Assembly (NCBI RefSeq): GCF_014268755.2
Contig: NZ_CP077093.1
Coordinates: 3,956,001 to 4,020,000, forward strand
Length of the DNA: 64,000 nt
Source: Pseudomonas vanderleydeniana
Lineage (GTDB): Bacteria; Pseudomonadota; Gammaproteobacteria; Pseudomonadales; Pseudomonadaceae
Reading direction: 5' to 3'
The notes below the pieces were generated by a model. That model made no database searches and was not told the origin of the DNA. It worked only from the letters and a program-made list of their open reading frames with translations. Below, one piece after another: positions 1-64,000 of this stretch (positions are counted from its first letter, which is position 1; each line of letters begins with the position of its first letter). Both the position numbers and the translations under genes were made by a program.

Positions 1-563
1 GGGTCCAGTGCCGAGGTCACTTCGTCGAACAGCATCAGGCTCGGGTTCATGGCAATGGCCCGGGCGATCGCCACCCGCTGCTGCTGGCCGCCGGACAGTT
101 GCCCCGGATAATGATCGCGGCGCTGCAACAGACCGACCCGCTCCAACCATTTCTCGGCCAGGGCCACGGCCTGGTCCCTGGGCAGCTTCTTGACCTTGAG
201 CAGGCCCAGGGTGACGTTCTGCAACGCCGTCAGGTGCGGAAACAGGTTGAACTGCTGGAACGCCATCCCGGTCATGGCCCGATGCTGGGCGATGACTTTC
301 TCCGGATGGCGAACGCGCTTGCCGTCCACCTCGCTGTAGCCGATGGACTCGCCATCGAGGGTGATCTGCCCACCCTGGAACTCTTCGAGCAGATTCACGC
401 AGCGCAGCAGCGTGGTCTTGCCCGAGCCGCTGGAGCCGATCAGCGTGACCACGTTGCCACGCTGCATGTCCAGGTCGACGCCCTTGAGCACTTCGAGCTG
501 GCCGTATTGCTTGTGCAGCCCGCGAATGCTGAGCAGTGCTTGCTTGTCGTTTGTCGCAATCAT
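1..563 (-). CDS. Polar amino acid-type ABC transporter ATP-binding protein (3' end cut by window)
   Basis: This is the ATPase of a GlnQ/HisP-like importer and would power uptake of an amino acid or similar small solute from the cytoplasmic face. The visible 187 codons start at an ATG whose first bases overlap the TGA of the upstream permease (ATGA), which fixes the start. The Walker A motif GSSGSGKT lies near residue 38, a Q-loop region reads [11 protein letters not shown], the ABC signature reads LSGGQQQR and Walker B reads [13 protein letters not shown]. The family is about 240-260 residues, so roughly 60 residues including the switch histidine lie outside the window. It is the last gene of an operon with two permeases and a periplasmic binding protein. 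The class is clear; the substrate is not determined. Confidence 0.93.
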
Positions 564-1222
564 GGCAACGCCACCCGCTTTTCAATGTGCCGACCGAGCA
601 GTTCGATGGCGTAGTTGATGATGAAGAACAGGAACCCGGCGAACAGGTAGAACTCCAGGGTCATGAAGGTCCGTGCGATCACCTGCTGGGTGCTGAGCAG
701 CAGCTCGGCCACACCGATGACCGACAACAGGGTCGAGGCCTTGACGATCTCGGTCGACGAGTTGACCCAGGTCGGCAGGATCTGCCGCAGCGCCTGGGGC
801 AGCAGCACGTAGCCCAGGGCCTGGAAGAAGGTCAGGCCGATCGCCTGGCTGGCCTCCATCTGTCCACGGGGAATGGCCTGCAGCGAACCGCGGACGATTT
901 CCGCGACGTGCGAGCCGCAGAACAGCGTCAGGCCCAGGGCTCCGGCCTGGAACGCGCTGATCTGCCAGCCCAGGGCCGGTGCCATGTAGAAACAGGCCAG
1001 CACCAACACGAACACCGGTGTCCCGCGGATCAGGTCGACATAGAGCCGAAATGGCAGGCGCATCCAGACATTGCCGTAGGTCAGCACCAATCCGGCGACG
1101 ATGCCGATCAAGGTACCGCAGACGATCGCCAGGGCCGAGCACTGCACGCTGGTCAGGAAGCCCTGCCACAGCGGCTCGCGAGCGACCCACAGCTCATGCA
1201 GCCAACTTGGGGATTCGTACAT
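560..1222 (-). CDS. Amino acid ABC transporter permease (HisM/GlnP type), second permease
   Basis: This 220-residue inner membrane permease is one half of the translocation pore of a polar amino acid importer. The EAA-type loop reads GSLQAIPRGQMEASQAIGL near residues 130-150, followed by LPQALRQILPTWVNS, which is the coupling-helix signature for this subfamily. About five hydrophobic segments are visible. Its stop codon overlaps the ATG of the ATPase, and the other permease ends 9 bases upstream, so the three are translationally linked. It is a paralogue of the neighbouring permease, as expected for a heterodimeric pore. Specificity cannot be read from the sequence. Confidence 0.92.
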   Translation of the reverse strand: MYESPSWLHELWVAREPLWQGFLTSVQCSALAIVCGTLIGIVAGLVLTYGNVWMRLPFRLYVDLIRGTPVFVLVLACFYMAPALGWQISAFQAGALGLTLFCGSHVAEIVRGSLQAIPRGQMEASQAIGLTFFQALGYVLLPQALRQILPTWVNSSTEIVKASTLLSVIGVAELLLSTQQVIARTFMTLEFYLFAGFLFFIINYAIELLGRHIEKRVALP

Positions 1223-1231
1223 GGCAGGCTC

Positions 1232-1894
1232 CTAGCGGCGAATCGCCAGACGCTGTTCGAGCTGACGCAGCATCAGGGCAATGAGGTAACAGGCAGCCAC
1301 GTAGAGCGCGGTGGTCACCAGCCAGGTTTCGATCACCCGGTAGCTCTCCACGTTGATCTTGCGGGCGTAATAGGTCAGCTCCGGCACGGCGATGGCGGCC
1401 GCCAGGGAGGTGTCCTTGAACAGCGAGATGAAGTTGTTGGACAGCGCCGGCAGCACATTGCGCAGCATCACCGGCACCGTGATGTAGGCACGCACCTGCC
1501 ACTCGCCCAGGCCGATCGCCAGCCCGGCCTCGCGCTGGCCCTTGGGAATGCTCAGCAGGCCGGCACGGAACACTTCGGTCAGATAGGCGCCGGCATACAG
1601 CGACAGGGTGATGATGAACGAGGGGATCTTGTCCAACCGGATGCCCAGGCTCGGCATGGCGAAATAGATCAACAGGATCAGCACCAGGATCGGCGTATTG
1701 CGGATCACCGTGACGTACACCGAGGCCAGCGTGCGCAGAGTGCGATGCTTGCTGAGCAAGGCGAACGCCATCATCAGGCCGATCACGCAGCCGATGGCGA
1801 TCGACACCAGCGCCAGCTCCAGGCCCAACCCGAGCCCTGCGAGCAAGCTGGGGAAGTCACGCCAGACGGCAGCAAAATTCAACTGATAGTTCAT
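1232..1894 (-). CDS. Amino acid ABC transporter permease, first permease
   Basis: This 220-residue inner membrane permease pairs with the downstream permease to form the import channel. The family motif reads FRAGLLSIPKGQREAGLAIGL near residues 110-135, followed by VPVMLRNVLPALSNNFISLFKDTSL, a typical HisQ/GlnP-type stretch. RNTPILVLILLIYF is the conserved N-terminal motif of the polar amino acid permease family. It is separated from the binding-protein gene by 53 bases that contain a strong hairpin, which would allow the binding protein to be made in excess. It stands 9 bases ahead of the second permease. Confidence 0.92.
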   Translation of the reverse strand: MNYQLNFAAVWRDFPSLLAGLGLGLELALVSIAIGCVIGLMMAFALLSKHRTLRTLASVYVTVIRNTPILVLILLIYFAMPSLGIRLDKIPSFIITLSLYAGAYLTEVFRAGLLSIPKGQREAGLAIGLGEWQVRAYITVPVMLRNVLPALSNNFISLFKDTSLAAAIAVPELTYYARKINVESYRVIETWLVTTALYVAACYLIALMLRQLEQRLAIRR

Positions 1895-1910
1895 GGTTCA
1901 CAGTACCTTC

Positions 1911-1938
1911 GACAGGGCACCGCCGACGGTGCCCTGTC
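1911..1938 (-). promoter_or_regulatory. Intercistronic hairpin between binding protein and permease genes
   Basis: A perfect 12-bp inverted repeat (GACAGGGCACCG / CGGTGCCCTGTC) encloses a 4-base loop, just after the binding protein stop and before the permease ATG. There is no T tract. In importer operons such hairpins commonly stabilise the upstream mRNA or partly terminate transcription, giving more binding protein than permease. That role is inferred here. Confidence 0.5.
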
Positions 1939-1947
1939 CTTGAGGGG

Positions 1948-2796
1948 TCACTTGAATTCGACGGGGAAACCGATTTCCGGGGTGGGCAGGTCGACCCCGA
2001 ACCACTTCTTGAAGGAAGCGGCATAGGTCGGGAACTCGACACCGGTCATCGACTCATGCAGGGCGGTGTTGACGAAGTTCAGCCAGTCCTGGTCGCCGCG
2101 CTTGACCGCACAGGCGTAGGTTTGCGGGCTCCAGGCGTAGGCCGGGCTGCGGTAGCGACCGGGGTTCTGCACCATCAGGTACTTGACCGAGGACTGGTCG
2201 GTGGCGGCGGCATCGGCCCGTCCCGAGTTCACGGCCTGGTACATCAGGTCGACGCTGTCGTACTGGTCGACCTTGGCCTGCGGCAGTGCCTGGTGCACCA
2301 GTTCCTCGGCGTAGACGTTCTGCAGCACGGCCACGGTGACCTTGTCGCCAGCGGCCTTGAGGTCGTCGATCTCCTTGTACTTGCTGTTGTTCGGCAACAG
2401 CAGGCCAACCCCTTCGCGGTAGTAAGGCAGGGTGAACGCCACCTGTTGGGCACGGCTGGCGGTGACGGTGATGAACTGGCAACTGATGTCGACCTTGTCG
2501 GTCAGCAGGTTGGGAATCCGCGCGTCGGACGACTGCACCACGTACTCGACCTTGCTGGCGTCATTGAACAGGCCCTTGGCAATCATTGCGCCGATGTCGA
2601 TATCGAAGCCCTGCAACTTGCCGTCTGCGCCCTGGAAGTGCCAAGGCGCGTTGGTGCTGCCGGTGCCGACAATCAGGTGACCGCGCTTGAGCACACTGTC
2701 GAGCTTGCTGTCAGCGGCCTGGGCCGTCCCGACCGCAACCGCCGTGGCGGCCAGAATGAAAGCACAGGCTTTGAACAAGGAAGGTACGCGTTGCAT
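1948..2796 (-). CDS. Periplasmic solute-binding protein of amino acid-type ABC importer
   Basis: This 282-residue protein belongs to the extracellular solute-binding family 3 and should deliver substrate to the permease pair encoded downstream. An N-terminal signal peptide (MQRVPSLFKACAFILAATAV, cleavage after AQA near residue 27) is followed by KRGHLIVGTGSTNAPWHF and GFDIDIGAMIAKGL, the usual opening of the family. A hinge and C-terminal lobe follow. Two cysteines (in DISCQF and YACAVKRG) could form a disulphide. It is the first gene of the operon, with the start preceded by a plausible ribosome-binding site and, further up, a 16-bp palindrome. The ligand is unknown; the family covers Glu, Gln, His, Arg, cystine and opines. 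Confidence 0.92.
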   Translation of the reverse strand: MQRVPSLFKACAFILAATAVAVGTAQAADSKLDSVLKRGHLIVGTGSTNAPWHFQGADGKLQGFDIDIGAMIAKGLFNDASKVEYVVQSSDARIPNLLTDKVDISCQFITVTASRAQQVAFTLPYYREGVGLLLPNNSKYKEIDDLKAAGDKVTVAVLQNVYAEELVHQALPQAKVDQYDSVDLMYQAVNSGRADAAATDQSSVKYLMVQNPGRYRSPAYAWSPQTYACAVKRGDQDWLNFVNTALHESMTGVEFPTYAASFKKWFGVDLPTPEIGFPVEFK

Positions 2797-2819
2797 GACG
2801 TTGCACTCCGATGATGTGT

Positions 2820-2837
2820 ATTCCGCTATAGCGGAAC
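2820..2837. promoter_or_regulatory. Perfect palindrome upstream of the ABC importer operon (candidate operator)
   Basis: TTCCGCTATAGCGGAA is a perfect 16-bp palindrome 25 bases upstream of the binding-protein start codon. It has the size and symmetry of an IclR- or GntR-family operator. A similar half-site (ATTCCGC) recurs at 56985. The nearest IclR gene lies at 4550-5311; whether it acts here is not shown. Confidence 0.45.
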
Positions 2838-3283
2838 TTGGTATGTAACAACGGAATAGACAGCAGAAAGTGTGCCACAGGAAATCGCAGTCGTTAATCG
2901 ATCGGGTAAAATTCAGGAAAATCAGACAGATAGATTCTTCAAGGAAAAGCAGTGACGGAGGGGGCGCCGGGGCAGGTGCTACGGAAGGCCACGCGGGAGT
3001 GGGTGCCTGGGCCCCAAAGCGGTGCGCGCGCGCCCCCTGTGATGCGAGGGGTTCCTTCGCTCCGGTCCGACGCCTCGGTAAGTCCGGCTCCCACGCGGTA
3101 TTGTCGTGCCCAGAAGTCGTGTGAACACTGAAAACCGTGGGAGCCGGATTTATCCGCGAAGAGGCAAGCAGGTTCGATGCAAAACCCGGATAAGCCCACC
3201 GGCTTCCGCTTTGCCCCGCCGAGGCAAACCGCTAGGATACCGCCCTCTTCCCACCGCCCTTGCGGGCCTACATGGATGTCGTG
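2838..3283. other. Intergenic region between ABC importer operon and lipoprotein gene
   Basis: About 450 bases without a convincing gene. It contains an AT-rich stretch around 2840-2940 that probably includes the importer promoter, then a GC-rich segment with REP-like elements (see 3083-3148). ORFs crossing it lack ribosome-binding sites and are interrupted by the repeat, so I treat them as chance. Confidence 0.5.
3083..3148. repeat. Inverted REP-like pair
   Basis: TCCGGCTCCCACG at 3083 is mirrored exactly by CGTGGGAGCCGGA at 3136, giving 13-bp arms that then run into TTTATCCGCGAAGAGG. This is the head-to-head arrangement of Pseudomonas REP elements (GTGGGAGC-type). It resembles the REPINs elsewhere in the window but with divergent tails. 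Confidence 0.55.
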
Positions 3284-3733
3284 ATGCGTTCGCTGCTTCT
3301 GTTCTGTTTCGTAACACTGATCACCGGCTGCAGCATCAGGCAGCAAGTCACTCCGGTGGACTTCGCCGCCAACCCCGCCGCGCGGATCTGCGTGATTCCG
3401 GCCGATGGCGTGCGCGAGTCGTTTACCGATGCCTATGCCAATGCCCTGAAAGCCAAGGGTTTCACGGTGGAGGTGCTGCCCAGTGTCAGCAACCCGCAGA
3501 ACTGCCCCCTGAGCAGCACGCTTCTGGGGCGCTGGAGCTGGGACATGGCGCTGTATCTGTCGGAGGTGGACATCAAGGTCTATCAGTTCGGCCGGGAAGT
3601 CGGCTCGGCGACCTACAACTCAAGAAGTGGCTCGTTTCGCATGGACAAGTTCATCAATGCCGAAAACAAGCTCAAGGAACTGACCAATCAGTTGTTCCCG
3701 ATCGGCGTACGCCCGCTCAGCGCCCAGCGCTGA
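3284..3733 (+). CDS. Small outer-envelope lipoprotein (Sbal_3080-like)
   Basis: The predicted protein of about 149 residues begins MRSLLLFCFVTLITGCSIRQQ, a short lipoprotein signal peptide with lipobox LITGC, so it should be acylated at Cys16 and anchored in a membrane facing the periplasm. The mature part carries VIPADGVRESFTDAYANALKAKGF, a small alpha/beta fold seen in Pseudomonas lipoproteins of the Sbal_3080 type. Two more cysteines are possible disulphide partners (ARICVIP, PQNCPLSS). In-frame ATG codons at 3272 and 3284 are both possible; I prefer 3284 because it leaves a normal signal peptide without an acidic second residue. It appears monocistronic. Function is unknown. Confidence 0.7.
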   Translation: MRSLLLFCFVTLITGCSIRQQVTPVDFAANPAARICVIPADGVRESFTDAYANALKAKGFTVEVLPSVSNPQNCPLSSTLLGRWSWDMALYLSEVDIKVYQFGREVGSATYNSRSGSFRMDKFINAENKLKELTNQLFPIGVRPLSAQR

Positions 3734-3761
3734 GCCAGGACAGCCTGGCGCCATCCCGTGT

Positions 3762-3783
3762 GTGCTTCAGGCTACTGAAGCAC
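3762..3783. terminator. Hairpin between lipoprotein gene and small minus-strand ORF
   Basis: GTGCTTCAG / CTGAAGCAC form a perfect 9-bp stem with a 4-base loop just after the lipoprotein stop at 3733. It overlaps the last codons of the small minus-strand ORF. No T run follows on either strand, so it may be a weak or factor-assisted terminator. Confidence 0.35.
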
Positions 3784-3858
3784 CATCACCAGGACTACGG
3801 CGAACGTCAGTAAAACCGCGGCCATACCGGCCATGTACAGCGCAAACCCCTTCGCCAT
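3772..3858 (-). CDS. Possible 28-residue single-pass membrane peptide
   Basis: A 29-codon ORF translates as MAKGFALYMAGMAAVLLTFA then VVLVMVLQ and a stop. It is nearly all one hydrophobic helix with a Lys near the N terminus, the typical build of bacterial membrane miniproteins that associate with larger membrane complexes. A purine-rich GGGGGGAT lies 6 bases upstream of the ATG, a plausible ribosome-binding site. It is convergent with the lipoprotein gene and divergent from the DUF2790 gene. I do not recognise a family. It could be chance, but the composition and ribosome-binding site are better than expected for noise. Confidence 0.4.
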   Translation of the reverse strand: MAKGFALYMAGMAAVLLTFAVVLVMVLQ

Positions 3859-4168
3859 GCTGATCCCCCCAAAATTGAACCTGGAAACCGCTGTCGTTTT
3901 TTTGACCCTGCCGGCAGTCGGTGGCGCAGTTTATCAGCAGGCGATGTGTTTTTGACATTATTTTTTGCATGGGCTTTCCTTGCGATCCGCCCCATCGCAA
4001 CCAGCACTCCGTTAGCTCCCTAATAAAAAGTTCTACACTTAACCAAACGTTAATCGCACCCATGGAAAGTGAAATCGACCGCGTCAGCGCAGATCCCTTC
4101 TGCCGCCCTGCGCGGCATGTTCAACACACGGTGGTTGGACGAAACCCAAGCTGATTCGGAGAAAGATC
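3859..4168. other. AT-rich intergenic region upstream of DUF2790 gene
   Basis: About 310 bases that are clearly more AT-rich than their surroundings (runs of T near 3897 and 3957). No gene is evident on the + strand. A TACACT at 4034-4039 with TTAGCT 16 bases upstream is a possible sigma-70 promoter for the DUF2790 gene, leaving a 5' leader of about 125 bases. Confidence 0.35.
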
Positions 4169-4435
4169 ATGAAACTTCGCACCCTGCTGATCACGGGCAC
4201 CCTGGCCCTGACCGCCGTCGCCGGCGCAGCCCAGGCCGACACGACAGCGACTGCCCAAGCCGTGCCCTACCACTACGGCATGCCCCTGAACATCGACAGG
4301 GTCGTCTCCCTGACCGAGCAGCCTACCTCGGAGTGCAAGGTGGTCACGGCCGACATGAAGTTCATCGACAAGGCCGGCAAGACCGAGGATGTCAGCTATC
4401 GCAAGCTGTCGGACGCCTGCAATTTCAACAATTGA
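4169..4435 (+). CDS. DUF2790 family small periplasmic protein
   Basis: This 88-residue protein has a clear Sec signal peptide (MKLRTLLITGTLALTAVAGA, cleavage after AQA at about residue 23). The mature domain contains YHYGMPLNIDRVVSLTE and CKVVTADMKFIDKAGK, the hallmark of the DUF2790 family found almost only in Pseudomonas. Two cysteines (SECKV and DACNF) probably form a disulphide. A good ribosome-binding site (CGGAGAAAG) precedes the ATG. Members of this family are often induced by metals or stress, but no molecular role is known. It appears monocistronic and converges on the IclR gene with a REPIN between them. Confidence 0.88.
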   Translation: MKLRTLLITGTLALTAVAGAAQADTTATAQAVPYHYGMPLNIDRVVSLTEQPTSECKVVTADMKFIDKAGKTEDVSYRKLSDACNFNN

Positions 4436-4450
4436 TCCCCCTTGACTGCG

Positions 4451-4531
4451 GGAGCCGGCTTGCTGGCGATAGCGGTCTGCCAGAGAGCCTTTCAGCACCT
4501 GACACACGGCTATCGCCAGCAAGCCGGCTCC
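4451..4531. repeat. REPIN (inverted REP pair, GGAGCCGGCTTGCTGGCGATAGC type)
   Basis: Two perfect 23-bp inverted arms (4451-4473 and 4509-4531) enclose a 35-base loop. The arm contains GCCGGCTTGCTGGCGAT, a common Pseudomonas REP subtype distinct from the GCGGGCTTGCCCGCGAA type at 9434 and 20475. It lies between two convergent genes, where it may act as a transcript end or mRNA stabiliser. Confidence 0.85.
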
Positions 4532-4549
4532 TACGAATAACGCAGGGGC

Positions 4550-5311
4550 TCAGCGATTATCGAAAGCCTTGAGCATCGCCTTCTGCGTCGCCAGCAACCG
4601 CTCCTGCACCTGTTCACGGGTCCCCTCGAGGCGCGCTGACGGCGCCACCACGCACAACGCGTAGGCACTCTGCCCCGTCACCAGTTCAACACCCATGGCA
4701 CTCACGCCCGGCATATGCCCATCGGCGTCGAATGCCACGCCCGTACGCCGCACTTGCGCCAGCTCGGCCAACAGATCCGGCCAATGGGTCTTGGTCTGAG
4801 GCGTCAGGCTCTTGAGCTGCTTGCCCAACAGCTGCACCACGGCCTCGTCACTCATCCGCGCCAACAACACCTTGCCCCCGGAGGTGGCGTGCATGGTCAG
4901 GAATGACGTGGCGTCCGGCACCACTCGCAGCGGCTGGTTCGACACTGCCATCTGCAGAATCAGCAACTCGGCGCCGCTGGCATGCAGCAGCACGACAGTC
5001 TCGCCGGTCTCGCGCGACAGCTGCTCCAGGTACGGCTTGGCCTTTTGTGTCACATCGATGTGACTGTGCGACGCCAAGCGCATCAGCGCCGGCCCCAGGC
5101 GCACACCCGCCGGCCCCTGGACTTCCAGCAACTGCTCCTGGGCCAGGGCATCCACCAGGCGCTGGACCGTCGAGCGCGGCAGATCAATGCGCTTGGCGAT
5201 CGCACCCAGGCTCAAGCCACCCGGCTCATCTTCCAGGCAGCGCAGGATGGCGGCGGCCCGGCTGATCACCTGGATCCCCCCGCGTTCGGTTTCAGGGACT
5301 GACATCGACAT
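4550..5311 (-). CDS. IclR family transcriptional regulator
   Basis: This protein of 253 residues should regulate the divergent efflux operon. The N-terminal winged helix-turn-helix (IQVISRAAAILRCLEDEP to DLPRSTVQRLVDALAQ, residues about 12-62) is typical of IclR, followed by the ligand-binding effector domain with GKVLLARMSDEAV and GVAFDADGHMPGVSAMGV. The start at 5311 is chosen because AGGAG stands 5 bases upstream; an in-frame extension further upstream has no such site. IclR proteins such as TtgV repress solvent and antibiotic efflux operons in Pseudomonas, so local repression of the pump is a reasonable inference. The inducer is unknown. Confidence 0.9.
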   Translation of the reverse strand: MSMSVPETERGGIQVISRAAAILRCLEDEPGGLSLGAIAKRIDLPRSTVQRLVDALAQEQLLEVQGPAGVRLGPALMRLASHSHIDVTQKAKPYLEQLSRETGETVVLLHASGAELLILQMAVSNQPLRVVPDATSFLTMHATSGGKVLLARMSDEAVVQLLGKQLKSLTPQTKTHWPDLLAELAQVRRTGVAFDADGHMPGVSAMGVELVTGQSAYALCVVAPSARLEGTREQVQERLLATQKAMLKAFDNR

Positions 5312-5319
5312 TGCTCCTA

Positions 5320-5346
5320 TGTACCGCTCACTGATACAGTGTACCG
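5320..5346. promoter_or_regulatory. Candidate IclR operator in the IclR/efflux divergent promoter
   Basis: TGTACCG occurs twice, at 5320 and 5340, exactly 20 bases apart (two helical turns), around the palindrome CACTGATACAGTG (5329-5341). It abuts the IclR start region and is 55 bases from the MFS start, the expected position for a shared operator. Assignment is from position and symmetry only. Confidence 0.4.
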
Positions 5347-5400
5347 AAATATTGCTTGCGGTGACGTTTTCGCGCAACCGCCCCTACAGGATTTGCGTGC

Positions 5401-6933
5401 ATGCTGTCCCCACCACCCGGGCCGCCCGTGGCCGTGCCCTTCGACCGTCGCCTGATCATCGGGCTGATCGGCGTACTGATCGCCGCGCTGACCTCGGGCA
5501 TCAACGACCGGGTCACCGAACTGGCGCTGGCGGATGTGCTGGGGGCCTTCGGCATCGGCCATGACGAAGGCACCTGGATCAGCGCATTGTATGCAGCGGC
5601 GGAAGTCTCGGCGATGCTGATCGCGCCCTGGCTGGCGGTGACCTTCTCGCTACGGCGCTTCGCCATGGCCATGACCCTGGCCTTCGGCTTTTTCGGCGTG
5701 CTCTGCCCCCTGGCGCCGAACCTCGAGGCCCTGTTGCTGCTACGCGTGCTGCAGGGACTGGCCGGCGGCGCCCTGCCACCGCTGCTGATGACCGTGGCCC
5801 TGCGCTTCCTGCCCTGGCACTACAAGCTCTACGGACTGTCGGCCTATGCACTGACCGCCACCTTCGGCCCGAACATCTCCCTGCCACTGGCCGCCACCTG
5901 GACCGAAAACCTCGACTGGCGCCTGGTGTTCTGGCAGATCGCCCCTTGCTGCCTGCTGGCCACCGCCTTCATCGCCTACGGTATCCCGCAGGACCCGCTG
6001 CGCCTGGAGCGCTTCAAGCAGGCCGACTGGCGTGGTGCCCTGCTCGGCTGCGGCGGTCTGGCCATGCTGGTGATCGGTCTGCTGCAGGGCGAGCGCCTGG
6101 ACTGGTTCGCCTCGCCGCTGATCTGCCTGCTGCTGGGCGGTGCGGCCATCTGCCTGCCGCTGTTTCTGCTCAACGAGTGGTTCCACCCGCTGCCACTGTT
6201 CAAGGTGCAACTGCTCGAGCGCCGCAACTTCGCCTATGGCATCGCCACCCTGGCGCTGTTCGTCATGGTCTCGATGACCGGCGTCGCCCTGCCGGCCAAC
6301 TACCTGGCGCACATCCAGGGCTATCGCGCCGAGCAGACCATGCCGCTGGCGCTGCTGATCGCCCTGCCGCAACTGCTGTTGGCACCGCTGGTCGCCACCG
6401 TGATCAACCGCAACTGGGTCGACTCGCGCTACGTGATCGCCTGCGGCCTGCTGCTGATGACCCTGGCCTGTCTCGGTGGCACGCAACTGACCAGCGCCTG
6501 GGTCCGTGAGGATTTCTACCCGCTGCAACTGCTGCAGACCCTTGGCCAGCCAATGATCGTGGTACCGCTGCTGATGATCGCCACCGGCGTGATCCAGCCC
6601 ATCGAAGGCCCCTTTGCCTCGGCCATGGTCAACTCGCTGCGTGGCCTGTCGTCGGTGATCGGCGCGGTCCTGCTGGAGAACTTCATCACCGCGCGCCAGC
6701 ACCTGCACTCCAACACCCTGGTCGACCAGTGGGCCTCCAGCCAGCAGGCGCTGGCTCCGCTGTTCGACGAGCAACCGCTGGCCAGCATGGCCGCGCGCCT
6801 GCGCGAGCAGGCCTTTGTCCTGAGTTTCAGCGATGCCTTCCTGGCAATGATCGGGTTGATCGCCCTCCTGGCGGTTCTCCTGTTGACCCTGCCGACCCGT
6901 CCTTTCCCTCCCCAAGCGCCGAAAATGCCATGA
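5401..6933 (+). CDS. DHA2-type MFS drug efflux transporter (EmrB-like)
   Basis: This 510-residue inner membrane protein has about 14 predicted transmembrane helices, the size and pattern of the DHA2 proton/drug antiporters that work with HlyD-type adaptors. LISALYAAAEVSAMLIAPWLA-like helix 2 and LLLRVLQGLAGGALPPLLM (motif with R-x-x-Q-G) are characteristic. It would extrude a toxic compound from the cytoplasm or inner leaflet into the adaptor. It is first in a tightly packed operon: its TGA overlaps the ATG of the adaptor gene. AGGA lies 9 bases before the ATG at 5401. An IclR gene sits divergently upstream. The substrate is not predictable. Confidence 0.9.
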   Translation: MLSPPPGPPVAVPFDRRLIIGLIGVLIAALTSGINDRVTELALADVLGAFGIGHDEGTWISALYAAAEVSAMLIAPWLAVTFSLRRFAMAMTLAFGFFGVLCPLAPNLEALLLLRVLQGLAGGALPPLLMTVALRFLPWHYKLYGLSAYALTATFGPNISLPLAATWTENLDWRLVFWQIAPCCLLATAFIAYGIPQDPLRLERFKQADWRGALLGCGGLAMLVIGLLQGERLDWFASPLICLLLGGAAICLPLFLLNEWFHPLPLFKVQLLERRNFAYGIATLALFVMVSMTGVALPANYLAHIQGYRAEQTMPLALLIALPQLLLAPLVATVINRNWVDSRYVIACGLLLMTLACLGGTQLTSAWVREDFYPLQLLQTLGQPMIVVPLLMIATGVIQPIEGPFASAMVNSLRGLSSVIGAVLLENFITARQHLHSNTLVDQWASSQQALAPLFDEQPLASMAARLREQAFVLSFSDAFLAMIGLIALLAVLLLTLPTRPFPPQAPKMP

Positions 6934-7958
6934 AACCCAAACTCTCTCTCAGCCTGGTCGGGGGTGCCGTGCTCCTGATCGTGGCCTACAGCGGCTATCA
7001 CCTGCTGCACAACGACGGTACGCAGAGCACCGACGACGCCCGCATCACCGCCGACTCGGTGCTGATCGCACCGCAGATCGCCGGCGTGGTGAGCAAGGTC
7101 GCGGTGACCGACAACGAGCCGGTCAAGGCCGGCCAACTGCTGCTGGAAATCGATGCCCGCGATTACCAGGCCGCACAGGCTGCCGCCATCGCCGCAGTCA
7201 ACGCCGCCCAGGCCCAGGTGAAGAACCTCGCCGCGGAACTCGAACGCCAGGCCACGCTGATCACCCAGGCCGACGCCACCCTGCGCTCCACGGCGGCCTC
7301 GCTGAAATTCGCGCAGGCCAACGCCCAGCGTTATCGCAACCTCTCGAGTTCCGGCGCGGGCACCCGTGAAGAGCAGCAGAAGTCCGAGGCCGAACTGGCC
7401 CGCTGGCAAGCCGTGCATGACCATGACGCAGCAGCCAAGCTGGAACAGCAAAAGAATCAGGAAGTGCTCAAGGCACGCCTGGAGATGGCCCACGCGGCGG
7501 TCGAACAGGCTCGCGCCACGCTGATCAAGGCCGACCTGAACGTCTCCTACACGCGAATCGTCGCCCCCCACGATGGCGTGGTGGGTCAACGCAGCGTGCG
7601 CGTCGGCGCCTATGTCGCCCCGGGCAAGGCGGTGCTGGCCGTGGTTCCGGTCAGGGATGCCTACGTCGTGGCCAACTTCCGTGAAACCCAACTGGCCCGC
7701 ATGCATGCCAACCAGGCCGTCGACATCACGATCGACAGCTTCCCCGACCACACCTACACCGGCCATATCGACAGCCTCGCGCCGGCCACCGGCCTGAGCT
7801 TTTCCGCGATCGCACCGGACAACGCCACCGGCAATTTCACCAAGGTGGTGCAGCGCATCCCGGTGAAAATCGTCTTCGACCATGACCAACCGGGCCTGGA
7901 CGAACTGCGCGTCGGCATGTCGGTGATCGCCCGGGTCATCACCCAGGAGAGCCGTTGA
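6930..7958 (+). CDS. HlyD family periplasmic adaptor (EmrA-like membrane fusion protein)
   Basis: This 342-residue membrane fusion protein links the MFS pump to the outer membrane channel. One N-terminal transmembrane helix (LSLVGGAVLLIVAYSGYHLL, residues 5-24) is followed by the biotinyl-lipoyl half-motif IAGVVSKVAVTDNEPVKAGQLLLEID, a long alpha-helical hairpin rich in Ala/Gln (about residues 80-200), the second lipoyl half LNVSYTRIVAPHDGVVGQRSV and a beta-barrel domain with VVANFRETQLA. The start is set by the ATGA overlap with the MFS gene. The outer membrane component begins 2 bases after its stop, so the complete tripartite pump is one operon. Confidence 0.93.
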   Translation: MKPKLSLSLVGGAVLLIVAYSGYHLLHNDGTQSTDDARITADSVLIAPQIAGVVSKVAVTDNEPVKAGQLLLEIDARDYQAAQAAAIAAVNAAQAQVKNLAAELERQATLITQADATLRSTAASLKFAQANAQRYRNLSSSGAGTREEQQKSEAELARWQAVHDHDAAAKLEQQKNQEVLKARLEMAHAAVEQARATLIKADLNVSYTRIVAPHDGVVGQRSVRVGAYVAPGKAVLAVVPVRDAYVVANFRETQLARMHANQAVDITIDSFPDHTYTGHIDSLAPATGLSFSAIAPDNATGNFTKVVQRIPVKIVFDHDQPGLDELRVGMSVIARVITQESR

Positions 7959-7959
7959 G

Positions 7960-9387
7960 ATGCGCGGTTACCTTTGCCTGCTGGCCTTCGCCGGGCTCGG
8001 CGCCTGCAGCGTCGGCCCGGACTTCACCAAGCCTGCCGCGCACCTGCCCGACGCCTGGACCGACGCACCACAGGACGTGCGCAGCCACGCTGCGGCCCAG
8101 GCCATCGATGCCCAGTGGTGGCGGCAGTTCAACGACCCACTGCTCAGCGAACTGGTCGAGCGTGCCGCCCAGGCCAACTTCGACGTACGCACCGCCAATC
8201 AACGCCTGCTGCAAAGCCGCGCTGCCCGCCAGGTCGCTGGCGGCGACGAGTTGCCGAGCGTTGCCGCCAACGGCAGTTACCAGCGCAAGCGCAACAGCGC
8301 CGTCGGCCTGATGGACTCTTCGGGCAACAGCGGCAAGTCGCCCTTCGAGCTGTGGGGACTGGGGCTCGATGCCAGCTGGGAGATCGACCTGTGGGGCCAT
8401 GTCCGGCGCGACCTGGAAGGCGCCGATGCGGCGGTCGACCTGAGCCGCGCCCAACGGGACGGCGTACTGCTCAGCGTCGCCGCGGAGACCGCCAATGACT
8501 ACCTGCGCCTGCGCGGCACCCAGGCACGTCTGCAAGTGGCCCGACAGAACCTCGAGATCGCCCGGCAAAGCCGCGACCTGACCCAGACCCGCTACGACAA
8601 CGGCGTCACCACCCAGCTGGACACCGCCAATGCGGCGGCCCAGGTCGCCGATATCGAAGCCCGCCTGCCGTTGCTCGAAGCGCAACAGGCCCACCTGGTC
8701 AACGCCCTGAGCTATCTGCTCGGCGAACAGCCGGGCAGTCTCGGCGCACGGCTGTTGCCAGCGGCGCCGATCCCCCTGCCGCCGCCCCGGGTGCCGGTCG
8801 GCCTGCCTTCGCAACTGGCGCAACGACGCCCGGACATCCAGCAGGCCGAAGCCGCGCTGCACCGTGCGACCGCCGCCATCGGCGTGGCCAAGGCCGATTT
8901 CTACCCGCGGGTCAGCCTCGGTGGCGGCTTTGGCTTCCAGACCCTGAAGGGTTCGGACATCGGGGGTTGGGACGCGCGGCAATGGAGCTTCGGCCCCAGC
9001 CTGTACCTGCCGATCTTCCAGGGTGGTCGCCTGACCGGAACCCTCGAACTGCGCGAGCACCAGCAGCAGGAAGCGGCGTTGAACTACCAGCGCACCGTGC
9101 TCGGTGCCTGGCATGAAGTGGACAATGCCTTGACCGACTACAGCGCCGAACAGCGCCATCATGCGGCCCTGGAAGAAGCGGTGAAGCAGAACCAGATCGC
9201 CCTGGCCAATGCCCGGCAGCGCTACAGGGAAGGTGCCGTGGACTTCATCAACGTGCTGGGCGTACAGCGTGCGCTGATAGCCAACCAGAGCGAACTGGCC
9301 GACAGCTCGACCAGCGTGTCGACCAATCTGGTGCAGCTCTACAAGGCGCTGGGCGGTGGCTGGCCGCAGCCGGCCAAGGACCTCTGA
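7960..9387 (+). CDS. Outer membrane efflux lipoprotein (NodT/OprM family)
   Basis: This 475-residue TolC-like channel lets the pump discharge across the outer membrane. The lipobox LGACSVGPDF places the acylated cysteine at residue 16. Two repeated OEP domains are visible, with the usual WWRQFNDPLLSELVERA, LGLDASWEIDLWGHVRRDLE and RRPDIQQAEAALHRATAAIGVAKADFYPR motifs. Its length is normal for the family. It starts 2 bases after the adaptor gene, with a GAGA ribosome-binding site inside that gene. A REPIN follows, separating it from the convergent acetyltransferase. The assignment is very secure; the substrate is unknown. Confidence 0.94.
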   Translation: MRGYLCLLAFAGLGACSVGPDFTKPAAHLPDAWTDAPQDVRSHAAAQAIDAQWWRQFNDPLLSELVERAAQANFDVRTANQRLLQSRAARQVAGGDELPSVAANGSYQRKRNSAVGLMDSSGNSGKSPFELWGLGLDASWEIDLWGHVRRDLEGADAAVDLSRAQRDGVLLSVAAETANDYLRLRGTQARLQVARQNLEIARQSRDLTQTRYDNGVTTQLDTANAAAQVADIEARLPLLEAQQAHLVNALSYLLGEQPGSLGARLLPAAPIPLPPPRVPVGLPSQLAQRRPDIQQAEAALHRATAAIGVAKADFYPRVSLGGGFGFQTLKGSDIGGWDARQWSFGPSLYLPIFQGGRLTGTLELREHQQQEAALNYQRTVLGAWHEVDNALTDYSAEQRHHAALEEAVKQNQIALANARQRYREGAVDFINVLGVQRALIANQSELADSSTSVSTNLVQLYKALGGGWPQPAKDL

Positions 9388-9433
9388 GCCTCAAACAGGT
9401 AGCTGGGTAGCTGGAGGGAGTTTGCGCCAACCC

Positions 9434-9520
9434 TGTGGGAGCGGGCTTGCCCGCGAAGAATACACCGCGCGTTCCCTGAACGAACGCCGTGCCCTTTTCG
9501 CGGGCAAGCCCGCTCCCACA
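9434..9520. repeat. REPIN (TGTGGGAGCGGGCTTGCCCGCGAA type)
   Basis: Two perfect 24-bp arms (9434-9457 and 9497-9520) face each other around a 39-base loop. This is the classic P. fluorescens group REP sequence. It separates the convergent efflux and acetyltransferase genes. Confidence 0.9.
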
Positions 9521-9539
9521 AAAAGCACAAGTCCGAGCG

Positions 9540-10052
9540 CTACTGGCGAAGCCGCGCCATGTTCAGCGTATCGGTCAGCACCCCATCGCGAATCGCATAG
9601 GCGCGCATCACCCCCTCCTCCTCGAAACCGAACTTGCGGTACAAGGCCTGGGCCGCCTTGTTGTCGACATAGACGCTCAACTCGACCCGCTGCAGGTTCA
9701 TCCAGTTATCCGCCACCTCCAGCACCGCCGCCAGCAATTGCGAACCGATACCCTGGCCCTGCCAGGCCGTCGCCACGCCCATGCCGATACTGCCGGCATG
9801 ACTGCGGCGCACCCGCGCATACTGCTCCAGCGAGCAACTGCCGATCACTACTCCCTGATGCAGCGCCACCAGCGACAGCTGGTGCTCGTTGCCCTGGTTC
9901 TGCAGCAGCCGTTGACGCCACACCTCGGTGGACTGGAAGGGCATCTGCAGGACCTGGCGACAGACCGCCGGCTCGTTGTAGAGCGCAGTGATGCCGTCGA
10001 TGTGGGCTTCGCGAAAGCGTTCGATGACAATGGCGGGAGAGTCGGTGGGCAT
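9540..10052 (-). CDS. GNAT family N-acetyltransferase, YhhY/AaaT-like
   Basis: This 170-residue acetyl-CoA-dependent N-acyltransferase resembles E. coli AaaT (YhhY), which acetylates L-phenylalanine and L-methionine. The acetyl-CoA loop (motif A) reads IGMGVATAWQGQGIGSQLL near residues 90-110, and motif B reads VELSVYVDNKAAQALYRKFGF, ending in the usual YAIRDGVLTDTLNMARL. The N-terminal ALYNEPAVCRQVLQMP stretch also follows YhhY closely. It is probably monocistronic and cytoplasmic. The acceptor amine is inferred from similarity recalled from memory. Confidence 0.85.
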   Translation of the reverse strand: MPTDSPAIVIERFREAHIDGITALYNEPAVCRQVLQMPFQSTEVWRQRLLQNQGNEHQLSLVALHQGVVIGSCSLEQYARVRRSHAGSIGMGVATAWQGQGIGSQLLAAVLEVADNWMNLQRVELSVYVDNKAAQALYRKFGFEEEGVMRAYAIRDGVLTDTLNMARLRQ

Positions 10053-10097
10053 CGTCTTTTTAATCCATGAAAAATGACAAGGCCGCCCAGTGTATAC

Positions 10098-11078
10098 CTA
10101 TTCAAACCACTCCCGCCGCTCCCGGAAGGTGTTCAGGATCAACTCGACAAGCATCTGCACCTCTTCCCGCCCCTCGGCTGCACGATGGCTGGCCAGCCAG
10201 GCACGCCGCTGCATGCCAGCATCGAATAGCCCAGGCAATGCCGCCAGGCCGCGATCGTAACGAGTGATGTAGCGTGGCAGCAGGCCGATGCAGGCGCCGC
10301 AGCGGATCATTTCCAGCATCAGCTCGTAGGAATGCACCTGCACCACACCGGCCAGGCGCTGCTCCAGCAACTGGTTCCATGGCTGGAAGCCGTCGATCTG
10401 GCGATCCTGCTGCCATTGCACCAGCATGTAGTCTTCCAGGTCCTCCAGCGAATCCGGGCGCACCGCCACCCGCGAGTAGCGCTTGGCGATGTGCGGCAGG
10501 TAATCCAGTCGCGCCAGGGGTTGTGGCGTGGTGATGTCGAAGCTCGGCCCCGGCAACGGCGAGTCGCCGTCCGACAACCAGACCACCACTTCGGCGCTCA
10601 GCGCCTGCAATGACAACACACTGTCCACCGGGATGATCTCCAGTCGCACGCTGGCATTACGACGCAGCAGCGCGATCAGGTCGCGGCCGAGGATGTCGTG
10701 CAGGATCGACTCGGCAATCGCCAACCTCACCAAAGGCTGCTCCATGACCGGCAGCCGTCGCTCGTTGGCCAGGGCCAGCAGTTGTGCCTGCAGGTGTTGC
10801 CCCTCGCGGCTCAGGGTCAGGGCGCTGCCCTGGTAGACGAACAATGGCCGATTGAGCTGGTCTTCGAGCAACGCCAGTTGCTTGCGCAACTGGGTCGATT
10901 TGATATTCAGGCTGCGCGCCGCCTGCATGAAGCAGCCGCAGCGGGCACTGGCGAGAAAGAACTGGGCAATCTCCGGCTCGATCCGTTCGGCCAGCGCCAA
11001 CCAGGTCCCGTGGGTCTCGACCGGGCCGTGGTACTGCGCGTCGCCCATGCGCTGGGCGGATTCATTCAACGACATCAT
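10098..11078 (-). CDS. LysR-type transcriptional regulator, downstream of the TPS/TonB cluster
   Basis: This 326-residue LysR-like regulator has its helix-turn-helix region unusually far in, about residues 35-95 (AQFFLASARCGCFMQAARSL then LNIKSTQLRKQLALLEDQLN), after a 34-residue N-terminal extension. It is followed by a type-2 periplasmic-binding effector domain. AGGGAG precedes the ATG at 11078, supporting the long form. It is the last gene of the minus-strand cluster running from the adhesin, matching the position of a LysR gene (recalled as PA0701) next to the P. aeruginosa pdt locus. It may control the envelope-complex genes. Its targets and ligand are not visible. Confidence 0.82.
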   Translation of the reverse strand: MMSLNESAQRMGDAQYHGPVETHGTWLALAERIEPEIAQFFLASARCGCFMQAARSLNIKSTQLRKQLALLEDQLNRPLFVYQGSALTLSREGQHLQAQLLALANERRLPVMEQPLVRLAIAESILHDILGRDLIALLRRNASVRLEIIPVDSVLSLQALSAEVVVWLSDGDSPLPGPSFDITTPQPLARLDYLPHIAKRYSRVAVRPDSLEDLEDYMLVQWQQDRQIDGFQPWNQLLEQRLAGVVQVHSYELMLEMIRCGACIGLLPRYITRYDRGLAALPGLFDAGMQRRAWLASHRAAEGREEVQMLVELILNTFRERREWFE

Positions 11079-11133
11079 TCAGACTCCCTGTCAGCGCCTC
11101 ATGGCGCCCAACCATCCAATGGCAAGTTTCCCG

Positions 11134-12087
11134 TCAGTGCTTGTCTTCCAGCACCTGATTGAGGACCGCGCCATCGATACTCAAGGTCGCGGTGTTCAGC
11201 ATGCCCTCCAGATAGGCCTTGGCAATCTGCTGCTGACGCTGGGCCCGCAAGGCTTCGCGCAAGCGGTCGCGCAGCTCGTCGAGAGTGGCCGTACGCGAGG
11301 GCTGCAGCTCGGTGAGCTTGACGATGTGGAAGCCCGCCGGGCTCTGCACCGGATCCGCCACCTGACCGACCTTCAGCCGCGACAACGCCCCACGCACTTC
11401 CGGCACCAGTTGCTGCAGCGGCTGCAACCCGGTATCCCCGCCTCGCTTGGCGGTTTCGCGGTCCTGGGAGTACTGGGTCGCCAACGCGGCGAACTCACCC
11501 GGCGCGACCTGGGCCTTGCGGCTCAGTTCCACCGCCTGTTTGCGCACACTTTCCAGGGACTGCGGATCGGACACCGCCAGGAAGATCTGGCTGACCCGAT
11601 ACAGCGCCGGCGTTTGCCACTGCGACTTGCCGCTTTCATAGGCCTGCTGCAGCTCCTCGGCATTCGGGTAGTCCGCCGGTACCTGGCTGACCGACGCCAG
11701 GTAGTTGCGGAAGACGATCTGCTCAGTGGCCGCCCGGGTCTGCTGCTCGATTTCCGGACGCTGGCGCCAGCCCTGGGCATCGGCCTGTTCGAGCACCGCC
11801 TTCTCCGCCAGGCGAGTGCGGATCCAGCTCTCCAGGGCGCCGCGGTTGGTGCGCAATTGCTCGCGCGACTCCGCTGGCATGGCTGCGAACAGTGCTTTCA
11901 GTTCCTCCGGCGCCACTTGCTGGTTGCCCAGCCGGGCCACCGCCGGAGCACTCGCTGCGGGTGGCACGACGGCCGGGGCCGGCTGCACCGCCGCCACCGG
12001 ATCGTTACCCGGACGCATGGCCAGGGCGACGGCCCCGACCAGCACGGCCAGCGCACCCGCGCCGGCCAGCAGGCTGCCTTTCTTCAC
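11134..12087 (-). CDS. Membrane-anchored parvulin-type peptidyl-prolyl isomerase (PpiC/SurA-like)
   Basis: This 317-residue periplasmic folding factor has one N-terminal membrane anchor (MKKGSLLAGAGALAVLVGAV) and an Ala/Pro linker. Next come a SurA-like N-terminal chaperone region (LKALFAAMPAESREQLRTNR, WIRTRLAEKAVLEQADAQGW) and a rotamase domain with FAALATQYSQDRETAKRGGD and ADPVQSPAGFHIVKLTEL. Its ATG overlaps the stop of the YbjN gene by 4 bases, so it belongs to the same operon. It could fold the TPS adhesin or the porin in the periplasm. A PPIase at the same place in the P. aeruginosa pdt locus (recalled) supports a functional link. Confidence 0.88.
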   Translation of the reverse strand: MKKGSLLAGAGALAVLVGAVALAMRPGNDPVAAVQPAPAVVPPAASAPAVARLGNQQVAPEELKALFAAMPAESREQLRTNRGALESWIRTRLAEKAVLEQADAQGWRQRPEIEQQTRAATEQIVFRNYLASVSQVPADYPNAEELQQAYESGKSQWQTPALYRVSQIFLAVSDPQSLESVRKQAVELSRKAQVAPGEFAALATQYSQDRETAKRGGDTGLQPLQQLVPEVRGALSRLKVGQVADPVQSPAGFHIVKLTELQPSRTATLDELRDRLREALRAQRQQQIAKAYLEGMLNTATLSIDGAVLNQVLEDKH

Positions 12088-12566
12088 AGGGTCGCCTCCT
12101 CCTCTTGCACCACCGGCGCGGCGGTGGCCTGGGCCTGCAACTGCGCGCCCTGCTGGCTGTATTCACGCAGGTAGACGATGAACTCCTGCAGCAGGCGATC
12201 CCACAGTTCCAGGTTGGCGCGCAGGTAGTTGACGCTGACACCGGCGGCGACCACGACGTCCATTTCCATCACCAGGAACTCGCCCTGCACCGACAACCGA
12301 GCGAAACGCCGCGAAGCGTTCCACAACTCGGCCAGGCCAACCGGCAGCTCACCCTGCACGCGCAGGGCGCAGCTGTAGGTGAAGTCGACATAACCGCCCT
12401 CCTGCACCGAGGGATTGCCGAAGCGCACGGCGTAGCCAATGCCCTGGCTGGCGCTGAGCAGTTGCACGATACCGTTCTGGTCGGTGTGGTTGACCCGGTA
12501 GCCGGCGCCTTGCAGCAGTTCGGTCAGGCTGTCGGGAGTGACTTGCTCGATCAGTTGTTCGCTCAT
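12084..12566 (-). CDS. YbjN domain-containing protein
   Basis: This 160-residue protein has no signal peptide and carries the YbjN-like fold (type III secretion chaperone-like). MSEQLIEQVTPDSLTELLQG is followed by a beta-sheet core (GYAVRFGNPSVQEGGYVDFT, ARLSVQGEFLVMEMDVVVAA) and a C-terminal amphipathic helix, ending in a variable Ala/Gln tail. AGGAAG lies 7 bases before the ATG at 12566; a longer form from 12587 has no comparable site. In TPS clusters of this type its role is unknown. A chaperone or regulator of the neighbouring envelope proteins is a guess. It overlaps the isomerase gene (ATGA). Confidence 0.75.
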   Translation of the reverse strand: MSEQLIEQVTPDSLTELLQGAGYRVNHTDQNGIVQLLSASQGIGYAVRFGNPSVQEGGYVDFTYSCALRVQGELPVGLAELWNASRRFARLSVQGEFLVMEMDVVVAAGVSVNYLRANLELWDRLLQEFIVYLREYSQQGAQLQAQATAAPVVQEEEATL

Positions 12567-12583
12567 GGATATTCTTCCTTGTG

Positions 12584-13225
12584 TCATGGATTCAGGGATG
12601 CGTGGGTCGCATCGAACTGGTTCTTGTAGAGGTCATCACCAAAGGCCTGGGCCATTTCCTCGAACTTGACCCGGGCGCTGCCGGCGAACGGCTGGCGGAT
12701 CTTCATCACCTCGGCCACGTCGATCTTCTCGTAGGCGGCGAGGATCTCCTTGGCGACCCCGTACATCTGTTGATTCTTGGCTGAACATTGCTGCACTTGT
12801 GTGTCACGCTCGGCCAACTGTCCCTGCAACTTGGCGCGTTCGGCCTCCTTGGTCTTGGCCATCACCAGCAACTCGTCATAGGCTTTCTTGTACTTGCCCA
12901 ACTGCTCGTTGGCCGCCACCGAGAAAGCCTGCGCCTGGCTCTGCAGGGCCTGCTGCTGACCGGCCAGTTGCTCGCTGAGGCCCTTGGCCTTGGCCAGCTC
13001 GGCGGTCAGTTGCTTGATCTGCGCCTGGGCGGCCTTGGCCTGGTTCTCGGCGGCAATCCGTGCCGCGCTGGCCTGGGCCTGCTCGCTCTGCAACGCCTGC
13101 AACTGCTGGGTGGTGCTGCGCAACTGGGTCCGCAGGCGCTCCTCCATGCCTTCGGCGCTGGCGCCGTGGGCAGTGAAGAGACCAACGGTCAGCAGGCACA
13201 ACGCTGCCGGGATTCGCCTGTTCAT
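12584..13225 (-). CDS. Periplasmic coiled-coil protein of the TPS/TonB cluster
   Basis: This 213-residue protein has a signal peptide (MNRRIPAALCLLTVGLFTAH, cleavage near ASA-E at about residue 25) and a long Ala/Gln/Lys-rich coiled coil over about residues 28-150. A globular tail carries CSAKNQQMYGVAKEILAAYE and a conserved-looking VAEVMKIRQPFAGSARVKFE. The tail and overall design suggest a periplasmic spacer or scaffold. It lies between the porin-like gene and the YbjN gene with 17-18 base gaps, so it is co-transcribed. GGAG precedes the ATG. I do not recognise a named family; a homologue occupies the same spot in the P. aeruginosa locus as far as I recall. Confidence 0.75.
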   Translation of the reverse strand: MNRRIPAALCLLTVGLFTAHGASAEGMEERLRTQLRSTTQQLQALQSEQAQASAARIAAENQAKAAQAQIKQLTAELAKAKGLSEQLAGQQQALQSQAQAFSVAANEQLGKYKKAYDELLVMAKTKEAERAKLQGQLAERDTQVQQCSAKNQQMYGVAKEILAAYEKIDVAEVMKIRQPFAGSARVKFEEMAQAFGDDLYKNQFDATHASLNP

Positions 13226-13243
13226 GGGAGTTCTCCTTCGTGC

Positions 13244-14941
13244 TTAGAAGCGCGTGTTCAGCTCAAGTTGGAAGACATCGACCTGGAACGGATCGCCATA
13301 GACTTCCTCGGCACTCAACCAGCGGGCCGAGGCGACGATGTTCTTGTCCAGGCTGTAGTTGCCGCCGATGAAGTAACCCTTGGCGTTGGTGCCGCCCAGG
13401 TGGAAGGAGGAGTCGTTGAAACCGTCCGGCAAGGCATCCGGCTGGATGTACTTGTAGCCGGCGTAGAGGTTCCAGTCGCCCTTCTTCTTCAGTTCCAGGG
13501 CATTGCCGAGGGTGAATTGCATCATCAGCGCACTGCCACCACTTTCGAACTCGCCATTGCTGTTGATGTTGTTGACGATCTGGCCTTCGGAGCGTTTGAG
13601 CATCTCGCCCTTGTCGTAAGCCAGGTTATGAATGAAGTTGGCCTGGCTGCGCAGCTTGAAGTCTTCAGGCAGTTGCGTGTCCCAGGCCAGGTTCAGGTCC
13701 AGTACGTTGAACTCCGAGGCCAGGCCCAGGTATTGGGGCTGCGGCGTCAGGTTCGGGTTGGTCGGGTTCGGCGTGATATTGCGCAACAGGAATACGCTGT
13801 TGCCATGCTGCATGAACGCCAGGCGCGTACCGTCGGTGTCGCAGCCGGGCTGCCCTTCCCAAGGTTTGCAGGGGCTGGAACGCTTGCCTTCGATATCGTT
13901 GAAGCTGTAGTAGGCCGCCGAGCCCTTGAGGCTGTTGTCGGCGTTGATCTTCCAGTTGGCGCCGATCTGCCCACCGATCAGCCATTTGTTCTGGCTGTCG
14001 GCCTTGTCGACACCGTTGCTGGTTTCCGAGTCCGAGGTGTACTCGACCGGGAATGCGCCGAGGGTGCCGAACAGCCCCCATTCGCTGTTGAGCTTCTGGT
14101 TGAACACCGCCGCCACCCCGTCGAAGTTCAGGTCCGGCGAATACATCATGTCGGTGGAGTAGAACGGGTTGGCAAAACGCCCGCCAGTCACGGTCAGGCG
14201 ATCGGAGGGTTTCCAGCTGATGTAGCCCTGGTCGAGCCAGATGCTCTTCTTGGCGAAGCCGCCCCCCAGGGTCTGGGTGGTCGAGACCGGGTTGTTGTCG
14301 GAGCCGGTGCCGATGCGCACGCCGGCCATCCACTCCGGCGCCAGTACCGCTTTCATGCCCAGACGGGCGCGCAGGCGGAACAGGTTCTCGCGATCCTCAC
14401 GGCTGTTGAGCAGCGGCGGAAACTGGGTGTTGGAGAACCGGTTCACATCATAAGGCGAACCGCTGTTGATCTTCGCATAGTCGACCAGGTTGTTGCTGTT
14501 GCCGCCGGAAAAGTAACGCGACTCGTCCCTCACGCGCAGGTCACCGTCAAAGGTGATACGCGATACCCAGTCCGGGAACGTGTTGGGCTGTGCCCAGTTT
14601 TCCTGCTTGGCGGTCGCCATGACCTCGGCCTTGACCTGGTCACGAATCTGATCGCGAACGATCGCCGGCACGTACTGTACCCGCACCTCTCCCGGTGCTG
14701 CCGCAGGTGCGGCGGCCGCCACGGCATTGGCCTGGCGTGCCTGTACCGCTTCCTTTTCGGCCTGGGCGATCAAGCCATCGGCCTGTTCCTGCTTGAGCAC
14801 GCCCTGCTGCACCAGCAGGCGGATCAGATTGATCGTGGCGTTCTCCGAAGGCGCGGCGGGCTGTGCCGCCACCGCCTGGCCGACCAGGGTCGCGATGACC
14901 ATGCCGACCGCCAGGGTCAATCGATTCACGTTGGAAATCAT
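13244..14941 (-). CDS. Putative outer membrane porin (Porin_5-like)
   Basis: This protein of about 565 residues has a signal peptide (MISNVNRLTLAVGMVIATLV, cleavage after AVA), a short helical coiled-coil region (LIRLLVQQGVLKQEQADGLI, residues 35-75) and then a long beta-rich domain ending in ELNTRF with a C-terminal Phe, typical of outer membrane barrels. Features such as DWVSRITFDGDLRVRDESRY, GVRIGTGSDNNPVSTTQTLG and GGRFANPFYSTDMMYSPDLN match the putative-porin family. One CKPWEGQPGC pair may form a loop disulphide. A GTG six bases upstream (14947) is an alternative start; AGGAG precedes both. It lies directly after tonB in the operon, so it may be the outer membrane partner of the motor. 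Confidence 0.82.
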   Translation of the reverse strand: MISNVNRLTLAVGMVIATLVGQAVAAQPAAPSENATINLIRLLVQQGVLKQEQADGLIAQAEKEAVQARQANAVAAAAPAAAPGEVRVQYVPAIVRDQIRDQVKAEVMATAKQENWAQPNTFPDWVSRITFDGDLRVRDESRYFSGGNSNNLVDYAKINSGSPYDVNRFSNTQFPPLLNSREDRENLFRLRARLGMKAVLAPEWMAGVRIGTGSDNNPVSTTQTLGGGFAKKSIWLDQGYISWKPSDRLTVTGGRFANPFYSTDMMYSPDLNFDGVAAVFNQKLNSEWGLFGTLGAFPVEYTSDSETSNGVDKADSQNKWLIGGQIGANWKINADNSLKGSAAYYSFNDIEGKRSSPCKPWEGQPGCDTDGTRLAFMQHGNSVFLLRNITPNPTNPNLTPQPQYLGLASEFNVLDLNLAWDTQLPEDFKLRSQANFIHNLAYDKGEMLKRSEGQIVNNINSNGEFESGGSALMMQFTLGNALELKKKGDWNLYAGYKYIQPDALPDGFNDSSFHLGGTNAKGYFIGGNYSLDKNIVASARWLSAEEVYGDPFQVDVFQLELNTRF

Positions 14942-14980
14942 TTGCACACAACTCCTGTTGAAAAGCGTGAAAGTGTTCGA

Positions 14981-15687
14981 TCAGTCCGGGCGTCGGCCCT
15001 TGAGCGATACGCGAATGGGCAACGTCAATGAAGCCGGTGTGCGCTCCTTGAAACGCGGTGCGTTCTGCAGGGACGCGATAATCCGCTCGTCAACCTTCGG
15101 CTCGCCGGTCCCCTTGACCATGGCCACCTTGAGTACATCGCCGTCCGCCGAGAGCCAGAAATCGACCTGTACCGAGAACGCCAGCCGGCGCAAATCCGGG
15201 TCGTCGCGCAGTAGGCGTTGCAGGGTCACGGCCAGGTACTGCTTGTAGGTCCCCGTCCCCAACCCGCCCCGCCGGAGCCCGCCATGCCACTGCCCTTGCC
15301 CGCACCGACGTTGAACCCGTCGTTGCCGGCCTGGGCGTCGCCGTCGATCTGCATCGGGTTGGCCAGGTCGTCCGCCGGCGACGGCGGCGCCTCTTCCTGG
15401 GGCTTGACCTCTTCCGGCTCGGGCGTCGGCTCAGGCACCTTCTCTTCCACCGGTGGATCCGGTTCCTTGGGCTTTTCCGGCTCAGGAGGCGGCGGGGGTG
15501 GCGGAGGCGGCAACGGGACGATCATCGGCACCTTCGGCGCCTCGCGTCGGACCCCACTCATGTCATGTGCCCACTGCCACAGGAACCAGGCGGCGGCGGC
15601 CCCCAGCAGCAACCCGGCGCCCCACTTCAGCAGGCGCAACGGCGACGTTTTCACGGGCTCGGGGCTGATCGGTAATTTGGCGGTCAT
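14981..15687 (-). pseudogene. tonB: TonB-like energy transducer interrupted by a single-base frameshift
   Basis: The 5' part (15687 to about 15260) encodes a TonB N terminus: transmembrane anchor LLKWGAGLLLGAAAAWFLWQ near residues 19-38, then a periplasmic Pro/Glu-rich spacer with nine consecutive prolines and repeated P-E-P-E-K blocks. The 3' part (about 15262 to 14981) in the -1 frame encodes a typical TonB C-terminal domain: TYKQYLAVTLQRLLRDDPDL, then FSVQVDFWLSADGDVLKVAM and APRFKERTPASLTLPIRVSL. One extra G in the run at 15257-15260 would give a continuous WGTGTYKQYL junction. No canonical slippery heptamer is present, so a deletion or a sequencing error is more likely than programmed frameshifting. 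It lies 2 bases after exbD. If real, the motor of this locus lacks its own TonB. Confidence 0.8.
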
Positions 15688-15689
15688 GG

Positions 15690-16115
15690 TCAGCCCTGGC
15701 TCGGTTTGCCGGTGACCAGCCCGACCTGCGACAGCTCCAGGCGCCGCAGCAGGTCGAGCACTTCGATCACTTTCTGGTACTGCACGGTGGCGTCACCGCG
15801 CACGATGATCGGAAAGTCCGGGTTCTGCGCCTTCTCGATGCGCAGGCGTTCCTCCAGCTCCGGCAGGGTCACCGGATAGGCGTCGAGGAATACCTGGCCA
15901 CCGTCGTTGACCGAGATGGCCTTGGTCTTGGCCTCGGACAGCGACACCGAGGCACTGGCCTTGGGCAAATGGATCTGGATCCCCGAGACCTGGGCCGTGG
16001 CGGTGAGGATGAACATCACCAGCACCACCATCAGCACGTCCACCAGGGGCGTGATGTTGATGCTGTCGACGGCGGCGTCTTCATCGTCGTCGTGGGAGGC
16101 GTTTACGGAAGCCAT
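15690..16115 (-). CDS. exbD: ExbD/TolR family proton-channel subunit
   Basis: This 141-residue inner membrane protein forms the ion channel with the upstream ExbB-like protein and transmits proton-motive force to TonB. A short N-terminal cytoplasmic tail leads into the single transmembrane helix, INITPLVDVLMVVLVMFILT, with the catalytic Asp in PLVDVLMV at about residue 27. The periplasmic domain has the usual VFLDAYPVTLPELEERLR and PIIVRGDATVQYQKVIEVLD. Its length is normal. It sits 15 bases after the exbB fusion gene and directly before tonB, a canonical exbB-exbD-tonB order. Confidence 0.95.
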   Translation of the reverse strand: MASVNASHDDDEDAAVDSINITPLVDVLMVVLVMFILTATAQVSGIQIHLPKASASVSLSEAKTKAISVNDGGQVFLDAYPVTLPELEERLRIEKAQNPDFPIIVRGDATVQYQKVIEVLDLLRRLELSQVGLVTGKPSQG

Positions 16116-16130
16116 GGCAGTTCCCTCCCC

Positions 16131-17963
16131 TTAGACCGAAAGCAGGTCGACGGCATGCTGGCCGGCCTGGGCGTGTCGGGCACGATTGGCGTCATGGCTC
16201 TGTCCCTCGCCGTGCATCTCCGCCAGACGGGTGATGAACTCGTCGACGAACACCCGCATGTCGGCGCTGACTTCCTTGTTGCGGGTAATCAGGCGGTTGT
16301 AGCCGAACAGCGCCGGAATCGCGACGAACAGGCCCATGGCGGTCGCCAGCAAAGCCGCGGCCATGCCCGGGGCAATGGCGTTGATGTTGACGTCGCCGGC
16401 CATGGCCGTGCCGAGGAACACCACCATGATCCCCAGCACCGTACCGAGCAGGCCGATGTACGGGCCGCCGGCGATGGCGTTGGAGAGGGTCGAGAGCTTC
16501 GCGCCCAGTTGCTGGTTCTCCCGGGTACGCACGCCGTCCATGGAGCAGCGGATGGCCTCGATGGTGGCGGCCGATACCGATGAGGTGTCGGCGCCCTGGG
16601 CGCGACGGGTACGGATCTCCTTGACCGCGACCAGGTACAGGCGCCACAGCGAGGAATGCTCCAGGCGACGGGCCAGGTCCTGGTCGTCGGCGAACATTTC
16701 CAGGCGTGTGCCGACCTGGGCGAACTGCTCGCGGAAGGCCTCGTTGGCACGGCTGACGCGGCTCAGGGCGCGGTTCTTGCGGATCATGATGACCCACGAC
16801 TGCAGCATCATCAGCACCAGGATGGCGATGATCACCCAGGCGTCCGCCGGCACCGACTTGAGCAGGAAGCCCAGGCTGCCGAAGCCGAACCCGGATTGTT
16901 CCTCATCGGCGCCATAGGCGACCAGCTTCGACTCGGCGCCTTGCGCCGTGGCATCGGCCAGCAATGCAGCGGCCGGCCGCACGACCTTGGACAGGCGCAG
17001 CTCATCGATGGCGCCATTGAAGGCCGCGAAGGTGCTCGGCGCCGCAGACGGGTCGGCGGCCGGTACATCACCGCCCATGGCGATCGGCGAATTGAAGGCC
17101 GCCACTTCCTGGGCCAGGCTGGCGGTTTCACGACCGTTGACGAACACCGAGACCTTGCTGCCCTGGGCGGTCAGCGCCAGGTGCTGCCACTGGCCGGGAT
17201 TGAGCGGCTGGGTCGAGACGGCGCGCTGACCGTTGACCTCGACGAACGGCGTGCCCTGGCTGACACCGAGCAGAAAGGCATGACCCCCTTCACGACGAGC
17301 CATCAGCAGTTGATCACCCGAAGCCTGGTCCAGACGCACCCAGGCGCTCAGGGTGAAGGCACCCCCGGCGGTGTATTGCAGCGACGGGCTGGCCGGCAAC
17401 ATCAGCGGCTGTCCGTTGAACTGCAGGGCCCCGCCGATCACACCGTCGATGCGGCTGCCGGTGGCGTTCTGCGCGTTGTTGGAGAAGGCCGTGGCATCCT
17501 TGGCCGGTGTCCCCGGAGCCCCATCGAAGTGATAGACCGCCGTGTAGTTCGGCTCGAAGGCCAGTTGCCCATTGCTGGTGGCGGGTGCCTTCTGGTTGCC
17601 GTAGTACATCCAGATGTCCTGGCGCTGGCCGCCTTCGACCTTGGGCACATCGACCCAGATCAGCGCCATGCCCATCAGCGGGTCGAAGCTTTCGATCTGG
17701 TAGTTGAGCACGGTCTTGTCGTCGGCCGCGATGAAGCGCAGGTCCGAGCCGTCTTCCTTGACCCCGTCGAACGTGAAGTTGCCGGTGTGCAGGCGCACCA
17801 GCAGGCTGGTGCGGCCCAGGGCCTCGTTGATGGCCGCGCCCTGGGGCGTGGTGTCGACGGTGATCTGCTTGCGGTAATGCCAGTCGTCCTGCCACCAGGC
17901 CTGGGCAGTGGCCGGGAGCACGAAGCCCAGGCAGATCAACAGGGACACGATTAAGCGTGACAT
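16131..17963 (-). CDS. DUF2341/LamG periplasmic domain fused to ExbB/TolQ/MotA channel subunit
   Basis: This 610-residue fusion couples a sensor-like periplasmic region to a proton-channel subunit. A signal peptide (residues 1-22, ending TAQA) is followed by a DUF2341 domain (WYR-type WQDDWHYRKQITVDTTP and DIWMYYGN, about 23-140), then a LamG/concanavalin-like jelly roll (about 145-350, FTLSAWVRLDQASGDQLLMA, INELRLSK-like NGAIDELRLSK). The ExbB part has transmembrane helices at about 373-393, 495-515 (YIGLLGTVLGIMVVFLGTAM) and 531-552 (AALLATAMGLFVAIPALFGY). GGAGAA precedes the ATG at 17963. Ordinary ExbB is about 240 residues, so about 360 residues are added. LamG domains bind glycans or proteins, so ligand-gated channel activity or anchoring to the exported adhesin is an inference. 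Confidence 0.9.
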   Translation of the reverse strand: MSRLIVSLLICLGFVLPATAQAWWQDDWHYRKQITVDTTPQGAAINEALGRTSLLVRLHTGNFTFDGVKEDGSDLRFIAADDKTVLNYQIESFDPLMGMALIWVDVPKVEGGQRQDIWMYYGNQKAPATSNGQLAFEPNYTAVYHFDGAPGTPAKDATAFSNNAQNATGSRIDGVIGGALQFNGQPLMLPASPSLQYTAGGAFTLSAWVRLDQASGDQLLMARREGGHAFLLGVSQGTPFVEVNGQRAVSTQPLNPGQWQHLALTAQGSKVSVFVNGRETASLAQEVAAFNSPIAMGGDVPAADPSAAPSTFAAFNGAIDELRLSKVVRPAAALLADATAQGAESKLVAYGADEEQSGFGFGSLGFLLKSVPADAWVIIAILVLMMLQSWVIMIRKNRALSRVSRANEAFREQFAQVGTRLEMFADDQDLARRLEHSSLWRLYLVAVKEIRTRRAQGADTSSVSAATIEAIRCSMDGVRTRENQQLGAKLSTLSNAIAGGPYIGLLGTVLGIMVVFLGTAMAGDVNINAIAPGMAAALLATAMGLFVAIPALFGYNRLITRNKEVSADMRVFVDEFITRLAEMHGEGQSHDANRARHAQAGQHAVDLLSV

Positions 17964-17988
17964 GCGGTGGTTCTCCGTCAGTAAAGGG

Positions 17989-19605
17989 TCAGAAAGTCGC
18001 CTGCACACTGAAGTGCAGGCGTGAGTCGTATTTCTGGGTGTTCGGGCCGTCGAGCAGCGGGTAGCCCCAATCCAGGCTGCCGGACAGCCATTTGCTCAGG
18101 CTGGCGCGTGTCCCCAGGCCGACACTGGCCAGGCTGTATTCGTCCTCCTGCTCGGGCAGGGCTTTTTCCAGGGTCAGGCGCGCGCCTTCGGCGAAGGCAT
18201 AGAAACGCCACTCCTTGACGTAGCTGCCGACAAACCTGGCCAGCGAGGGCGTGCGCAGTTCCTGGGAAAACAGCATGCCGCTGTCGCCCGAGCGCTCGGC
18301 CGCCAGATAGCCGCGGACCGAGGTCGCGCCACCGGCGGAGAATTGTTCGTTGGAAACCAGGGGGCCGGACGCCAGTTGGAAAGACGCCTTGGACGCCGAC
18401 TGCCAGTCGCTGCTGAAGGTGTAGGTGTAATTCAGGTCGCCCTTGAGCACGGTGAAGCTGGGGCTGGCGCGATAGCGCTTGTAGTCGAACTCGTCGGCGT
18501 CGCTGCCATAGCCAAAGAAGCTGCGGGTCGCTGCCACCAGGTTCAGCCCCAGGCCGAGCTGCGAGCTTTCGGTATAGCGGTAGCCGTTGTAGCCAAAGGT
18601 CAGCGGCGCGTACTTGAGCGGGATCTGGTCACTGCTGTTGCCGAACTTCAGCTCTTCCTCGAAATCCTTGAAGTCCACGCCGATGGAGAACGAGTTGGCC
18701 CAGGCACCACTGGAAGGCAAGGTGTAGATGCCCGAGACGCCATAGGAGTGGCCCTTGCCGAGCATGTTGCTGCCGCCGATGGTGGCGACGTTGCTGTCGG
18801 ACTGGTAGCCGGAGAACTGCAGGGTCCAGCGTTCGGTCAGCGGTGCGCTGTAGGAGCCGGACCAGACCTTGGCGTTGCTCTGGTCCTCGGGGGCGGTGAA
18901 GTAGGTCAGCGAGACGCTGTGCCCCAGTTGCCAGAGGTTGTCGTAACCCAGGGAGGCGACTGCACGCAGCTCCTTGGTGTCGGCACTGTAGTCGTTGTTC
19001 AGCCCAAGACTGGCGTGCCAGGGGTTCTGGTCCTCGACCTGCAGGTCAACGTCCATGGTCCCGGGCCGTTGGCCTTCGCGCACCAGCGGCATGACCTGGC
19101 GACCGGCGCCCTTGTTGAGCGCCGCCAGCTCGCTCTGCACCTTGGCGAAATCCGGTACCTCACCCTCTTTCAGCGCCGGCACGTCCTCACGAATTTCCAC
19201 CGGCGAATAGTGTTTGGCGCCCACCACGCGCACCCGGCCAACCTTGGTTTCGCTGACCTGCAGGAAGACGATGCCGCCCTCGACCTTTTGCTCGGGCAGT
19301 TCGACGAACACCGACTGGTACCCCTTGGCCTGGTAGACCTTCTGCAGGGCATCACGGGCGCCTTCGATATCGGTCAGGGCCTTCTGCGGACCGAGGAACG
19401 GATAGACCGCTTCCTCGATGTCCCGGGCCTGCAGTACGGTGTTGCCGCGCACGACATATTCGTTGACGTCCACCAGACGGGCCACCGGTGCCTCCTCGGC
19501 AGCCAGTGGTCCGGCCAGCAGGGCCAGGACCAGGCCCGCACCGACCGGCCAGGCACGTCGTGCCCCTGCCGGTCGCGCCGTCTCTTTGAAGAACAGATGC
19601 TCCAC
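17989..19605 (-). CDS. pdtB: Two-partner secretion outer membrane translocator (TpsB, FhaC/ShlB family; PdtB-like)
   Basis: This protein of about 538 residues exports the huge adhesin encoded upstream. After a signal peptide (VGAGLVLALLAGPLAAEE) come two POTRA domains (about residues 45-210), with YVVRGNTVLQARDIEEAVYP and VRVVGAKHYSPVEIREDVPA. A 16-strand barrel follows, ending in HFSVQATF with a terminal Phe. The channel-plug L6 signature reads SVRGYLAAERSGDSG near residue 428. The GTG at 19605, 5 bases after GGGGG, is the best start; a TTG at 19623 is an alternative. It lies after the PhdA-like gene and before the exbB fusion gene. Order and family match P. aeruginosa PdtB (recalled). Confidence 0.93.
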   Translation of the reverse strand: MEHLFFKETARPAGARRAWPVGAGLVLALLAGPLAAEEAPVARLVDVNEYVVRGNTVLQARDIEEAVYPFLGPQKALTDIEGARDALQKVYQAKGYQSVFVELPEQKVEGGIVFLQVSETKVGRVRVVGAKHYSPVEIREDVPALKEGEVPDFAKVQSELAALNKGAGRQVMPLVREGQRPGTMDVDLQVEDQNPWHASLGLNNDYSADTKELRAVASLGYDNLWQLGHSVSLTYFTAPEDQSNAKVWSGSYSAPLTERWTLQFSGYQSDSNVATIGGSNMLGKGHSYGVSGIYTLPSSGAWANSFSIGVDFKDFEEELKFGNSSDQIPLKYAPLTFGYNGYRYTESSQLGLGLNLVAATRSFFGYGSDADEFDYKRYRASPSFTVLKGDLNYTYTFSSDWQSASKASFQLASGPLVSNEQFSAGGATSVRGYLAAERSGDSGMLFSQELRTPSLARFVGSYVKEWRFYAFAEGARLTLEKALPEQEDEYSLASVGLGTRASLSKWLSGSLDWGYPLLDGPNTQKYDSRLHFSVQATF

Positions 19606-19680
19606 ACCGCCCCCTTGATTCAAGAAATGGCCCCGCGCTGCCGGGGCTTCATGGCCGGGGCTGGCGCCCCTGGCGTTTGT

Positions 19681-20292
19681 TCAGTTGTTGGTGATCGCGA
19701 CCGCCGGATGCCGTGCCAGCCAGGTGTGCAGCAGGGCGAAGTTCAGGGAGAACTCCGGCATCTGCAGCAAGGCGCCGCAGAACAGTTCACCGACGATTTT
19801 CTGGATCAGCAGCACGGCCCGCGGGTTGTCCAGCAGCGTGGCGATGTCCTTGCTCAGGACGTTGAAGTTCCAGACCTTCTGGTTCAGGTCCAGGCCGACG
19901 AACCAGCGGAACAGCAGGTTGTAGTTGAGCTGCTCGTAGAGTTGCTGCTCACCGGGCACGGAATACAGCAGTTGCAGCAGGAGAATGTGCATGACCGTTT
20001 GCGGGGCGATCAGCATCTTCGCGTCGGCAGCGGCTGCCAGCAGAACCTCGCGGTGCTCGTCGAGCAGGTCATCGATCTGCGGCCGCAACAGCACCAGCGA
20101 ATGACCGGGAGGGATGTAGCTGGAGACCTCCTTCAAGGCGCCCTGCCAGTCTTCCTGGGACACGATCCAGACCCACGGCGCACCGTAGCGATAGACCGAC
20201 ACCGGCTTCTTGCGCGCCGCTTCGACGATCTTCGACAGGCGCTGGTCCAGCTCCTGCATGCCCACCTTCGAGTAGCGTTCCATAGTCCCCAT
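19681..20292 (-). CDS. phdA: PhdA-like protein: Phd antitoxin-type N terminus joined to an IS5 transposase-like segment
   Basis: This 203-residue protein begins with a Phd/YefM-like segment (VGMQELDQRLSKIVEAARKK then VSVYRYGAPWVWIVSQEDW, residues 9-50). No toxin gene lies beside it. The second half contains LYEQLNYNLLFRWFVGLDLN then QKVWNFNVLSKD (about residues 138-170), which closely follows the N-terminal domain of IS5-family transposases (LDYNLLFRWFVGL type); no catalytic DDE domain follows. GGGGAGG precedes the ATG. It sits between tpsA and tpsB, like P. aeruginosa PhdA, reported (from memory) to protect biofilm cells from phage-linked lysis. The fusion reading is mine; the molecular function is open. 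Confidence 0.85.
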   Translation of the reverse strand: MGTMERYSKVGMQELDQRLSKIVEAARKKPVSVYRYGAPWVWIVSQEDWQGALKEVSSYIPPGHSLVLLRPQIDDLLDEHREVLLAAAADAKMLIAPQTVMHILLLQLLYSVPGEQQLYEQLNYNLLFRWFVGLDLNQKVWNFNVLSKDIATLLDNPRAVLLIQKIVGELFCGALLQMPEFSLNFALLHTWLARHPAVAITNN

Positions 20293-20393
20293 GTCCTCCC
20301 CTCCAGCATTCCCTGCAACCGTTGGAAAACGGGGCCTGACGCCCCCTTGCCCGTTCTACATATCCAAGACAGGGCTGGCCTTGTGCTACCGAA

Positions 20394-20408
20394 CTTTTGT
20401 CACAAAAG
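20394..20408. promoter_or_regulatory. Palindrome upstream of phdA (candidate operator)
   Basis: CTTTTGTCACAAAAG is a perfect inverted repeat with 7-bp arms about 100 bases upstream of the phdA start. Phd-type antitoxins usually bind short palindromes in their own promoters, so autoregulation by PhdA is a testable possibility. Confidence 0.4.
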
Positions 20409-20474
20409 CTTCACTCCGCAGGAGGCATGGGGCGCAAAAACGGTGATGAACACGCTCAGAGGCAAGCACGACCC

Positions 20475-20500
20475 TTGTGGGAGCGGGCTTGCCCGCGAAG
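20475..20500. repeat. Single REP element
   Basis: TTGTGGGAGCGGGCTTGCCC followed by GCGAAG matches the arms of the REPIN at 9434-9520. Only a degraded partner (GCTTCGCGCAGCGCTCG near 20522) is visible, so this is a singlet or decayed REPIN. Confidence 0.75.
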
Positions 20501-20553
20501 ACGGCCTTGAGTTCGACAAAAGCTTCGCGCAGCGCTCGAAGAAACGGAGCGGC

Positions 20554-20580
20554 AAAAAAAGGGCGGCCACAAGGCCGCCC
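20554..20580 (-). terminator. Rho-independent terminator of the adhesin gene
   Basis: On the minus strand an 8-bp GC-only stem (GGGCGGCC / GGCCGCCC, loop 4 bases) is followed by seven T residues, about 20 bases after the tpsA stop codon. This is a textbook terminator. Confidence 0.88.
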
Positions 20581-20601
20581 GAGAGGAGGAACATCCAGTG
20601 G

Positions 20602-23600
20602 TCACAAGGTCAGGTTGCCCCGTTCTTCATCGGTCAGGCGCAACCTGGCCTGCTCGCTCAAGGGGCCTGCGCCCAGGACCTGGACCGGACTGTCGGGGTT
20701 GTAGGCTGGCGTATGGCTGGCGCTGTCGCGGCTCGGTGTAACCGGCTCGCTGCCGAAACCCAGCACCTCGACAGTGAAGACCGACGGCCGATCCTGCTTC
20801 GAGGCCTGCTGCTGCGCCCGCGCCGCGTCTTCGGCCGCCTGGGAGGCGGCGGCACCGGCGGAACTGGCGGCCGTCATGGCTCCGGTGTTGATCGAGGCGG
20901 TCATCGGCACACCCGAGGATTTGCCCTGGGTCTGGATGTTCGCCGCATTGACCACCTGCAGGGCCGCAATGTTGACGTTGCCCGACACGCGTATCCCCGC
21001 CTCGCCGGCATCGATCGTTCCCTGTGGCGCAATCAGGTCGATGTCGCCCGGTGCGATCTCGGGAATCGGATTGAGTGTCGCGATCCCTGCCCCGGTACTC
21101 GGTACCGATGGCGACAGGGTGACGTTGCCCCAATTGTCGTAGATCCGCTTGGGCGGCGTGTAGACCACGGTGGTCTTCGAACCGCGGCCGGCGTTGATAT
21201 CGCCGGCCGCCGACCAGGCCGCGATCGAACCACCGAAGGTGGTCATGATCCGGCTCTGGCCCAGCAGGATGCTGTCCAGGGAATAGAGCTGGATATTGCC
21301 GGAGCCCTGGGTGATGACCCCCGCCGTGGACGGTGGCGCCGCCCCCTCGATACCGAACACCTGGCCACCGCCCGGCGTGAGCATCTGGATATTGCCGCCG
21401 AAGTCGGTGTGTACCCCGGCCCCGCCGAACAGGGTGATATCGCCCTGGTAGGTGATCGGGTTGCCCGCCACGTCGGTCTGCGGGAACAGCAAGGCAATCG
21501 CCTCGCGACCACGAACATAGCTGCCCTGACGCGGCCCACCGACCTGGTTGTACTCGCGACCCGCCGCTTTCAGCTCGGCGAAGTAGACCTCGCGGGCGAA
21601 TATCCGTTGCTGTTCCGGCGACAGGGTCGCGTAGTAGAGCCGCGCCTGTTCGGCAGTGCCGCTAAAGCCGTAACGCTCGGCCAGCCAGGCGACCAGCTCG
21701 ACCTCGTAGGTCTTGGCCACCTTGCCGCCGCTCAGCGACTGGCCGGCCTGCGCCAGGTTGTCCGGGTTCAGGTAGGTCTGGACGAAACGTAGGTAGTCCA
21801 CCCCATTGGCCCCGAAGCCAGCCTGCATCACGATACTGGAGCCCGGGCGGCTATCGCCGGGGACCACCGCACCGATGCTGGTGATGCTGGCCTTGTCTTC
21901 CATCAGGATGTTTCGACCGGCCGTCAGCTCCAGGGTACCCGGCCCGGCCACCGTGAAGTTGCTGTAGAGAATGTCGCGGCCGGCGGAAACGATGGAGACG
22001 TCGTTCGGGTTGTTGTGCACGAACAGGTTGCCAGTGCTGGTGTACTTGTTGATATCGGTCATGCCCGAATCACTGCTGCCCAACGCGGTACCGCTGCTGA
22101 CGATATCGCGACCGGCCATCATCCAGACAGGGCCGGCGCCTTCGTACCAGGTCTGGCCGAGACGCGGGGTACCGGTCTGGAAGCTGATGATTCGACCGCT
22201 GGTGACGCCCAGCAGGTCCCCGTTGAGCGCATAGAAGCGTGAAGGGAGGCCATGTATGGGCATTTCGTTGGAGGCGGTTTCCGGACCAAAGGCGAACAGA
22301 GGCAATACCGCAGGTGCCTGGGCCAAATTGCCATCTGTCGACAGGTTATTGCCATTGACAACAACGCTGCCATTGATCAGGCCGGCAAATGCGGGGCGCC
22401 AGGGCGTTGCCATCGTTTCAGAAGCAGCGCCGGAACGGCTGACACTGAAGCCACTGGCATAGATGGAATCGCCGGCCAGAAATTGGAGTTCGCCGGTCAC
22501 CGAAGGCGCCAGCAGTAATGGAGCCCTGTAATCCAGATCTTTCAGTTGACTGCTCGCGGCCTTGCCGTAATAGAGACTGCCATTCGCCGCAATAGCCCGC
22601 AGGATAGACGGATAAACCACGGCAGCATCGGTTCCTGTCCCGTCAGTGTAAGGCGTCAGGTTGCCGCCGGCCGAGAACAGATCAATCGCCGTATGTTCGG
22701 TCCACAGGCTGAACCAGCTTTGCCCCATGCCATTGACGCCACCACGACTGAAAGGTGTAGCGTTCATCGATGAAGCCCGACCTGGGTCCTGTACGTTCTG
22801 TACAACCAGATCGCCAAGGGTCGACACACTGAATGTGGCGTCACCTGGAACCAGGGTCATGCCGCCAGCCGAGATGGCACGGGTGGAACGTGTCGGGTCA
22901 AGGGCTCGCACCTCACCTGGCGCCAGAAAGCCAACGCCAATGCCATATGTCAGCGCAACACTGCCCAGCGCCGCGCCAGCCAGTTGGGCATTTCCGCGCA
23001 GATCGACCAGCATGCCGTTCTGTTGTCCCAGGACGACGTCGCTGCCGGGGTTCAGAGCGCCACCCACACGCAGGCTCAGATCGCCACCGCCAGTCATCTG
23101 TACGCTACCGTCTGCGGCAACCCGCCCCGTACTGCCGACAGCCACCACCAGCCCCTGGCTACGCGGGTTGACCGACGAAGCCAGGACCGATCCGGACAGC
23201 GGATTCAAGATGCCTGCGTCACCGGCGACCTGGACATCGACATCGCCGCCTCCCAACGTTCCGAACCCAGTGAAACCCACCATCTGGTCAGCATTGCTAC
23301 CGCCCAACGCCGCGGTGTTGGTGTAGGTACCGAAGTTGATCCACCAGGCGGTTGGCTGTGCCTGCCCCCCCGTATTGACACTGCCGCTGCCCTGACGCCA
23401 GAGCCAGTTGCCAACATTGGCGGTGTCATAGCCCAGGTCAGCCGAGTTGGGCCGGCCCACGCCAGTCAAGACACGGTCCATGGTGTTACCGGTGAGATTA
23501 CCGCCCACCTTGAGGATCAGGTTGCCGCCGGAGTCCGGATACCAGGCACGGTAAACGCTGGTGGCACTGCCATTGACCAGGTCCTCGTAACCGCCAAAGG

Positions 23601-26600
23601 CATCACCCAGGACTGTTCCGCTCGTACCTCGCGCCCTGGCCTGGTTGTAGGGATCGTTGATGGAGGTGGCTGTCGATGAATGACCAGCGGTATAGACACC
23701 ATAAAGCGATTCCATTTTCAGATCGCCACCTGCCAGCAGCTCAAGATCTCCCGTACCGGTGCGGATCACGCTGAAGCGCTGGCTACCGGCGACCAACTGA
23801 GATTGACCGATCGCCTTGCAGAACGTGGGGTTTTCCGTGCAAAGCTCAGGATAACCAATGGCGTCAAAATCGATGGGTTGCCCGGCCAGGCTGGTATCAC
23901 CCGCCCAGTTCAGTGAACCCTCCTCGGTCCAGACATAGCTGGTGGCGGCCTTGCAGAACGTCGGGTTGTCCGTGCATAGCCCTGGGTAACCGATGGCATC
24001 AAAATCGATGGGTTGGCCAACCAGGCTCGTATCGCCAGCCCAGTTCAGCGAACCCTCCTCGGTCCAGACATAGCCGCCCGGCTTGGCCTTGCCAAACATT
24101 CCATAGTGCGTATCCGCAAGGTGCAGGTCACCGTTGACCGGGTGTGGCCGCACGATACGGCTGTCGGCTGCCTCGGTGTCGGCGCCTGCCACCAGGCGCA
24201 GCGACCAGGACTGCGAACCTTCGGCCAGCATCGGCGCAATGGCCCAGATCTGGCCCTGGCGACCGGAAACCTCGGGACGCAGTTGTATCGACTCCACGCC
24301 CGCCAACAGTTTTACGTCGGTACCCGAAGGAATCAGGGCGCCACGGGATAGAACCTGATTCCCGTTCAGGACAACGGTCTGCTTCGTACCTGCGACGCCC
24401 GGTAGAGGCACACCCCTGGGCCAGGTCAGCGCCTTGAAGTTGGCCGCCATCGGAAGAATGCTGCCGGCATCCAGTTGTGTACCCGCCGCCAAAGTCTGCG
24501 ACTGGCTCAACAACGTGCCGGCGGCGAACAGGACATTGCCCGAGGCATCGCGTACGTCTGCCGCCAAAACAGTTCCAGCCGGCAACGACAGAGCCTGATC
24601 GAGTACCGCCGACACCGGCAGACGGGTTCCAGATGCCAGTTGCAAGCCCTTTATCGGCAAGTCGTAGTTCAGAGTGACGCCACCCGGGAAAGTCGTGCCA
24701 TCGGCCAGCGTCACTCCGGCACCCGGAACGACAGTATCGCCGCCATTGATGTCGATGCCTGGCAGCAAGGTCCAGCCCTTGTCGTCCTGAGTCGCTGGTG
24801 GCGGAGCGAACCCATCGTTGATACTGCCGTAGATATTCAGGTCGCCACCTGCCCGGAAGGTCAGGCTGCCGACTTCACCCGAACCGTAGACCCCGGTCTT
24901 CCGGGTGTTCGGATTCACACTGGCATAGCGATAGCCCGACAGGTCGATATCACCTTGCACCACCAGGTCGCCGTCCGGCGTCGCGCTGACGATCTCCACC
25001 CCGGGACGCAGATGGAAGGCGTCGGCGTAGGTGGCGTTGTTCAGGCCCGCCAGCTTGCCCTGCATCAGGCTGCTATTGGCCAGGGCCGCATTGATGAACG
25101 CGGTGCTCTGCAGGTGCTTGGCGTCCAGGTAGGCCTGGTCGATGATCTGGTAGGGACGGCCGCTGGCCGCCGGGTCGGTACCGTAGGCCGCATCGTCATA
25201 GCGCCAGGTACCGTTGACGGCAATCGAGCGTGCCCCCTGGATGGTCAACGGGCCGCTGGCATCGATGGCAATATCGCCGCCGGTGACGCCGCCCAGGCGC
25301 GGAGCGTTCAGTTCCAGGGTGCCACGAGCGCGGCCATCGTTCTGTCCCGGCAGGTTGCCCAGGGCCACATCGGTGCCGTGGCGCAGGTCGATACGCGCAC
25401 CACTGCCCAGGGTCAACTGCCCATTACCCGAATTGAGTTCGACGATCGCCCGGTTCGGCGAATCGATGATCTTGCCGTAGCTGTCGACCCGCAGGCGGGT
25501 GCCGTGGGCATCGAGTACCGCACTGCCATCAAGGGTCAGGCCATTCTTCGCCGACAGCCGAATACTGCCGACCCGCTCACCGCTCGCATCGACGGTGCCG
25601 TTCACACGCAGGCTGCCGTTGTCGATGGAGACGGTCACGTCCCCCGCCTTGAGTCCGTCGCCAATGGTCAGGTCACCCTGCTTGAGCTGGAAGCTGCGCG
25701 AGCCCGTGACCTGCCCGTCGTTCAGACGCTGGTTGAGGGCGGCGAACTGTTCAGTGAGCGTCCCTGTCGTACCCAGTCGTTGGGCCTGGATCTCGACACC
25801 CCCAGCCGTGTAAGGCATCAGGGTGCCGCCCGCGTCGTAATAGCCGCTGCTGGAACCCAGGATTCGCCCCTGCAGGTCAACGATGCCGGCCAACGCATCC
25901 AGGGCCACCGCACTCAGGGTTCCGGCCTGGTTGTACTTGGCCGACAGATCGATACGCGAGCCCGAGGCCTGATGGATATTGCCGTTGCGACTCTCCAGCT
26001 TGACGCTGCCACCCCAGCCGTACTTGGTCACATCGTTGAAGACGATGGCCCGCCCGGCCACGTCGATCAGTGCGTCATCCGTCAACACCACATCGCCGGT
26101 CGCCCCCAGGCTGACCTTGCCACTGGGCAGGACCACGGCGCTGGCCAGGCGGATGCTGCTGCCCTGCAGGGCCAACTCGGCGCCCTGCCCCTTCACCTCG
26201 CCAACGACGGCCCCCGACGACGAGACATCGATCGCACCACCGGCAGTGATGCGGTTCACTGAACCTGCCTCCCCGGTCATCAGTGGTGTCAGGATGTTCA
26301 GGTTGCCGCCGCTGTACTGGAAGCCCTTGCCCGCCTCGTAGGCGCCCTGGCTCTGGTAGACCGAAAGACTGCCCTTGTGGTTGGCGGTGATGCGCTCGCT
26401 GGCATTGAGATTGACGTTGGTGAAACCCAGTACCAGGCGGTCGAAGCTTTTCACGGTATTGGGCTGGGCGAAGTCGCCGTAACCGAACTCGATGCGTTCG
26501 GCCTTGATATCCAGGCGTCCGCTGCCGGTTCCCGCCCCACCGGCGATCACCGAACCGGCCGGTTTGTCCGAACCCTGCCAAATCAGGTTGGCGGTATGAA

Positions 26601-29600
26601 TGGTCGCCACGTCTGCGGCGCCACCCGCACCATAGATGGCCGGAGTGGACAGCATCAGATTGCTCAGGCGCGACTTGCCAGTCTGTGCGTCATAGGTATC
26701 GAGCGTCGTGGTGCCGTAGAAGTTGAACGCATCACGGGCCGACAACTGCAAGGTTTCCAGGGCTGGAGCGCCATACTGGCTATCGCCCTTGAGCAAACGA
26801 TCGAGCACAGCCTGGTTGAGTGTCAGGCCGGAAGGCAGCCGGCCGCCGGTTGCCGCCCCCAGCAGGGCCTCGGGGCTGCCCACGTTGATATTGTTCAAGG
26901 CGAGTGTCAGGTGACGAGTCCCATAGCGAACCTGGTCATCCAACTGGAAGTCGCCACTGGTTGCCGCAACGATACTACCTTGCGAATAGAGTTCAGTATG
27001 CCCCGCGCAGGGTGCGCTGGTACATTTGCCAATCAGGATACCGCCACCTTGGGTATCTTCGAGTAACTGAACATTCAGCAACCCGTTGGACACCGCCAGC
27101 ATGTTGGCAACGCTGTAGATGAAGCCGTCCCGCGCATCATAAGCTGCATTACCGTGCCCCAGGGCATTGATCGAGGCACCTTGCTCCAGAACGATGTCCC
27201 CGGTGCTGCTCACCAGGAATACTTCAGGCGCGGACAAGGTGGCACCGTCACGCAAGACAATACTTTTCGACGTATTCGACATCTGGATGATGTTGCCACC
27301 CTGACCGTACAAGACCGTCGCCAGGCCGCCGATGGTCAGTCGTGCGGCGGCCAAGGAGTTGAGGCTTTGCGCATCCAGTGTTACACCATCGAATTGTGGC
27401 GTGGCCTGTTGCCCAGCGCCGACGATTTCAATCTGTGCGCCTCCGTTGCCCAGCACCGCAACCGTTCCGCCATACCCTCCGGGTGCCGCCTCGAACTTGC
27501 CGATACCCTCGAAGGAGAAGGCATTCTCACCGCCCCCCTTGAGCAGATCCAGTTTGAGTGTCTTGGCATCGGCCGCCAGCATGGCCCGGGGTACACCCAG
27601 CCGTACGGCATCCGCCAGTGCGAATTGGGCGTAGCTGGTCTCGTTGTACTGTGAATATCGGCGCAGAACGTCGCCAGAGGTCAGGATGATCTGGCTGGCG
27701 ACCGCATTGTTGATGCCGGTGTTTGCGATCGACAGTCGACCCGAAGTCGCCCATGAGCCGTTGTTCAGCAACTGGGTGATGCCTGTCGACCCGCCGCTGG
27801 CCAAACCATTGAGTTCGACACGGAATGCGCCTGGCAACAGGGCATAAGTCGAAGGCATCAGGGTATAGGTGCCCGCCGCCAGGCCAGGCACGCCTGCGCC
27901 GATGGTGATCTGCTGCCCCAGCATCGGATCGACGGCACCACCCTCGGGAGCGATGGGAGCATACCCCGGCTGCACGCCAGGCACGATGGCATAGATCGGG
28001 TTGGTCGCCAGCCCCGGCAGGGTGAACGAACCATCCGCGCCGATTTGCACCAGGGGGTTGAAGCGCGCATCGGTAGAGCCACCGCGGCCGGAGATGAAAC
28101 CGGCACCCAGCAGGTCGCCTCCACCGGAAAGGTCCAGCGTTGCGTCAGGCAGTACCGCAACGGACTGGCCGCCCAGGGAGACACCGACCTGCAACCCGGC
28201 GTTGTTCGTCGGTGTTCCGCCCTGTCCCAGGAACACCACTTCCTTGCCGGCGTAACGGTAGGTCTGACCATCGAAGGTACCACCGTAGGGTAGAACCAGA
28301 CCCTTGCCGCTGACCGAAGTCAGGCTGCCCGGCATCAGCTTGACGCTGGTGGTACGGCCGATGAGGCTGTCTGGAGCCGAAGTGCCAATCTCGAGCAACC
28401 CCAAAGGCGCGCGGACCACCCCGCCCTGCACGATGTTCGCTGCCGTCAGTTGCAGATAACCGAAGGCCGAATAGGGAATGGCCGGCGCTGCGTCGGAAGT
28501 CCTGGCAATGGTCAGGGTGCGAGCGGGGTCGAACAGCATCCCATTGCTGTCCTGACCCCAGCCATAGCCGGCCACGACTCGTGCACCAACGCCAGTACCG
28601 GGATAGATCTGCGCTGCGCGAAGCGTCATGTCGCCCTGCGTCAGCAACTGTGTATTGATACGTTTGACGATCGCATCCTCCACGGTACCGGCCAGGAAGC
28701 GCAGATCACCTTGACTGTTCAGGTCAACCCGGTCAAAACCTCGACGCTCGAAGTCGGCCAGTGCCCCATTTGCCTGGCGAATACTGGTCTTGGTGCCGAA
28801 AACCACACTGCCACGCACATCGAGTATCGACGAGTTCGTGGTGAAGATCGCCTGGGTCGCGCGCTGGGAGGGGTTACCCTTGGCAGGCAGTATGGGGCTG
28901 GTATACAGGTCCCGCGAGTCGGGCTTGGCCAGCAGGCCACCGAGCAAGAGATAGGGAGCCGACAGGTTCACATGCGAGCGATCGGCGGCCCCTTCGGTCA
29001 TCGCCAGGGCCCCGCTATACAGCCGCAGGCTCTGCCCCATGTTCAACGAGACGTCACCGTCGAAACTGATCAGGCCGTTACTGAGCAGCGCCAGATTGTC
29101 GAAACCACCGGCACCGACCTGGTCCACACCCAGTGCACCGTGGCCATAGGACAACGAGCCGGCGGCGCCCTCTGGCGTATCTGCCAGGGCCACGGACTGC
29201 CGAGTCTGGCCGATCACCAAGTCGCGAACCTGCAGAACCCGGTCAGTGACCGAACTCTTGAGATAACCGGGGGTTTCCAGGGCAACCGACAAGGTGCCAC
29301 CCGCCGCACCGACACCGCCGGCACGGGCATTGAAGCTGCCATCCAGGTACAGGCCGTTATTGGAGGCAAAGGCAATGCTGCCACCGTTGCTGGCGACCAG
29401 GGTGCTCCCCTGCCCGGGAATATCGAGCAGGGCCTGGGTGCCCGATGCTTCCAGTCGGGCCCCCTCACGCACCACCACGAACAGATCCGCAGCCTTGGCG
29501 ATACCGGTCACCGGATCCAGATCACCACCGATGCTGATCTGCCCACCATTACGTACCACGCCATAGGTTCTGCCAGCCGCATCGGTACCCGTCGCCGCGC

Positions 29601-32600
29601 GCGCGGCGACATCGATCAAGGCATGCTCGCCCAGCCATATGGAGCGACCGTGGCCGATGGCATTGACCTTGTCGACATCCTGATCGGCCGGTTTGATTCC
29701 ACCCAGGCTGACCTTGCCGCCCCAGGCATTGAGCGTCCCGTCCAGGGTCAACTGACCGATACTGTTGAGTGCAATGGACTGGCCCGGATCAACCGAAATG
29801 ACCGCACCGCGTCCCACGGTCAAGGCCGTATTGGCCATATCCGCAGCGGCGCTTTGGACGGTGCCGGCATTCAGGCTCAGGCTGGCACCCTTGCGCTGTG
29901 TCAACACCCCCTTGGCAGCGTCGTTCTGGTAAAGCTCCGGTGTCCAACGCTCCAACAGTGTCGCTGGAGAGGCTCCGGACGGTGTATCGCCGGCCTGCTC
30001 TCCAAGCCGATAGACCGGCATGGTCACAGCGACCTGGGTATTGTCGGTGACCGTCAGCCCCTGATTGCCGGTGATGTCATAGGCCGAGAACCCCTTGTTG
30101 AAGAAGTCGCCAGCCAATTGCAGGGTACCGGCAGCTGTCGGTGTCGGGCTGTTGCCGATCTGTACCTTGCCGGCCTGCAGTTTCAGGGTGCCGCCACCAT
30201 TGACGCCGTAGCCGCGCAGTTCGCCGTCGAGCGTCAGGTTGCCCACGGCGGTGGAGTTGCCCAGGTTGGCAGCGAGGGTGACATCGCCTCCCTTGCCACC
30301 GCTGAGCTTGCGATTGTTGAGGATAGCGGCCCCCGAGGATACATCGACCAGGCTGCCAGCCCGAAACATCACGTCACCAGAGCTACGCAGTGAAACCGAA
30401 CCGCCATTGATATAGGGCAACCGACTGTTGTCGCCATCCAGTGCCAGGTTGCTCCACAGTCCACTGGTATCGAGTTTCATGCCTGTTGCGATATCAACCA
30501 CGGCCTTCTGGCCGGTCGGAGGCTGAATGATCTGATCGATCAGGCCCTGAGTCGGGTTTGCCGAGCTCACCTGATTGAGCACGTTGCCCAGGCGCAAGCT
30601 GCCGGAATGGGCTGTCAGGTTGGCATTGACCCGCACCTGCGGCCCGTACAGGGTGATATCCCCGCCATTGCCTACTGTCAGGTCACCGTTGACCTGGATC
30701 TGCTGCTTGGCCGCCACCTTGATGGCGCCGAGCTGGAAGCCGTTGAGCTGGTCGCTGTCGAGGTACATCGTGCCCTGGCGATTGGCGGGCAAGGCAGTGT
30801 CCAGGTCCAGTCCGGCGGCGATCTGCTCGACGCCCTCGCCGATCTGTACCTGGTCCGCCATGGCATCCAGGCTGTAGCGCAAGGTCCCCGTCGTCTTGTC
30901 ATAGATCGGCGTGTACTTGCCGAATATCAGCTGCGCCCGCTGGGGAACGGCGTTGCGCGATTGCTGGTAACCATCGAGGTTGAGATTGGGCGCCAGGTTC
31001 TGGCGGTCGCCCTTGAACACCTCACTGACAATCTGGCCTTCCAGCACCGCATTGCTGGTACCGATCACCAGCTTGCCGGCATCGCGGCCCACGGTGTAGC
31101 CCGATTCATAGCGCTGTTGCTGGGCGATCATCGGGTTGTAGAAATACTCGGTCTGCCCCCAGCGGGCACTGCTGGACTCGAAGCCCTTGTAGATCCCCGA
31201 ATAGAGAATGTCTCCGGGAGCCCGGGACAGTTCATACAGGCGACCATCGGGCCCCTTGAGCCAGGTCTGCTGGATGTAGCCGGCCTGCACGTCGACGGTA
31301 CCGCCGGACAGGTTGAGCTGCGCGCCCTGCTGGGTCACCACATCCTTGCCGGTGAAGGTCAAGGTACCGCCCTGGGCCATCCACTCGCCAATGCTGTGAC
31401 CCTGGGTACCCAGATACCCGCCCACTTCCAGCAGGCCGCCTGCCGTGTACCAGCGGTCGGTGGCATAGCCGTTGGTGCCGGCCGGGACGAATACCAGCTC
31501 ACGCAGATCGACCCAGACATCGTTGTTGATCAGCTTGCCGCCGTCACGGTTGACCGGCGCATCGCGTTGCTCGTTACCCTGCACGTTGATCTTGATGTTG
31601 TTGGACTCCATCGAGACCTTCACGCCGACCGCGCCGGAAACGTCGACCACCGCGCCATCACGCACCAGGCTGCGCTGGGCAGCGCTGACCGCCACCTGGC
31701 CACCGGTGGCAAGCGTGATGGAGCCGTTCTGGAAGTCGACGTTGCCACCACTGACAATCTCGATCCGCGACTGATCGGTGCGATCACTGACCGTGCTCAG
31801 GTTGTTGAAGAACCCTGTGATCAGGGTGTTCGGCAAACCGTCGAGGCCGCTCAGGCCGTTGTTGCGCTGGCTGTCGAGGGCCGTGGTATCGGTGTTTTCC
31901 AGCAGGATCGCGGTGGTGCTGCCCTGCCCCAGGGTCACGCTGCCAGTGGTATCGGTGGCGGAGTTGAGCAGGTGGATGGTGCCCCGGGTGTCGACCGAGG
32001 TGCTGGCCAGCGCCACACCGTTCTGTTGCACCTGGTGCCCGGTCAGGGTGATGTCGCCGGTGGAGGCCATGATCAGGCCGCTGTTGGTCACCTTGCCGGC
32101 GGTACTGCCGGCTTTGAGCGAAGTCGCCACCTCATTGCCACGGGTGGTCGAGCGCTGGTTGCTGCTGGTACCGACACCGCGCCGGATGTAGAAGCTGTCA
32201 CCCGCGGCCAGGGTGGTCTGGCCCTTGGCGGTGACGATGGTCCCGGCGTTCTCCACCTCGGAGCCGAGCAATAGCGCATAACCGCCGGACTCGGTCGAAG
32301 AGGTGGGCGCCAGGGTCTGGATGATCGCCCCGCGCTGCACCTCGACCTTGCCTGCCGCATCGGTGAAGGTCGGCTGGGTGCCATTGGTGTCGACGTAGAT
32401 GCCCCGCTGGGTGAACTGATCGTCGGTGATGGTTGCGGCAGCGGCCACCAGGTTGCGCACGTTGACCTGGCTGGAACCGCTGAAGACCACACCGTTGCGA
32501 TTCATGATCATCACGGTGCCATTGCCCTTGACCTGGCCCTGGATCTCGCTTGGGCGTGCCAATGGGTCGTTGACACGGTTGAGCACCGCCCAATTCGACT

Positions 32601-33156
32601 GCTGCTGGAAATCCACCGTGGTGTTGCGCCCGACGTTGAAGGTTTCCCAGTTGAGAATCGCCTTGTCGGCGGTCTGCTCGATGGTCACGGTGGTCTTGCC
32701 ACCGGCTTGCGTCTGGGTCGGCGCCTTGGCGTTGAGCCAGCCCTGGGTCAGGCTGTTGTCGACCTGCAGGCCGCCCTTGCCCAGCCCATCGGGGATATTG
32801 CTCAACTGACCGAGCGCTGCCTGGCGACCGGCAGCCTGGGCCGCCTGCTGGGCGGCGATGGCGGCCACGGTGCTGTTGAGGTTGCTGATCGAGCGCTGCA
32901 GCTGCTGGTTGGCACGACCCTGCTCCGCCAGGGTCGGGATACCCGGGATCTGCCCACTGTTGTTGCGCGCTGCGGTGGCGGACAGGTTGGCCCCCTTGTT
33001 GGTGAACCAGGCCGAGCTGAACGCCGTCTCCGCCTGGGCACTGCCAGCCACCATCAACAGGGCGATGGCATGGGCCAGGGGCTTGAGCCGCAGGATCGAG
33101 GAGGCGTCGTCGTGACGCCGGGCGTTGAGTCTTGCCGAGGGTTTGCAGCGCAGCAT
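20602..33156 (-). CDS. pdtA: Giant filamentous haemagglutinin-type adhesin (TpsA; PdtA-like)
   Basis: This exoprotein of about 4184 residues is secreted by TpsB and probably acts as a surface adhesin. An extended signal peptide ends at AQA-42. An Ala/Gln-rich stretch follows, then the TPS secretion domain (about 140-330) with ILNWETFNVGRNTTVDFQQ, an NPNG-type motif here NRNGVVF, and VRNLVAAAATI. Thousands of residues of beta-helix-like repeats follow (GGDVTLAANLG-type, LDLSGGGDL). The C-terminal region carries a tract with YETSYAQF, SLYYGK and FGPETASNEMPIHGLPSRFYAL blocks and ends in an Ala/Gln/Asp-rich tail without an obvious toxin domain. ATG 33156 is favoured because AAAGGA lies 7 bases upstream; GTG 33159 is adjacent. 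Cysteines are nearly absent except for short pairs. It ends at its own terminator. Confidence 0.94.
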   Translation of the reverse strand: MLRCKPSARLNARRHDDASSILRLKPLAHAIALLMVAGSAQAETAFSSAWFTNKGANLSATAARNNSGQIPGIPTLAEQGRANQQLQRSISNLNSTVAAIAAQQAAQAAGRQAALGQLSNIPDGLGKGGLQVDNSLTQGWLNAKAPTQTQAGGKTTVTIEQTADKAILNWETFNVGRNTTVDFQQQSNWAVLNRVNDPLARPSEIQGQVKGNGTVMIMNRNGVVFSGSSQVNVRNLVAAAATITDDQFTQRGIYVDTNGTQPTFTDAAGKVEVQRGAIIQTLAPTSSTESGGYALLLGSEVENAGTIVTAKGQTTLAAGDSFYIRRGVGTSSNQRSTTRGNEVATSLKAGSTAGKVTNSGLIMASTGDITLTGHQVQQNGVALASTSVDTRGTIHLLNSATDTTGSVTLGQGSTTAILLENTDTTALDSQRNNGLSGLDGLPNTLITGFFNNLSTVSDRTDQSRIEIVSGGNVDFQNGSITLATGGQVAVSAAQRSLVRDGAVVDVSGAVGVKVSMESNNIKINVQGNEQRDAPVNRDGGKLINNDVWVDLRELVFVPAGTNGYATDRWYTAGGLLEVGGYLGTQGHSIGEWMAQGGTLTFTGKDVVTQQGAQLNLSGGTVDVQAGYIQQTWLKGPDGRLYELSRAPGDILYSGIYKGFESSSARWGQTEYFYNPMIAQQQRYESGYTVGRDAGKLVIGTSNAVLEGQIVSEVFKGDRQNLAPNLNLDGYQQSRNAVPQRAQLIFGKYTPIYDKTTGTLRYSLDAMADQVQIGEGVEQIAAGLDLDTALPANRQGTMYLDSDQLNGFQLGAIKVAAKQQIQVNGDLTVGNGGDITLYGPQVRVNANLTAHSGSLRLGNVLNQVSSANPTQGLIDQIIQPPTGQKAVVDIATGMKLDTSGLWSNLALDGDNSRLPYINGGSVSLRSSGDVMFRAGSLVDVSSGAAILNNRKLSGGKGGDVTLAANLGNSTAVGNLTLDGELRGYGVNGGGTLKLQAGKVQIGNSPTPTAAGTLQLAGDFFNKGFSAYDITGNQGLTVTDNTQVAVTMPVYRLGEQAGDTPSGASPATLLERWTPELYQNDAAKGVLTQRKGASLSLNAGTVQSAAADMANTALTVGRGAVISVDPGQSIALNSIGQLTLDGTLNAWGGKVSLGGIKPADQDVDKVNAIGHGRSIWLGEHALIDVAARAATGTDAAGRTYGVVRNGGQISIGGDLDPVTGIAKAADLFVVVREGARLEASGTQALLDIPGQGSTLVASNGGSIAFASNNGLYLDGSFNARAGGVGAAGGTLSVALETPGYLKSSVTDRVLQVRDLVIGQTRQSVALADTPEGAAGSLSYGHGALGVDQVGAGGFDNLALLSNGLISFDGDVSLNMGQSLRLYSGALAMTEGAADRSHVNLSAPYLLLGGLLAKPDSRDLYTSPILPAKGNPSQRATQAIFTTNSSILDVRGSVVFGTKTSIRQANGALADFERRGFDRVDLNSQGDLRFLAGTVEDAIVKRINTQLLTQGDMTLRAAQIYPGTGVGARVVAGYGWGQDSNGMLFDPARTLTIARTSDAAPAIPYSAFGYLQLTAANIVQGGVVRAPLGLLEIGTSAPDSLIGRTTSVKLMPGSLTSVSGKGLVLPYGGTFDGQTYRYAGKEVVFLGQGGTPTNNAGLQVGVSLGGQSVAVLPDATLDLSGGGDLLGAGFISGRGGSTDARFNPLVQIGADGSFTLPGLATNPIYAIVPGVQPGYAPIAPEGGAVDPMLGQQITIGAGVPGLAAGTYTLMPSTYALLPGAFRVELNGLASGGSTGITQLLNNGSWATSGRLSIANTGINNAVASQIILTSGDVLRRYSQYNETSYAQFALADAVRLGVPRAMLAADAKTLKLDLLKGGGENAFSFEGIGKFEAAPGGYGGTVAVLGNGGAQIEIVGAGQQATPQFDGVTLDAQSLNSLAAARLTIGGLATVLYGQGGNIIQMSNTSKSIVLRDGATLSAPEVFLVSSTGDIVLEQGASINALGHGNAAYDARDGFIYSVANMLAVSNGLLNVQLLEDTQGGGILIGKCTSAPCAGHTELYSQGSIVAATSGDFQLDDQVRYGTRHLTLALNNINVGSPEALLGAATGGRLPSGLTLNQAVLDRLLKGDSQYGAPALETLQLSARDAFNFYGTTTLDTYDAQTGKSRLSNLMLSTPAIYGAGGAADVATIHTANLIWQGSDKPAGSVIAGGAGTGSGRLDIKAERIEFGYGDFAQPNTVKSFDRLVLGFTNVNLNASERITANHKGSLSVYQSQGAYEAGKGFQYSGGNLNILTPLMTGEAGSVNRITAGGAIDVSSSGAVVGEVKGQGAELALQGSSIRLASAVVLPSGKVSLGATGDVVLTDDALIDVAGRAIVFNDVTKYGWGGSVKLESRNGNIHQASGSRIDLSAKYNQAGTLSAVALDALAGIVDLQGRILGSSSGYYDAGGTLMPYTAGGVEIQAQRLGTTGTLTEQFAALNQRLNDGQVTGSRSFQLKQGDLTIGDGLKAGDVTVSIDNGSLRVNGTVDASGERVGSIRLSAKNGLTLDGSAVLDAHGTRLRVDSYGKIIDSPNRAIVELNSGNGQLTLGSGARIDLRHGTDVALGNLPGQNDGRARGTLELNAPRLGGVTGGDIAIDASGPLTIQGARSIAVNGTWRYDDAAYGTDPAASGRPYQIIDQAYLDAKHLQSTAFINAALANSSLMQGKLAGLNNATYADAFHLRPGVEIVSATPDGDLVVQGDIDLSGYRYASVNPNTRKTGVYGSGEVGSLTFRAGGDLNIYGSINDGFAPPPATQDDKGWTLLPGIDINGGDTVVPGAGVTLADGTTFPGGVTLNYDLPIKGLQLASGTRLPVSAVLDQALSLPAGTVLAADVRDASGNVLFAAGTLLSQSQTLAAGTQLDAGSILPMAANFKALTWPRGVPLPGVAGTKQTVVLNGNQVLSRGALIPSGTDVKLLAGVESIQLRPEVSGRQGQIWAIAPMLAEGSQSWSLRLVAGADTEAADSRIVRPHPVNGDLHLADTHYGMFGKAKPGGYVWTEEGSLNWAGDTSLVGQPIDFDAIGYPGLCTDNPTFCKAATSYVWTEEGSLNWAGDTSLAGQPIDFDAIGYPELCTENPTFCKAIGQSQLVAGSQRFSVIRTGTGDLELLAGGDLKMESLYGVYTAGHSSTATSINDPYNQARARGTSGTVLGDAFGGYEDLVNGSATSVYRAWYPDSGGNLILKVGGNLTGNTMDRVLTGVGRPNSADLGYDTANVGNWLWRQGSGSVNTGGQAQPTAWWINFGTYTNTAALGGSNADQMVGFTGFGTLGGGDVDVQVAGDAGILNPLSGSVLASSVNPRSQGLVVAVGSTGRVAADGSVQMTGGGDLSLRVGGALNPGSDVVLGQQNGMLVDLRGNAQLAGAALGSVALTYGIGVGFLAPGEVRALDPTRSTRAISAGGMTLVPGDATFSVSTLGDLVVQNVQDPGRASSMNATPFSRGGVNGMGQSWFSLWTEHTAIDLFSAGGNLTPYTDGTGTDAAVVYPSILRAIAANGSLYYGKAASSQLKDLDYRAPLLLAPSVTGELQFLAGDSIYASGFSVSRSGAASETMATPWRPAFAGLINGSVVVNGNNLSTDGNLAQAPAVLPLFAFGPETASNEMPIHGLPSRFYALNGDLLGVTSGRIISFQTGTPRLGQTWYEGAGPVWMMAGRDIVSSGTALGSSDSGMTDINKYTSTGNLFVHNNPNDVSIVSAGRDILYSNFTVAGPGTLELTAGRNILMEDKASITSIGAVVPGDSRPGSSIVMQAGFGANGVDYLRFVQTYLNPDNLAQAGQSLSGGKVAKTYEVELVAWLAERYGFSGTAEQARLYYATLSPEQQRIFAREVYFAELKAAGREYNQVGGPRQGSYVRGREAIALLFPQTDVAGNPITYQGDITLFGGAGVHTDFGGNIQMLTPGGGQVFGIEGAAPPSTAGVITQGSGNIQLYSLDSILLGQSRIMTTFGGSIAAWSAAGDINAGRGSKTTVVYTPPKRIYDNWGNVTLSPSVPSTGAGIATLNPIPEIAPGDIDLIAPQGTIDAGEAGIRVSGNVNIAALQVVNAANIQTQGKSSGVPMTASINTGAMTAASSAGAAASQAAEDAARAQQQASKQDRPSVFTVEVLGFGSEPVTPSRDSASHTPAYNPDSPVQVLGAGPLSEQARLRLTDEERGNLTL
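23812..24072 (-). repeat. Tandem duplicated 135-bp unit inside the adhesin gene
   Basis: Two adjacent copies encode YVWTEEGSLNWAGDTSLVGQ then PIDFDAIGYPGLCTDNPTFC and a nearly identical second copy (changes V to A, G to E, D to E). The period is 45 residues. The DNA copies differ at scattered sites, so the duplication is not brand new. Each copy carries a CX6C pair, unusual in a TPS adhesin. Confidence 0.85.
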
Positions 33157-33264
33157 CACTAAATCCTTTTCAAATCGTGCAAAGGGCTGCAACGCATGAC
33201 CCGATCGGTGACGGGGCGTTGCTCATTACCGGATAGGCGGTTACAGGAGGTCGCGACCGAACTC

Positions 33265-33282
33265 CTGTCATGGAAAATTCAT
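33265..33282. promoter_or_regulatory. Pho-box-like site upstream of the adhesin gene
   Basis: CTGTCAT-GGAA-AATTCAT has the 7-4-7 spacing of a PhoB box, with one perfect half-site and one weak one (4 of 7). It lies about 110 bases upstream of the tpsA start and downstream of the DING-gene terminator. P. aeruginosa pdtA is recalled as phosphate-starvation-induced, so the location is suggestive. Confidence 0.3.
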
Positions 33283-33308
33283 CTGATGGGAGTAGCGCTC
33301 CCGCACGC

Positions 33309-33340
33309 AAAAAATCAGCAACGGCAGGGCCGTTGCTGAT
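33309..33340 (-). terminator. Rho-independent terminator of the DING protein gene
   Basis: On the minus strand ATCAGCAACGGC / GCCGTTGCTGAT form a perfect 12-bp stem with a 3-base loop, followed by a T run (TTTTTT at 33314-33309). It starts about 30 bases after the stop at 33369. It separates the DING gene from tpsA transcription. Confidence 0.88.
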
Positions 33341-33368
33341 CGGGTGTTGCCAGTCGTTCAAGCGAGGG

Positions 33369-34550
33369 TTACAGCGGACGACCGATGGTGTTGCAGACGC
33401 TGGTGTTGCCGATGGCCTGAGCGCTGGTGGCGGTCAGGAAGCTGCCGCGAATGGCCACTTTCCATGCAGCTGGCAGCGGCACGAAACGGTTGGCAGTGAT
33501 GGCGGCGTCGTTGTTGGTGGCAGCAGTGGAGCCGTAGTGACGGGTGAAGAAGTCACGGACTTGGCTGGTCTGCGTAGCGTCGGCGTAGCACTGGCTGAAC
33601 ACCAGGTTGGTGAAGCCCAGGATGGGGTAACCCGAGGATGGGTAGGCCACGACGCTTGGGTCGGTCGAGCTGGCGGCAGCAGCGAAGACAGGTACCCAGG
33701 CGTTGGGGTTGGAGCGGTTGGCGGCGGCAGGGACCGGTACGGCAGCGATAGCGGCCGATACGTTGGCAGGCGCTGGAGACAGGCCGTTGATCTGGGCAAC
33801 CTTGGTGGCGTCATCCAGGCCAGCGAGGGTGGTCGCGGCGAAGTCCGGGCTCATGTAGGTGATACCACCAGCGGTGGAGTTCAGTGCAGTCATCACGCCC
33901 TGGCTACCAGTGGCCGAGACGGCGCCGGCTGGCAGGCCACCCGAGAAGCTGGTGCCAAAGGTGGTAGTGATAGCGAAGGTACCGCCTTCAGTGGCGCTCG
34001 AGCACTTGGCATTCAGGAAGCGGGTGAACAGCTCGGTGGTACCACTGCTTTCGCTGCGATAGACCAGCTTGATCGCGCCGGTACGACCGGAACCGGTGAC
34101 GGCATCCCAGGTTTTCAGACGGCCGGAGAACACGCCGCACAGTTGATCGACGCTCAGGTTCAGGTTGGTGGTACCTGCCTGGTTGAACGGAATGGCAACC
34201 GAAGTGGCAACCGATGGAACCTGGATCAGCGGGCCCCAGGCAGCGCCGTGAGCGGTAACGTAGCCATCCAGCTCAGCCTGGGTCAGTTTCGAGTCGCTAC
34301 CAGCCCAGTGTACGTTCTTGCCGGTGGTGCCAGCCACGAACTTGGTGTAGTCGTTGTTCAGGAAGGCTGCCTTGCCTGCGCCGCTGCCTACGCCGATGTA
34401 AGGAGCGAAACCGGCAGTCAGCACGCCGGAAGTCTGGTACAGGGCTTGTGGCAGAGTAGCACCGCCGCCGTTGAGGTCAGCCATCGCGGCTTGTGCGGTG
34501 CACAGGGCGGCGAGAGTCAGGGAAACTGCCAGAGCGTTGCGCTTAAACAT
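33369..34550 (-). CDS. DING-type PstS-like phosphate-binding protein
   Basis: This 393-residue exported phosphate-binding protein has a signal peptide (MFKRNALAVSLTLAALCTAQ, cleavage after AMA), giving a mature N terminus DLNGGGATLPQALYQTSGVL, the DING family signature with Leu in place of Ile. The phosphate-loop motifs SGAGKAAF and RSESSGTTELFTRFL match high-affinity PstS/DING proteins. AAGGAG precedes the ATG at 34550; upstream in-frame codons are ignored. Pseudomonas DING proteins are made under phosphate starvation and some are secreted by the Hxc type II system. Here it stands just upstream of the TPS adhesin, as in P. aeruginosa where a DING gene (PA0688, recalled) neighbours pdtA. It has its own terminator. 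Confidence 0.92.
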   Translation of the reverse strand: MFKRNALAVSLTLAALCTAQAAMADLNGGGATLPQALYQTSGVLTAGFAPYIGVGSGAGKAAFLNNDYTKFVAGTTGKNVHWAGSDSKLTQAELDGYVTAHGAAWGPLIQVPSVATSVAIPFNQAGTTNLNLSVDQLCGVFSGRLKTWDAVTGSGRTGAIKLVYRSESSGTTELFTRFLNAKCSSATEGGTFAITTTFGTSFSGGLPAGAVSATGSQGVMTALNSTAGGITYMSPDFAATTLAGLDDATKVAQINGLSPAPANVSAAIAAVPVPAAANRSNPNAWVPVFAAAASSTDPSVVAYPSSGYPILGFTNLVFSQCYADATQTSQVRDFFTRHYGSTAATNNDAAITANRFVPLPAAWKVAIRGSFLTATSAQAIGNTSVCNTIGRPL

Positions 34551-34917
34551 GAAGAATCTCCTTTCGTCGTGTTCGTACGTTGAGGTTGCTCGTTCGTGAC
34601 GCCATGGCGCTCGAGGCGTCGCCTTAGTTCCAGACGACTTGTGGGCTGAGGCCATGACGCAGAAGTTCTCAACTTCCAGTGACAGATAAAGGAAAAAACC
34701 TCGGGTGAATGCGATTGATTTTCAAATTATTTATCGGGTGTTTTCGCTGTTTTTACTGCAAGTTCGCGGTATTTTTCGGGAGTGGCAAAGAGCCCTACGC
34801 TACAGGCGACAGGAAATGGGAAGCAACTTTGCGGATATGACAGAACAAGGAACCCGAGTTCTAAAGTGACATCACCTGCTAAGGTGCAATAAATCTAGAA
34901 ACTTCAGGCCTTCTTCA
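34551..34917. other. Divergent promoter region between DING and DUF1345 genes
   Basis: About 370 bases, AT-rich around 34690-34770. Isolated PhoB half-site-like words occur (GTGACAG 34679, ATGACAG 34837, GTGACAT 34866) but none are paired at the 11-base phase of a Pho box, so I do not call one. No gene is seen. Confidence 0.4.
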
Positions 34918-35559
34918 ATGCCCCATCTCGCCCGAACCCACCCACGCCTGACCATCGCCACCCTCCTCGGCCTGGCTGCCGGTGCTCTGGTGCCGATCAG
35001 CCCGGTACTGACCAAGGTGCTCATTGGCTGGAATACAGCCGTCTGGACCTACCTGGTCATGATGCTGTGGCTGACGACACGCTCCAGCGCGCAAGACGTG
35101 CAGCGGTTCGTCGAACGCGAGGATGAGAATGCCGGGACGGTGCTGCTGATCGTGTCGATCGCGGCGATTGCCAGCCTGGCGGCGATTACGGTTGAACTGG
35201 CCGGTGGCAAGAACCTGGATGTGCATGCCCGTGCCTGGCACTACGCGTTCACCGGCCTGACGGTACTGGGCTCATGGCTGCTGATCGGGGTGATCTTCAG
35301 CGTGCACTACGCGCGACAGTTTTATCTGTCGGATGAAACGGACCCGCCACTGCGTTTTGCCGATGGCGAGAAACATCCGGACTACTGGGACTTCCTGTAC
35401 TTCTCTTTCACCATCAGTGTGGCGGTACAGACGTCGGATGTCGGGGTGGCGACTCGGGGGATGCGCCGGGTGGTGTTGGCGCAGTCGCTGATCGGGTTTC
35501 TGTTCAATACGGCGATACTGGGGTTTTCGATCAATATTGCGGCGGGGTTGTTTGGCTGA
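34918..35559 (+). CDS. DUF1345 family inner membrane protein
   Basis: This 213-residue integral membrane protein has about five helices ([92 protein letters not shown]). The family signature HYARQFYL and [22 protein letters not shown] is clear. The latter resembles the pore loop/inner helix of two-helix ion channels, and a channel role has been suggested by that similarity; no function is established. The gene is monocistronic, divergent from the DING gene and convergent with hpd across a REPIN. The ribosome-binding site before ATG 34918 is weak. Confidence 0.9.
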
Positions 35560-35584
35560 GAAGTCCAACTTGTAACGCCCAACT

Positions 35585-35673
35585 TGTGGGAGCCGGCGGT
35601 CCGGCGCCCCGGTTCATCCGCGAAGAAGCCCTTGAGGCCGCCAGAAGCTTCGCGGATGAATCCGGTTCCCACA
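35585..35673. repeat. Interrupted REPIN
   Basis: The right arm (35647-35673) reads, in reverse, TGTGGGAACCGGATTCATCC followed by GCGAAGC. The left arm (from 35585) has the same sequence split after TGTGGGAGCCGG by about 14 extra GC-rich bases (CGGTCCGGCGCCCC). It lies between convergent DUF1345 and hpd genes. Confidence 0.75.
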
Positions 35674-35718
35674 GGTACATACCAGCCCCCACAGGCCTAT
35701 TGCCCGTGGCTGCCAGGA

Positions 35719-36795
35719 TTACTCGGTGGTCAGCACGCCACGACGAATCTGGTCACGCTCGATCGACTCGAACAACGCCTTGAAGTTGCCCTCGCCGAAA
35801 CCATCGTCGCCCTTGCGCTGGATGAACTCGAAGAACACCGGCCCCATCAGGGTTTCCGAGAAGATCTGCAGCAGCAGGCGCTTGTCGCCCTCCTGCGAGG
35901 CACCGTCGAGCAGAATGCCGCGCGACTGCAGTTCCTGCACCGGCTCGCCATGGTTCGGCAGGCGGCCTTCGAGCATCTCGTAGTAGGTGTCCGGCGGTGC
36001 GGTCATGAAGCGCATGCCGATCTTCTTCAACTGGTCCCAGGTCTTGACCAGGTCGTCGGTGAGGAAGGCCACGTGCTGGATGCCCTCGCCGTTGAACTGC
36101 ATCAGGAACTCTTCGATCTGCCCCGAGCCCTTCGACGATTCCTCGTTGAGCGGAATCCGGATCATGCCATCCGGCGCGGTCATCGCCTTGGAGGTCAGGC
36201 CGGTGTACTCGCCCTTGATGTCGAAATAGCGGATCTCGCGGAAGTTGAACAGCTTCTCGTAGAAGTTCGCCCAGTAGGCCATGCGCCCGCGATAGACGTT
36301 GTGGGTCAGGTGATCGATGATCTTCAGGCCCGCCCCTTTCGGATTGCGGTCGACACCGTCGAGGTAGACGAAGTCGATGTCATAGATCGAGCTGCCCTCG
36401 CCGAAACGGTCGATCAGGTACAGCGGCGCGCCGCCGATGCCCTTGATCGCCGGCAGGTTCAGCTCCATCGGGCCGGTGGCGATGTGGATCGGCTGGGCCC
36501 CCAGTTCCAGGGCACGGGAATAGGCTTTCTGCGCGTTTTTCACCCGGAAGGCCATGCCGCACACCGACGGGCCATGCTCGGCGGCGAAGTACGAGGCTTC
36601 GCTGTGCGGTTCGTTGTTGAGGATCAGGTTGATCGCGCCCTGGCGATACAGGTGCACGTTCTTGGAGCGGTGGGTCGCAACCTTGGTGAAGCCCATGATC
36701 TCGAAGATCGGCTCCAGCGTGTTCGGGGTCGGCGATGCGAATTCGATGAATTCAAAGCCCATCAGGCCCATCGGGTTTTCAAAGATATCTGCCAT
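35719..36795 (-). CDS. hpd: 4-hydroxyphenylpyruvate dioxygenase
   Basis: This 358-residue Fe(II) dioxygenase converts 4-hydroxyphenylpyruvate to homogentisate in tyrosine and phenylalanine catabolism. The 2-His-1-Glu iron triad is visible in [26 protein letters not shown] and [20 protein letters not shown]. The C-terminal [20 protein letters not shown] is family-specific, and the length equals the well-known P. fluorescens enzyme. The ATG at 36795 follows a short gap after a 34-codon ORF that may share its transcript. It is cytosolic and tetrameric in the family. In pigment-forming pseudomonads, excess homogentisate gives pyomelanin. The homogentisate pathway genes are not nearby. Confidence 0.97.
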
Positions 36796-36831
36796 GGTGG
36801 CGCCTCATCCTATCAATCAAGTAACGGTCGG

Positions 36832-36936
36832 TTAGTTGCTGTCGATGCGGACGCTGGAGGGTGGCGCGCAGGAAATCCCCCGCACGCTGCGGGCAAGGAA
36901 GTCGCCATAGATCAATTTGAACCCGAGTATCTTCAT
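36832..36936 (-). CDS. Possible 34-residue upstream ORF / leader peptide of hpd
   Basis: A 35-codon ORF ends 36 bases before hpd and reads MKILGFKLIYGDFLARSVRG then ISCAPPSSVRIDSN and a stop. The N-terminal half is amphipathic with several aromatics (F6, Y10, F13). The ribosome-binding site is weak (GAG about 14 bases upstream). It lies in the leader of the hpd transcript, so it could be a small protein or a regulatory leader peptide responding to aromatic amino acids. I recall similar short conserved ORFs in Pseudomonas but cannot verify that. Chance is possible. Confidence 0.42.
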   Translation of the reverse strand: MKILGFKLIYGDFLARSVRGISCAPPSSVRIDSN

Positions 36937-37267
36937 TGCAACCCAGTCTCTCAGGGCGAAGCTTCTGTCGCCAGAAGACATTATTCTTATATGCGTAAGT
37001 AGATTCTACATGGCGTAAACCGTTTTGTCCGTATCACTTTTCACTTCCTGTTCTGGCAACGCTGAAAACCATAGGTTCGCATCGGTCGACGTCAGCCAGG
37101 ATCGACAGGCTACCCCGCCGCAGGACTCTGCGCGGTTGCTCCCCCATCGGGACCAAGCCGCTGGCAAACCGCGGCAACAACCCCTGAACGTGCGAATGCC
37201 ACAGCCCCGGCTATCCTGCGAGAAGCAGTGCCACCCACCGTTTTTTCCTGCCCAAACAGGTCCCTCC
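36937..37267. promoter_or_regulatory. Divergent promoter region of hpd and EAL gene, with candidate operator
   Basis: About 330 bases without a convincing gene. The segment near 36980-37020 is AT-rich. GCGTAA occurs at 36993 and 37013, 20 bases apart, flanking the 11-bp palindrome GTAGATTCTAC (36999-37009). This is a plausible operator for hpd or the EAL gene; which regulator binds is unknown. The rest (37030-37260) is GC-rich with no clear signal. Confidence 0.35.
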
Positions 37268-38818
37268 ATGCCACTCACCGTCAAAGGCCGCCCCTGGCCT
37301 GCCCGCTATGGGCTGAATCTGCTGATCGGCCTGCTGCCGATCGTTTCGGGTATCACCCTCCTGCACTGGCAGGCCGATCGGGCGCTGAACGCCAATACCC
37401 GGGAAACCGCCGGGGATGCCCTGAAGCAGTTCGAGCTGATGCTCGACAACGCCGAACTGGCCGCCCATGCCATCGTGCCGCTGGCCGGCCGGCCCTGCGC
37501 CCAGGTGGAACTGGCCCTGCGTGAACAGGTCACGCGCCGTCCCTTCGTCCGCGCCGCCAACCTGGCCTGGAACAACAACCTGTACTGCACATCACTGTTC
37601 GGCCCCTACCAGGAAGCCGTCGACCCGGCCAACTATGTCGCCGGCAGTCTCTGGCTGATGAAAGGCAACCCGGTGACGCCCCATTCAGCCTTGCTGGCCT
37701 ATCGACTGGCCCAAGGCAATGGCGCGGCGATCATCAGCATCGACGGCTATCACCTGAGCAACCTGCTGCACCTGATGGGTCGCGAAACCGGGCTGATCCT
37801 GCAAGTGGGCAGTGCCTGGACCTCCAGCCAGGGCCAGATCCTGGATGGCAAGGCCCCGGCCTTCCCGGTGGCGCCGACCACCCTGCGCTCCAGCCGCTTC
37901 CCATTCAGTGTCAGTGCCGGCTTCTCCAAGGGAGAGACCTGGCGCTACATCGGCCGCGAGTATCGGGAGCTGCTCGCCCTGTTGCTGGTACTCGGCCTGC
38001 TGGCCGGCATCACCACCCGCTGGCTGCAACAGCGCTCGAGCGCGCCCAGCCACGAGTTGCAACGGGCGCTCGAAGCCAGGGAATTCATTCCGTATTTCCA
38101 GCCGGTGGTGCGCAGCGACACACTGAGGTGGTCCGGCCTCGAAGTGCTGATGCGCTGGAATCATCCTCGCGAGGGTCTGGTGCGTCCGGACCTGTTCATT
38201 CCGTTCGCCGAACACTGCGGCCTGATCGTGCCGATGACCCGCTCGCTGCTGCAACAGACCGCTGCCCTGCTCGCCCCGCATTCGGCGTTGCTGGAGCCCG
38301 GTTTTCATGTCGGCGTGAACATCACCGCCCAGCATTGCCATGACCTGCAACTGGTGCAGGATTGCCGGGAGTTCCTGGCCGCCTTCGCTCCAGGGCAGAT
38401 CAGGCTCGTGCTGGAACTGACCGAACGCGAACTGATCGAACCGGGCGACGTCACCCACCAGCTGTTCGAACAATTGCACGACCTGGGCGTCATGGTCGCC
38501 ATCGATGATTTCGGCACCGGCCATTCCAGCCTCAGTTACTTGCGCGAACTCAACGTCGACTATTTGAAGGTCGACCAGAGTTTCGTCGCCATGATCGGTG
38601 CCGATGTGCTGTCACGACATATCCTCGACAGCATTATCGACCTCAGTCTCAAGCTGGAATTGGGTATTGTCGCCGAAGGCGTGGAAACAGCCGAGCAACG
38701 CGACTACCTGGCCAATCGCGGCGTCGATTTCCTGCAAGGCTATCTATTTGGCAAGCCGCTGCCGGCTTCGGAGTTTTTCAATAGCCTGAAACGTCAGGCC
38801 GGCGATAACGTCGATTAG
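37268..38818 (+). CDS. CSS-motif EAL-domain cyclic di-GMP phosphodiesterase
   Basis: This 516-residue inner membrane protein would hydrolyse c-di-GMP and so favour motility over biofilm. Two transmembrane helices (about residues 12-32 and 238-258) bracket a periplasmic CSS sensor domain with redox-type cysteines (GRPCAQVELALREQVT and NNLYCTSLFGPY). The C-terminal EAL domain (from about 265) keeps the catalytic residues: EVLMRW (the Glu), NITAQHC, ELTERELIE, IDDFGTGHSSLSYLRE, LKVDQSFV and AEGVETAEQ, so it should be active. The start is taken at ATG 37268, right before the first helix; an upstream TTG extension looks non-coding. CSS-EAL proteins are regulated by disulphide state in the periplasm (family knowledge). 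Confidence 0.92.
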   Translation: MPLTVKGRPWPARYGLNLLIGLLPIVSGITLLHWQADRALNANTRETAGDALKQFELMLDNAELAAHAIVPLAGRPCAQVELALREQVTRRPFVRAANLAWNNNLYCTSLFGPYQEAVDPANYVAGSLWLMKGNPVTPHSALLAYRLAQGNGAAIISIDGYHLSNLLHLMGRETGLILQVGSAWTSSQGQILDGKAPAFPVAPTTLRSSRFPFSVSAGFSKGETWRYIGREYRELLALLLVLGLLAGITTRWLQQRSSAPSHELQRALEAREFIPYFQPVVRSDTLRWSGLEVLMRWNHPREGLVRPDLFIPFAEHCGLIVPMTRSLLQQTAALLAPHSALLEPGFHVGVNITAQHCHDLQLVQDCREFLAAFAPGQIRLVLELTERELIEPGDVTHQLFEQLHDLGVMVAIDDFGTGHSSLSYLRELNVDYLKVDQSFVAMIGADVLSRHILDSIIDLSLKLELGIVAEGVETAEQRDYLANRGVDFLQGYLFGKPLPASEFFNSLKRQAGDNVD

Positions 38819-38877
38819 AACCTCGGCACAAAGATAACGATTCAATCCCGGTAACATCTGTTGCCCCGCGCATATGA

Positions 38878-38906
38878 TTTACTCTTGGACAAATAACTAC
38901 TACACT
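38878..38906 (+). promoter_or_regulatory. Candidate sigma-70 promoter for the MvaT/MvaU-type gene
   Basis: TTTACT and TACACT are separated by 17 bases, in an AT-rich patch 165 bases upstream of the coding start. The match is moderate and no other signal was found in the 250-base gap after the EAL gene. Confidence 0.3.
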
Positions 38907-39069
38907 TTTCCTGCCTGCAGTAAATCGACGGGAAGGCCTCTGGCTTATGAATAATGGTCCGCGGCATTCCGGGCGTTACCGACAACGCCCGAGCGGATCG
39001 ACTGCAGCGCCGGCTTGTCTCTTTCGTTACCGGTTGCCCGCAACCAAATAGACCATTGGAGTAAGAACC

Positions 39070-39429
39070 TTGTCCAAACTCGCTGAGTTCCGTGCCGCAG
39101 AAAAAGCCCTTCAAGAACAACTCGCCCAACTCGAAGCCCTGAAGAACGATGCCGGGCTCAAGAAGGAAATCGAATTCGAGAAGAAGCTTAACGACCTGAT
39201 GACGAACTACGGCAAAAGCCTGCGGGACATCATCGCCATTCTCGACCCCCAGGCCAGCACCGGCAAGGCTGCCCAGGCGCCCAAGCAGCGCCGCGCCCGC
39301 GTGGTCAAGGTCTATCAGAACCCACACTCGGGCGAACTGATCGAGACCAAGGGCGGCAACCATCGTGGCCTCAAGGCCTGGAAAGAACAGTACGGTGCCG
39401 CCACTGTTGACTCCTGGGTGCGCAGCTAA
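39070..39429 (+). CDS. H-NS-like nucleoid protein of the MvaT/MvaU family
   Basis: This 119-residue xenogeneic silencer binds AT-rich DNA and shapes global regulation. The N-terminal coiled-coil oligomerisation region (MSKLAEFRAAEKALQEQLAQ then LEALKNDAGLKKEIEFEKKL, residues 1-60) leads through a basic linker (KQRRARVVKVY) to the DNA-binding domain. That domain carries the MvaT hallmark NPHSGELIETKGGNHRGLKA then WKEQYG. The opening MSKLAEF suggests the MvaU branch rather than MvaT. The start codon is TTG, with GGAGTAAGAA 3-12 bases upstream. A strong terminator follows, so it is monocistronic. Confidence 0.94.
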   Translation: MSKLAEFRAAEKALQEQLAQLEALKNDAGLKKEIEFEKKLNDLMTNYGKSLRDIIAILDPQASTGKAAQAPKQRRARVVKVYQNPHSGELIETKGGNHRGLKAWKEQYGAATVDSWVRS

Positions 39430-39448
39430 TTACCCAGGTGACAAAACA

Positions 39449-39473
39449 AACCCTGCTTATGCAGGGTTTTTTT
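39449..39473 (+). terminator. Rho-independent terminator after the MvaT/MvaU-type gene
   Basis: AACCCTGC / GCAGGGTT with a TTAT loop is followed by a run of T residues (GGGTTTTTTTA). It starts 19 bases after the stop codon. Confidence 0.93.
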
Positions 39474-40064
39474 ATGGATATAACCCTATTCCACTGATTG
39501 TCCTACACGCCAGCCCATCGAAACACCGGCAACGGACAAGCATCACCCACACGACAGATACAGTTCAAAAGAGTTCAACCCTGTCAAAACTTTCATATCC
39601 CATCAATTAATGACAGTTTGCCAGTAACTAACGAGGGCGGCAGACATATCGATTAATCCATCCCCCCGGCCATTTGCTTGTAAAAAATCTCACACAGGCT
39701 TGACTGAACGGTCACACCTCTTGGCGCCGGTCGGATAAAAATCAGCACCAGCGGCCTTTCACATTTTTTTCACATCGACTCTTACAGGATGAAGGCTGCT
39801 AAAGGACTAGCGCCCCAATGCCCGCTTCGGCGGGCTTCTTTATGCCTGCGATATTTATCCGGCAGTTCTTCATATAACTTCTCAAGCTACTGAAGTAGCC
39901 CGCTATTACCTTTCGATTTGAGCAACCTTCTAGAATGCGGGTCGAAGGGATTTGGAGCTTGAGTCCGGTTTCCGTATCATCCCTTTCCCACAAGGTCCGA
40001 AGCCAGCCTGTCTAGACAGGGCTTCCATCAGCGACCGCCGTTCCATTATCTTCGCGGAGAGCCT
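39474..40064. other. Long gene-free, AT-rich intergenic region
   Basis: About 590 bases between the MvaT/MvaU-type gene and gloA with no supported protein gene. It is AT-rich (39480-39790) with T and A runs, the kind of DNA an MvaT-type protein binds. It contains an orphan terminator-like hairpin on the + strand (39820-39841), which may mark the end of a small RNA. Confidence 0.45.
39820..39841 (+). terminator. Orphan terminator hairpin (possible sRNA 3' end)
   Basis: GCCCGC-TTCG-GCGGGC, a stable UUCG tetraloop hairpin, is followed by TTCTTT. The nearest + strand gene ended about 390 bases earlier at its own terminator, so this one may end an unannotated short transcript. Confidence 0.5.
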
Positions 40065-40598
40065 ATGAGCCTGCACGACCTGAACACCTTTCCTGGCGTT
40101 ACCGCCCAACCCGACAGCGCCACCCAGGGCTTCGTGTTCAACCACACCATGCTGCGCGTCAAGGACATCACCCAGTCGCTGGACTTCTACACCCGGGTAC
40201 TGGGTTTCTCGCTGGTCGAGAAGCGCGACTTCCCCGAGGCCGAGTTCAGCCTGTACTTCCTGGCCCTGGTCGACAAGGCGCAGATCCCGGCCGATGCCGC
40301 GGCACGCACGCAATGGATGAAGTCGATTCCCGGCATCCTGGAACTGACCCACAACCACGGCACCGAAAACGACCCGGACTTTGCCTATCACAACGGCAAC
40401 ACCGACCCGCGCGGCTTCGGCCACATCTGCATCTCGGTACCGGACATCCGCGCCGCCTGCGAACGCTTCGAGGCCCTGGGCGTCGAGTTCCAGAAACGCC
40501 TGAGCGACGGTCGCATGAAGCACCTGGCCTTCGTCAAGGACCCGGATGCCTACTGGGTTGAAATCATCCAGCCAACACCGTTGACCGACGTCGAGTAA
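40065..40598 (+). CDS. gloA: Lactoylglutathione lyase (glyoxalase I)
   Basis: This 177-residue metalloenzyme isomerises the methylglyoxal-glutathione hemithioacetal to S-lactoylglutathione. The metal ligands are visible in FVFNHTMLRVKD (His), GILELTHNHGTEND (Glu), GFGHICISVPD (His) and YWVEIIQP (Glu). The insertions around EKRDFPEAEFSLYFLALVDK and the 170-180 residue length match the longer, Zn-type GloA class (like human or Pseudomonas GloA3) rather than the short Ni-type E. coli enzyme. The gene is monocistronic and ends at a bidirectional terminator shared with ahpF. Confidence 0.96.
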   Translation: MSLHDLNTFPGVTAQPDSATQGFVFNHTMLRVKDITQSLDFYTRVLGFSLVEKRDFPEAEFSLYFLALVDKAQIPADAAARTQWMKSIPGILELTHNHGTENDPDFAYHNGNTDPRGFGHICISVPDIRAACERFEALGVEFQKRLSDGRMKHLAFVKDPDAYWVEIIQPTPLTDVE

Positions 40599-40612
40599 AA
40601 CGCCCTGAACGC

Positions 40613-40650
40613 AAAAGCCCCATGAATCGATGATCCATGGGGCTTTTTTA
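40613..40650. terminator. Bidirectional terminator between gloA and ahpF
   Basis: AAAAGCCCCATG / CATGGGGCTTTT form a 12-bp stem with an 11-base loop and T tracts on both strands, between the convergent gloA and ahpF genes. Confidence 0.93.
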
Positions 40651-40683
40651 CATCGGCATCAACCGGGAGCCAGCTCCCGAGCC

Positions 40684-42249
40684 TCAGGCCGGCGCCGAGG
40701 TGCGGATCAGGTGGTCGAAGGCACTCAGCGAGGCCTTGGCCCCCTCACCCACCGCGATCACGATCTGCTTGTACGGCACCGTGGTGACGTCACCGGCCGC
40801 GAAGATACCCGGCAGCGAAGTCTCACCGCGCGCATCGACAATGATCTCGCCACGTGGCGACAGCTCGATGGTGCCCTTGAGCCAGTCGGTGTTCGGCAGC
40901 AGACCGATCTGCACGAAGATCCCTTCCAGATCGACGGTGTGGAACTCACCCGAATCGCGGTCCTTGTAGACCAACCCGGTGACTTTCTGGCCATCGCCCT
41001 TCACTTCACTGGTCAGCGCACTGGTGATGACCTTGACGTTCGGCAGGCTGTACAGCTTGCGTTGCAGTACGGCATCGGCGCGCAGCTTGCTGTCGAACTC
41101 CAGCAGCGTCACATGGCTGACGATACCGGCCAGGTCGATGGCCGCCTCGACACCGGAGTTACCACCGCCGATCACCGCGACACGCTTGCCCTTGAACAGC
41201 GGACCGTCACAGTGCGGGCAGAAGCACACGCCCTTGGCCTTGTATTCCTGCTCGCCCGGTACACCCATTTCGCGCCAGCGGGCGCCGGTGGCAAGGATCA
41301 CGGTCTTGGCCTTGAGGCTGGCACCGCTCTCGAAGCGCACTTCGTGCAGCTCCCCGGCATTTTTGGCCGGGATCAGTGCACTGGCGCGCTGCAGGTTCAT
41401 GATGTCGACGTCGTACTGGCGTACGTGCTCTTCCAGGGCCCGGGCCAGCTTCGGCCCTTCGGTTTCCTGGACCGAGATGAAGTTCTCGATCGCCATGGTG
41501 TCCAGCACCTGGCCGCCGAAGCGCTCGGCCGCCACACCGGTGCGGATGCCTTTGCGGGCTGCGTAGATCGCCGCCGAAGCACCGGCTGGGCCACCACCGA
41601 CCACGAGGACTTCGAAGGCCTCCTTGGCGTTGAGTTTCTCCGCCTGCTTCTCGGCAGCCCCGGTATCGAGCTTGCCAAGGATCTCTTCCAGGCCCATGCG
41701 GCCCTGGCCGAAGTTTTCGCCGTTGAGGTAGATGCTCGGTACGGCCATGATCTTGCGATCGTTGACTTCATCCTGGAACAGCGCGCCGTCGATGGCGACG
41801 TGACGCACATTCGGATTCAGCACCGCCATCAGGTTCAGCGCCTGGACCACGTCCGGGCAGTTCTGGCAGGACAGCGAGAAATAGGTCTCGAAGTTGAACT
41901 CGCCCTTGAGCGAGCGGATCTGTTCGATCACTTCGACACTGGCCTTCGAGGGGTGGCCGCCGACCTGCAGCAGGGCCAGCACCAGCGAAGTGAATTCGTG
42001 GCCCATGGGGATACCGGCGAAACGCAGGCTGATATCGGCTCCCGGGCGGTTCAACGAGAACGATGGCTTGCGCGCATCGGTACCGTTGTCTTGCAAGGTG
42101 ATATGGCTGGAAAGGCTGGCCACTTCCTGGAGCAGCTCGAGCATTTCACGAGATTTCGCGCCGTCATCGAGGGAGGCGACGATCTCGATTGGTTGCGTAA
42201 CCCGTTCCAGGTACGACTTCAACTGGGCTTTAAGATTGGCGTCCAACAT
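40684..42249 (-). CDS. ahpF: Alkyl hydroperoxide reductase subunit F
   Basis: This 521-residue NADH:peroxiredoxin oxidoreductase re-reduces AhpC during peroxide detoxification. The N-terminal tandem thioredoxin-fold domain has its CXXC in [10 protein letters not shown] at about residues 128-131. The FAD site reads [20 protein letters not shown], the NADH site reads [20 protein letters not shown], and the redox-active [10 protein letters not shown] lies at about 343-346. The C-terminal [23 protein letters not shown] region is complete. Length and both CXXC pairs match E. coli AhpF. It is transcribed with ahpC upstream, across a 125-base gap with a hairpin. Confidence 0.97.
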
Positions 42250-42286
42250 GCGGGCGATTTCCCTTTTTCAATACGGTAGAAATAAC

Positions 42287-42315
42287 AACGCCCAGGTGGA
42301 TACCACCCGGGCGTT
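42287..42315 (-). promoter_or_regulatory. Intercistronic hairpin between ahpC and ahpF
   Basis: AACGCCCAGGTGG pairs with CCACCCGGGCGTT (13 bp with one G-U, 3-base loop), in the ahpC-ahpF gap. On the minus strand a weak T-rich stretch (GTTATTTC) follows. It probably lowers ahpF relative to ahpC expression by partial termination or 3'-end protection. Confidence 0.55.
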
Positions 42316-42374
42316 ATTGGGCGGTGCGGCTGACTTAATAAGTGCGGGTGACCGCCCTTGACTGACTCATGGAC

Positions 42375-42938
42375 TTAGATCTTGCCGACCAGGTCCAGGG
42401 ACGGAGCCAGGGTGGCTTCGCCTTCTTTCCACTTGGCTGGGCAGACTTCGCCCGGGTGGGCAGCAACGTACTGGGCAGCCTTGATCTTGCGCAGCAGCTC
42501 GGAAGCGTCACGGCCTACGCCGCCATCGTTGATTTCAACGATCTTGATCTGGCCTTCAGGGTTGATCACGAAGGTACCGCGGTCAGCCAGGCCGGCTTCT
42601 TCGATCAGCACGTCGAAGTTGCGCGAGATGGCCAGGGTCGGGTCGCCGATCATGGTGTACTTGATCTTGCCGATGGCTGGCGAAGTGTTGTGCCAGGCAG
42701 CGTGGGCGAAGTGGGTGTCGGTCGAAACGCTGTAGATCTCGACGCCCAGCTTCTGGAATTCAGCGTAGTTGTCAGCCAGGTCTTCCAGTTCGGTTGGGCA
42801 AACGAAGGTGAAGTCGGCTGGGTAGAAGAACACGACAGACCATTTGCCTTTCAGGTCAGCGTCCGACACTTCGACGAATTCACCGTTTTTGAAGGCGGTT
42901 GCTTTGAAGGGCTTAACTTGGCTGTTGATGATAGGCAT
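42375..42938 (-). CDS. ahpC: Alkyl hydroperoxide reductase subunit C (2-Cys peroxiredoxin)
   Basis: This 187-residue typical 2-Cys peroxiredoxin reduces H2O2 and organic peroxides. The peroxidatic cysteine is in [20 protein letters not shown] near residue 47, and the resolving cysteine is in [20 protein letters not shown] near 166. The conserved [20 protein letters not shown] follows the family. It is the first gene of ahpC-ahpF. I looked for an OxyR site upstream: CTAT and ATAG words are present but not at OxyR spacing, so no operator is called. Codon use looks highly optimised, as expected for an abundant protein. Confidence 0.97.
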
Positions 42939-43070
42939 CGTTGACTCTCCGTCAGGGGTTGTGAAGTTGATGGGAGAATCCTAGCCATTCTTTTGCGATC
43001 TGGCTCATTGGCAAAGCTGATGCTCGCGATTGGTTTTCGCTATAAGCCCACTGTATTAATAGAAGAAATC

Positions 43071-44015
43071 TTATGAACCCTGCCGGACCGGCTTCTCGAC
43101 GGCCAGGCTCATGCCCTCGAACGGACTGGCCTCGACGTAACGCATGGCGGATTTCAGGTCCTTCCAGCCGACATAGCTCATCAGCGACTTCAGGTCCCAG
43201 CCACTGCGATGAGCCCAGGTCGCGAAGCCGCGGCGCAACGAGTGACTGGTGTAATGCTCGGCATCGATCCCCGCCCGCGCCAGCGCCTGGCGCAGCAGCG
43301 GGATGATGCTGTTGGCGTGCAGCCCCTCCTCGCCCAGGTTGCCCCAGCGATCGATGGCACGAAACACCGGCCCGCGAACCAGGGCCGCACAGTTGACCCA
43401 TTCGATATAGGCCTGCACCGGACAGAGCCGTTGCAACGCCGGCGTCTGGTAGGTGCGCCCGAGGTTGTCACGATCACTTTTGCTACGCGGCAGGTAAAGC
43501 GTGATGCCGGCGCCCGCCTTGGCCACCACATGCCCCACCTCCAACCGGCAGAGCTCGTCGCTGCGAAAGCCGCGCCAGAACCCCAGCAGGATCAGCGCCA
43601 TGTCGCGCCGCGCACGCAGCAGCCGTGGTCGATCCTCCACTGCCTGCGCCGCCCGCAACTCCTGCTCCAGTGACCCGACCACCGACTCCAGATGCTGCAA
43701 CTGCAACGGCTGGGCCTGCTTCTCCTGCACCGGATGCAGCGCCCGGATGCCCTTGAACACCTTGCGCACCACCGGTGCCTTGGTCGGGTCGGCAAAACCC
43801 TGGCTGTTGTGCCACTGGGCCAGGGCCGACAGGCGCAGTTTGAGGGTGTTGATCGACAGCACTCCGGCGTGGGCCGCCAGGTAACGCGCCACGCTGTCGC
43901 TGGTGGCGGGCAGGAAGCCGCCCCAACTGACTTCAAAGTGTTCGATAGCCGCTTGATAGCTGCGACGGGTGTTGTCCCGCGTGGCGGCGTGCAGGTAGCG
44001 ATCCAGCTCGCTCAT
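43071..44015 (-). CDS. Tyrosine recombinase / phage-type integrase
   Basis: This 314-residue site-specific recombinase has an N-terminal SAM-like core-binding domain (RSYQAAIEHFEVSWGGFLPA, LRLSALAQWHNSQGFADPTK) and a catalytic domain. The active residues are visible: Arg in GFWRGFRSDELCRLEVGHV, Lys in YLPRSKSDRD, His-X-X-Arg in TSHSLRRGFATWA, Trp in YVGWKDLKSAMRYVEASPF and the nucleophilic Tyr in the same stretch. No phage genes or att repeats are seen around it. It is divergent from a KfrA-like gene, sharing a 177-base AT-rich promoter region. It may be a domesticated integrase. Confidence 0.9.
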   Translation of the reverse strand: MSELDRYLHAATRDNTRRSYQAAIEHFEVSWGGFLPATSDSVARYLAAHAGVLSINTLKLRLSALAQWHNSQGFADPTKAPVVRKVFKGIRALHPVQEKQAQPLQLQHLESVVGSLEQELRAAQAVEDRPRLLRARRDMALILLGFWRGFRSDELCRLEVGHVVAKAGAGITLYLPRSKSDRDNLGRTYQTPALQRLCPVQAYIEWVNCAALVRGPVFRAIDRWGNLGEEGLHANSIIPLLRQALARAGIDAEHYTSHSLRRGFATWAHRSGWDLKSLMSYVGWKDLKSAMRYVEASPFEGMSLAVEKPVRQGS

Positions 44016-44072
44016 GGGCAGAAATCCCGGCAGGTGTACGGAAAAACCGCGCGGGAATGCGTCAAGCGCTTC

Positions 44073-44105
44073 TCACACGGGGTAATACCACTATATCCCA
44101 TGTGA
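44073..44105. promoter_or_regulatory. Inverted repeat in the integrase/kfrA divergent promoter (candidate KfrA operator)
   Basis: TCACACGGGGTA and TATCCCATGTGA are 12-bp arms (10 of 12 complementary) separated by 9 bases, 88 bases upstream of the KfrA-like start. Plasmid KfrA proteins repress their own promoter through such repeats, so this is the most likely operator. Confidence 0.5.
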
Positions 44106-44192
44106 AAAAATCAGAATATCGCTTTGTATTTTTTCAATCTATACTATGTATTTACATGCTACGTAACACAGTACGAAATCGTAGGAGAGAAC

Positions 44193-45206
44193 ATGGCTCG
44201 CGGCGGCGTGAACAAGGCGGTGGTGCAAACAGCCCGTATGGCGATCCTCGCCCGTGGCGAATACCCCAGCATCGATGCGGTACGTATCGAAATGGGCAAT
44301 ACCGGCTCGAAAACCACCATCCATCGTTATCTGAAGGAGCTGGACGAGAGCGATCAACGCCAGGCCGCCGCCGGCGAACACCTGGATGACGAACTCACCG
44401 ACCTGATCAGCCGCCTCGCCCGCCGCCTGCAGGACCAGGCGCGCGAGCCGCTGGAGCTGGAACAGGCCCGGCATCGGCTGCAGGAAAACCAGTGGCAGGA
44501 GCAGTTGAGCGCCCTCACCCAGACGCTGGAGCAGTTGCAACTGAACTACGACGTCCAGGCCGCGGCCCTGGCCCAGGAAAGCGAGCAGTTGCACACCACC
44601 CGCTCGATGCTGCAGACCGAGCAGACCCGCAACGCCGGCCTGAGCCAGGCCTGCAGCGACCACGAACTGCGCCTGGCGGACAAGGAAGCGCAAGTACGCT
44701 CCCTGGAGGACAAGCACCAGCACGCCCGCGATGCCCTGGAACACTTCCGCAACGCCGCCCGCGAGCAGCGCGAGCAGGAACAGCGGCGCCATGAAGGGCA
44801 GTTGCAGCAGATTCAGATGGAATTGCGCCAGGCCCAGCAAAGCGCCCTCGTGCGCCAGGATGAAATCACCCAGCTACACCGCGACAACGAACGCTTGCTG
44901 ATGGAAAGCCGCAATGCGGCGAAAGAGGCGAGGAAGCTGGAAGCCCAACTGGACAAGGGCGCCAAGCGCGAAGAACTGCTACAGGGCCGCCTCTCCACGC
45001 TGGAAGGCGAACGCACCCTCCTCCAGGAACGCCTGCGGGTGGCGCAGCAGGAAACCGAGTCGCTCAAGCTGAGCAGCAAGGAACAGCGAGCCTCAAAACG
45101 AGCGCTGGAACTCAGATTGCTGGAAGCCGAAAACGAGTTGGCTCAACTGGCGGAAAAGCCAGCCAGCCCGAGAGCAGACAAACCCGATCCGAGCACTCCC
45201 CGCTAG
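44193..45206 (+). CDS. KfrA-like DNA-binding coiled-coil protein
   Basis: This 337-residue protein combines an N-terminal KfrA_N DNA-binding domain (MARGGVNKAVVQTARMAILA then EYPSIDAVRIEMGNTGSKTT and IHRYLKEL, residues 1-60) with a coiled coil spanning nearly the rest, very rich in Glu, Gln, Leu and Arg. KfrA on plasmids aids partition and autorepresses. Chromosomal versions exist in Pseudomonas with unclear roles. AGGAGAG precedes the ATG at 44193, overriding an upstream in-frame ATG at 44124 that lies in the promoter. It is divergent from the integrase, and its 3' end overlaps a convergent small gene by 4 bases. Confidence 0.88.
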   Translation: MARGGVNKAVVQTARMAILARGEYPSIDAVRIEMGNTGSKTTIHRYLKELDESDQRQAAAGEHLDDELTDLISRLARRLQDQAREPLELEQARHRLQENQWQEQLSALTQTLEQLQLNYDVQAAALAQESEQLHTTRSMLQTEQTRNAGLSQACSDHELRLADKEAQVRSLEDKHQHARDALEHFRNAAREQREQEQRRHEGQLQQIQMELRQAQQSALVRQDEITQLHRDNERLLMESRNAAKEARKLEAQLDKGAKREELLQGRLSTLEGERTLLQERLRVAQQETESLKLSSKEQRASKRALELRLLEAENELAQLAEKPASPRADKPDPSTPR

Positions 45207-45406
45207 GATTTCGGCCGCGTCTGGAGGTCGACGCGGACAACCTTGTCGTCAAAGTCAACGACGAAAGTTTTATCGATAACCACAAAGGTAGTTTCCGGAG
45301 TCGCGTCAAACCTCAGGCTGTCACCGATATTGATGAAGCGATCGAAGGATATATGTCGAGTTGATTTCTGCTTGCCGTCAAACAAATGGATCACATAGTT
45401 CTCCAT
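45203..45406 (-). CDS. Small hypothetical protein (67 aa)
   Basis: This 67-residue beta-rich protein starts MENYVIHLFDGKQKSTRHIS and continues FDRFINIGDSLRFDATPE. No signal or membrane segment is seen. A strong ribosome-binding site (AGAGGAGG) lies 5 bases before the ATG, which makes it credible. It converges on the KfrA-like gene, the two stop codons overlapping by 4 bases. The pattern of alternating hydrophobics suggests a small barrel-like fold. I do not recognise a family. Confidence 0.65.
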   Translation of the reverse strand: MENYVIHLFDGKQKSTRHISFDRFINIGDSLRFDATPETTFVVIDKTFVVDFDDKVVRVDLQTRPKS

Positions 45407-45493
45407 GGCAACCTCCTCTGACTAGATAGGGAAAAATCAGGAGCGCGATCGCTTGCCGTTCGCTGTTCCTATTTCACGGCCTATCAGCCTCAC

Positions 45494-45521
45494 TCGCTAC
45501 TGTCAGAAATGACAGTAGCGA
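45494..45521 (-). terminator. Hairpin downstream of the siderophore uptake operon
   Basis: TCGCTACTGTCA / TGACAGTAGCGA form a perfect 12-bp stem around a 4-base loop, 28 bases after the last gene of the operon. No T run follows, so it may be a 3' stabiliser or weak terminator. Confidence 0.55.
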
Positions 45522-45549
45522 CGAACGGCTCAGGCTCTGAGCGAGCCGG

Positions 45550-47547
45550 TCACTGCCTGCGCCGGTACAGCATCAACAGCACCAGGTAAGGCCCGCCCAG
45601 CAGTGTCGCCACCAGCCCGGCCGGCATCTGCTGGGGAAAGATCATCTGCCGGCCGAGCCATTCCGATACCATCATCAGCACCGCGCCCAGCAGCGCCGCT
45701 ACCCATAGCTGCTGCAGCGGCCGCCGGGCACCGGCCAGACGAGCAATGTGCGGCGCCAGCAGGCCGATGAAGGACAGCGGCCCCACCAGCAGCGTAGCCA
45801 TGGTGGTGAGCACGCCGGCAAACAGCAGGATCAGCAGGCGCGCCCGGGCCACCGGCACGCCGACACTCGCCGCCGCCCCCTCGCCCAGCGAAAACGCCTG
45901 GAGCCAGCGTGAGAACAGCGGCACCAGGCACAAACCGAGCACCAGCACGCCTGCCGCTGCCCAGGCCAGCACTGCCGGGATGTAATAGGTCGAGCCGGTC
46001 ACCAGTTGCAGCATCAGGGCGGCACGTGGATCGCCGCTGGCTAGCGTCGCACTGACCATCGCCTGGAACCAGGCACTGACGGCTACGCCGATCAGCAGCA
46101 GGCGCTGCGGGGTGAAGGTACCCCGTCCCAACCACAGCAGGCCGCCCAGCGCCGCCAGGGAGCCAGCCAGGCAGGCCGTGAACAGCAGCGCCGGCGTCGG
46201 CTGGCTGACGGCAAAGACCACGACGACGATACCCAGCGCACCACCGGAGCTGACCCCAAGCAGATCGGGACTCGCCATCGGGTTGGCGGTGGCTCGCTGC
46301 AACAAGGTGCCCGCCAGCGCCAGGAGGCCGCCCGCCGCCATGGCCAGCACCGTGTGTGGCACCTGCCAGAACAGCAGCCCCTGAACCTCGGTCCAACTGG
46401 CGATGGCCCAGCCATCCAGGCCCCGCGCCACCGCAAGCGACAGGAACAGCCCGACCGCCAGCAGCCCCGCCAGCCATAGCCAACGCCGGAAAGTAAAACC
46501 TGAGCCCATCGGCCAAGCCGGTTTCCACTGACTGGAAATACCGCTGCGCAGACGCGGCAACAGGGCGACCAGCAACGGCACACCCAGCAGCGAAGTGACC
46601 GTGCCGGTGGGAATCAGGTGCGCCGAGAACACCTGGGTGGTCGAGATCAGCAGGACCACCTGGTCGGTGGCCCAGAGAATCGCCGCACCGATGCCGGCCG
46701 AGCAGAACAACCGCTGGTACAGGGTCCGAGCCCCGAGCAAACGGGCCAGGGCCGGGGCCGCCAGGCCGAGAAAGCCGATCACGCCAACCTGGGCCACCAC
46801 CAACGCGGTGAGCACCACAGCTACCAGCAGCGCGACCAGCCGGGTTCGCTCCACCTTGGCGCCCAGGCTACGCGCCGTGCTTTCACCACTGTCGAGCAAC
46901 GCCAGTGGCCGGCGTATCCACCACACGGTCAAGACCGAGCCAGCCAACCCGGCCAGCAGATGCGCGCTGGGCTGCCAGCCGGCCTGCTCCAACGAACCAC
47001 CACCCCAGATCTGCAAGCCGAGCAGGAAGTCGAAATGCACCAGCGCGATCGCCAGGCTGACCGCACCACAATAGAGATTGACCACCATGCCGCAGAGGAT
47101 CACCGCCATCGGCGACAGCCGCTGCGGCCAGGCCAGTGCCAGTACCACCAGCACGGCCAGTGCGCCGCCGACGAGCGCGACCAGTTCACGTCCGGCCGCA
47201 CCACCGTCGTACAGCGTGTACAACGCCAGTGCCAGGTAGGCCCCTGGGAAAATGCCCAGGGTCATCGGCTCGGCCAGGGGATTGCGCAGCACCTGTTGAA
47301 TCAGCGTACAGGCCAGGCCCAAGGCGGTACCGCACAGCAGGGCCATGGCGACCCGTGGCAACAGCACTTCATGCAACAAGACCTGGGACAGATTTTCAGG
47401 GTCCGGCCTCAGCAACGCCGACAGCCAGGAAGCACTGCCCAGGGTCGCACCCACCTGCCACAGTGCCAGCCCCGCAGCCAGGGCGAACAGGACGGCGAAC
47501 AGCAGCAGGCAGCCGCGCGGAATGAACGACAAACGAAAACTAGACAC
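45550..47547 (-). CDS. fhuB: Siderophore ABC importer permease, fused double-domain FhuB type
   Basis: This protein of about 665 residues is two FecCD permease domains fused in tandem, as in E. coli FhuB (660 residues), and forms the inner-membrane channel for a ferric-hydroxamate-type siderophore. Each half has about 10 helices and the family motif: LRNPLAEPMTLGIFPGAYLA in the first, QRATANPMASPDLLGVSSGG in the second, with GVIGFLGLAAPALARLL and FIGLLAPHIARLAGARR. The start is taken at GTG 47547, with AGGAG 9 bases upstream, overlapping the end of the binding protein gene by 8 bases. It is the last gene of the operon. Confidence 0.92.
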   Translation of the reverse strand: MSSFRLSFIPRGCLLLFAVLFALAAGLALWQVGATLGSASWLSALLRPDPENLSQVLLHEVLLPRVAMALLCGTALGLACTLIQQVLRNPLAEPMTLGIFPGAYLALALYTLYDGGAAGRELVALVGGALAVLVVLALAWPQRLSPMAVILCGMVVNLYCGAVSLAIALVHFDFLLGLQIWGGGSLEQAGWQPSAHLLAGLAGSVLTVWWIRRPLALLDSGESTARSLGAKVERTRLVALLVAVVLTALVVAQVGVIGFLGLAAPALARLLGARTLYQRLFCSAGIGAAILWATDQVVLLISTTQVFSAHLIPTGTVTSLLGVPLLVALLPRLRSGISSQWKPAWPMGSGFTFRRWLWLAGLLAVGLFLSLAVARGLDGWAIASWTEVQGLLFWQVPHTVLAMAAGGLLALAGTLLQRATANPMASPDLLGVSSGGALGIVVVVFAVSQPTPALLFTACLAGSLAALGGLLWLGRGTFTPQRLLLIGVAVSAWFQAMVSATLASGDPRAALMLQLVTGSTYYIPAVLAWAAAGVLVLGLCLVPLFSRWLQAFSLGEGAAASVGVPVARARLLILLFAGVLTTMATLLVGPLSFIGLLAPHIARLAGARRPLQQLWVAALLGAVLMMVSEWLGRQMIFPQQMPAGLVATLLGGPYLVLLMLYRRRQ

Positions 47548-48481
47548 TCGCAGGCTCCTGATGGGCCATTGGGTACAGGGCCGCCTCGACCGCACGGGCG
47601 AAGCGTTGCAGGGAAACCAGCCCGCCATAGGGGGCGATCACCGGCATCAGCGCCACCCGCCGCTCACGCACACAAGGCAATGCCTGCCACACCGGACTGC
47701 GCCTGAGCGCCGTGTCGACGCCAGGTGGCAACGGCCCCACCAAGAGCAAACTGACCTCAGGCAGCGCGGCGATACGTTGCAGCGGCACCAGGGCATAACC
47801 CGCCGAGTTACTCACCCAGCGAGCGGCAGCAGCATCCCCCGGATGCGCCGCATTGCTCACTCCGATCCGCGACAGCACTGTGTCGAACAGGCTGCCGGCG
47901 CCATACACCCGCAGGTGATGCTCATCCACCGCATCGGCAACCAGCACCGGCCGAGCCAGCAGGTCCGGCTGGCTGGCCAGGCGCTGGCGAACCGTATTCA
48001 GCAACTGTTCGGTGTCATTGACCAATGCCTCGCCCCTGGCGGCGCAGGCGAGCAGCGCAGCCATCTGCCGGGTCTCCTGCTGCAAGGCAGGGTAAGGTTG
48101 TGCCGCGCTCATGTAGCCGCCAAAGGTGGCCGTCGGCGCCAGACGCTCGAGCATCGACTTGAGGCCGACATGCCCCGGCGTCAGGATCAGCAGGTCCGGC
48201 CGCAGTTGCTGCAGCAGCGTGAAGCTGGGCTGGTACAACAGCCCGACATCGATCACGCCCTCCGGCAACGGCGGCTCGACGATGGTCCGGCGGTACCAGT
48301 CCGGCAACGGCAAGGCGATCGGCACCTGCCCCAGGGCCAGGAAGGTTTCGGCCAGTTCCCAGCTCAGCGGCACGACCCTGGAATACGCCCGCGCCTCGGC
48401 CCAGGCGCCGGCGACATGCCAGGCCGGAACGACAGCGGCCAGGCCTTGCAGGAAGGCCCGTCGTTTGAGCCCGGCACTCAT
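47540..48481 (-). CDS. Siderophore ABC importer binding protein (FhuD-like)
   Basis: This 313-residue periplasmic siderophore-binding protein begins MSAGLKRRAFLQGLAAVVPA, with a twin-arginine-like KRRAFLQG motif as in FhuD-type proteins. The two-lobe class III fold is shown by YSRVVPLSWELAETFLALGQ and LLQQLRPDLLILTPGHVGLK, with the long linking helix near LLACAARGEALVNDTEQLLN. Its ATG overlaps the stop of the ATPase gene (ATGA), and its end overlaps the permease start. It accepts ligand from the outer membrane receptor of this operon. A hydroxamate ligand is likely but not proven. Confidence 0.9.
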   Translation of the reverse strand: MSAGLKRRAFLQGLAAVVPAWHVAGAWAEARAYSRVVPLSWELAETFLALGQVPIALPLPDWYRRTIVEPPLPEGVIDVGLLYQPSFTLLQQLRPDLLILTPGHVGLKSMLERLAPTATFGGYMSAAQPYPALQQETRQMAALLACAARGEALVNDTEQLLNTVRQRLASQPDLLARPVLVADAVDEHHLRVYGAGSLFDTVLSRIGVSNAAHPGDAAAARWVSNSAGYALVPLQRIAALPEVSLLLVGPLPPGVDTALRRSPVWQALPCVRERRVALMPVIAPYGGLVSLQRFARAVEAALYPMAHQEPASV

Positions 48482-49293
48482 CGCGCGAACCCGATCAGGC
48501 GGCCACTGGCCGGGTCCGACAGCACGCCCATGGGCACCCCGTAGACCTGTTGCAGATGATCTTCGTGCAGCATCTGCCCGGCGCTGATCTGCAACTGCAG
48601 GCGCCCCTCGCGCAGGGCGATGATCTCGTCACAGAAACGGGCGGCCATGTTCACATCATGCAGGATGATCACCGCCCCCATGCCACGCTGCCGGCACAGC
48701 TCGCGAACCAGCTCGAGCACCGCCAGTTGATGGCCGATGTCCAGGGCCGAGGTCGGCTCGTCGAGCAGCATGCAGCGGCAGTTCTGCGCCACCAGCATGG
48801 CGATCCAGGCGCGCTGGCGCTCGCCACCGGACAGGCTGTCGACCGCGCGCTCGGCATACTGCGCGACATCGGTGGCGTGCATGGCCTGCTCGACCCACTG
48901 CCGATCCTCGGCGCCGAAACGTCCCAGGACGCCATGCCACGGATGACGCCCCAGGGCCACCAGTTCGCGCACCAGCAGGCCGTCGACCTCTGGCGGTTGC
49001 TGGGGCAGATAGGCGATCTGCCGGGCGAAATCCCGTGACGACCAGCCCTGCACCGGCTTGCCGCCCAACTGCAGCAGCCCGGCACTGGCCGGGTGCTGGC
49101 GGGCCAGCAGCTTGAGCAGCGTCGACTTGCCCGAGCCGTTGTGGCCGATCAGCCCATAGATCCGCCCCTGCCGAAGCGAGAGGTCCATCGGCTGCAACAG
49201 GGTGCGCGAGCCGACCCGCACACTGACACCCTGCAACCGGTACAGCTCGTCGCTGCCAGCGGGTGCGGCGACGCCTGGTTCAATCATGTTCAT
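48478..49293 (-). CDS. Siderophore ABC importer ATPase (FhuC-like)
   Basis: This 271-residue cytoplasmic ATPase energises the FhuB-type permease. Walker A reads GHNGSGKST, the Q-loop is in IAYLPQQPPEVDGLLVRELV, the signature is SLSGGERQRAW, Walker B reads CRCMLLDEPTSALD and the switch His is in VIILHDVNMAARFCD. ALGRHPWHGVLGRFGAED is typical of iron-siderophore ATPases. ATG 49293 overlaps the stop of the upstream exporter gene by 4 bases, fixing it in place. It is translationally coupled on both sides. Confidence 0.94.
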   Translation of the reverse strand: MNMIEPGVAAPAGSDELYRLQGVSVRVGSRTLLQPMDLSLRQGRIYGLIGHNGSGKSTLLKLLARQHPASAGLLQLGGKPVQGWSSRDFARQIAYLPQQPPEVDGLLVRELVALGRHPWHGVLGRFGAEDRQWVEQAMHATDVAQYAERAVDSLSGGERQRAWIAMLVAQNCRCMLLDEPTSALDIGHQLAVLELVRELCRQRGMGAVIILHDVNMAARFCDEIIALREGRLQLQISAGQMLHEDHLQQVYGVPMGVLSDPASGRLIGFAR

Positions 49294-51002
49294 CGAACGG
49301 ACAGCTCCTCTGGGCTGACGGTACCGGGGATATCGGCGACCACCTGGCCGCTGTCGAGCTTGATGCAACGGTCGGCCAGGGCGAAGTAGCGATCATCATG
49401 GGTAATCACCAGCACCGCCTTGCCCCGGGCCTTGAGGTCCGGCAACAGGGTTCGGTAGAACACCTCCTTGAACGCCGGGTCCTGGTCGGCCGCCCACTCA
49501 TCGAACACATAGAACGCCCGGTCTTCGAGCAGCGCCACCAGCAACGCCAGGCGCTTGCGCTGGCCCTGGGACAGGTTCAGCGTGGTGAAAGCGCCGTTCT
49601 CGATGCTCACCTTGTGCTCCAGTTGCAGCTCCTTGAGCAGCCGCCGAGCCTGGGGCTCCAGATGGGGCGGCATCACCCCCAGCAGCGTATCGAACAGGAA
49701 GAAGTCACTGAACACCGTGGAAAAACGCTGGCGATAGGCGTCACGATTGCCCGCCCCGACCGGCTGGCCGTCGAGCAGCACACCGCCGCCCTCGCCCTCG
49801 TACAACCCCACCAGCAGCTTGGCGAGCGTGGTCTTGCCACTGCCGTTGCCACCAATCAGATAACTGACCTGTCCCGGCACGAACGCCAGGTCGATCGGGC
49901 CGAGCATGAAGTAGCTGTTTTCCTTCTCACGGAAATACCGGTGCGTCAGGCCCCGCAACTCGATGCGCTGGAAGCCGGCGGCGGCGCCCTGCTCACCCGC
50001 GACCTCGAGCGGCAACTGCTCCTCCAGCCGGGCAATGCGCTCCAGCGCGATACGCGCTGAACCCACTGTCGGCAACGCCGCCAACAGCCCTTCGATCGGC
50101 AGGATCATGTACAGGAAGATCATCGCGTAGCCGGACATCACCTGCTGGTCGACCCCGTAGCTGCGCGCCAGCACGAACAGGGTCAGGCCGATGAAGGCGA
50201 ACAACACCAGGTTGCCCCAGCTCGAGGCGGCGCTGAACAGCACGTAGCCCAGGGTACGTTGCACCCGCACCGACTCGATGTGCGGCGCCAGCGTGTCGTT
50301 GACGAAGGCCTGGCGCCGGGCCCGATGCAGCTTGAGCTCCTTGGCCCCATCGAACAGCGCGCGAAACTGCTGGATCAGGTCGTCCTCGCGCTGGCGGGAG
50401 CCGCGCAGGTGCTCCAGTGCCCGGCTGTTGACCAACAGGAAACCCGCCGCGCCAACCGCCACGGCAAGCAGCGCGAACAGCAGGATCTGCCAGGACAGCC
50501 AGCCCAGGTAAGCCAGGCAGCCGATGATGACCGTGCTCTGCATCATGATCGTCGGCAGGTTGATGAACAGCACCACCAGCGTGTCCAGGTCACCGGTGAG
50601 CACCGCCAGCGGCCGCCCACCGCCATAACGTTCCAGATGGGCGTAGGACGCGTCGGCGATATGACCGATGGTGCGCAAGCGCACACTGGCCTTAGCCCGC
50701 TGCCCCAGGTACATGAACAGCGTCTGTGAAAGCAGGCGCAAGGCCAGCACGCCGATGCCGACCAGCATGAAGTGCAAGCCCAATTCACCCAGTTCATCAC
50801 CCCGGGCCGACAGCGACTGGTTGATCAATGCGACCAGCGCGGCGCTGCCAAAACCGGCAACCAGGCTCGCCGCCGCCGCGACCAGCAACAGCCGGCGCGC
50901 CCCCCGCAGCAGGCCCAGCAGCAAGGCGAACGGCGTCCCGCCGGATCCCGGCCAGTGGAGCTGGACGGGGGTGGATGGATCGGAGGTTCGGGTCGAAGTC
51001 AT
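49290..51002 (-). CDS. Cyclic-peptide-type ABC exporter (PvdE/SyrD-like) inside the uptake operon
   Basis: This 570-residue half-transporter has six transmembrane helices (residues about 25-320) fused to a nucleotide-binding domain (about 345-565). Walker A is GGNGSGKTTLAKLL, the signature is the unusual LSQGQRKRL seen in PvdE/SyrD exporters, Walker B is AFYVFDEWAADQDP, and the His switch is in VLVITHDDRYF. PvdE exports a pyoverdine precursor to the periplasm, SyrD exports lipopeptides. No siderophore synthetase is nearby. It starts 6 bases after the receptor stop and overlaps the fhuC-like ATG, so it is firmly part of the import operon. A role in recycling or releasing the siderophore is inferred. 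Confidence 0.9.
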   Translation of the reverse strand: MTSTRTSDPSTPVQLHWPGSGGTPFALLLGLLRGARRLLLVAAAASLVAGFGSAALVALINQSLSARGDELGELGLHFMLVGIGVLALRLLSQTLFMYLGQRAKASVRLRTIGHIADASYAHLERYGGGRPLAVLTGDLDTLVVLFINLPTIMMQSTVIIGCLAYLGWLSWQILLFALLAVAVGAAGFLLVNSRALEHLRGSRQREDDLIQQFRALFDGAKELKLHRARRQAFVNDTLAPHIESVRVQRTLGYVLFSAASSWGNLVLFAFIGLTLFVLARSYGVDQQVMSGYAMIFLYMILPIEGLLAALPTVGSARIALERIARLEEQLPLEVAGEQGAAAGFQRIELRGLTHRYFREKENSYFMLGPIDLAFVPGQVSYLIGGNGSGKTTLAKLLVGLYEGEGGGVLLDGQPVGAGNRDAYRQRFSTVFSDFFLFDTLLGVMPPHLEPQARRLLKELQLEHKVSIENGAFTTLNLSQGQRKRLALLVALLEDRAFYVFDEWAADQDPAFKEVFYRTLLPDLKARGKAVLVITHDDRYFALADRCIKLDSGQVVADIPGTVSPEELSVR

Positions 51003-51008
51003 GGGCGG

Positions 51009-53177
51009 TCAGTATTTCACTCGCAGGGTCAGGGTCGCGTTGCGTGGATCGCCGTACAGGCCGTAGTAGCTGGCCGGCACCCGGGCGTAGTAGGTACGGT
51101 CGAGCAGGTTGTTCATGTTCAGCGCCAGGTCGAGGTTGTCGTTGACCTTGTAGCCGACCAGGCCATCGAGCACTGCGTAACCGCCCTGGTAGCTGACCTC
51201 GTTACGCGTGGTCTTGCTCTGGGCGCGGATACCCCCGCCGACACGCCAGTTGTTCAGCAGGCCGTCCTCGAAGTGGTAGGTGTTCCAGAGCTTGAGCAGG
51301 TGCTTGGGCTCTTCCGGGTCCTGGATGCCATTGGAGCCGGCCGCCGCCGCTCCCAGCAGGTTGGTCTGCAGGTAGGTGTAGCCAGCCTGCACGTCCCAGT
51401 TCGGCAGGACCTTGCCGGTGACCTCCGCCTCGAAGCCACGGCTGCGTGCCTTGCCCTGGGCCAGCCAGCGCCCGGGGTTGGCGTCGTCGGCGACCGGCCG
51501 GTTCTGGTCGTCGATCTGGAACACCGCCAGCGTTGCACCCAGCCGGCCGTCAAGGAACTCGCCCTTCAGGCCGACCTCGGCCTGGTGCCCGGTCCGCGGC
51601 TTGAGCACCGAACCGCTGGCCGTGGTCTGGAACGCCTGCGACGGGGTGAAGATGTCCGAGTAGCTGCCGTAGGCCGACAACCAGGAATTGAGGCTGTAGA
51701 CCACCCCGGCATAGGGGGTGAACTTGTTCTGGTCGGGGTCGTTGACTGTTGCGCCGTTCGACGGCAGCAGGCTCTGGCGCGAGCTTTCGTAGTGGTTCTG
51801 GCGACCGCCCAGAATCAGCGACAGGTCGTCCAGCGGCTTGAAGGTCACCTGGCCGTAGACACCATACTGGCTGGTATCGGAAGTGGTACCGGAACGGTAC
51901 GGAATATCGCGGTTGGCCACCTCGATGTTGTCGATGTCGACCACCCCGCCACTGGTCCCGCCCGACAGGCTGTGCTGGTGGCTCTCGGCGTAGTTGACCC
52001 CGAGCATCAGTTCATGGGTGCGCCCGAACAGTTCGAACGGGCCGTTGACGTAAGAGTCGACACCGACCCAGCGGTAACGGTCCTGCTGATGCTGCAGCCA
52101 GTAGTCGGCCGTACGATCGAGGTTGACCGGGCCATTGATATAGCCGTACTTGGAGCTGATCTCCGAGGTCCGGTAGTTGATGGCCGTGCGGTTCTGCCAG
52201 CCGTTAGCGAAGTGATGCACCAGGTCGGCATAGATCTCGGTCATGTCGGTGTCGGCGTAACTCCAGTCGGTGCCGTAGAAGCCCGAGCGCTTGCCATCGA
52301 CGAAGCTGCCGTTGCTGAAGGTCGACAGCCCATAGTCCAGGCCATTGAGGTTGATCTTCTGCTGGGCCATGCCGACAGTCAGTTCGGTATCCGGATCAAG
52401 GTCGAAGGCCAGCGAGCCATAGATCAGGCCCTGCCCGGTCTTGCCGTCATCCTGGAAGCCACGCTGGTCCTGGCCGCTGAAGCCGAGTCGGCCACGGATG
52501 TTGCCACTGTCGGTCAGCGGCCCGGTGACGTCCCAGGCGGTGCGGTAGTTGTCCCATGAACCGGCCGAGACCGATCCGCTGAGGCTGAACACGTCCTGCG
52601 GGCGCTTGCGCACCAGGTTGACCGTGCCGCCCGGGTTGCCGAAGCCTTGCAGCAATCCGGCCGGGCCGCGCAGCACCTCGACCCGGTCGTAGAGTGCCAG
52701 GTCGAACTGCGGCAGGTACTGCAGGCCGTTGTTCGCCGGCAGGCCGTCGAATTGCACTTCGGCGGCATAACCGCGGGACTGGAAGTAGCTGGTGCCATCG
52801 CCGTAGGTCACCGCCGTGATCCCGGGCGTGTTGCGCAGGGCCTCGTCGACGCTGGTCATGGCCTGGTCGTCCATGCGCTGGCGAGTGATCACCGTCACCG
52901 AGGCCGGTACATCCCTGGGCGCCGCCGACACCTTGCCGACCGTCACCAGAGATGGCTTGTAGCTGTCCGAGCCTTCAGTCGTGGCGGCTTCCTGTGTAAG
53001 CTGGTCGCCGACGACACTGGTCTGCGGCAGGACTGTCTGGGGCGCAGCCTGGGCCTGCCCGACCGCCACGGCCAGGGCCAGCGGGGCCAGCAGGAACAGC
53101 CTGAACGCCGGCAGGCGGGGGCTCCGGTCGGTCGCCAGGGAAAGATGCGCAAAGCGTTCAGTCATACTTCTGCTCAT
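51009..53177 (-). CDS. TonB-dependent siderophore receptor
   Basis: This 722-residue outer membrane receptor has a signal peptide (LFLLAPLALAVAVGQAQA), a TonB-box region near TVLPQTSVVGDQ, a plug domain (DVPASVTVITRQRMDDQAMT, AALRNTPGITAVTYGD-like, GGTVNLVRKRP) and a 22-strand barrel that closes with NATLTLRVKY. An extra FpvA-type signalling domain is absent, so no sigma/anti-sigma relay is expected from it. It is the first gene of the operon, preceded by a Fur-box-like sequence and a divergent AraC gene. ATG 53165 is an alternative start. The length and PIYRSG-like loops resemble FoxA/FiuA-type hydroxamate receptors, a family-level impression only. Confidence 0.92.
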   Translation of the reverse strand: MSRSMTERFAHLSLATDRSPRLPAFRLFLLAPLALAVAVGQAQAAPQTVLPQTSVVGDQLTQEAATTEGSDSYKPSLVTVGKVSAAPRDVPASVTVITRQRMDDQAMTSVDEALRNTPGITAVTYGDGTSYFQSRGYAAEVQFDGLPANNGLQYLPQFDLALYDRVEVLRGPAGLLQGFGNPGGTVNLVRKRPQDVFSLSGSVSAGSWDNYRTAWDVTGPLTDSGNIRGRLGFSGQDQRGFQDDGKTGQGLIYGSLAFDLDPDTELTVGMAQQKINLNGLDYGLSTFSNGSFVDGKRSGFYGTDWSYADTDMTEIYADLVHHFANGWQNRTAINYRTSEISSKYGYINGPVNLDRTADYWLQHQQDRYRWVGVDSYVNGPFELFGRTHELMLGVNYAESHQHSLSGGTSGGVVDIDNIEVANRDIPYRSGTTSDTSQYGVYGQVTFKPLDDLSLILGGRQNHYESSRQSLLPSNGATVNDPDQNKFTPYAGVVYSLNSWLSAYGSYSDIFTPSQAFQTTASGSVLKPRTGHQAEVGLKGEFLDGRLGATLAVFQIDDQNRPVADDANPGRWLAQGKARSRGFEAEVTGKVLPNWDVQAGYTYLQTNLLGAAAAGSNGIQDPEEPKHLLKLWNTYHFEDGLLNNWRVGGGIRAQSKTTRNEVSYQGGYAVLDGLVGYKVNDNLDLALNMNNLLDRTYYARVPASYYGLYGDPRNATLTLRVKY

Positions 53178-53202
53178 GAAGGTTGTTGGCCCAAGTTATT
53201 GT

Positions 53203-53223
53203 AAATGCGATTGGTTTGCATTA
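53203..53223. promoter_or_regulatory. Fur-box-like site between receptor and AraC genes
   Basis: AAATGCGATTGGTTTGCATT (then A) is an imperfect palindrome with arms AATGC / GCATT. It shares about 15 of 21 positions with an AAATGAGAATGATTCTCATT-type Pseudomonas Fur site. It lies 26 bases upstream of the receptor ATG and 44 bases before the AraC ATG, so iron-Fur repression of both is likely. Confidence 0.5.
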
Positions 53224-53266
53224 ATTTTGCCAGTCTGTTTACTGAGCTTCAGGACAACTTGTATCG

Positions 53267-54145
53267 ATGAAAGGACAGAATTGGCGCATTTCTGCCGCTC
53301 ATGGGCCATCCGCACAAAAAGCGGCCATGAACCAGCACCGCGAGTTTCCCGAGGACGCTCCAGCGCTGGTCGTGCGGGCCTACGACTATGCGTCCGGCGC
53401 CAGGCAGCAGCCCCATTCCCACACCCGTATCCAACTGATGTACTCGCCCAAGGGTTTGATGCGCGTCAGCACCGAAACCGGTGCCTGGACCCTCGCACCG
53501 ATGCGTGCGCTGTGGATACCGGCCGGGGTCACTCACGAAGTGCAGATGGTCGGGGAAATCTCCATGCGCTCGGTCTATCTCGACCCGCACGCAGTGCCCT
53601 GGCGCTGGGACGAATGCTGCGTGCTGACCGTGACGCCGCTGATGCGCGAGCTGATCCTGATGCTCAACGACAACCCGAGCCTGGCCGAGGAACCGCGCCA
53701 GCAGGCCTCGGGATTGTTGCTGCACCTGCTGGCCGAAGCATCGCGCCAGAACAACAGCCTGCCCATGCCACTCGACCGGCGCCTGCGGCGGGTCTGCGAT
53801 GCCATCCTGCAAAACCCGGACAACAACGACACCCTCGAGGAATGGGGCGAACGCATCGGCGCCAGCTCGCGTACCCTGGCCCGACGGATGAAGGAAGAAA
53901 CCGGCGTGACCTTCCACCACTGGCGCCTGCAGGTGCGGGTCGACGAAGCCATCTGCCGCCTGGTACAGGGCGTTTCGATCAACGAAGTGGCCCAGGCCCT
54001 CGGCTACCGCAGCTCCAGCGCCTTCATCTACATGTTCCGCAGTCTGCTGGGCAGTACACCGGCGCAGTACGTGGAAAAAATCCTTTCGGGCGCGCCAGGC
54101 CCGGCCAATGAAGAGGCCCCCGCCGGGCTTGTCGGGGCTGGCTGA
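53267..54145 (+). CDS. AraC family regulator, divergent from siderophore operon
   Basis: This protein of 292 residues has an N-terminal cupin-like sensor half (ASGARQQPHSHTRIQLMYSP, APMRALWIPAGVTHEVQMVG) and a C-terminal AraC double helix-turn-helix (WGERIGASSRTLARRMKEET then GVTFHHWRLQVRVDEAICRL and ALGYRSSSAFIYMFRSLLGS). AraC regulators next to siderophore receptors, such as PchR, activate receptor transcription when the ferric siderophore is present, so that role is inferred. ATG 53267 follows a distant AGGA; ATG 53327 is an alternative that would give 272 residues. The Fur-like site lies between the two divergent genes. Confidence 0.88.
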   Translation: MKGQNWRISAAHGPSAQKAAMNQHREFPEDAPALVVRAYDYASGARQQPHSHTRIQLMYSPKGLMRVSTETGAWTLAPMRALWIPAGVTHEVQMVGEISMRSVYLDPHAVPWRWDECCVLTVTPLMRELILMLNDNPSLAEEPRQQASGLLLHLLAEASRQNNSLPMPLDRRLRRVCDAILQNPDNNDTLEEWGERIGASSRTLARRMKEETGVTFHHWRLQVRVDEAICRLVQGVSINEVAQALGYRSSSAFIYMFRSLLGSTPAQYVEKILSGAPGPANEEAPAGLVGAG

Positions 54146-54491
54146 ACGGCGTTGGCGGACATATCCCGCAGGTCCCGCGCAAGCCAGCGGTAACGGACAA
54201 ACCGGGTGGCCCTTTCCCAGCCGAGGCGAGGAAATCACCGACTAGCCCACCCCGCCGCGCGAGCGCAATCATCTGCTCTGGTTCGCTGTCGTCGACAGCA
54301 CCTGCCCACGTGGTCACGATCTTTGAGGCCACGGTACGCCTAGGCGTATTGATCGCCTGAAGTTCGCTCAGTATTCGGCAGCGCGAACAGTCGTCGATAC
54401 CCTCGCCGACCGAATACACCACATCCCCCCCTGACGGAGAGCCCTGCCGTCAGGCGGTGTCTCCGTCGCTCGCGCATGAAAAGGAGACACC
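54146..54491. other. Intergenic region downstream of the AraC gene
   Basis: About 345 bases. CCTGACGG / CCGTCAGG (54430-54454) form an 8-bp hairpin just before the ribosome-binding site of the next gene. A minus-strand ORF crosses the region but lacks a ribosome-binding site and overlaps the AraC gene, so it is not called. No clear promoter was found. Confidence 0.4.
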
Positions 54492-54974
54492 ATGGACGTA
54501 AAAGCATCGCTGCATGAGTTACTGGCGGCTTTCACCTCAGACCTCAAAGGCATCGAGAAACACCTGAAGCAGTCGATCACGGATGTCGGGAGCGAGTTTC
54601 GTGGCACCCTTGGCAACCTGCGAACCACACTCCAGGTACAGAACAGCGGGTTGCAGACCCAGCTTGAACGGCTGGGCGAGCAGATCACCGCTTTAAACAC
54701 CTCCCTCAACGACCAGTTCGACGAACTTCGGCGGTCGAAAGAGAAAAGCGTCGACGGTGCTGGCAGCGCAACCGACAGGAAAGGTCCCGATCTTCCCGAG
54801 GTTGAGGCGTCCGAATTCGTCGACGAAAGAAGTGCTCGGTTGGAAGCCGCTATCCAGGGCCTCCACTCGAAAAATAAACTCATCCAATGGCAGTTGGGGA
54901 TCGTTGCAGTCGGTGTGGCACTTCCGTACATACGGAGCGCTGCCGAACATATCCTTGCTCTTTGCCAGCGTTAA
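54492..54974 (+). CDS. Small hypothetical coiled-coil protein with C-terminal membrane anchor
   Basis: This 160-residue protein is preceded by a strong ribosome-binding site (AAGGAG). It is mostly helical: a coiled coil at about residues 10-80 (ELLAAFTSDLKGIEKHLKQS, TQLERLGEQITALNTSLNDQ), an acidic low-complexity linker (DRKGPDLPEVEASEFVDER), a second helix and a C-terminal hydrophobic segment (LIQWQLGIVAVGVALPYIRS). No signal peptide is present, so a tail-anchored inner membrane topology is likely. I do not recognise a family. It is followed by a strong hairpin and converges with yghU. Confidence 0.65.
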   Translation: MDVKASLHELLAAFTSDLKGIEKHLKQSITDVGSEFRGTLGNLRTTLQVQNSGLQTQLERLGEQITALNTSLNDQFDELRRSKEKSVDGAGSATDRKGPDLPEVEASEFVDERSARLEAAIQGLHSKNKLIQWQLGIVAVGVALPYIRSAAEHILALCQR

Positions 54975-55011
54975 TCCACCTTTTCGCCTTGGGCCAACCC
55001 AGGCGGCTTGA

Positions 55012-55043
55012 CCCCTTGCTCGCCCACATGGGCGAGCAAGGGG
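55012..55043. terminator. Strong hairpin between convergent genes
   Basis: CCCCTTGCTCGCCC / GGGCGAGCAAGGGG form a perfect 14-bp stem around ACAT, midway between the coiled-coil gene and yghU. It has no long T run but the stability suggests a bidirectional transcript end. Confidence 0.65.
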
Positions 55044-55061
55044 TTCTCCCCCAGCCGCAGG

Positions 55062-55940
55062 TTATGCCCGGGTGGCGGCCAGCTTGTCTTCGGTACGGCT
55101 ATCGAAGTCCGCGGCGTCATGCCGCTCGCGCAGTTGGCTGGACAGCTCCCCGGACACACGGTTGACCATCCGCCCCCGCTGTACCGCGGGACGAGCATCG
55201 ATGGCATCGGCCCAACGCTGCACGTTCGGATACTCGTGTACCGACAGGAACTCTGCCGCCTCGTAGAGCCGCCCCTTCACCAGGCCACCATACCAGGGCC
55301 AGATGGCGATATCGGCGATGGTGTACTCATTGCCGGCAATGTACTCGGTGACCGCCAACTGCCGTTCCAGCACGTCGAGCTGGCGCTTGGTTTCCATGGC
55401 GAAGCGGTTGATCGCGTATTCGATCTTCGTCGGTGCATAGGCGTAGAAATGCCCGAAACCACCGCCCAGGTACGGCGCGCTGCCCATCTGCCAGAACAGC
55501 CAGGACAGGCACTCGGCACGCGCAGCCGGTTCGGTGGGCAGGAACGCACCGAACTTCTCCGCCAGGTACTGCAGGATCGCCCCGGACTCGAACACACGGA
55601 TCGGCTTGGCCCCGCTACGGTCGAGCAGTGCCGGGATCTTGGAGTTCGGATTCACGCCGACGAAACCGCTGCCGAACTGTTCGCCCTCGCCGATGCGGAT
55701 CAGCCAGGCATCGTATTCGGCCCCCTGGTGCCCGAGCGCCAGCAGCTCTTCCAGCAGGATCGTGACCTTCTGCCCGTTGGGCGTGGCCAGGGAGTACAAC
55801 TGCAGCGGATGACGGCCGACCGGCAGCTCTTTGTCATGGGTCGCGCCGGCGATCGGCCGATTGATGTTGGCGAACTTGCCACCATTCTCGGTATCCCAGG
55901 TCCAGACCTTGGGCGGCTGGTAATCCGATGAATCACTCAT
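55062..55940 (-). CDS. yghU: Glutathione-dependent disulfide-bond oxidoreductase YghU
   Basis: This 292-residue glutathione-S-transferase-like Nu-class enzyme has strong disulphide-bond reductase activity toward glutathionylated substrates in E. coli. MSDSSDYQPPKVWTWDTENG then GKFANINRPIAGATHDKELP is the family N-terminal signature. The thioredoxin-fold half has VGVNPNSKIPALLDRSG and VFESGAILQYLAEKFGAFLP, and the helical half has GGGFGHFYAYAPTKIEYAIN and YTIADIAIWPWYGGLVKG. No catalytic Cys is expected; Thr/Asn residues serve. It lies upstream of and in the same direction as the LysR gene's stop (57 bases apart), but the regulator is transcribed from further upstream. Confidence 0.94.
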   Translation of the reverse strand: MSDSSDYQPPKVWTWDTENGGKFANINRPIAGATHDKELPVGRHPLQLYSLATPNGQKVTILLEELLALGHQGAEYDAWLIRIGEGEQFGSGFVGVNPNSKIPALLDRSGAKPIRVFESGAILQYLAEKFGAFLPTEPAARAECLSWLFWQMGSAPYLGGGFGHFYAYAPTKIEYAINRFAMETKRQLDVLERQLAVTEYIAGNEYTIADIAIWPWYGGLVKGRLYEAAEFLSVHEYPNVQRWADAIDARPAVQRGRMVNRVSGELSSQLRERHDAADFDSRTEDKLAATRA

Positions 55941-55997
55941 GCTCGATACTCCTTGGTTTGCAATGGATAAAGCGATGGCCTGCCAGGGTGTGAAGCC

Positions 55998-56960
55998 CTA
56001 GCGTGCCGATGAATTCTCATGCCTGCGCGAATACAGACAGTCCTGCGCCAGAGTCTGGCGCATCAGCGTGGCCTCCTGCTCCAGTCGTTCGCACATGAAA
56101 TCGACGAACACACGGATCTTGCGCGACAACTGGCGGCTCGACGGCCAGACGATGCTCAACGTGTCCGGTGGAATCAGATAGCCATGCAACAGGCAGTGCA
56201 GCGAGCCGTCGGCCAGGGCTTCGCGCGCCAGGAAGTCAGGAATGGTGCCCAGGCCGAAGCCCTTGAGCAGCGCTGCCCGCACCATTTCCATGTTATTGCT
56301 GACCATCACCGTGCGGGTGCGTGGTTCGCGCGCGCCCTCCTCGCGCAGCAGCGGGAAATCCAGCAGCTTGCCGTTCTTGAAGTAGCGAAAGCGTACCGCC
56401 AGGTGGCCGTCCAGGTCAGCCGGGGTTTGCGGCACGCCATGCCGGTCCAGATAAGACGAGGCCGCGCACAGCACCGGCTGCACGCCGGGCAACGGGCGAT
56501 GCATCAGGCGTGAATCCGGCAACTCGCCGCTGCGGATGACCACATCCACCCCTTCCTCGATCACGTCCACCAGCTTGTCACTGAAATCCAGGTCCAGTTC
56601 GATATCGGGATAGGCGTCCATGAATGCGATCAGCACTGTCTGGAACAGGTGGTAACTGGCCGCCGGCATGCTCACGCGCAGGCGCCCGCGCGGGATTTCC
56701 GTGGACTGCGACAACGTCGACTGGGCGTCGTCCAGGTCATCGAGGATACGTCGGCAACGCTCCTGGAACACCCGGCCCTCGTCGGTCAGGCTGAGACTGC
56801 GGGTCGAGCGCTGGAACAGCCGGACGCCCAACCGTTGTTCCAGCCGGGTCACCCCCTTGCCCACCGCGGACGCCGACAACCCCAGCGCCCGGCCGGCCGC
56901 CACGAAACTACCCAGCTCTGCCGTGCGGATGAAAGACATCAAGCCACTGAGTCGGTCCAC
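55998..56960 (-). CDS. LysR-type transcriptional regulator divergent from an MFS gene
   Basis: This 320-residue regulator begins MDRLSGLMSFIRTAELGSFV, with the helix-turn-helix at residues 5-65 (AAGRALGLSASAVGKGVTRL then EQRLGVRLFQRSTRSLSLTD). It has a periplasmic-binding-like effector domain (VDVVIRSGELPDSRLMHRPL, VSNNMEMVRAALLKGFGLGT). This is the common YafC/DmlR-like subgroup. It is divergent from the DHA2 pump at 57140 and separated from it by a classic inverted repeat. It probably controls the pump and possibly itself, and yghU may be read through from it. Confidence 0.9.
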   Translation of the reverse strand: MDRLSGLMSFIRTAELGSFVAAGRALGLSASAVGKGVTRLEQRLGVRLFQRSTRSLSLTDEGRVFQERCRRILDDLDDAQSTLSQSTEIPRGRLRVSMPAASYHLFQTVLIAFMDAYPDIELDLDFSDKLVDVIEEGVDVVIRSGELPDSRLMHRPLPGVQPVLCAASSYLDRHGVPQTPADLDGHLAVRFRYFKNGKLLDFPLLREEGAREPRTRTVMVSNNMEMVRAALLKGFGLGTIPDFLAREALADGSLHCLLHGYLIPPDTLSIVWPSSRQLSRKIRVFVDFMCERLEQEATLMRQTLAQDCLYSRRHENSSAR

Positions 56961-56984
56961 CAGCCTCTCCTATTCGATCGTTTT

Positions 56985-57003
56985 ATTCCGCTATGGGCGG
57001 AAT
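56985..57003. promoter_or_regulatory. LysR-type operator (ATTCCGC-N5-GCGGAAT)
   Basis: ATTCCGCTATGGGCGGAAT is a palindrome with perfect 7-bp arms and a 5-base centre, fitting the T-N11-A layout of LysR sites. It lies 24 bases upstream of the LysR start and 137 bases from the MFS gene. The half-site recurs at 2820. Confidence 0.6.
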
Positions 57004-57139
57004 TCTTACCGTTTTTAACTCGATTACACGCTCCTTATCATCCTTGCATGTTCTGTCGACCTCGGTAAACCACCGAACGGTCGACGTAGTTACCTGCAAC
57101 CCGGGTGCCTTTACCGACCCGAACCAAGGATCTCACCTC

Positions 57140-58669
57140 ATGTCCACCCACGCGCTACGGCAACGCCTGATCCTGCTGGCGGTGTGTATCACCGCCATCA
57201 CCCTGCCTTTCAACTTCACCGCACCGGCAGTCGCCCTCCCAGCGATCGGCCAGTCCTTCGGTGGCTCGCCCATGGCTCTGAGCTGGGTCACCAATGCCTT
57301 CATGCTGACTTTCGGCAGTTGCCTGATGCTGGCCGGTACGTTGGCTGACAGCTACGGCCGGAAAAAGGTCTTCATCGGCGGGGTCAGCGCCTTCGCCCTC
57401 CTCGCCGCGATCCTGCCGCTCGCCCCCAACCTGGTGCTGTTCGACATGCTGCGCGGCGCCCAGGGCGTGGCTGCCGCGCTGGCCTTCTCCGGCGGCATGT
57501 CGGCCCTGGCCCAGGTGTTCGACGGCCCGGGCCGCCTGCGTGCCTTCAGCTTCGTCGGAACCAGCTTCGGCATCGGTTTATCCTTCGGCCCCGTGGTGGC
57601 CGGCACGATCATCGAAGCCTTCGACTGGCACCTGATCTTCCTGCTGATCACCGTACTGGCCGTGATTTCCCTGGTGCTGGCCGGCCGCTACATGCCGGAA
57701 TCACGTAATCCCGACGCAGCCGGTATCGACTGGCCCGGCGCAATCACCTTCACCTGGGCGCTGGGGATCTTCACCTTCGCGGTTCTTGAAGTGCCGGAGA
57801 GCAGTTGGACCCACCCACTGGTGCTGGGCCTGTTCACGATGGCGCTGCTGTCCTTCGTCGCCTTCGTGGTGATCGAAAAGCGCGTGGCCCAACCCATGCT
57901 CGACCTGAGCCTGTTCCGCTACCCACGTTTTGTCGGCGTCCAACTGCTGGCAGCCGCCCCCGCCTACTCCTTCGTGGTGCTGCTGATCCTGCTGCCGATC
58001 CGTTTCGTCGGGGTCGAGGGCATGAGCGCGATCGCCGCCGGCTGGCTGCTGATCGCCCTCTCGGCACCGTTGCTGGTGCTGCCGATCGTCGCCGGCTATC
58101 TGACCCGCTGGCTGTCAGCCTCCACCTTGTCCGGCACGGGCCTGCTGGTGTGCGCTGCCGGGCTGTACTGGCTCAGTCTGGTGCCAGTGGGCAGCGGCAG
58201 TGCTGAACTGGCCTGGCCGATGCTGGTGATCGGTGCCGGCATCAGCCTGCCCTGGGGCTTGATGGACGGCATGGCGGTGAGCGTGGTGCCCAAGGAGCGT
58301 GCCGGCATGGCCACAGGCATCTTCAGCACCACCCGGGTGGCCGGAGAAGGCGTGGCAATCGCGGTGGTCACCGCACTGCTGTCGGCCTATACCGCTACCC
58401 ATCTGGACGGGGTGGCGAGCGGCAGCCTGGGCAGTGTCGTCGGCGCAGCGCAGCACCTGGCAACCGGCAACCTCGCCGGGGCCGAGCAATGGCTGCCGGA
58501 TACCGGACGCGAAGTGCTGGCCGCCGGTTACAGCGCCGCGTTCAGCAGCCTGCTCCGGGTGTTGACCCTCATCACGGTGCTGACCGCAGCGGTGGTGTTC
58601 CTGTTCCTGGACAGGGGCGCCGCCGAGGACACCGAGGCCGACGAAGCGACACTCGATCAGGCGGCCTGA
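57140..58669 (+). CDS. DHA2-type MFS efflux transporter
   Basis: This 509-residue inner membrane protein has about 14 helices. It begins with LILLAVCITAITLPFNFTAP and contains the DHA2 motifs SWVTNAFMLTFGSCLMLAGT then LADSYGRKKVFIGG, GAQGVAAALAFSGGMSALAQ and GTSFGIGLSFGPVVAGTIIE. It probably exports small toxic or signalling molecules by proton antiport, without a partner adaptor gene here. ATG 57140 follows AAGGA by 9 bases; an in-frame upstream extension has no ribosome-binding site. It stops 3 bases before the convergent TetR stop. The regulator is most likely the divergent LysR. Confidence 0.92.
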   Translation: MSTHALRQRLILLAVCITAITLPFNFTAPAVALPAIGQSFGGSPMALSWVTNAFMLTFGSCLMLAGTLADSYGRKKVFIGGVSAFALLAAILPLAPNLVLFDMLRGAQGVAAALAFSGGMSALAQVFDGPGRLRAFSFVGTSFGIGLSFGPVVAGTIIEAFDWHLIFLLITVLAVISLVLAGRYMPESRNPDAAGIDWPGAITFTWALGIFTFAVLEVPESSWTHPLVLGLFTMALLSFVAFVVIEKRVAQPMLDLSLFRYPRFVGVQLLAAAPAYSFVVLLILLPIRFVGVEGMSAIAAGWLLIALSAPLLVLPIVAGYLTRWLSASTLSGTGLLVCAAGLYWLSLVPVGSGSAELAWPMLVIGAGISLPWGLMDGMAVSVVPKERAGMATGIFSTTRVAGEGVAIAVVTALLSAYTATHLDGVASGSLGSVVGAAQHLATGNLAGAEQWLPDTGREVLAAGYSAAFSSLLRVLTLITVLTAAVVFLFLDRGAAEDTEADEATLDQAA

Positions 58670-58672
58670 CGC

Positions 58673-59320
58673 TCAGCTATCCTCAAGCGCTCCCAGACCT
58701 TTCAGATAAGCGCAGAACATGTCCGCCATGGCATCGGCATAGCTCTCGATTTCAGCCTCGGTGCGTGGACTCTCCGAGTAGGTCTTGCCCACGGAACCGA
58801 GGGTCATGGTGATCAGCTCGCACGCCAATGCCCGGGTTGCCGTCGCAGCCTCGGGCAAGACCTCCTGCATGAATACCTCGACAGTGCGCCGCCCCGACTC
58901 CCTGACCTCACGGGCCTGGGGCGCATCCCGATACAGGGGTGCCGCATCATTGAGGGCAACACGGACAGCGGCCTCGTCGCATTCGGAACGGACGAACACG
59001 TGCACCAGCGTACGCAACCTCGCCAGAGGCGGACGCTCGCGATTCTGGAGAATGCCGTGGAGCATCTCGCTGGTCTGTTGCCACTCGTCACTCTGCAGGC
59101 GAAACAGGATCGCCGCCTTGTTCGGAAAATACTGGTACACCGAACCGACACTGACACCGGCCCGTTCCGCCACCCGCGTCGTGGTGAAGCGACGCATACC
59201 CTCCTGCGCCAAAACCTGAACAGCCGCCTGCAGAATGGCTGCCACCAGATCATTGGAACGAGCCTGCCGAGGCTCCTTGCGCGAGGTAATCCGCGGGTTC
59301 TGGCGTTCACTCATGGGCAT
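58673..59320 (-). CDS. TetR family transcriptional regulator
   Basis: This 215-residue regulator has the TetR helix-turn-helix at about residues 25-72 (DLVAAILQAAVQVLAQEGMR then RFTTTRVAERAGVSVGSVYQ and YFPNKAAIL), followed by an all-helical ligand domain with RPPLARLRTLVHVFVRSECD. The start is ATG 59320 or 59314; the region upstream (AT-rich, with the divergent methyltransferase promoter) is non-coding, so longer forms are rejected. It is divergent from the O-methyltransferase gene by 75 bases and most likely represses it. It converges on the MFS gene with only 3 bases between stops. Confidence 0.9.
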   Translation of the reverse strand: MPMSERQNPRITSRKEPRQARSNDLVAAILQAAVQVLAQEGMRRFTTTRVAERAGVSVGSVYQYFPNKAAILFRLQSDEWQQTSEMLHGILQNRERPPLARLRTLVHVFVRSECDEAAVRVALNDAAPLYRDAPQAREVRESGRRTVEVFMQEVLPEAATATRALACELITMTLGSVGKTYSESPRTEAEIESYADAMADMFCAYLKGLGALEDS

Positions 59321-59395
59321 GGCTCGCAATGCGAATAGAAAATATGAAGGTTCATTCGCATTATAACCACTCATCCAACACGCCAGGAAAACCCC

Positions 59396-60061
59396 ATGAG
59401 CACCCTCACCCAAGCACCACTCGCCGCCCTGCTGGAGCGCCTGTTCACCGAGGCTGAAGCGAGCTCGCCCATGAACAGCGCCGCCTTCGCCGGCGTCTCG
59501 AACGCAGAGCGCGAGCGGCTGATGCGCAGCAAGACCGAGTACCTGCAGCTGTACACGCAATTGAAGGACTTCCCGCTCGCTGTCTCACGGGAAACCGGCA
59601 CCCTGCTCTATATGCTGGCACGCAGCAGCAATGCCCGACACATCGTCGAGTTCGGCACCTCGTTCGGCCTCTCCACCCTGCACCTGGCCGCCGCCTTGCG
59701 CGACAACGGCGGCGGACGGCTGATCAGCAGCGAATTCGAGCCGTCCAAGGTCGAGCAGGCACGCAAACACCTCGCTGCCGGCGGACTGGACGACCTGGTG
59801 GAGATTCGTCTGGGCGACGCCTTGCAGACGCTGGCGACGGACCTGCCGGAACAGATCGACCTGGTTCTGCTCGATGGCGCCAAGGCCCTGTACCCACAGA
59901 TCCTGGCATTGCTGGAAAGCCGCCTGCGACCGGGAGCGCTGATCGTTGCCGACAACGCCGACTACAGCCCGGAGTATCTGGAGCGGGTGCGGGGAAGTGA
60001 CTCGGGTTATCTGTCCGTGCCCTTCGCCGAGGATGTCGAGCTGTCCCTGCGCCTGGGCTGA
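59396..60061 (+). CDS. Class I SAM-dependent O-methyltransferase
   Basis: This 221-residue enzyme transfers a methyl group from S-adenosylmethionine, by similarity to caffeoyl-CoA/catechol O-methyltransferases. Motif I reads IVEFGTSFGLSTLHLAAALR (about residues 84-103). It is followed by RLISSEFEPSKVEQARKHLA (acidic residue that binds ribose), LGDALQTLATDLPEQIDLVL and LDGAKALYPQILALLESRLR with ALIVADNADYS. AGGAA precedes the ATG. It is divergent from the TetR gene, which probably regulates it. The acceptor is unknown; an in-house xenobiotic or quinone phenol is plausible. Confidence 0.88.
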   Translation: MSTLTQAPLAALLERLFTEAEASSPMNSAAFAGVSNAERERLMRSKTEYLQLYTQLKDFPLAVSRETGTLLYMLARSSNARHIVEFGTSFGLSTLHLAAALRDNGGGRLISSEFEPSKVEQARKHLAAGGLDDLVEIRLGDALQTLATDLPEQIDLVLLDGAKALYPQILALLESRLRPGALIVADNADYSPEYLERVRGSDSGYLSVPFAEDVELSLRLG

Positions 60062-60090
60062 TTCAGGTCATGTGCTCCCGCCTCGATCGT

Positions 60091-60109
60091 TCCCACGCTG
60101 AGCGTGGGA
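60091..60109. repeat. Short palindromic repeat (TCCCACGC-type)
   Basis: TCCCACGC-TGA-GCGTGGGA lies within CGATCGTTCCCACGCTGAGC then GTGGGAGCGAGC, a repeat type common in pseudomonad intergenic DNA. It sits just after the methyltransferase gene and could act as a transcript end. Confidence 0.6.
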
Positions 60110-60267
60110 GCGAGCAAAACGGGGCAGTACCGGCGACCGCCGGTCGTCCATACGTCGTTTTTTTCGAGCTTATCGCCAGCGGACCAGTCACAACCTAGGC
60201 ATGCAACCCCCAAGGTCACCCGGCAATCGTGCCAGGCCAATGATATTTATCGTCAAGGAGATGAACC

Positions 60268-60942
60268 ATGACTGTAAACATCAGCAATCTGACGATCGCG
60301 ACTCCGGTCGCAACCTCCGCCACCAACCCCGTTGCCCTGGAACTCAATGGTGCTCAGGCGCTCGCGCAGTTTCCCAGCGTGATCCAGACGCTACCGGACG
60401 GCTCGCTGCAGTTCAACGCACCGACCAAGGGGGCCTCGAGCAAAAGCACCCACCGCACGCGATGTGAATGGAAGGAATCGATCTACTGGTCGCTGGCCAG
60501 CGCCACCGACCACATCAATTACCAGGAGATGACCGTGACGAAAGTCAACTCCGCACAAAAGGTCGTCGTCTCACAGATGCATGTGAAGGGCGATGACAGC
60601 CCCGCAGTGAAGGTGTTCTGGAACAAGGGCAACCTCACCATGGGCTTTCGCCAGAGCTACAACCAGCCCGACCCGGTGAACAGCACCCTGCTCAGGGGCG
60701 TTCCACTCGGCACCCGGTTCAGGGTCAGGATTCACGCAACATCACTGGGTACCGTGAACGTGTACGTCGAGAGCAATGGCCTATCGGGCACGTCCGGCGA
60801 TCTCCAACTGGATGCCAGCTGGAGTCCACAGCTGTTCGATTTCCATGGAGGCCTTTACAACCAGATCGACTTCAGCGACTCGACACCGGCCGAGGACGGC
60901 TCGATCTGCATCATCAGTGACCTGCAGATCAGCCACACCTAG
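60268..60942 (+). CDS. Polysaccharide lyase family 7-like protein (alginate lyase fold)
   Basis: This 224-residue protein fits a PL7 beta-jelly-roll. HRTRCEWKESIYWSLA resembles the R-(T/S)-E-(L/V)-R motif, KVVVSQMHVKGDDSPAVKVF resembles the Q-(I/V)-H motif with Met in the middle, and HGGLYNQIDFSDSTPAEDGS resembles the YFKAGxYxQ motif. These three carry the catalytic Arg, Gln, His and Tyr residues in alginate lyases. No signal peptide is visible, so it may be cytoplasmic, or exported by an unrecognised route. CAAGGAGAT precedes the ATG. It lies directly upstream of the DUF6543-type gene. The substrate (alginate-like uronan) is inferred from family. Confidence 0.7.
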   Translation: MTVNISNLTIATPVATSATNPVALELNGAQALAQFPSVIQTLPDGSLQFNAPTKGASSKSTHRTRCEWKESIYWSLASATDHINYQEMTVTKVNSAQKVVVSQMHVKGDDSPAVKVFWNKGNLTMGFRQSYNQPDPVNSTLLRGVPLGTRFRVRIHATSLGTVNVYVESNGLSGTSGDLQLDASWSPQLFDFHGGLYNQIDFSDSTPAEDGSICIISDLQISHT

Positions 60943-61063
60943 GTGATCGCCTGGGGAGTGGGAGTGAAAGCAGATCGCCGCCCTCCCCACTGGATATCTA
61001 CCACCGTCCCAGGCGTTGCGGCGCCTAGCGTGTCCGAATCGAACAACGAACCGGACATCGACC

Positions 61064-64000
61064 ATGCCCAACGCCTCCGACGCATCGCCCGCCGCGCCAG
61101 CGCGCTCGACCCGCAACCACCGCCTGATCGCCAGCCAGTTGCCGCCCTGGCTCGGTACCGCCAGCCTCGCCCGACGCCAGGCGTTCGCCACGATCCTCAA
61201 GCGCAGCCAGGCTTCCAAAGCCGCCCTGGCCAGGCACCTTGAGGGGTTCAAGAGCGTCCGGGACTTTGCCGCGCCGCGGCTCGCCCAGGCCTTGCTGGAA
61301 CGCTACGGATCGGGCCTGGACGTCCACCGGGACCGGCTCAGGCACGTGCACATCCTGGCCGCCGCCACCCTCGGCAGCCCACGCCAGGAGAGCATCGTCA
61401 CCCAGAGCCTGTTGCAGGCGGCCTTGCAGAATTTCGAAAGCGGCGAAACCGGTCATTTCGGTTTCGACCGCGGCTCGGCCATCCTGCGCACGACCAGCGT
61501 GCCGCTCAGGCAGGCGATCAGCCCGGCGGACTTCGCCAGCCTGGCCCGGCGACTCGACCTCGGCGGCCAGTACCAGAAGCACATCGAAGGTTTTCTACTG
61601 TCTGCCGCACCGGGCCAACCCAGTCGTTATCGCCCACTCTTCGAACAGCAGCAGCGCGACGAACTGGCGCTGCAGGCGCAAATCGCCCTGTTACAGGGAG
61701 ACCTGGATGAAGCCGCCCACCAGATGCTGCAGCGGCTGCTCGATTCGACGCAGGCGCCCACCTGGAACAACCGCCCGATCACCTGCAACAGCCTGACCCT
61801 GCTCGACTTCAGCAATCCCGGCGGTGGCTACGGCGCCCTGCTCAAGGGTGTCCTGCTGATCGAGCGCCTGGCCGCCCCGGGCAGCACTGACGCACCGTGC
61901 GTGCTCTATCTCGCCGGCGACCCGCTGCGCGCCGTCAAGCAATACAGCTCACGCCAGGCCGTGCATGACGCGCTGCGCGAGCGGCTGCGCGACCCCGCCT
62001 ACCAGGCATTCTTCAAGCGCTACGTGCACGTGCGCAGCCAGCCGGCCTTCTTCCAGGCGCTGACCGAGTGCCTGACCCCGTTGGACCGCCGCACGAACCA
62101 GCGCAAGCCGGACCGCCATGCCAACCTGCACCTGCAGCCGAGCGCCCTGGGCGACTCGCCCCTGGATGAATTCTGCGTCCTGCAAACCGTGAAGCGTCTC
62201 GATGATGCGCGGATCACCGCCGTGCCCACCGACGACGAGAACAGGAAGACTCGCCACGCCCGCCTCGTCTCACTGCTGAACTGGACAGAAAACCTGCTGT
62301 TCCTGGTCCCCGGCCTGGGTGAAGCCATGCTCGCGGTGGCGGGAGGCCAACTGATCGCGCAGGTCTTCAACGGTATCGAGCAATGGCGCCACCATGAACA
62401 GGAACAGGCCGTGCTCGGTTTCCTGGGCGTGTTGCTCAACCTTGAAGTGCTCGGCCTGGGTGTTGCCATGCAGGTCGATTTCGAAGGTTCGGCCTTTATC
62501 GAGGGGCTGCATCCAATCCGCCCCGCACCGGGCAGACAGGCCCTCTGGAAAGCTGACCTGGCCCCCTACGAACACAGGCTACCCGGGGGGGCACGGGCTC
62601 AACCCGATGCATCCGGCCTCACCCACCATCAGGACGCGGCCTACCTCGACCTCGAAGGCCGCTACTACCGGGTCGGTCCCGACAACGGCGTCAACCGCTT
62701 CCACCTGCACCATCCGCACAATGCCGAAGCCTACGCACCGCTGCTGCGCCATAACGGCAAGGCAGCCTGGCAACTGGAATTCGAGCGGCCCTGGCAATGG
62801 CAGCGCCCGCAGTTATTCTCCCGATTGGGCCCTGAGGCCGCCAGCCTGGACGATGAAACGGCCGGTCGGGTCATGCAGGCCAGCAACGTCGACGACGGCC
62901 TGCTGCGACGCATGCACATGGACCTGCAGGCGCCTGCGGCGCTGCTGCAGGACAGCCTCACCCGCTTCAAGCTCGACCAGGACCTGACGCGCCTGATCCG
63001 CCGCCTGCACAGCGGCGTCGCCGCCGACGGTTCACTGGACGAACTGCACATGGAGCTGCAACTGCTCACCAGCGAAGCGGTCTGGCCGCGTACCAAGGTC
63101 CTGCGCCTGCTCGACCGCAAGCGCGCCCAGATCCTGGAGTACCCGGCAGGCCAACCGCCGCAGGTTCTGCGCATCGACCTGCAATGGCCCGGCCTCGACG
63201 CCAACCGCCTGCTGGACAAGGTGCTGGAAAACCTCGACGAGGGCGAGATCCGCAGCCTGCTGGGCGAGGCGTTCGGTGCCGGGCCCTTCAGCCTGCAGAC
63301 CCGTACCGCCAACCTCAGGCGCAAGCTGGCGACCCAGGCGAGTCATCGCCGAAAGGCGCTGTTCGATTCGCACTATCGTTATCGAACCCAAGCGTCAAAG
63401 CCCGCGGCTACGGTGATCCAGCGCGACTTCCCTGGCCTGTCGACAGCGATCGTCGAAGAGCTGGCCAGCCACGCCCGGCCCCTCGAACTCAGGCAGTTGC
63501 TCCAGTCCCGACGCGTGCCGCTGCGCCTGGCCGAGGAAGCCCGCCACTACCTGCGCAACCAGCGCCTGACCCGGGCCATCGAAGGGCTTTACCTGCCGTC
63601 CGTGCACAACCCCGACAGTGACCGGCTGATCCTGCGCCTGCTGCAACGATTGCCCGGCTGGTCCAGCCAGGTTCGCCTGGAGATCCGTGAGCGCACCTTC
63701 AATGGCCTGCTGCTCGACAGCCTCGGCGACGAATCGGCCAGCCTGCGCAAGGTCCTGGTACGCGACGACGGCCATTACGACACCTACGATGCCCAGGGCC
63801 TGGAACTGCACGCGGCCGACGACCTGTATGCCAGCGTCCTGCACGCCCTGCCCGATGCCGAGCGCAAGGCCCTGGGCTTTCCCGCTACCCACCAGGCCGA
63901 GGGCCTGCGCCAGTACCTGCTGCGACAGCCACTGCCGACTCGCCAGGAACTGGAGAAACTGCTTGGCCTGCCGCCGATCCGACCCGGCTACCGGCCACCG
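61064..64000 (+). CDS. DUF6543 / dermonecrotic-toxin-domain type large effector (3' end beyond window)
   Basis: An open frame of 979 codons runs from ATG 61064 to the window end without a stop. The N-terminal region (LPPWLGTASLARRQAFATIL, about residue 27 on) and VLYLAGDPLRAVKQYSSRQA then VHDALRERLRDPAYQAFFKR match the DUF6543/dermonecrotic-toxin-domain family of Pseudomonas, often very large and sometimes ending in leucine-rich repeats and a NEL-type E3 ubiquitin ligase. A hydrophobic helix pair is suggested at WTENLLFLVPGLGEAMLAVA and AVLGFLGVLLNLEVLGLGVA (about 405-475), compatible with membrane insertion. No clear ribosome-binding site precedes the ATG, so the start is uncertain. Any NEL domain would lie outside the window. 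Confidence 0.75.
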   Translation, partial: MPNASDASPAAPARSTRNHRLIASQLPPWLGTASLARRQAFATILKRSQASKAALARHLEGFKSVRDFAAPRLAQALLERYGSGLDVHRDRLRHVHILAAATLGSPRQESIVTQSLLQAALQNFESGETGHFGFDRGSAILRTTSVPLRQAISPADFASLARRLDLGGQYQKHIEGFLLSAAPGQPSRYRPLFEQQQRDELALQAQIALLQGDLDEAAHQMLQRLLDSTQAPTWNNRPITCNSLTLLDFSNPGGGYGALLKGVLLIERLAAPGSTDAPCVLYLAGDPLRAVKQYSSRQAVHDALRERLRDPAYQAFFKRYVHVRSQPAFFQALTECLTPLDRRTNQRKPDRHANLHLQPSALGDSPLDEFCVLQTVKRLDDARITAVPTDDENRKTRHARLVSLLNWTENLLFLVPGLGEAMLAVAGGQLIAQVFNGIEQWRHHEQEQAVLGFLGVLLNLEVLGLGVAMQVDFEGSAFIEGLHPIRPAPGRQALWKADLAPYEHRLPGGARAQPDASGLTHHQDAAYLDLEGRYYRVGPDNGVNRFHLHHPHNAEAYAPLLRHNGKAAWQLEFERPWQWQRPQLFSRLGPEAASLDDETAGRVMQASNVDDGLLRRMHMDLQAPAALLQDSLTRFKLDQDLTRLIRRLHSGVAADGSLDELHMELQLLTSEAVWPRTKVLRLLDRKRAQILEYPAGQPPQVLRIDLQWPGLDANRLLDKVLENLDEGEIRSLLGEAFGAGPFSLQTRTANLRRKLATQASHRRKALFDSHYRYRTQASKPAATVIQRDFPGLSTAIVEELASHARPLELRQLLQSRRVPLRLAEEARHYLRNQRLTRAIEGLYLPSVHNPDSDRLILRLLQRLPGWSSQVRLEIRERTFNGLLLDSLGDESASLRKVLVRDDGHYDTYDAQGLELHAADDLYASVLHALPDAERKALGFPATHQAEGLRQYLLRQPLPTRQELEKLLGLPPIRPGYRPP

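Follow-up and report, generated by a model that had tools for sequence, protein, structure and literature searches.

A widely conserved variant of two-partner secretion in Pseudomonadota with a probable Ton-type proton motor

The window analysed here, a stretch of 64,000 nucleotides from Pseudomonas vanderleydeniana (G000:C1:3956001-4020000, in a genome consisting of a single contig of 7.03 Mb), carries on its minus strand, between positions 10098 and 33192, a block of genes encoding, in the order of transcription, a giant TpsA, a PhdA-like protein, TpsB, an ExbB fusion, ExbD, TonB, a Porin_5 protein, a coiled-coil protein, YbjN, a PpiC-type isomerase and a LysR regulator (Table 1). All the genes named in the original prediction, which was drawn from the DNA letters alone, are present in the order and on the strand that it gave, and the 4184-residue TpsA it described corresponds to translation from the ATG at 33156 (4196 residues if a TTG start is used); one correction concerns TonB, which is read in two frames in this assembly. 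The order it gave for PA0690-PA0701 of P. aeruginosa is correct, as judged from the order printed in a 2020 paper (PMC7035377); the P. aeruginosa locus of PdtA/PdtB and PA0691-PA0701 (the PUMA3 regulon) has the same genes in the same order in two reports (PMC7035377, PMC2729926), PdtA bears the same tail motif, and vreA, sigma and anti-sigma genes are found in the genome studied here. Unlike in P. aeruginosa, the window tonB is split, and the cluster of vreA-like, sigma, FecR and T2SS genes lies about 130 kb from the block instead of adjoining it.

Table 1. Genes and sequence features of the minus-strand block, in window coordinates
Feature	Position	Strand	Remarks
TpsA (PdtA-like)	20602..33192	-	4196 aa; TPS domain 157-421; DUF3739 3987-4097; then tail
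TpsA tail motif	after DUF3739	-	PSVFTVEVLGFG
PhdA-like protein	19681..20292	-	203 aa; DUF772 match, weak PhdYeFM
TpsB (PdtB-like)	17989..19623	-	POTRA_2 and ShlB barrel
DUF2341-LamG-ExbB fusion (exbB2-like)	16131..18008	-	625 aa; DUF2341 and LamG N-terminal; MotA/ExbB proton channel residues 477-584
ExbD	15690..16115	-	transmembrane Asp in ITPLVDVL
TonB (tonB4-like), N-terminal part	15226..15687	-	hydrophobic helix and Pro-rich linker; frame stops early
TonB, C-terminal domain	about 14981..15250	-	other frame (TYKQYL...KGRRPD)
Porin_5 outer-membrane protein	13244..14947	-	Pfam Porin_5, 678.8 bits
Coiled-coil protein (PA0697-like)	12584..13225	-	signal-like N-terminus
YbjN-family protein	12084..12587	-	Pfam match
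PpiC-type peptidyl-prolyl isomerase	11134..12087	-	N-terminal hydrophobic segment
LysR-type regulator (PA0701-like)	10098..11078	-	next gene of the block, beyond the range of the original prediction

The locus belongs to two-partner (type Vb) secretion: TpsA carries a TPS domain (PF05860, 95.5 bits, residues 157-421) and TpsB a POTRA domain with an ShlB/FhaC barrel (PF08479, 60.4 bits; PF03865, 88.6 bits), the same TPS domain and POTRA_2/ShlB transporter being found in ordinary systems such as FhaB/FhaC and HxuA/HxuB, to which the window system adds a dedicated Ton-type motor, the DUF3739 end, Porin_5 and a separate TpsB clade. Two solved TPS relatives, EtpA and HxuA, were found for the window TpsA, which also contains a near-exact 45-residue tandem repeat (VWTEEGSLNWAGDTSL..., starting at residues 3042 and 3087, window 23812-24069). 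The PhdA-like protein matches the DUF772 transposase domain above the Pfam cut-off (46.2 bits) and PhdYeFM below it (19.9 bits); being nearer to DUF772 than to Phd/YefM, it carries a name that may mislead. Just upstream of tpsA, and likewise on the minus strand, lies a gene for a phosphate-binding-like protein of the PBP_like_2 family (window 33369-34655), which fits the regulation of the P. aeruginosa locus by phosphate; Pho boxes are not enriched, a scan of the window that allowed 3 mismatches giving 2 matches against 3.97 expected.

The motor proteins have in common with the TonB-ExbB-ExbD and Tol systems the ExbB proton channel, the ExbD aspartate and, in a relative, a TonB_2-type C-terminal domain of TonB; they differ from them by the large part carried by the window ExbB, made up of DUF2341 and a lectin-like LamG fold. 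In a 2025 paper DUF2341 is counted as a functionally unassigned appendage of channel proteins of this kind (PMC12505986). The transmembrane aspartate of ExbD is present in all 38 frames of relatives, with a pattern widened from a first version which matched 8, and the ExbB channel motifs in 32 of 34, with a pattern loosened from one which matched 25. TonB, complete in relatives, is read in one frame in 78 of 80 related Pseudomonas loci (the best 80 of at least 588 relatives), the other 2 being cut by contig ends, so that the split is particular to this genome or to its assembly; it may be either an assembly error or a real loss and, given the split in the assembly, the motor may be broken in this strain.

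Among 398 genomes of Pseudomonadota, DUF2341 was found in 13, and DUF3739 and full-length Porin_5 in 14 each, and these are the same genomes: all 13 with DUF2341 fall among the 14 with DUF3739 (hypergeometric probability 1.7e-23, a value which ignores shared ancestry), and the 14 come from 11 genera in 7 families. The count of Porin_5 was made after dropping weak partial matches (E 2e-34 to 7e-4) in six of the 398 genomes; in the fourteenth genome (G284) the ExbB fusion is truncated where a contig begins, and a search for POTRA_2 gave no match. Two further draws, of 200 genomes from one order and 190 from another class (the three draws overlap), yielded 23 new DUF2341 genomes, 21 of them with a true ExbB fusion; DUF3739 and Porin_5 go together in 20 of these 23 (the Porin_5 copy of G940 is cut by a contig end). 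Of the other three, two, G715 and G805, carry DUF2341 in LamG/Ig-type proteins with no ExbB match (the frame of G805 leaves its contig), and DUF2341 alone was rejected there as a marker of the system. Altogether, 34 of the 35 genomes with a fusion motor also have a DUF3739 TpsA and Porin_5, which strongly supports the claim of the original prediction that the motor and the TPS pair belong together in a conserved association; the search for a motor lacking the TPS pair, which would have spoken against it, returned from these 35 a sole case, the fragmentary genome G726 (84% complete, 520 contigs, the fusion on a contig of 3.5 kb), where DUF3739 and Porin_5 are missing. The converse question, that of a DUF3739 TpsA lacking the motor, covered the 398 Pseudomonadota genomes. 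Two genomes, G268 and G833, carry the motor on a different contig from TpsB and Porin_5, with TpsA also present, which indicates that the genes are retained even when they are not neighbours. The co-inheritance of the motor with DUF3739 TpsA and Porin_5 across Pseudomonadota is near-perfect; within Pseudomonas the distribution is patchy, DUF2341, the family searched there, being present in 94 of 298 genomes.

Of at least 588 relatives in named genomes, the best 80 all belong to Pseudomonas; TpsB directly precedes and ExbD directly follows the fusion in every one of these loci, TonB, Porin_5 and the coiled coil come next in the 78 not cut by contig ends, and a PhdA-like gene was detected in 76. 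A chance neighbourhood is ruled out by this constant order together with the co-occurrence. Two layouts can be distinguished: in the first, TpsB stands directly before ExbB and TpsA either precedes TpsB, as in the window, or is elsewhere in the genome; in the second, found in many other lineages, the order is TpsB, TpsA, ExbB. The steady core of the locus is ExbB-ExbD-TonB-Porin_5, mostly followed by the coiled-coil gene (undetected in four loci, L024-L026 and L032); the genes for YbjN, the PPIase, the PhdA-like protein and the LysR regulator are kept less steadily. One motor may accompany several TpsAs (three in G379, three in G200, two in G284); G155 pairs two TpsAs with two motors, so that the arrangement of one motor with many clients is not general.

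A tree built from 36 TpsB rows, which carries a warning of long branches, unites the 28 of the system, the window's TpsB being counted twice, in one clade with support of 100/100; five of them (L117, L118, L122, L124 and L247) had first been labelled "other" and were relabelled by their place in the tree, the tree computation counting six label changes. Outside the clade stand eight other TpsBs from five of these genomes. The system has, on this comparison of sequences, a dedicated TpsB clade. Both further TpsBs of the present genome (L135 and L136, at G000:C1:2747576 and 4463488), each of which adjoins a long open frame, are among the eight.

The exported partners are very large, the 20 TpsAs from the DUF3739 search of the 398 genomes having open frames of 3295-5122 codons, and they end alike. 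DUF3739 is followed by a linker of 21-38 residues and then by a strand-like tail of the approximate form P-S-[IVF]-x-T-V-E-V-L-[GS]-[FL]-G, which may resemble a TonB box. The pattern, composed after the sequences had been inspected, occurs in 59 of 67 different tails from the genome loci, shuffled tails matching at 0.03%; in all 59 the next residue is G, which the pattern does not demand, and at least four of the 8 tails that miss it are visibly near. It was also found in each of the best 120 of 1716 TpsAs, P. aeruginosa PdtA included, and only once elsewhere within these 120 proteins; the TpsA of G019 ends two residues past it.

Besides TpsB, the sole other barrel of the conserved set is Porin_5, and no TonB-dependent transporter was found in that set. 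Its features include N-terminal helices and a conserved VRV[PQ]Y[VI]P segment; its predicted structure, of moderate confidence (pLDDT 72.8), is a 16-stranded barrel with a stalk, as in OmpM-type tethers, and shows no plug. Compared with solved folds the model aligns best with porins, OmpM1 of Veillonella first, at about 17% identity across the aligned part, a TonB-dependent transporter fold not being among the rows listed, and by sequence no PDB relative better than E 0.36 was found. Porin_5 models best as a porin resembling the OmpM type, which tethers membrane to wall; an SLH domain, by which OmpM tethers bind cell-wall polymer, was not among the families listed by the Pfam scan of the whole protein at E up to 0.1. 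The coiled-coil protein is predicted, from one sequence, to be a single helix of about 143 residues.

VreA-like proteins, which like VreA of PUMA3 join an STN domain to a TonB-like C-terminal domain, are encoded near some loci of the system. Among the matches listed, full-length VreA (18 rows) occurs in 12 of 22 genomes with DUF3739, four of the 12 having supplied the query, and in none of 30 genomes lacking it; none was listed in eight tested genomes of the second layout, nor in G268 and G1013. The copies of VreA and TpsA roughly track each other (3 and 3 in G379, 2 and 2 in G284, 4 and 3 in G200), but G155 has 1 and 2. In the present genome a full-length VreA-like match lies at G000:C1:4121451, beside genes of the sigma-70 and FecR families and T2SS genes, with STN (28.3 bits) and TonB_2 (20.1 bits) scores slightly below the Pfam cut-offs. 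Since an iterated profile had absorbed the TonB-like matches and gave too strong E-values, these were rescored with a profile of 33 C-terminal domains of motor TonBs only, on which the VreAs of 12 loci reach 31.7-75.9 bits, two other Ton/Tol-type proteins of the genome 21.6 and 21.0, another 6.6 and E. coli TonB 7.1; because the VreAs outscore the other Ton/Tol proteins, VreA and the motor TonB share a special domain, and perhaps they have a common ligand.

The neighbourhood itself was already published in 2009, when Llamas et al. described the TPS/ExbBD/PA0696 association in four genera (Pseudomonas, Burkholderia, Rhodopseudomonas, Janthinobacterium), two of which carry several tpsA copies for each tpsB/exbBD set; insertion mutants of the tonB homologue, tpsA, tpsB and PA0696, with VreI overexpressed, showed wild-type virulence in zebrafish embryos, and a VreA domain was modelled on TolA/TonB, an outer-membrane partner being guessed at (PMC2729926). 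In the 2020 paper exbB2-exbD2-tonB4 are "still uncharacterized" and PA0696-PA0697 uncharacterised or of unknown function (PMC7035377); this agrees with the statement of the original prediction that the role of the motor had not been described, and a study of that role was not found in the open-access literature searched. Nor did literature searched under the respective terms contain reports of the co-inheritance with DUF3739 and Porin_5, the TpsB clade, the tail motif, the kinship of VreA and TonB, or the OmpM-like fold.

The sequence comparisons establish the gene set, its co-inheritance, the dedicated TpsB, the motor residues, the tail motif and the domain kinship of VreA and TonB; taken together they describe a real, widely conserved and little-studied machine, a two-partner secretion variant that probably includes a motor. 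We consider it moderately probable that it constitutes a distinct class of two-partner secretion, of which the Ton-type proton motor is a working part. In such a machine TpsB would export the giant DUF3739-type TpsA, driven by folding, with PpiC keeping the huge substrate foldable; the C-terminal end of TpsA (DUF3739, linker and tail) would cross last and would probably remain periplasmic. The fusion ExbB, ExbD and TonB would spend the proton gradient on this end, or on the adjacent TpsB or Porin_5, either completing export or holding, tensioning or releasing the adhesin; the joint inheritance of TpsA, exporter, motor and porin in many bacteria suggests that the export route probably owns the motor, and an action of the motor in the export or anchoring of TpsA is, in our judgement, likely. 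As type V systems are held to be energy-free, their cargo entering liposomes with no added energy (PMC5422565), the motor would rather serve a very long cargo or a force exerted after export. The nearest analogy, one of function only, is offered by GldLM of type IX secretion, in which a proton motor drives the secretion and movement of the giant adhesin SprB (PMC8986121); it differs in belonging to another phylum and in using another secretion pore.

How the parts would meet is a matter of lesser confidence. Porin_5, as an OmpM-like barrel with a periplasmic stalk, may brace the outer membrane together with the long helical rod, a role to which we give somewhat less than even credence. A conserved motif at the end which crosses last is how a retention, release or energy signal would be expected to look, and the tail is proposed, tentatively, as the contact point of the motor. 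A bolder and rather doubtful extension is that the tail (approximately PS-I/V/F-x-TVEVLG-F/L-G) acts as a C-terminal TonB box, gripped from inside the cell by the Ton motor, which would pull, tension or eject the adhesin through TpsB, and that VreA reads the same tail and reports finished export; if true, this would be a proton-powered two-partner secretion with built-in feedback. Counted against a motor reading are the entry of type V cargo into liposomes with no added energy, the finding of no motor genes beside the genome's two further TPS loci (L135 and L136), the wild-type virulence of the published insertion mutants, the split tonB of this assembly, the two motors of G155, the four loci in which the coiled-coil gene was undetected, and a tail pattern composed after inspection of the sequences and missed by 8 of 67 tails.

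The same genes might instead serve nutrient capture, TpsA binding a substrate outside the cell and the motor powering its uptake through Porin_5, in the manner of HxuA-HxuB-HxuC for haem, with Porin_5 replacing the TonB-dependent transporter; OmpM is termed both a tether and an uptake channel in one paper (PMC10628300). Phosphate regulation of the P. aeruginosa locus suits scavenging, HxuA is one of the two solved TPS relatives, and full-length Porin_5 accompanies the set in 34 of 35 genomes. These points are offset by the Porin_5 model, 16-stranded, plugless and closest to porins with OmpM1 first. Open porins work without an energy supply, and a single motor and porin serving as many as three TpsAs fits a shared export machine at least equally well; nutrient capture is, on balance, unlikely.

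A reading in which the TPS pair, the motor and the porin do no more than answer one signal (PUMA3, phosphate), the motor doing general outer-membrane work, draws on the P. aeruginosa promoter reported in 2016 to serve phdA, pdtB, exbB2D2, tonB4 and PA0696-PA0701 (PMC4971064), and on a regulon which, in the 2020 paper, includes T2SS genes (PMC7035377). We hold it to be very unlikely: the set is kept in the 10 of 22 genomes in which full-length VreA was not found and with other gene order, persists in two genomes with the motor on another contig, and is present or absent together across 7 families. Envelope repair, in which the motor and the OmpM-like porin would form a Tol-Pal-like tether that steadies the envelope during the passage of the giant TpsA and never touches it, leaves the conserved TpsA tail and the TonB domain shared by VreA unexplained; we regard it as quite unlikely.

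Type V secretion poses the open question of how a protein 3000-5000 residues long can pass through the outer membrane when no source of energy is at hand; should one class of TPS systems own a proton motor, the answer would be class-dependent and directly testable. Motor-assisted export or anchoring would also supply a function for exbB2-exbD2-tonB4 and PA0696-PA0697 of P. aeruginosa, and would hint at the signal of VreA.

Two minor observations concern the motor genes of relatives. A stand-alone domain like the C-terminal one of the motor TonB occurs, at 28.8-38.9 bits, in small proteins near the system (L029:2399-2983, L029:16732-17328 and L028:2983-3948), two of which were scanned with Pfam and gave no match; these proteins are perhaps decoys or regulators. 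In three relatives (L035, L240 and L241) exbD is doubled in tandem behind the ExbB fusion.
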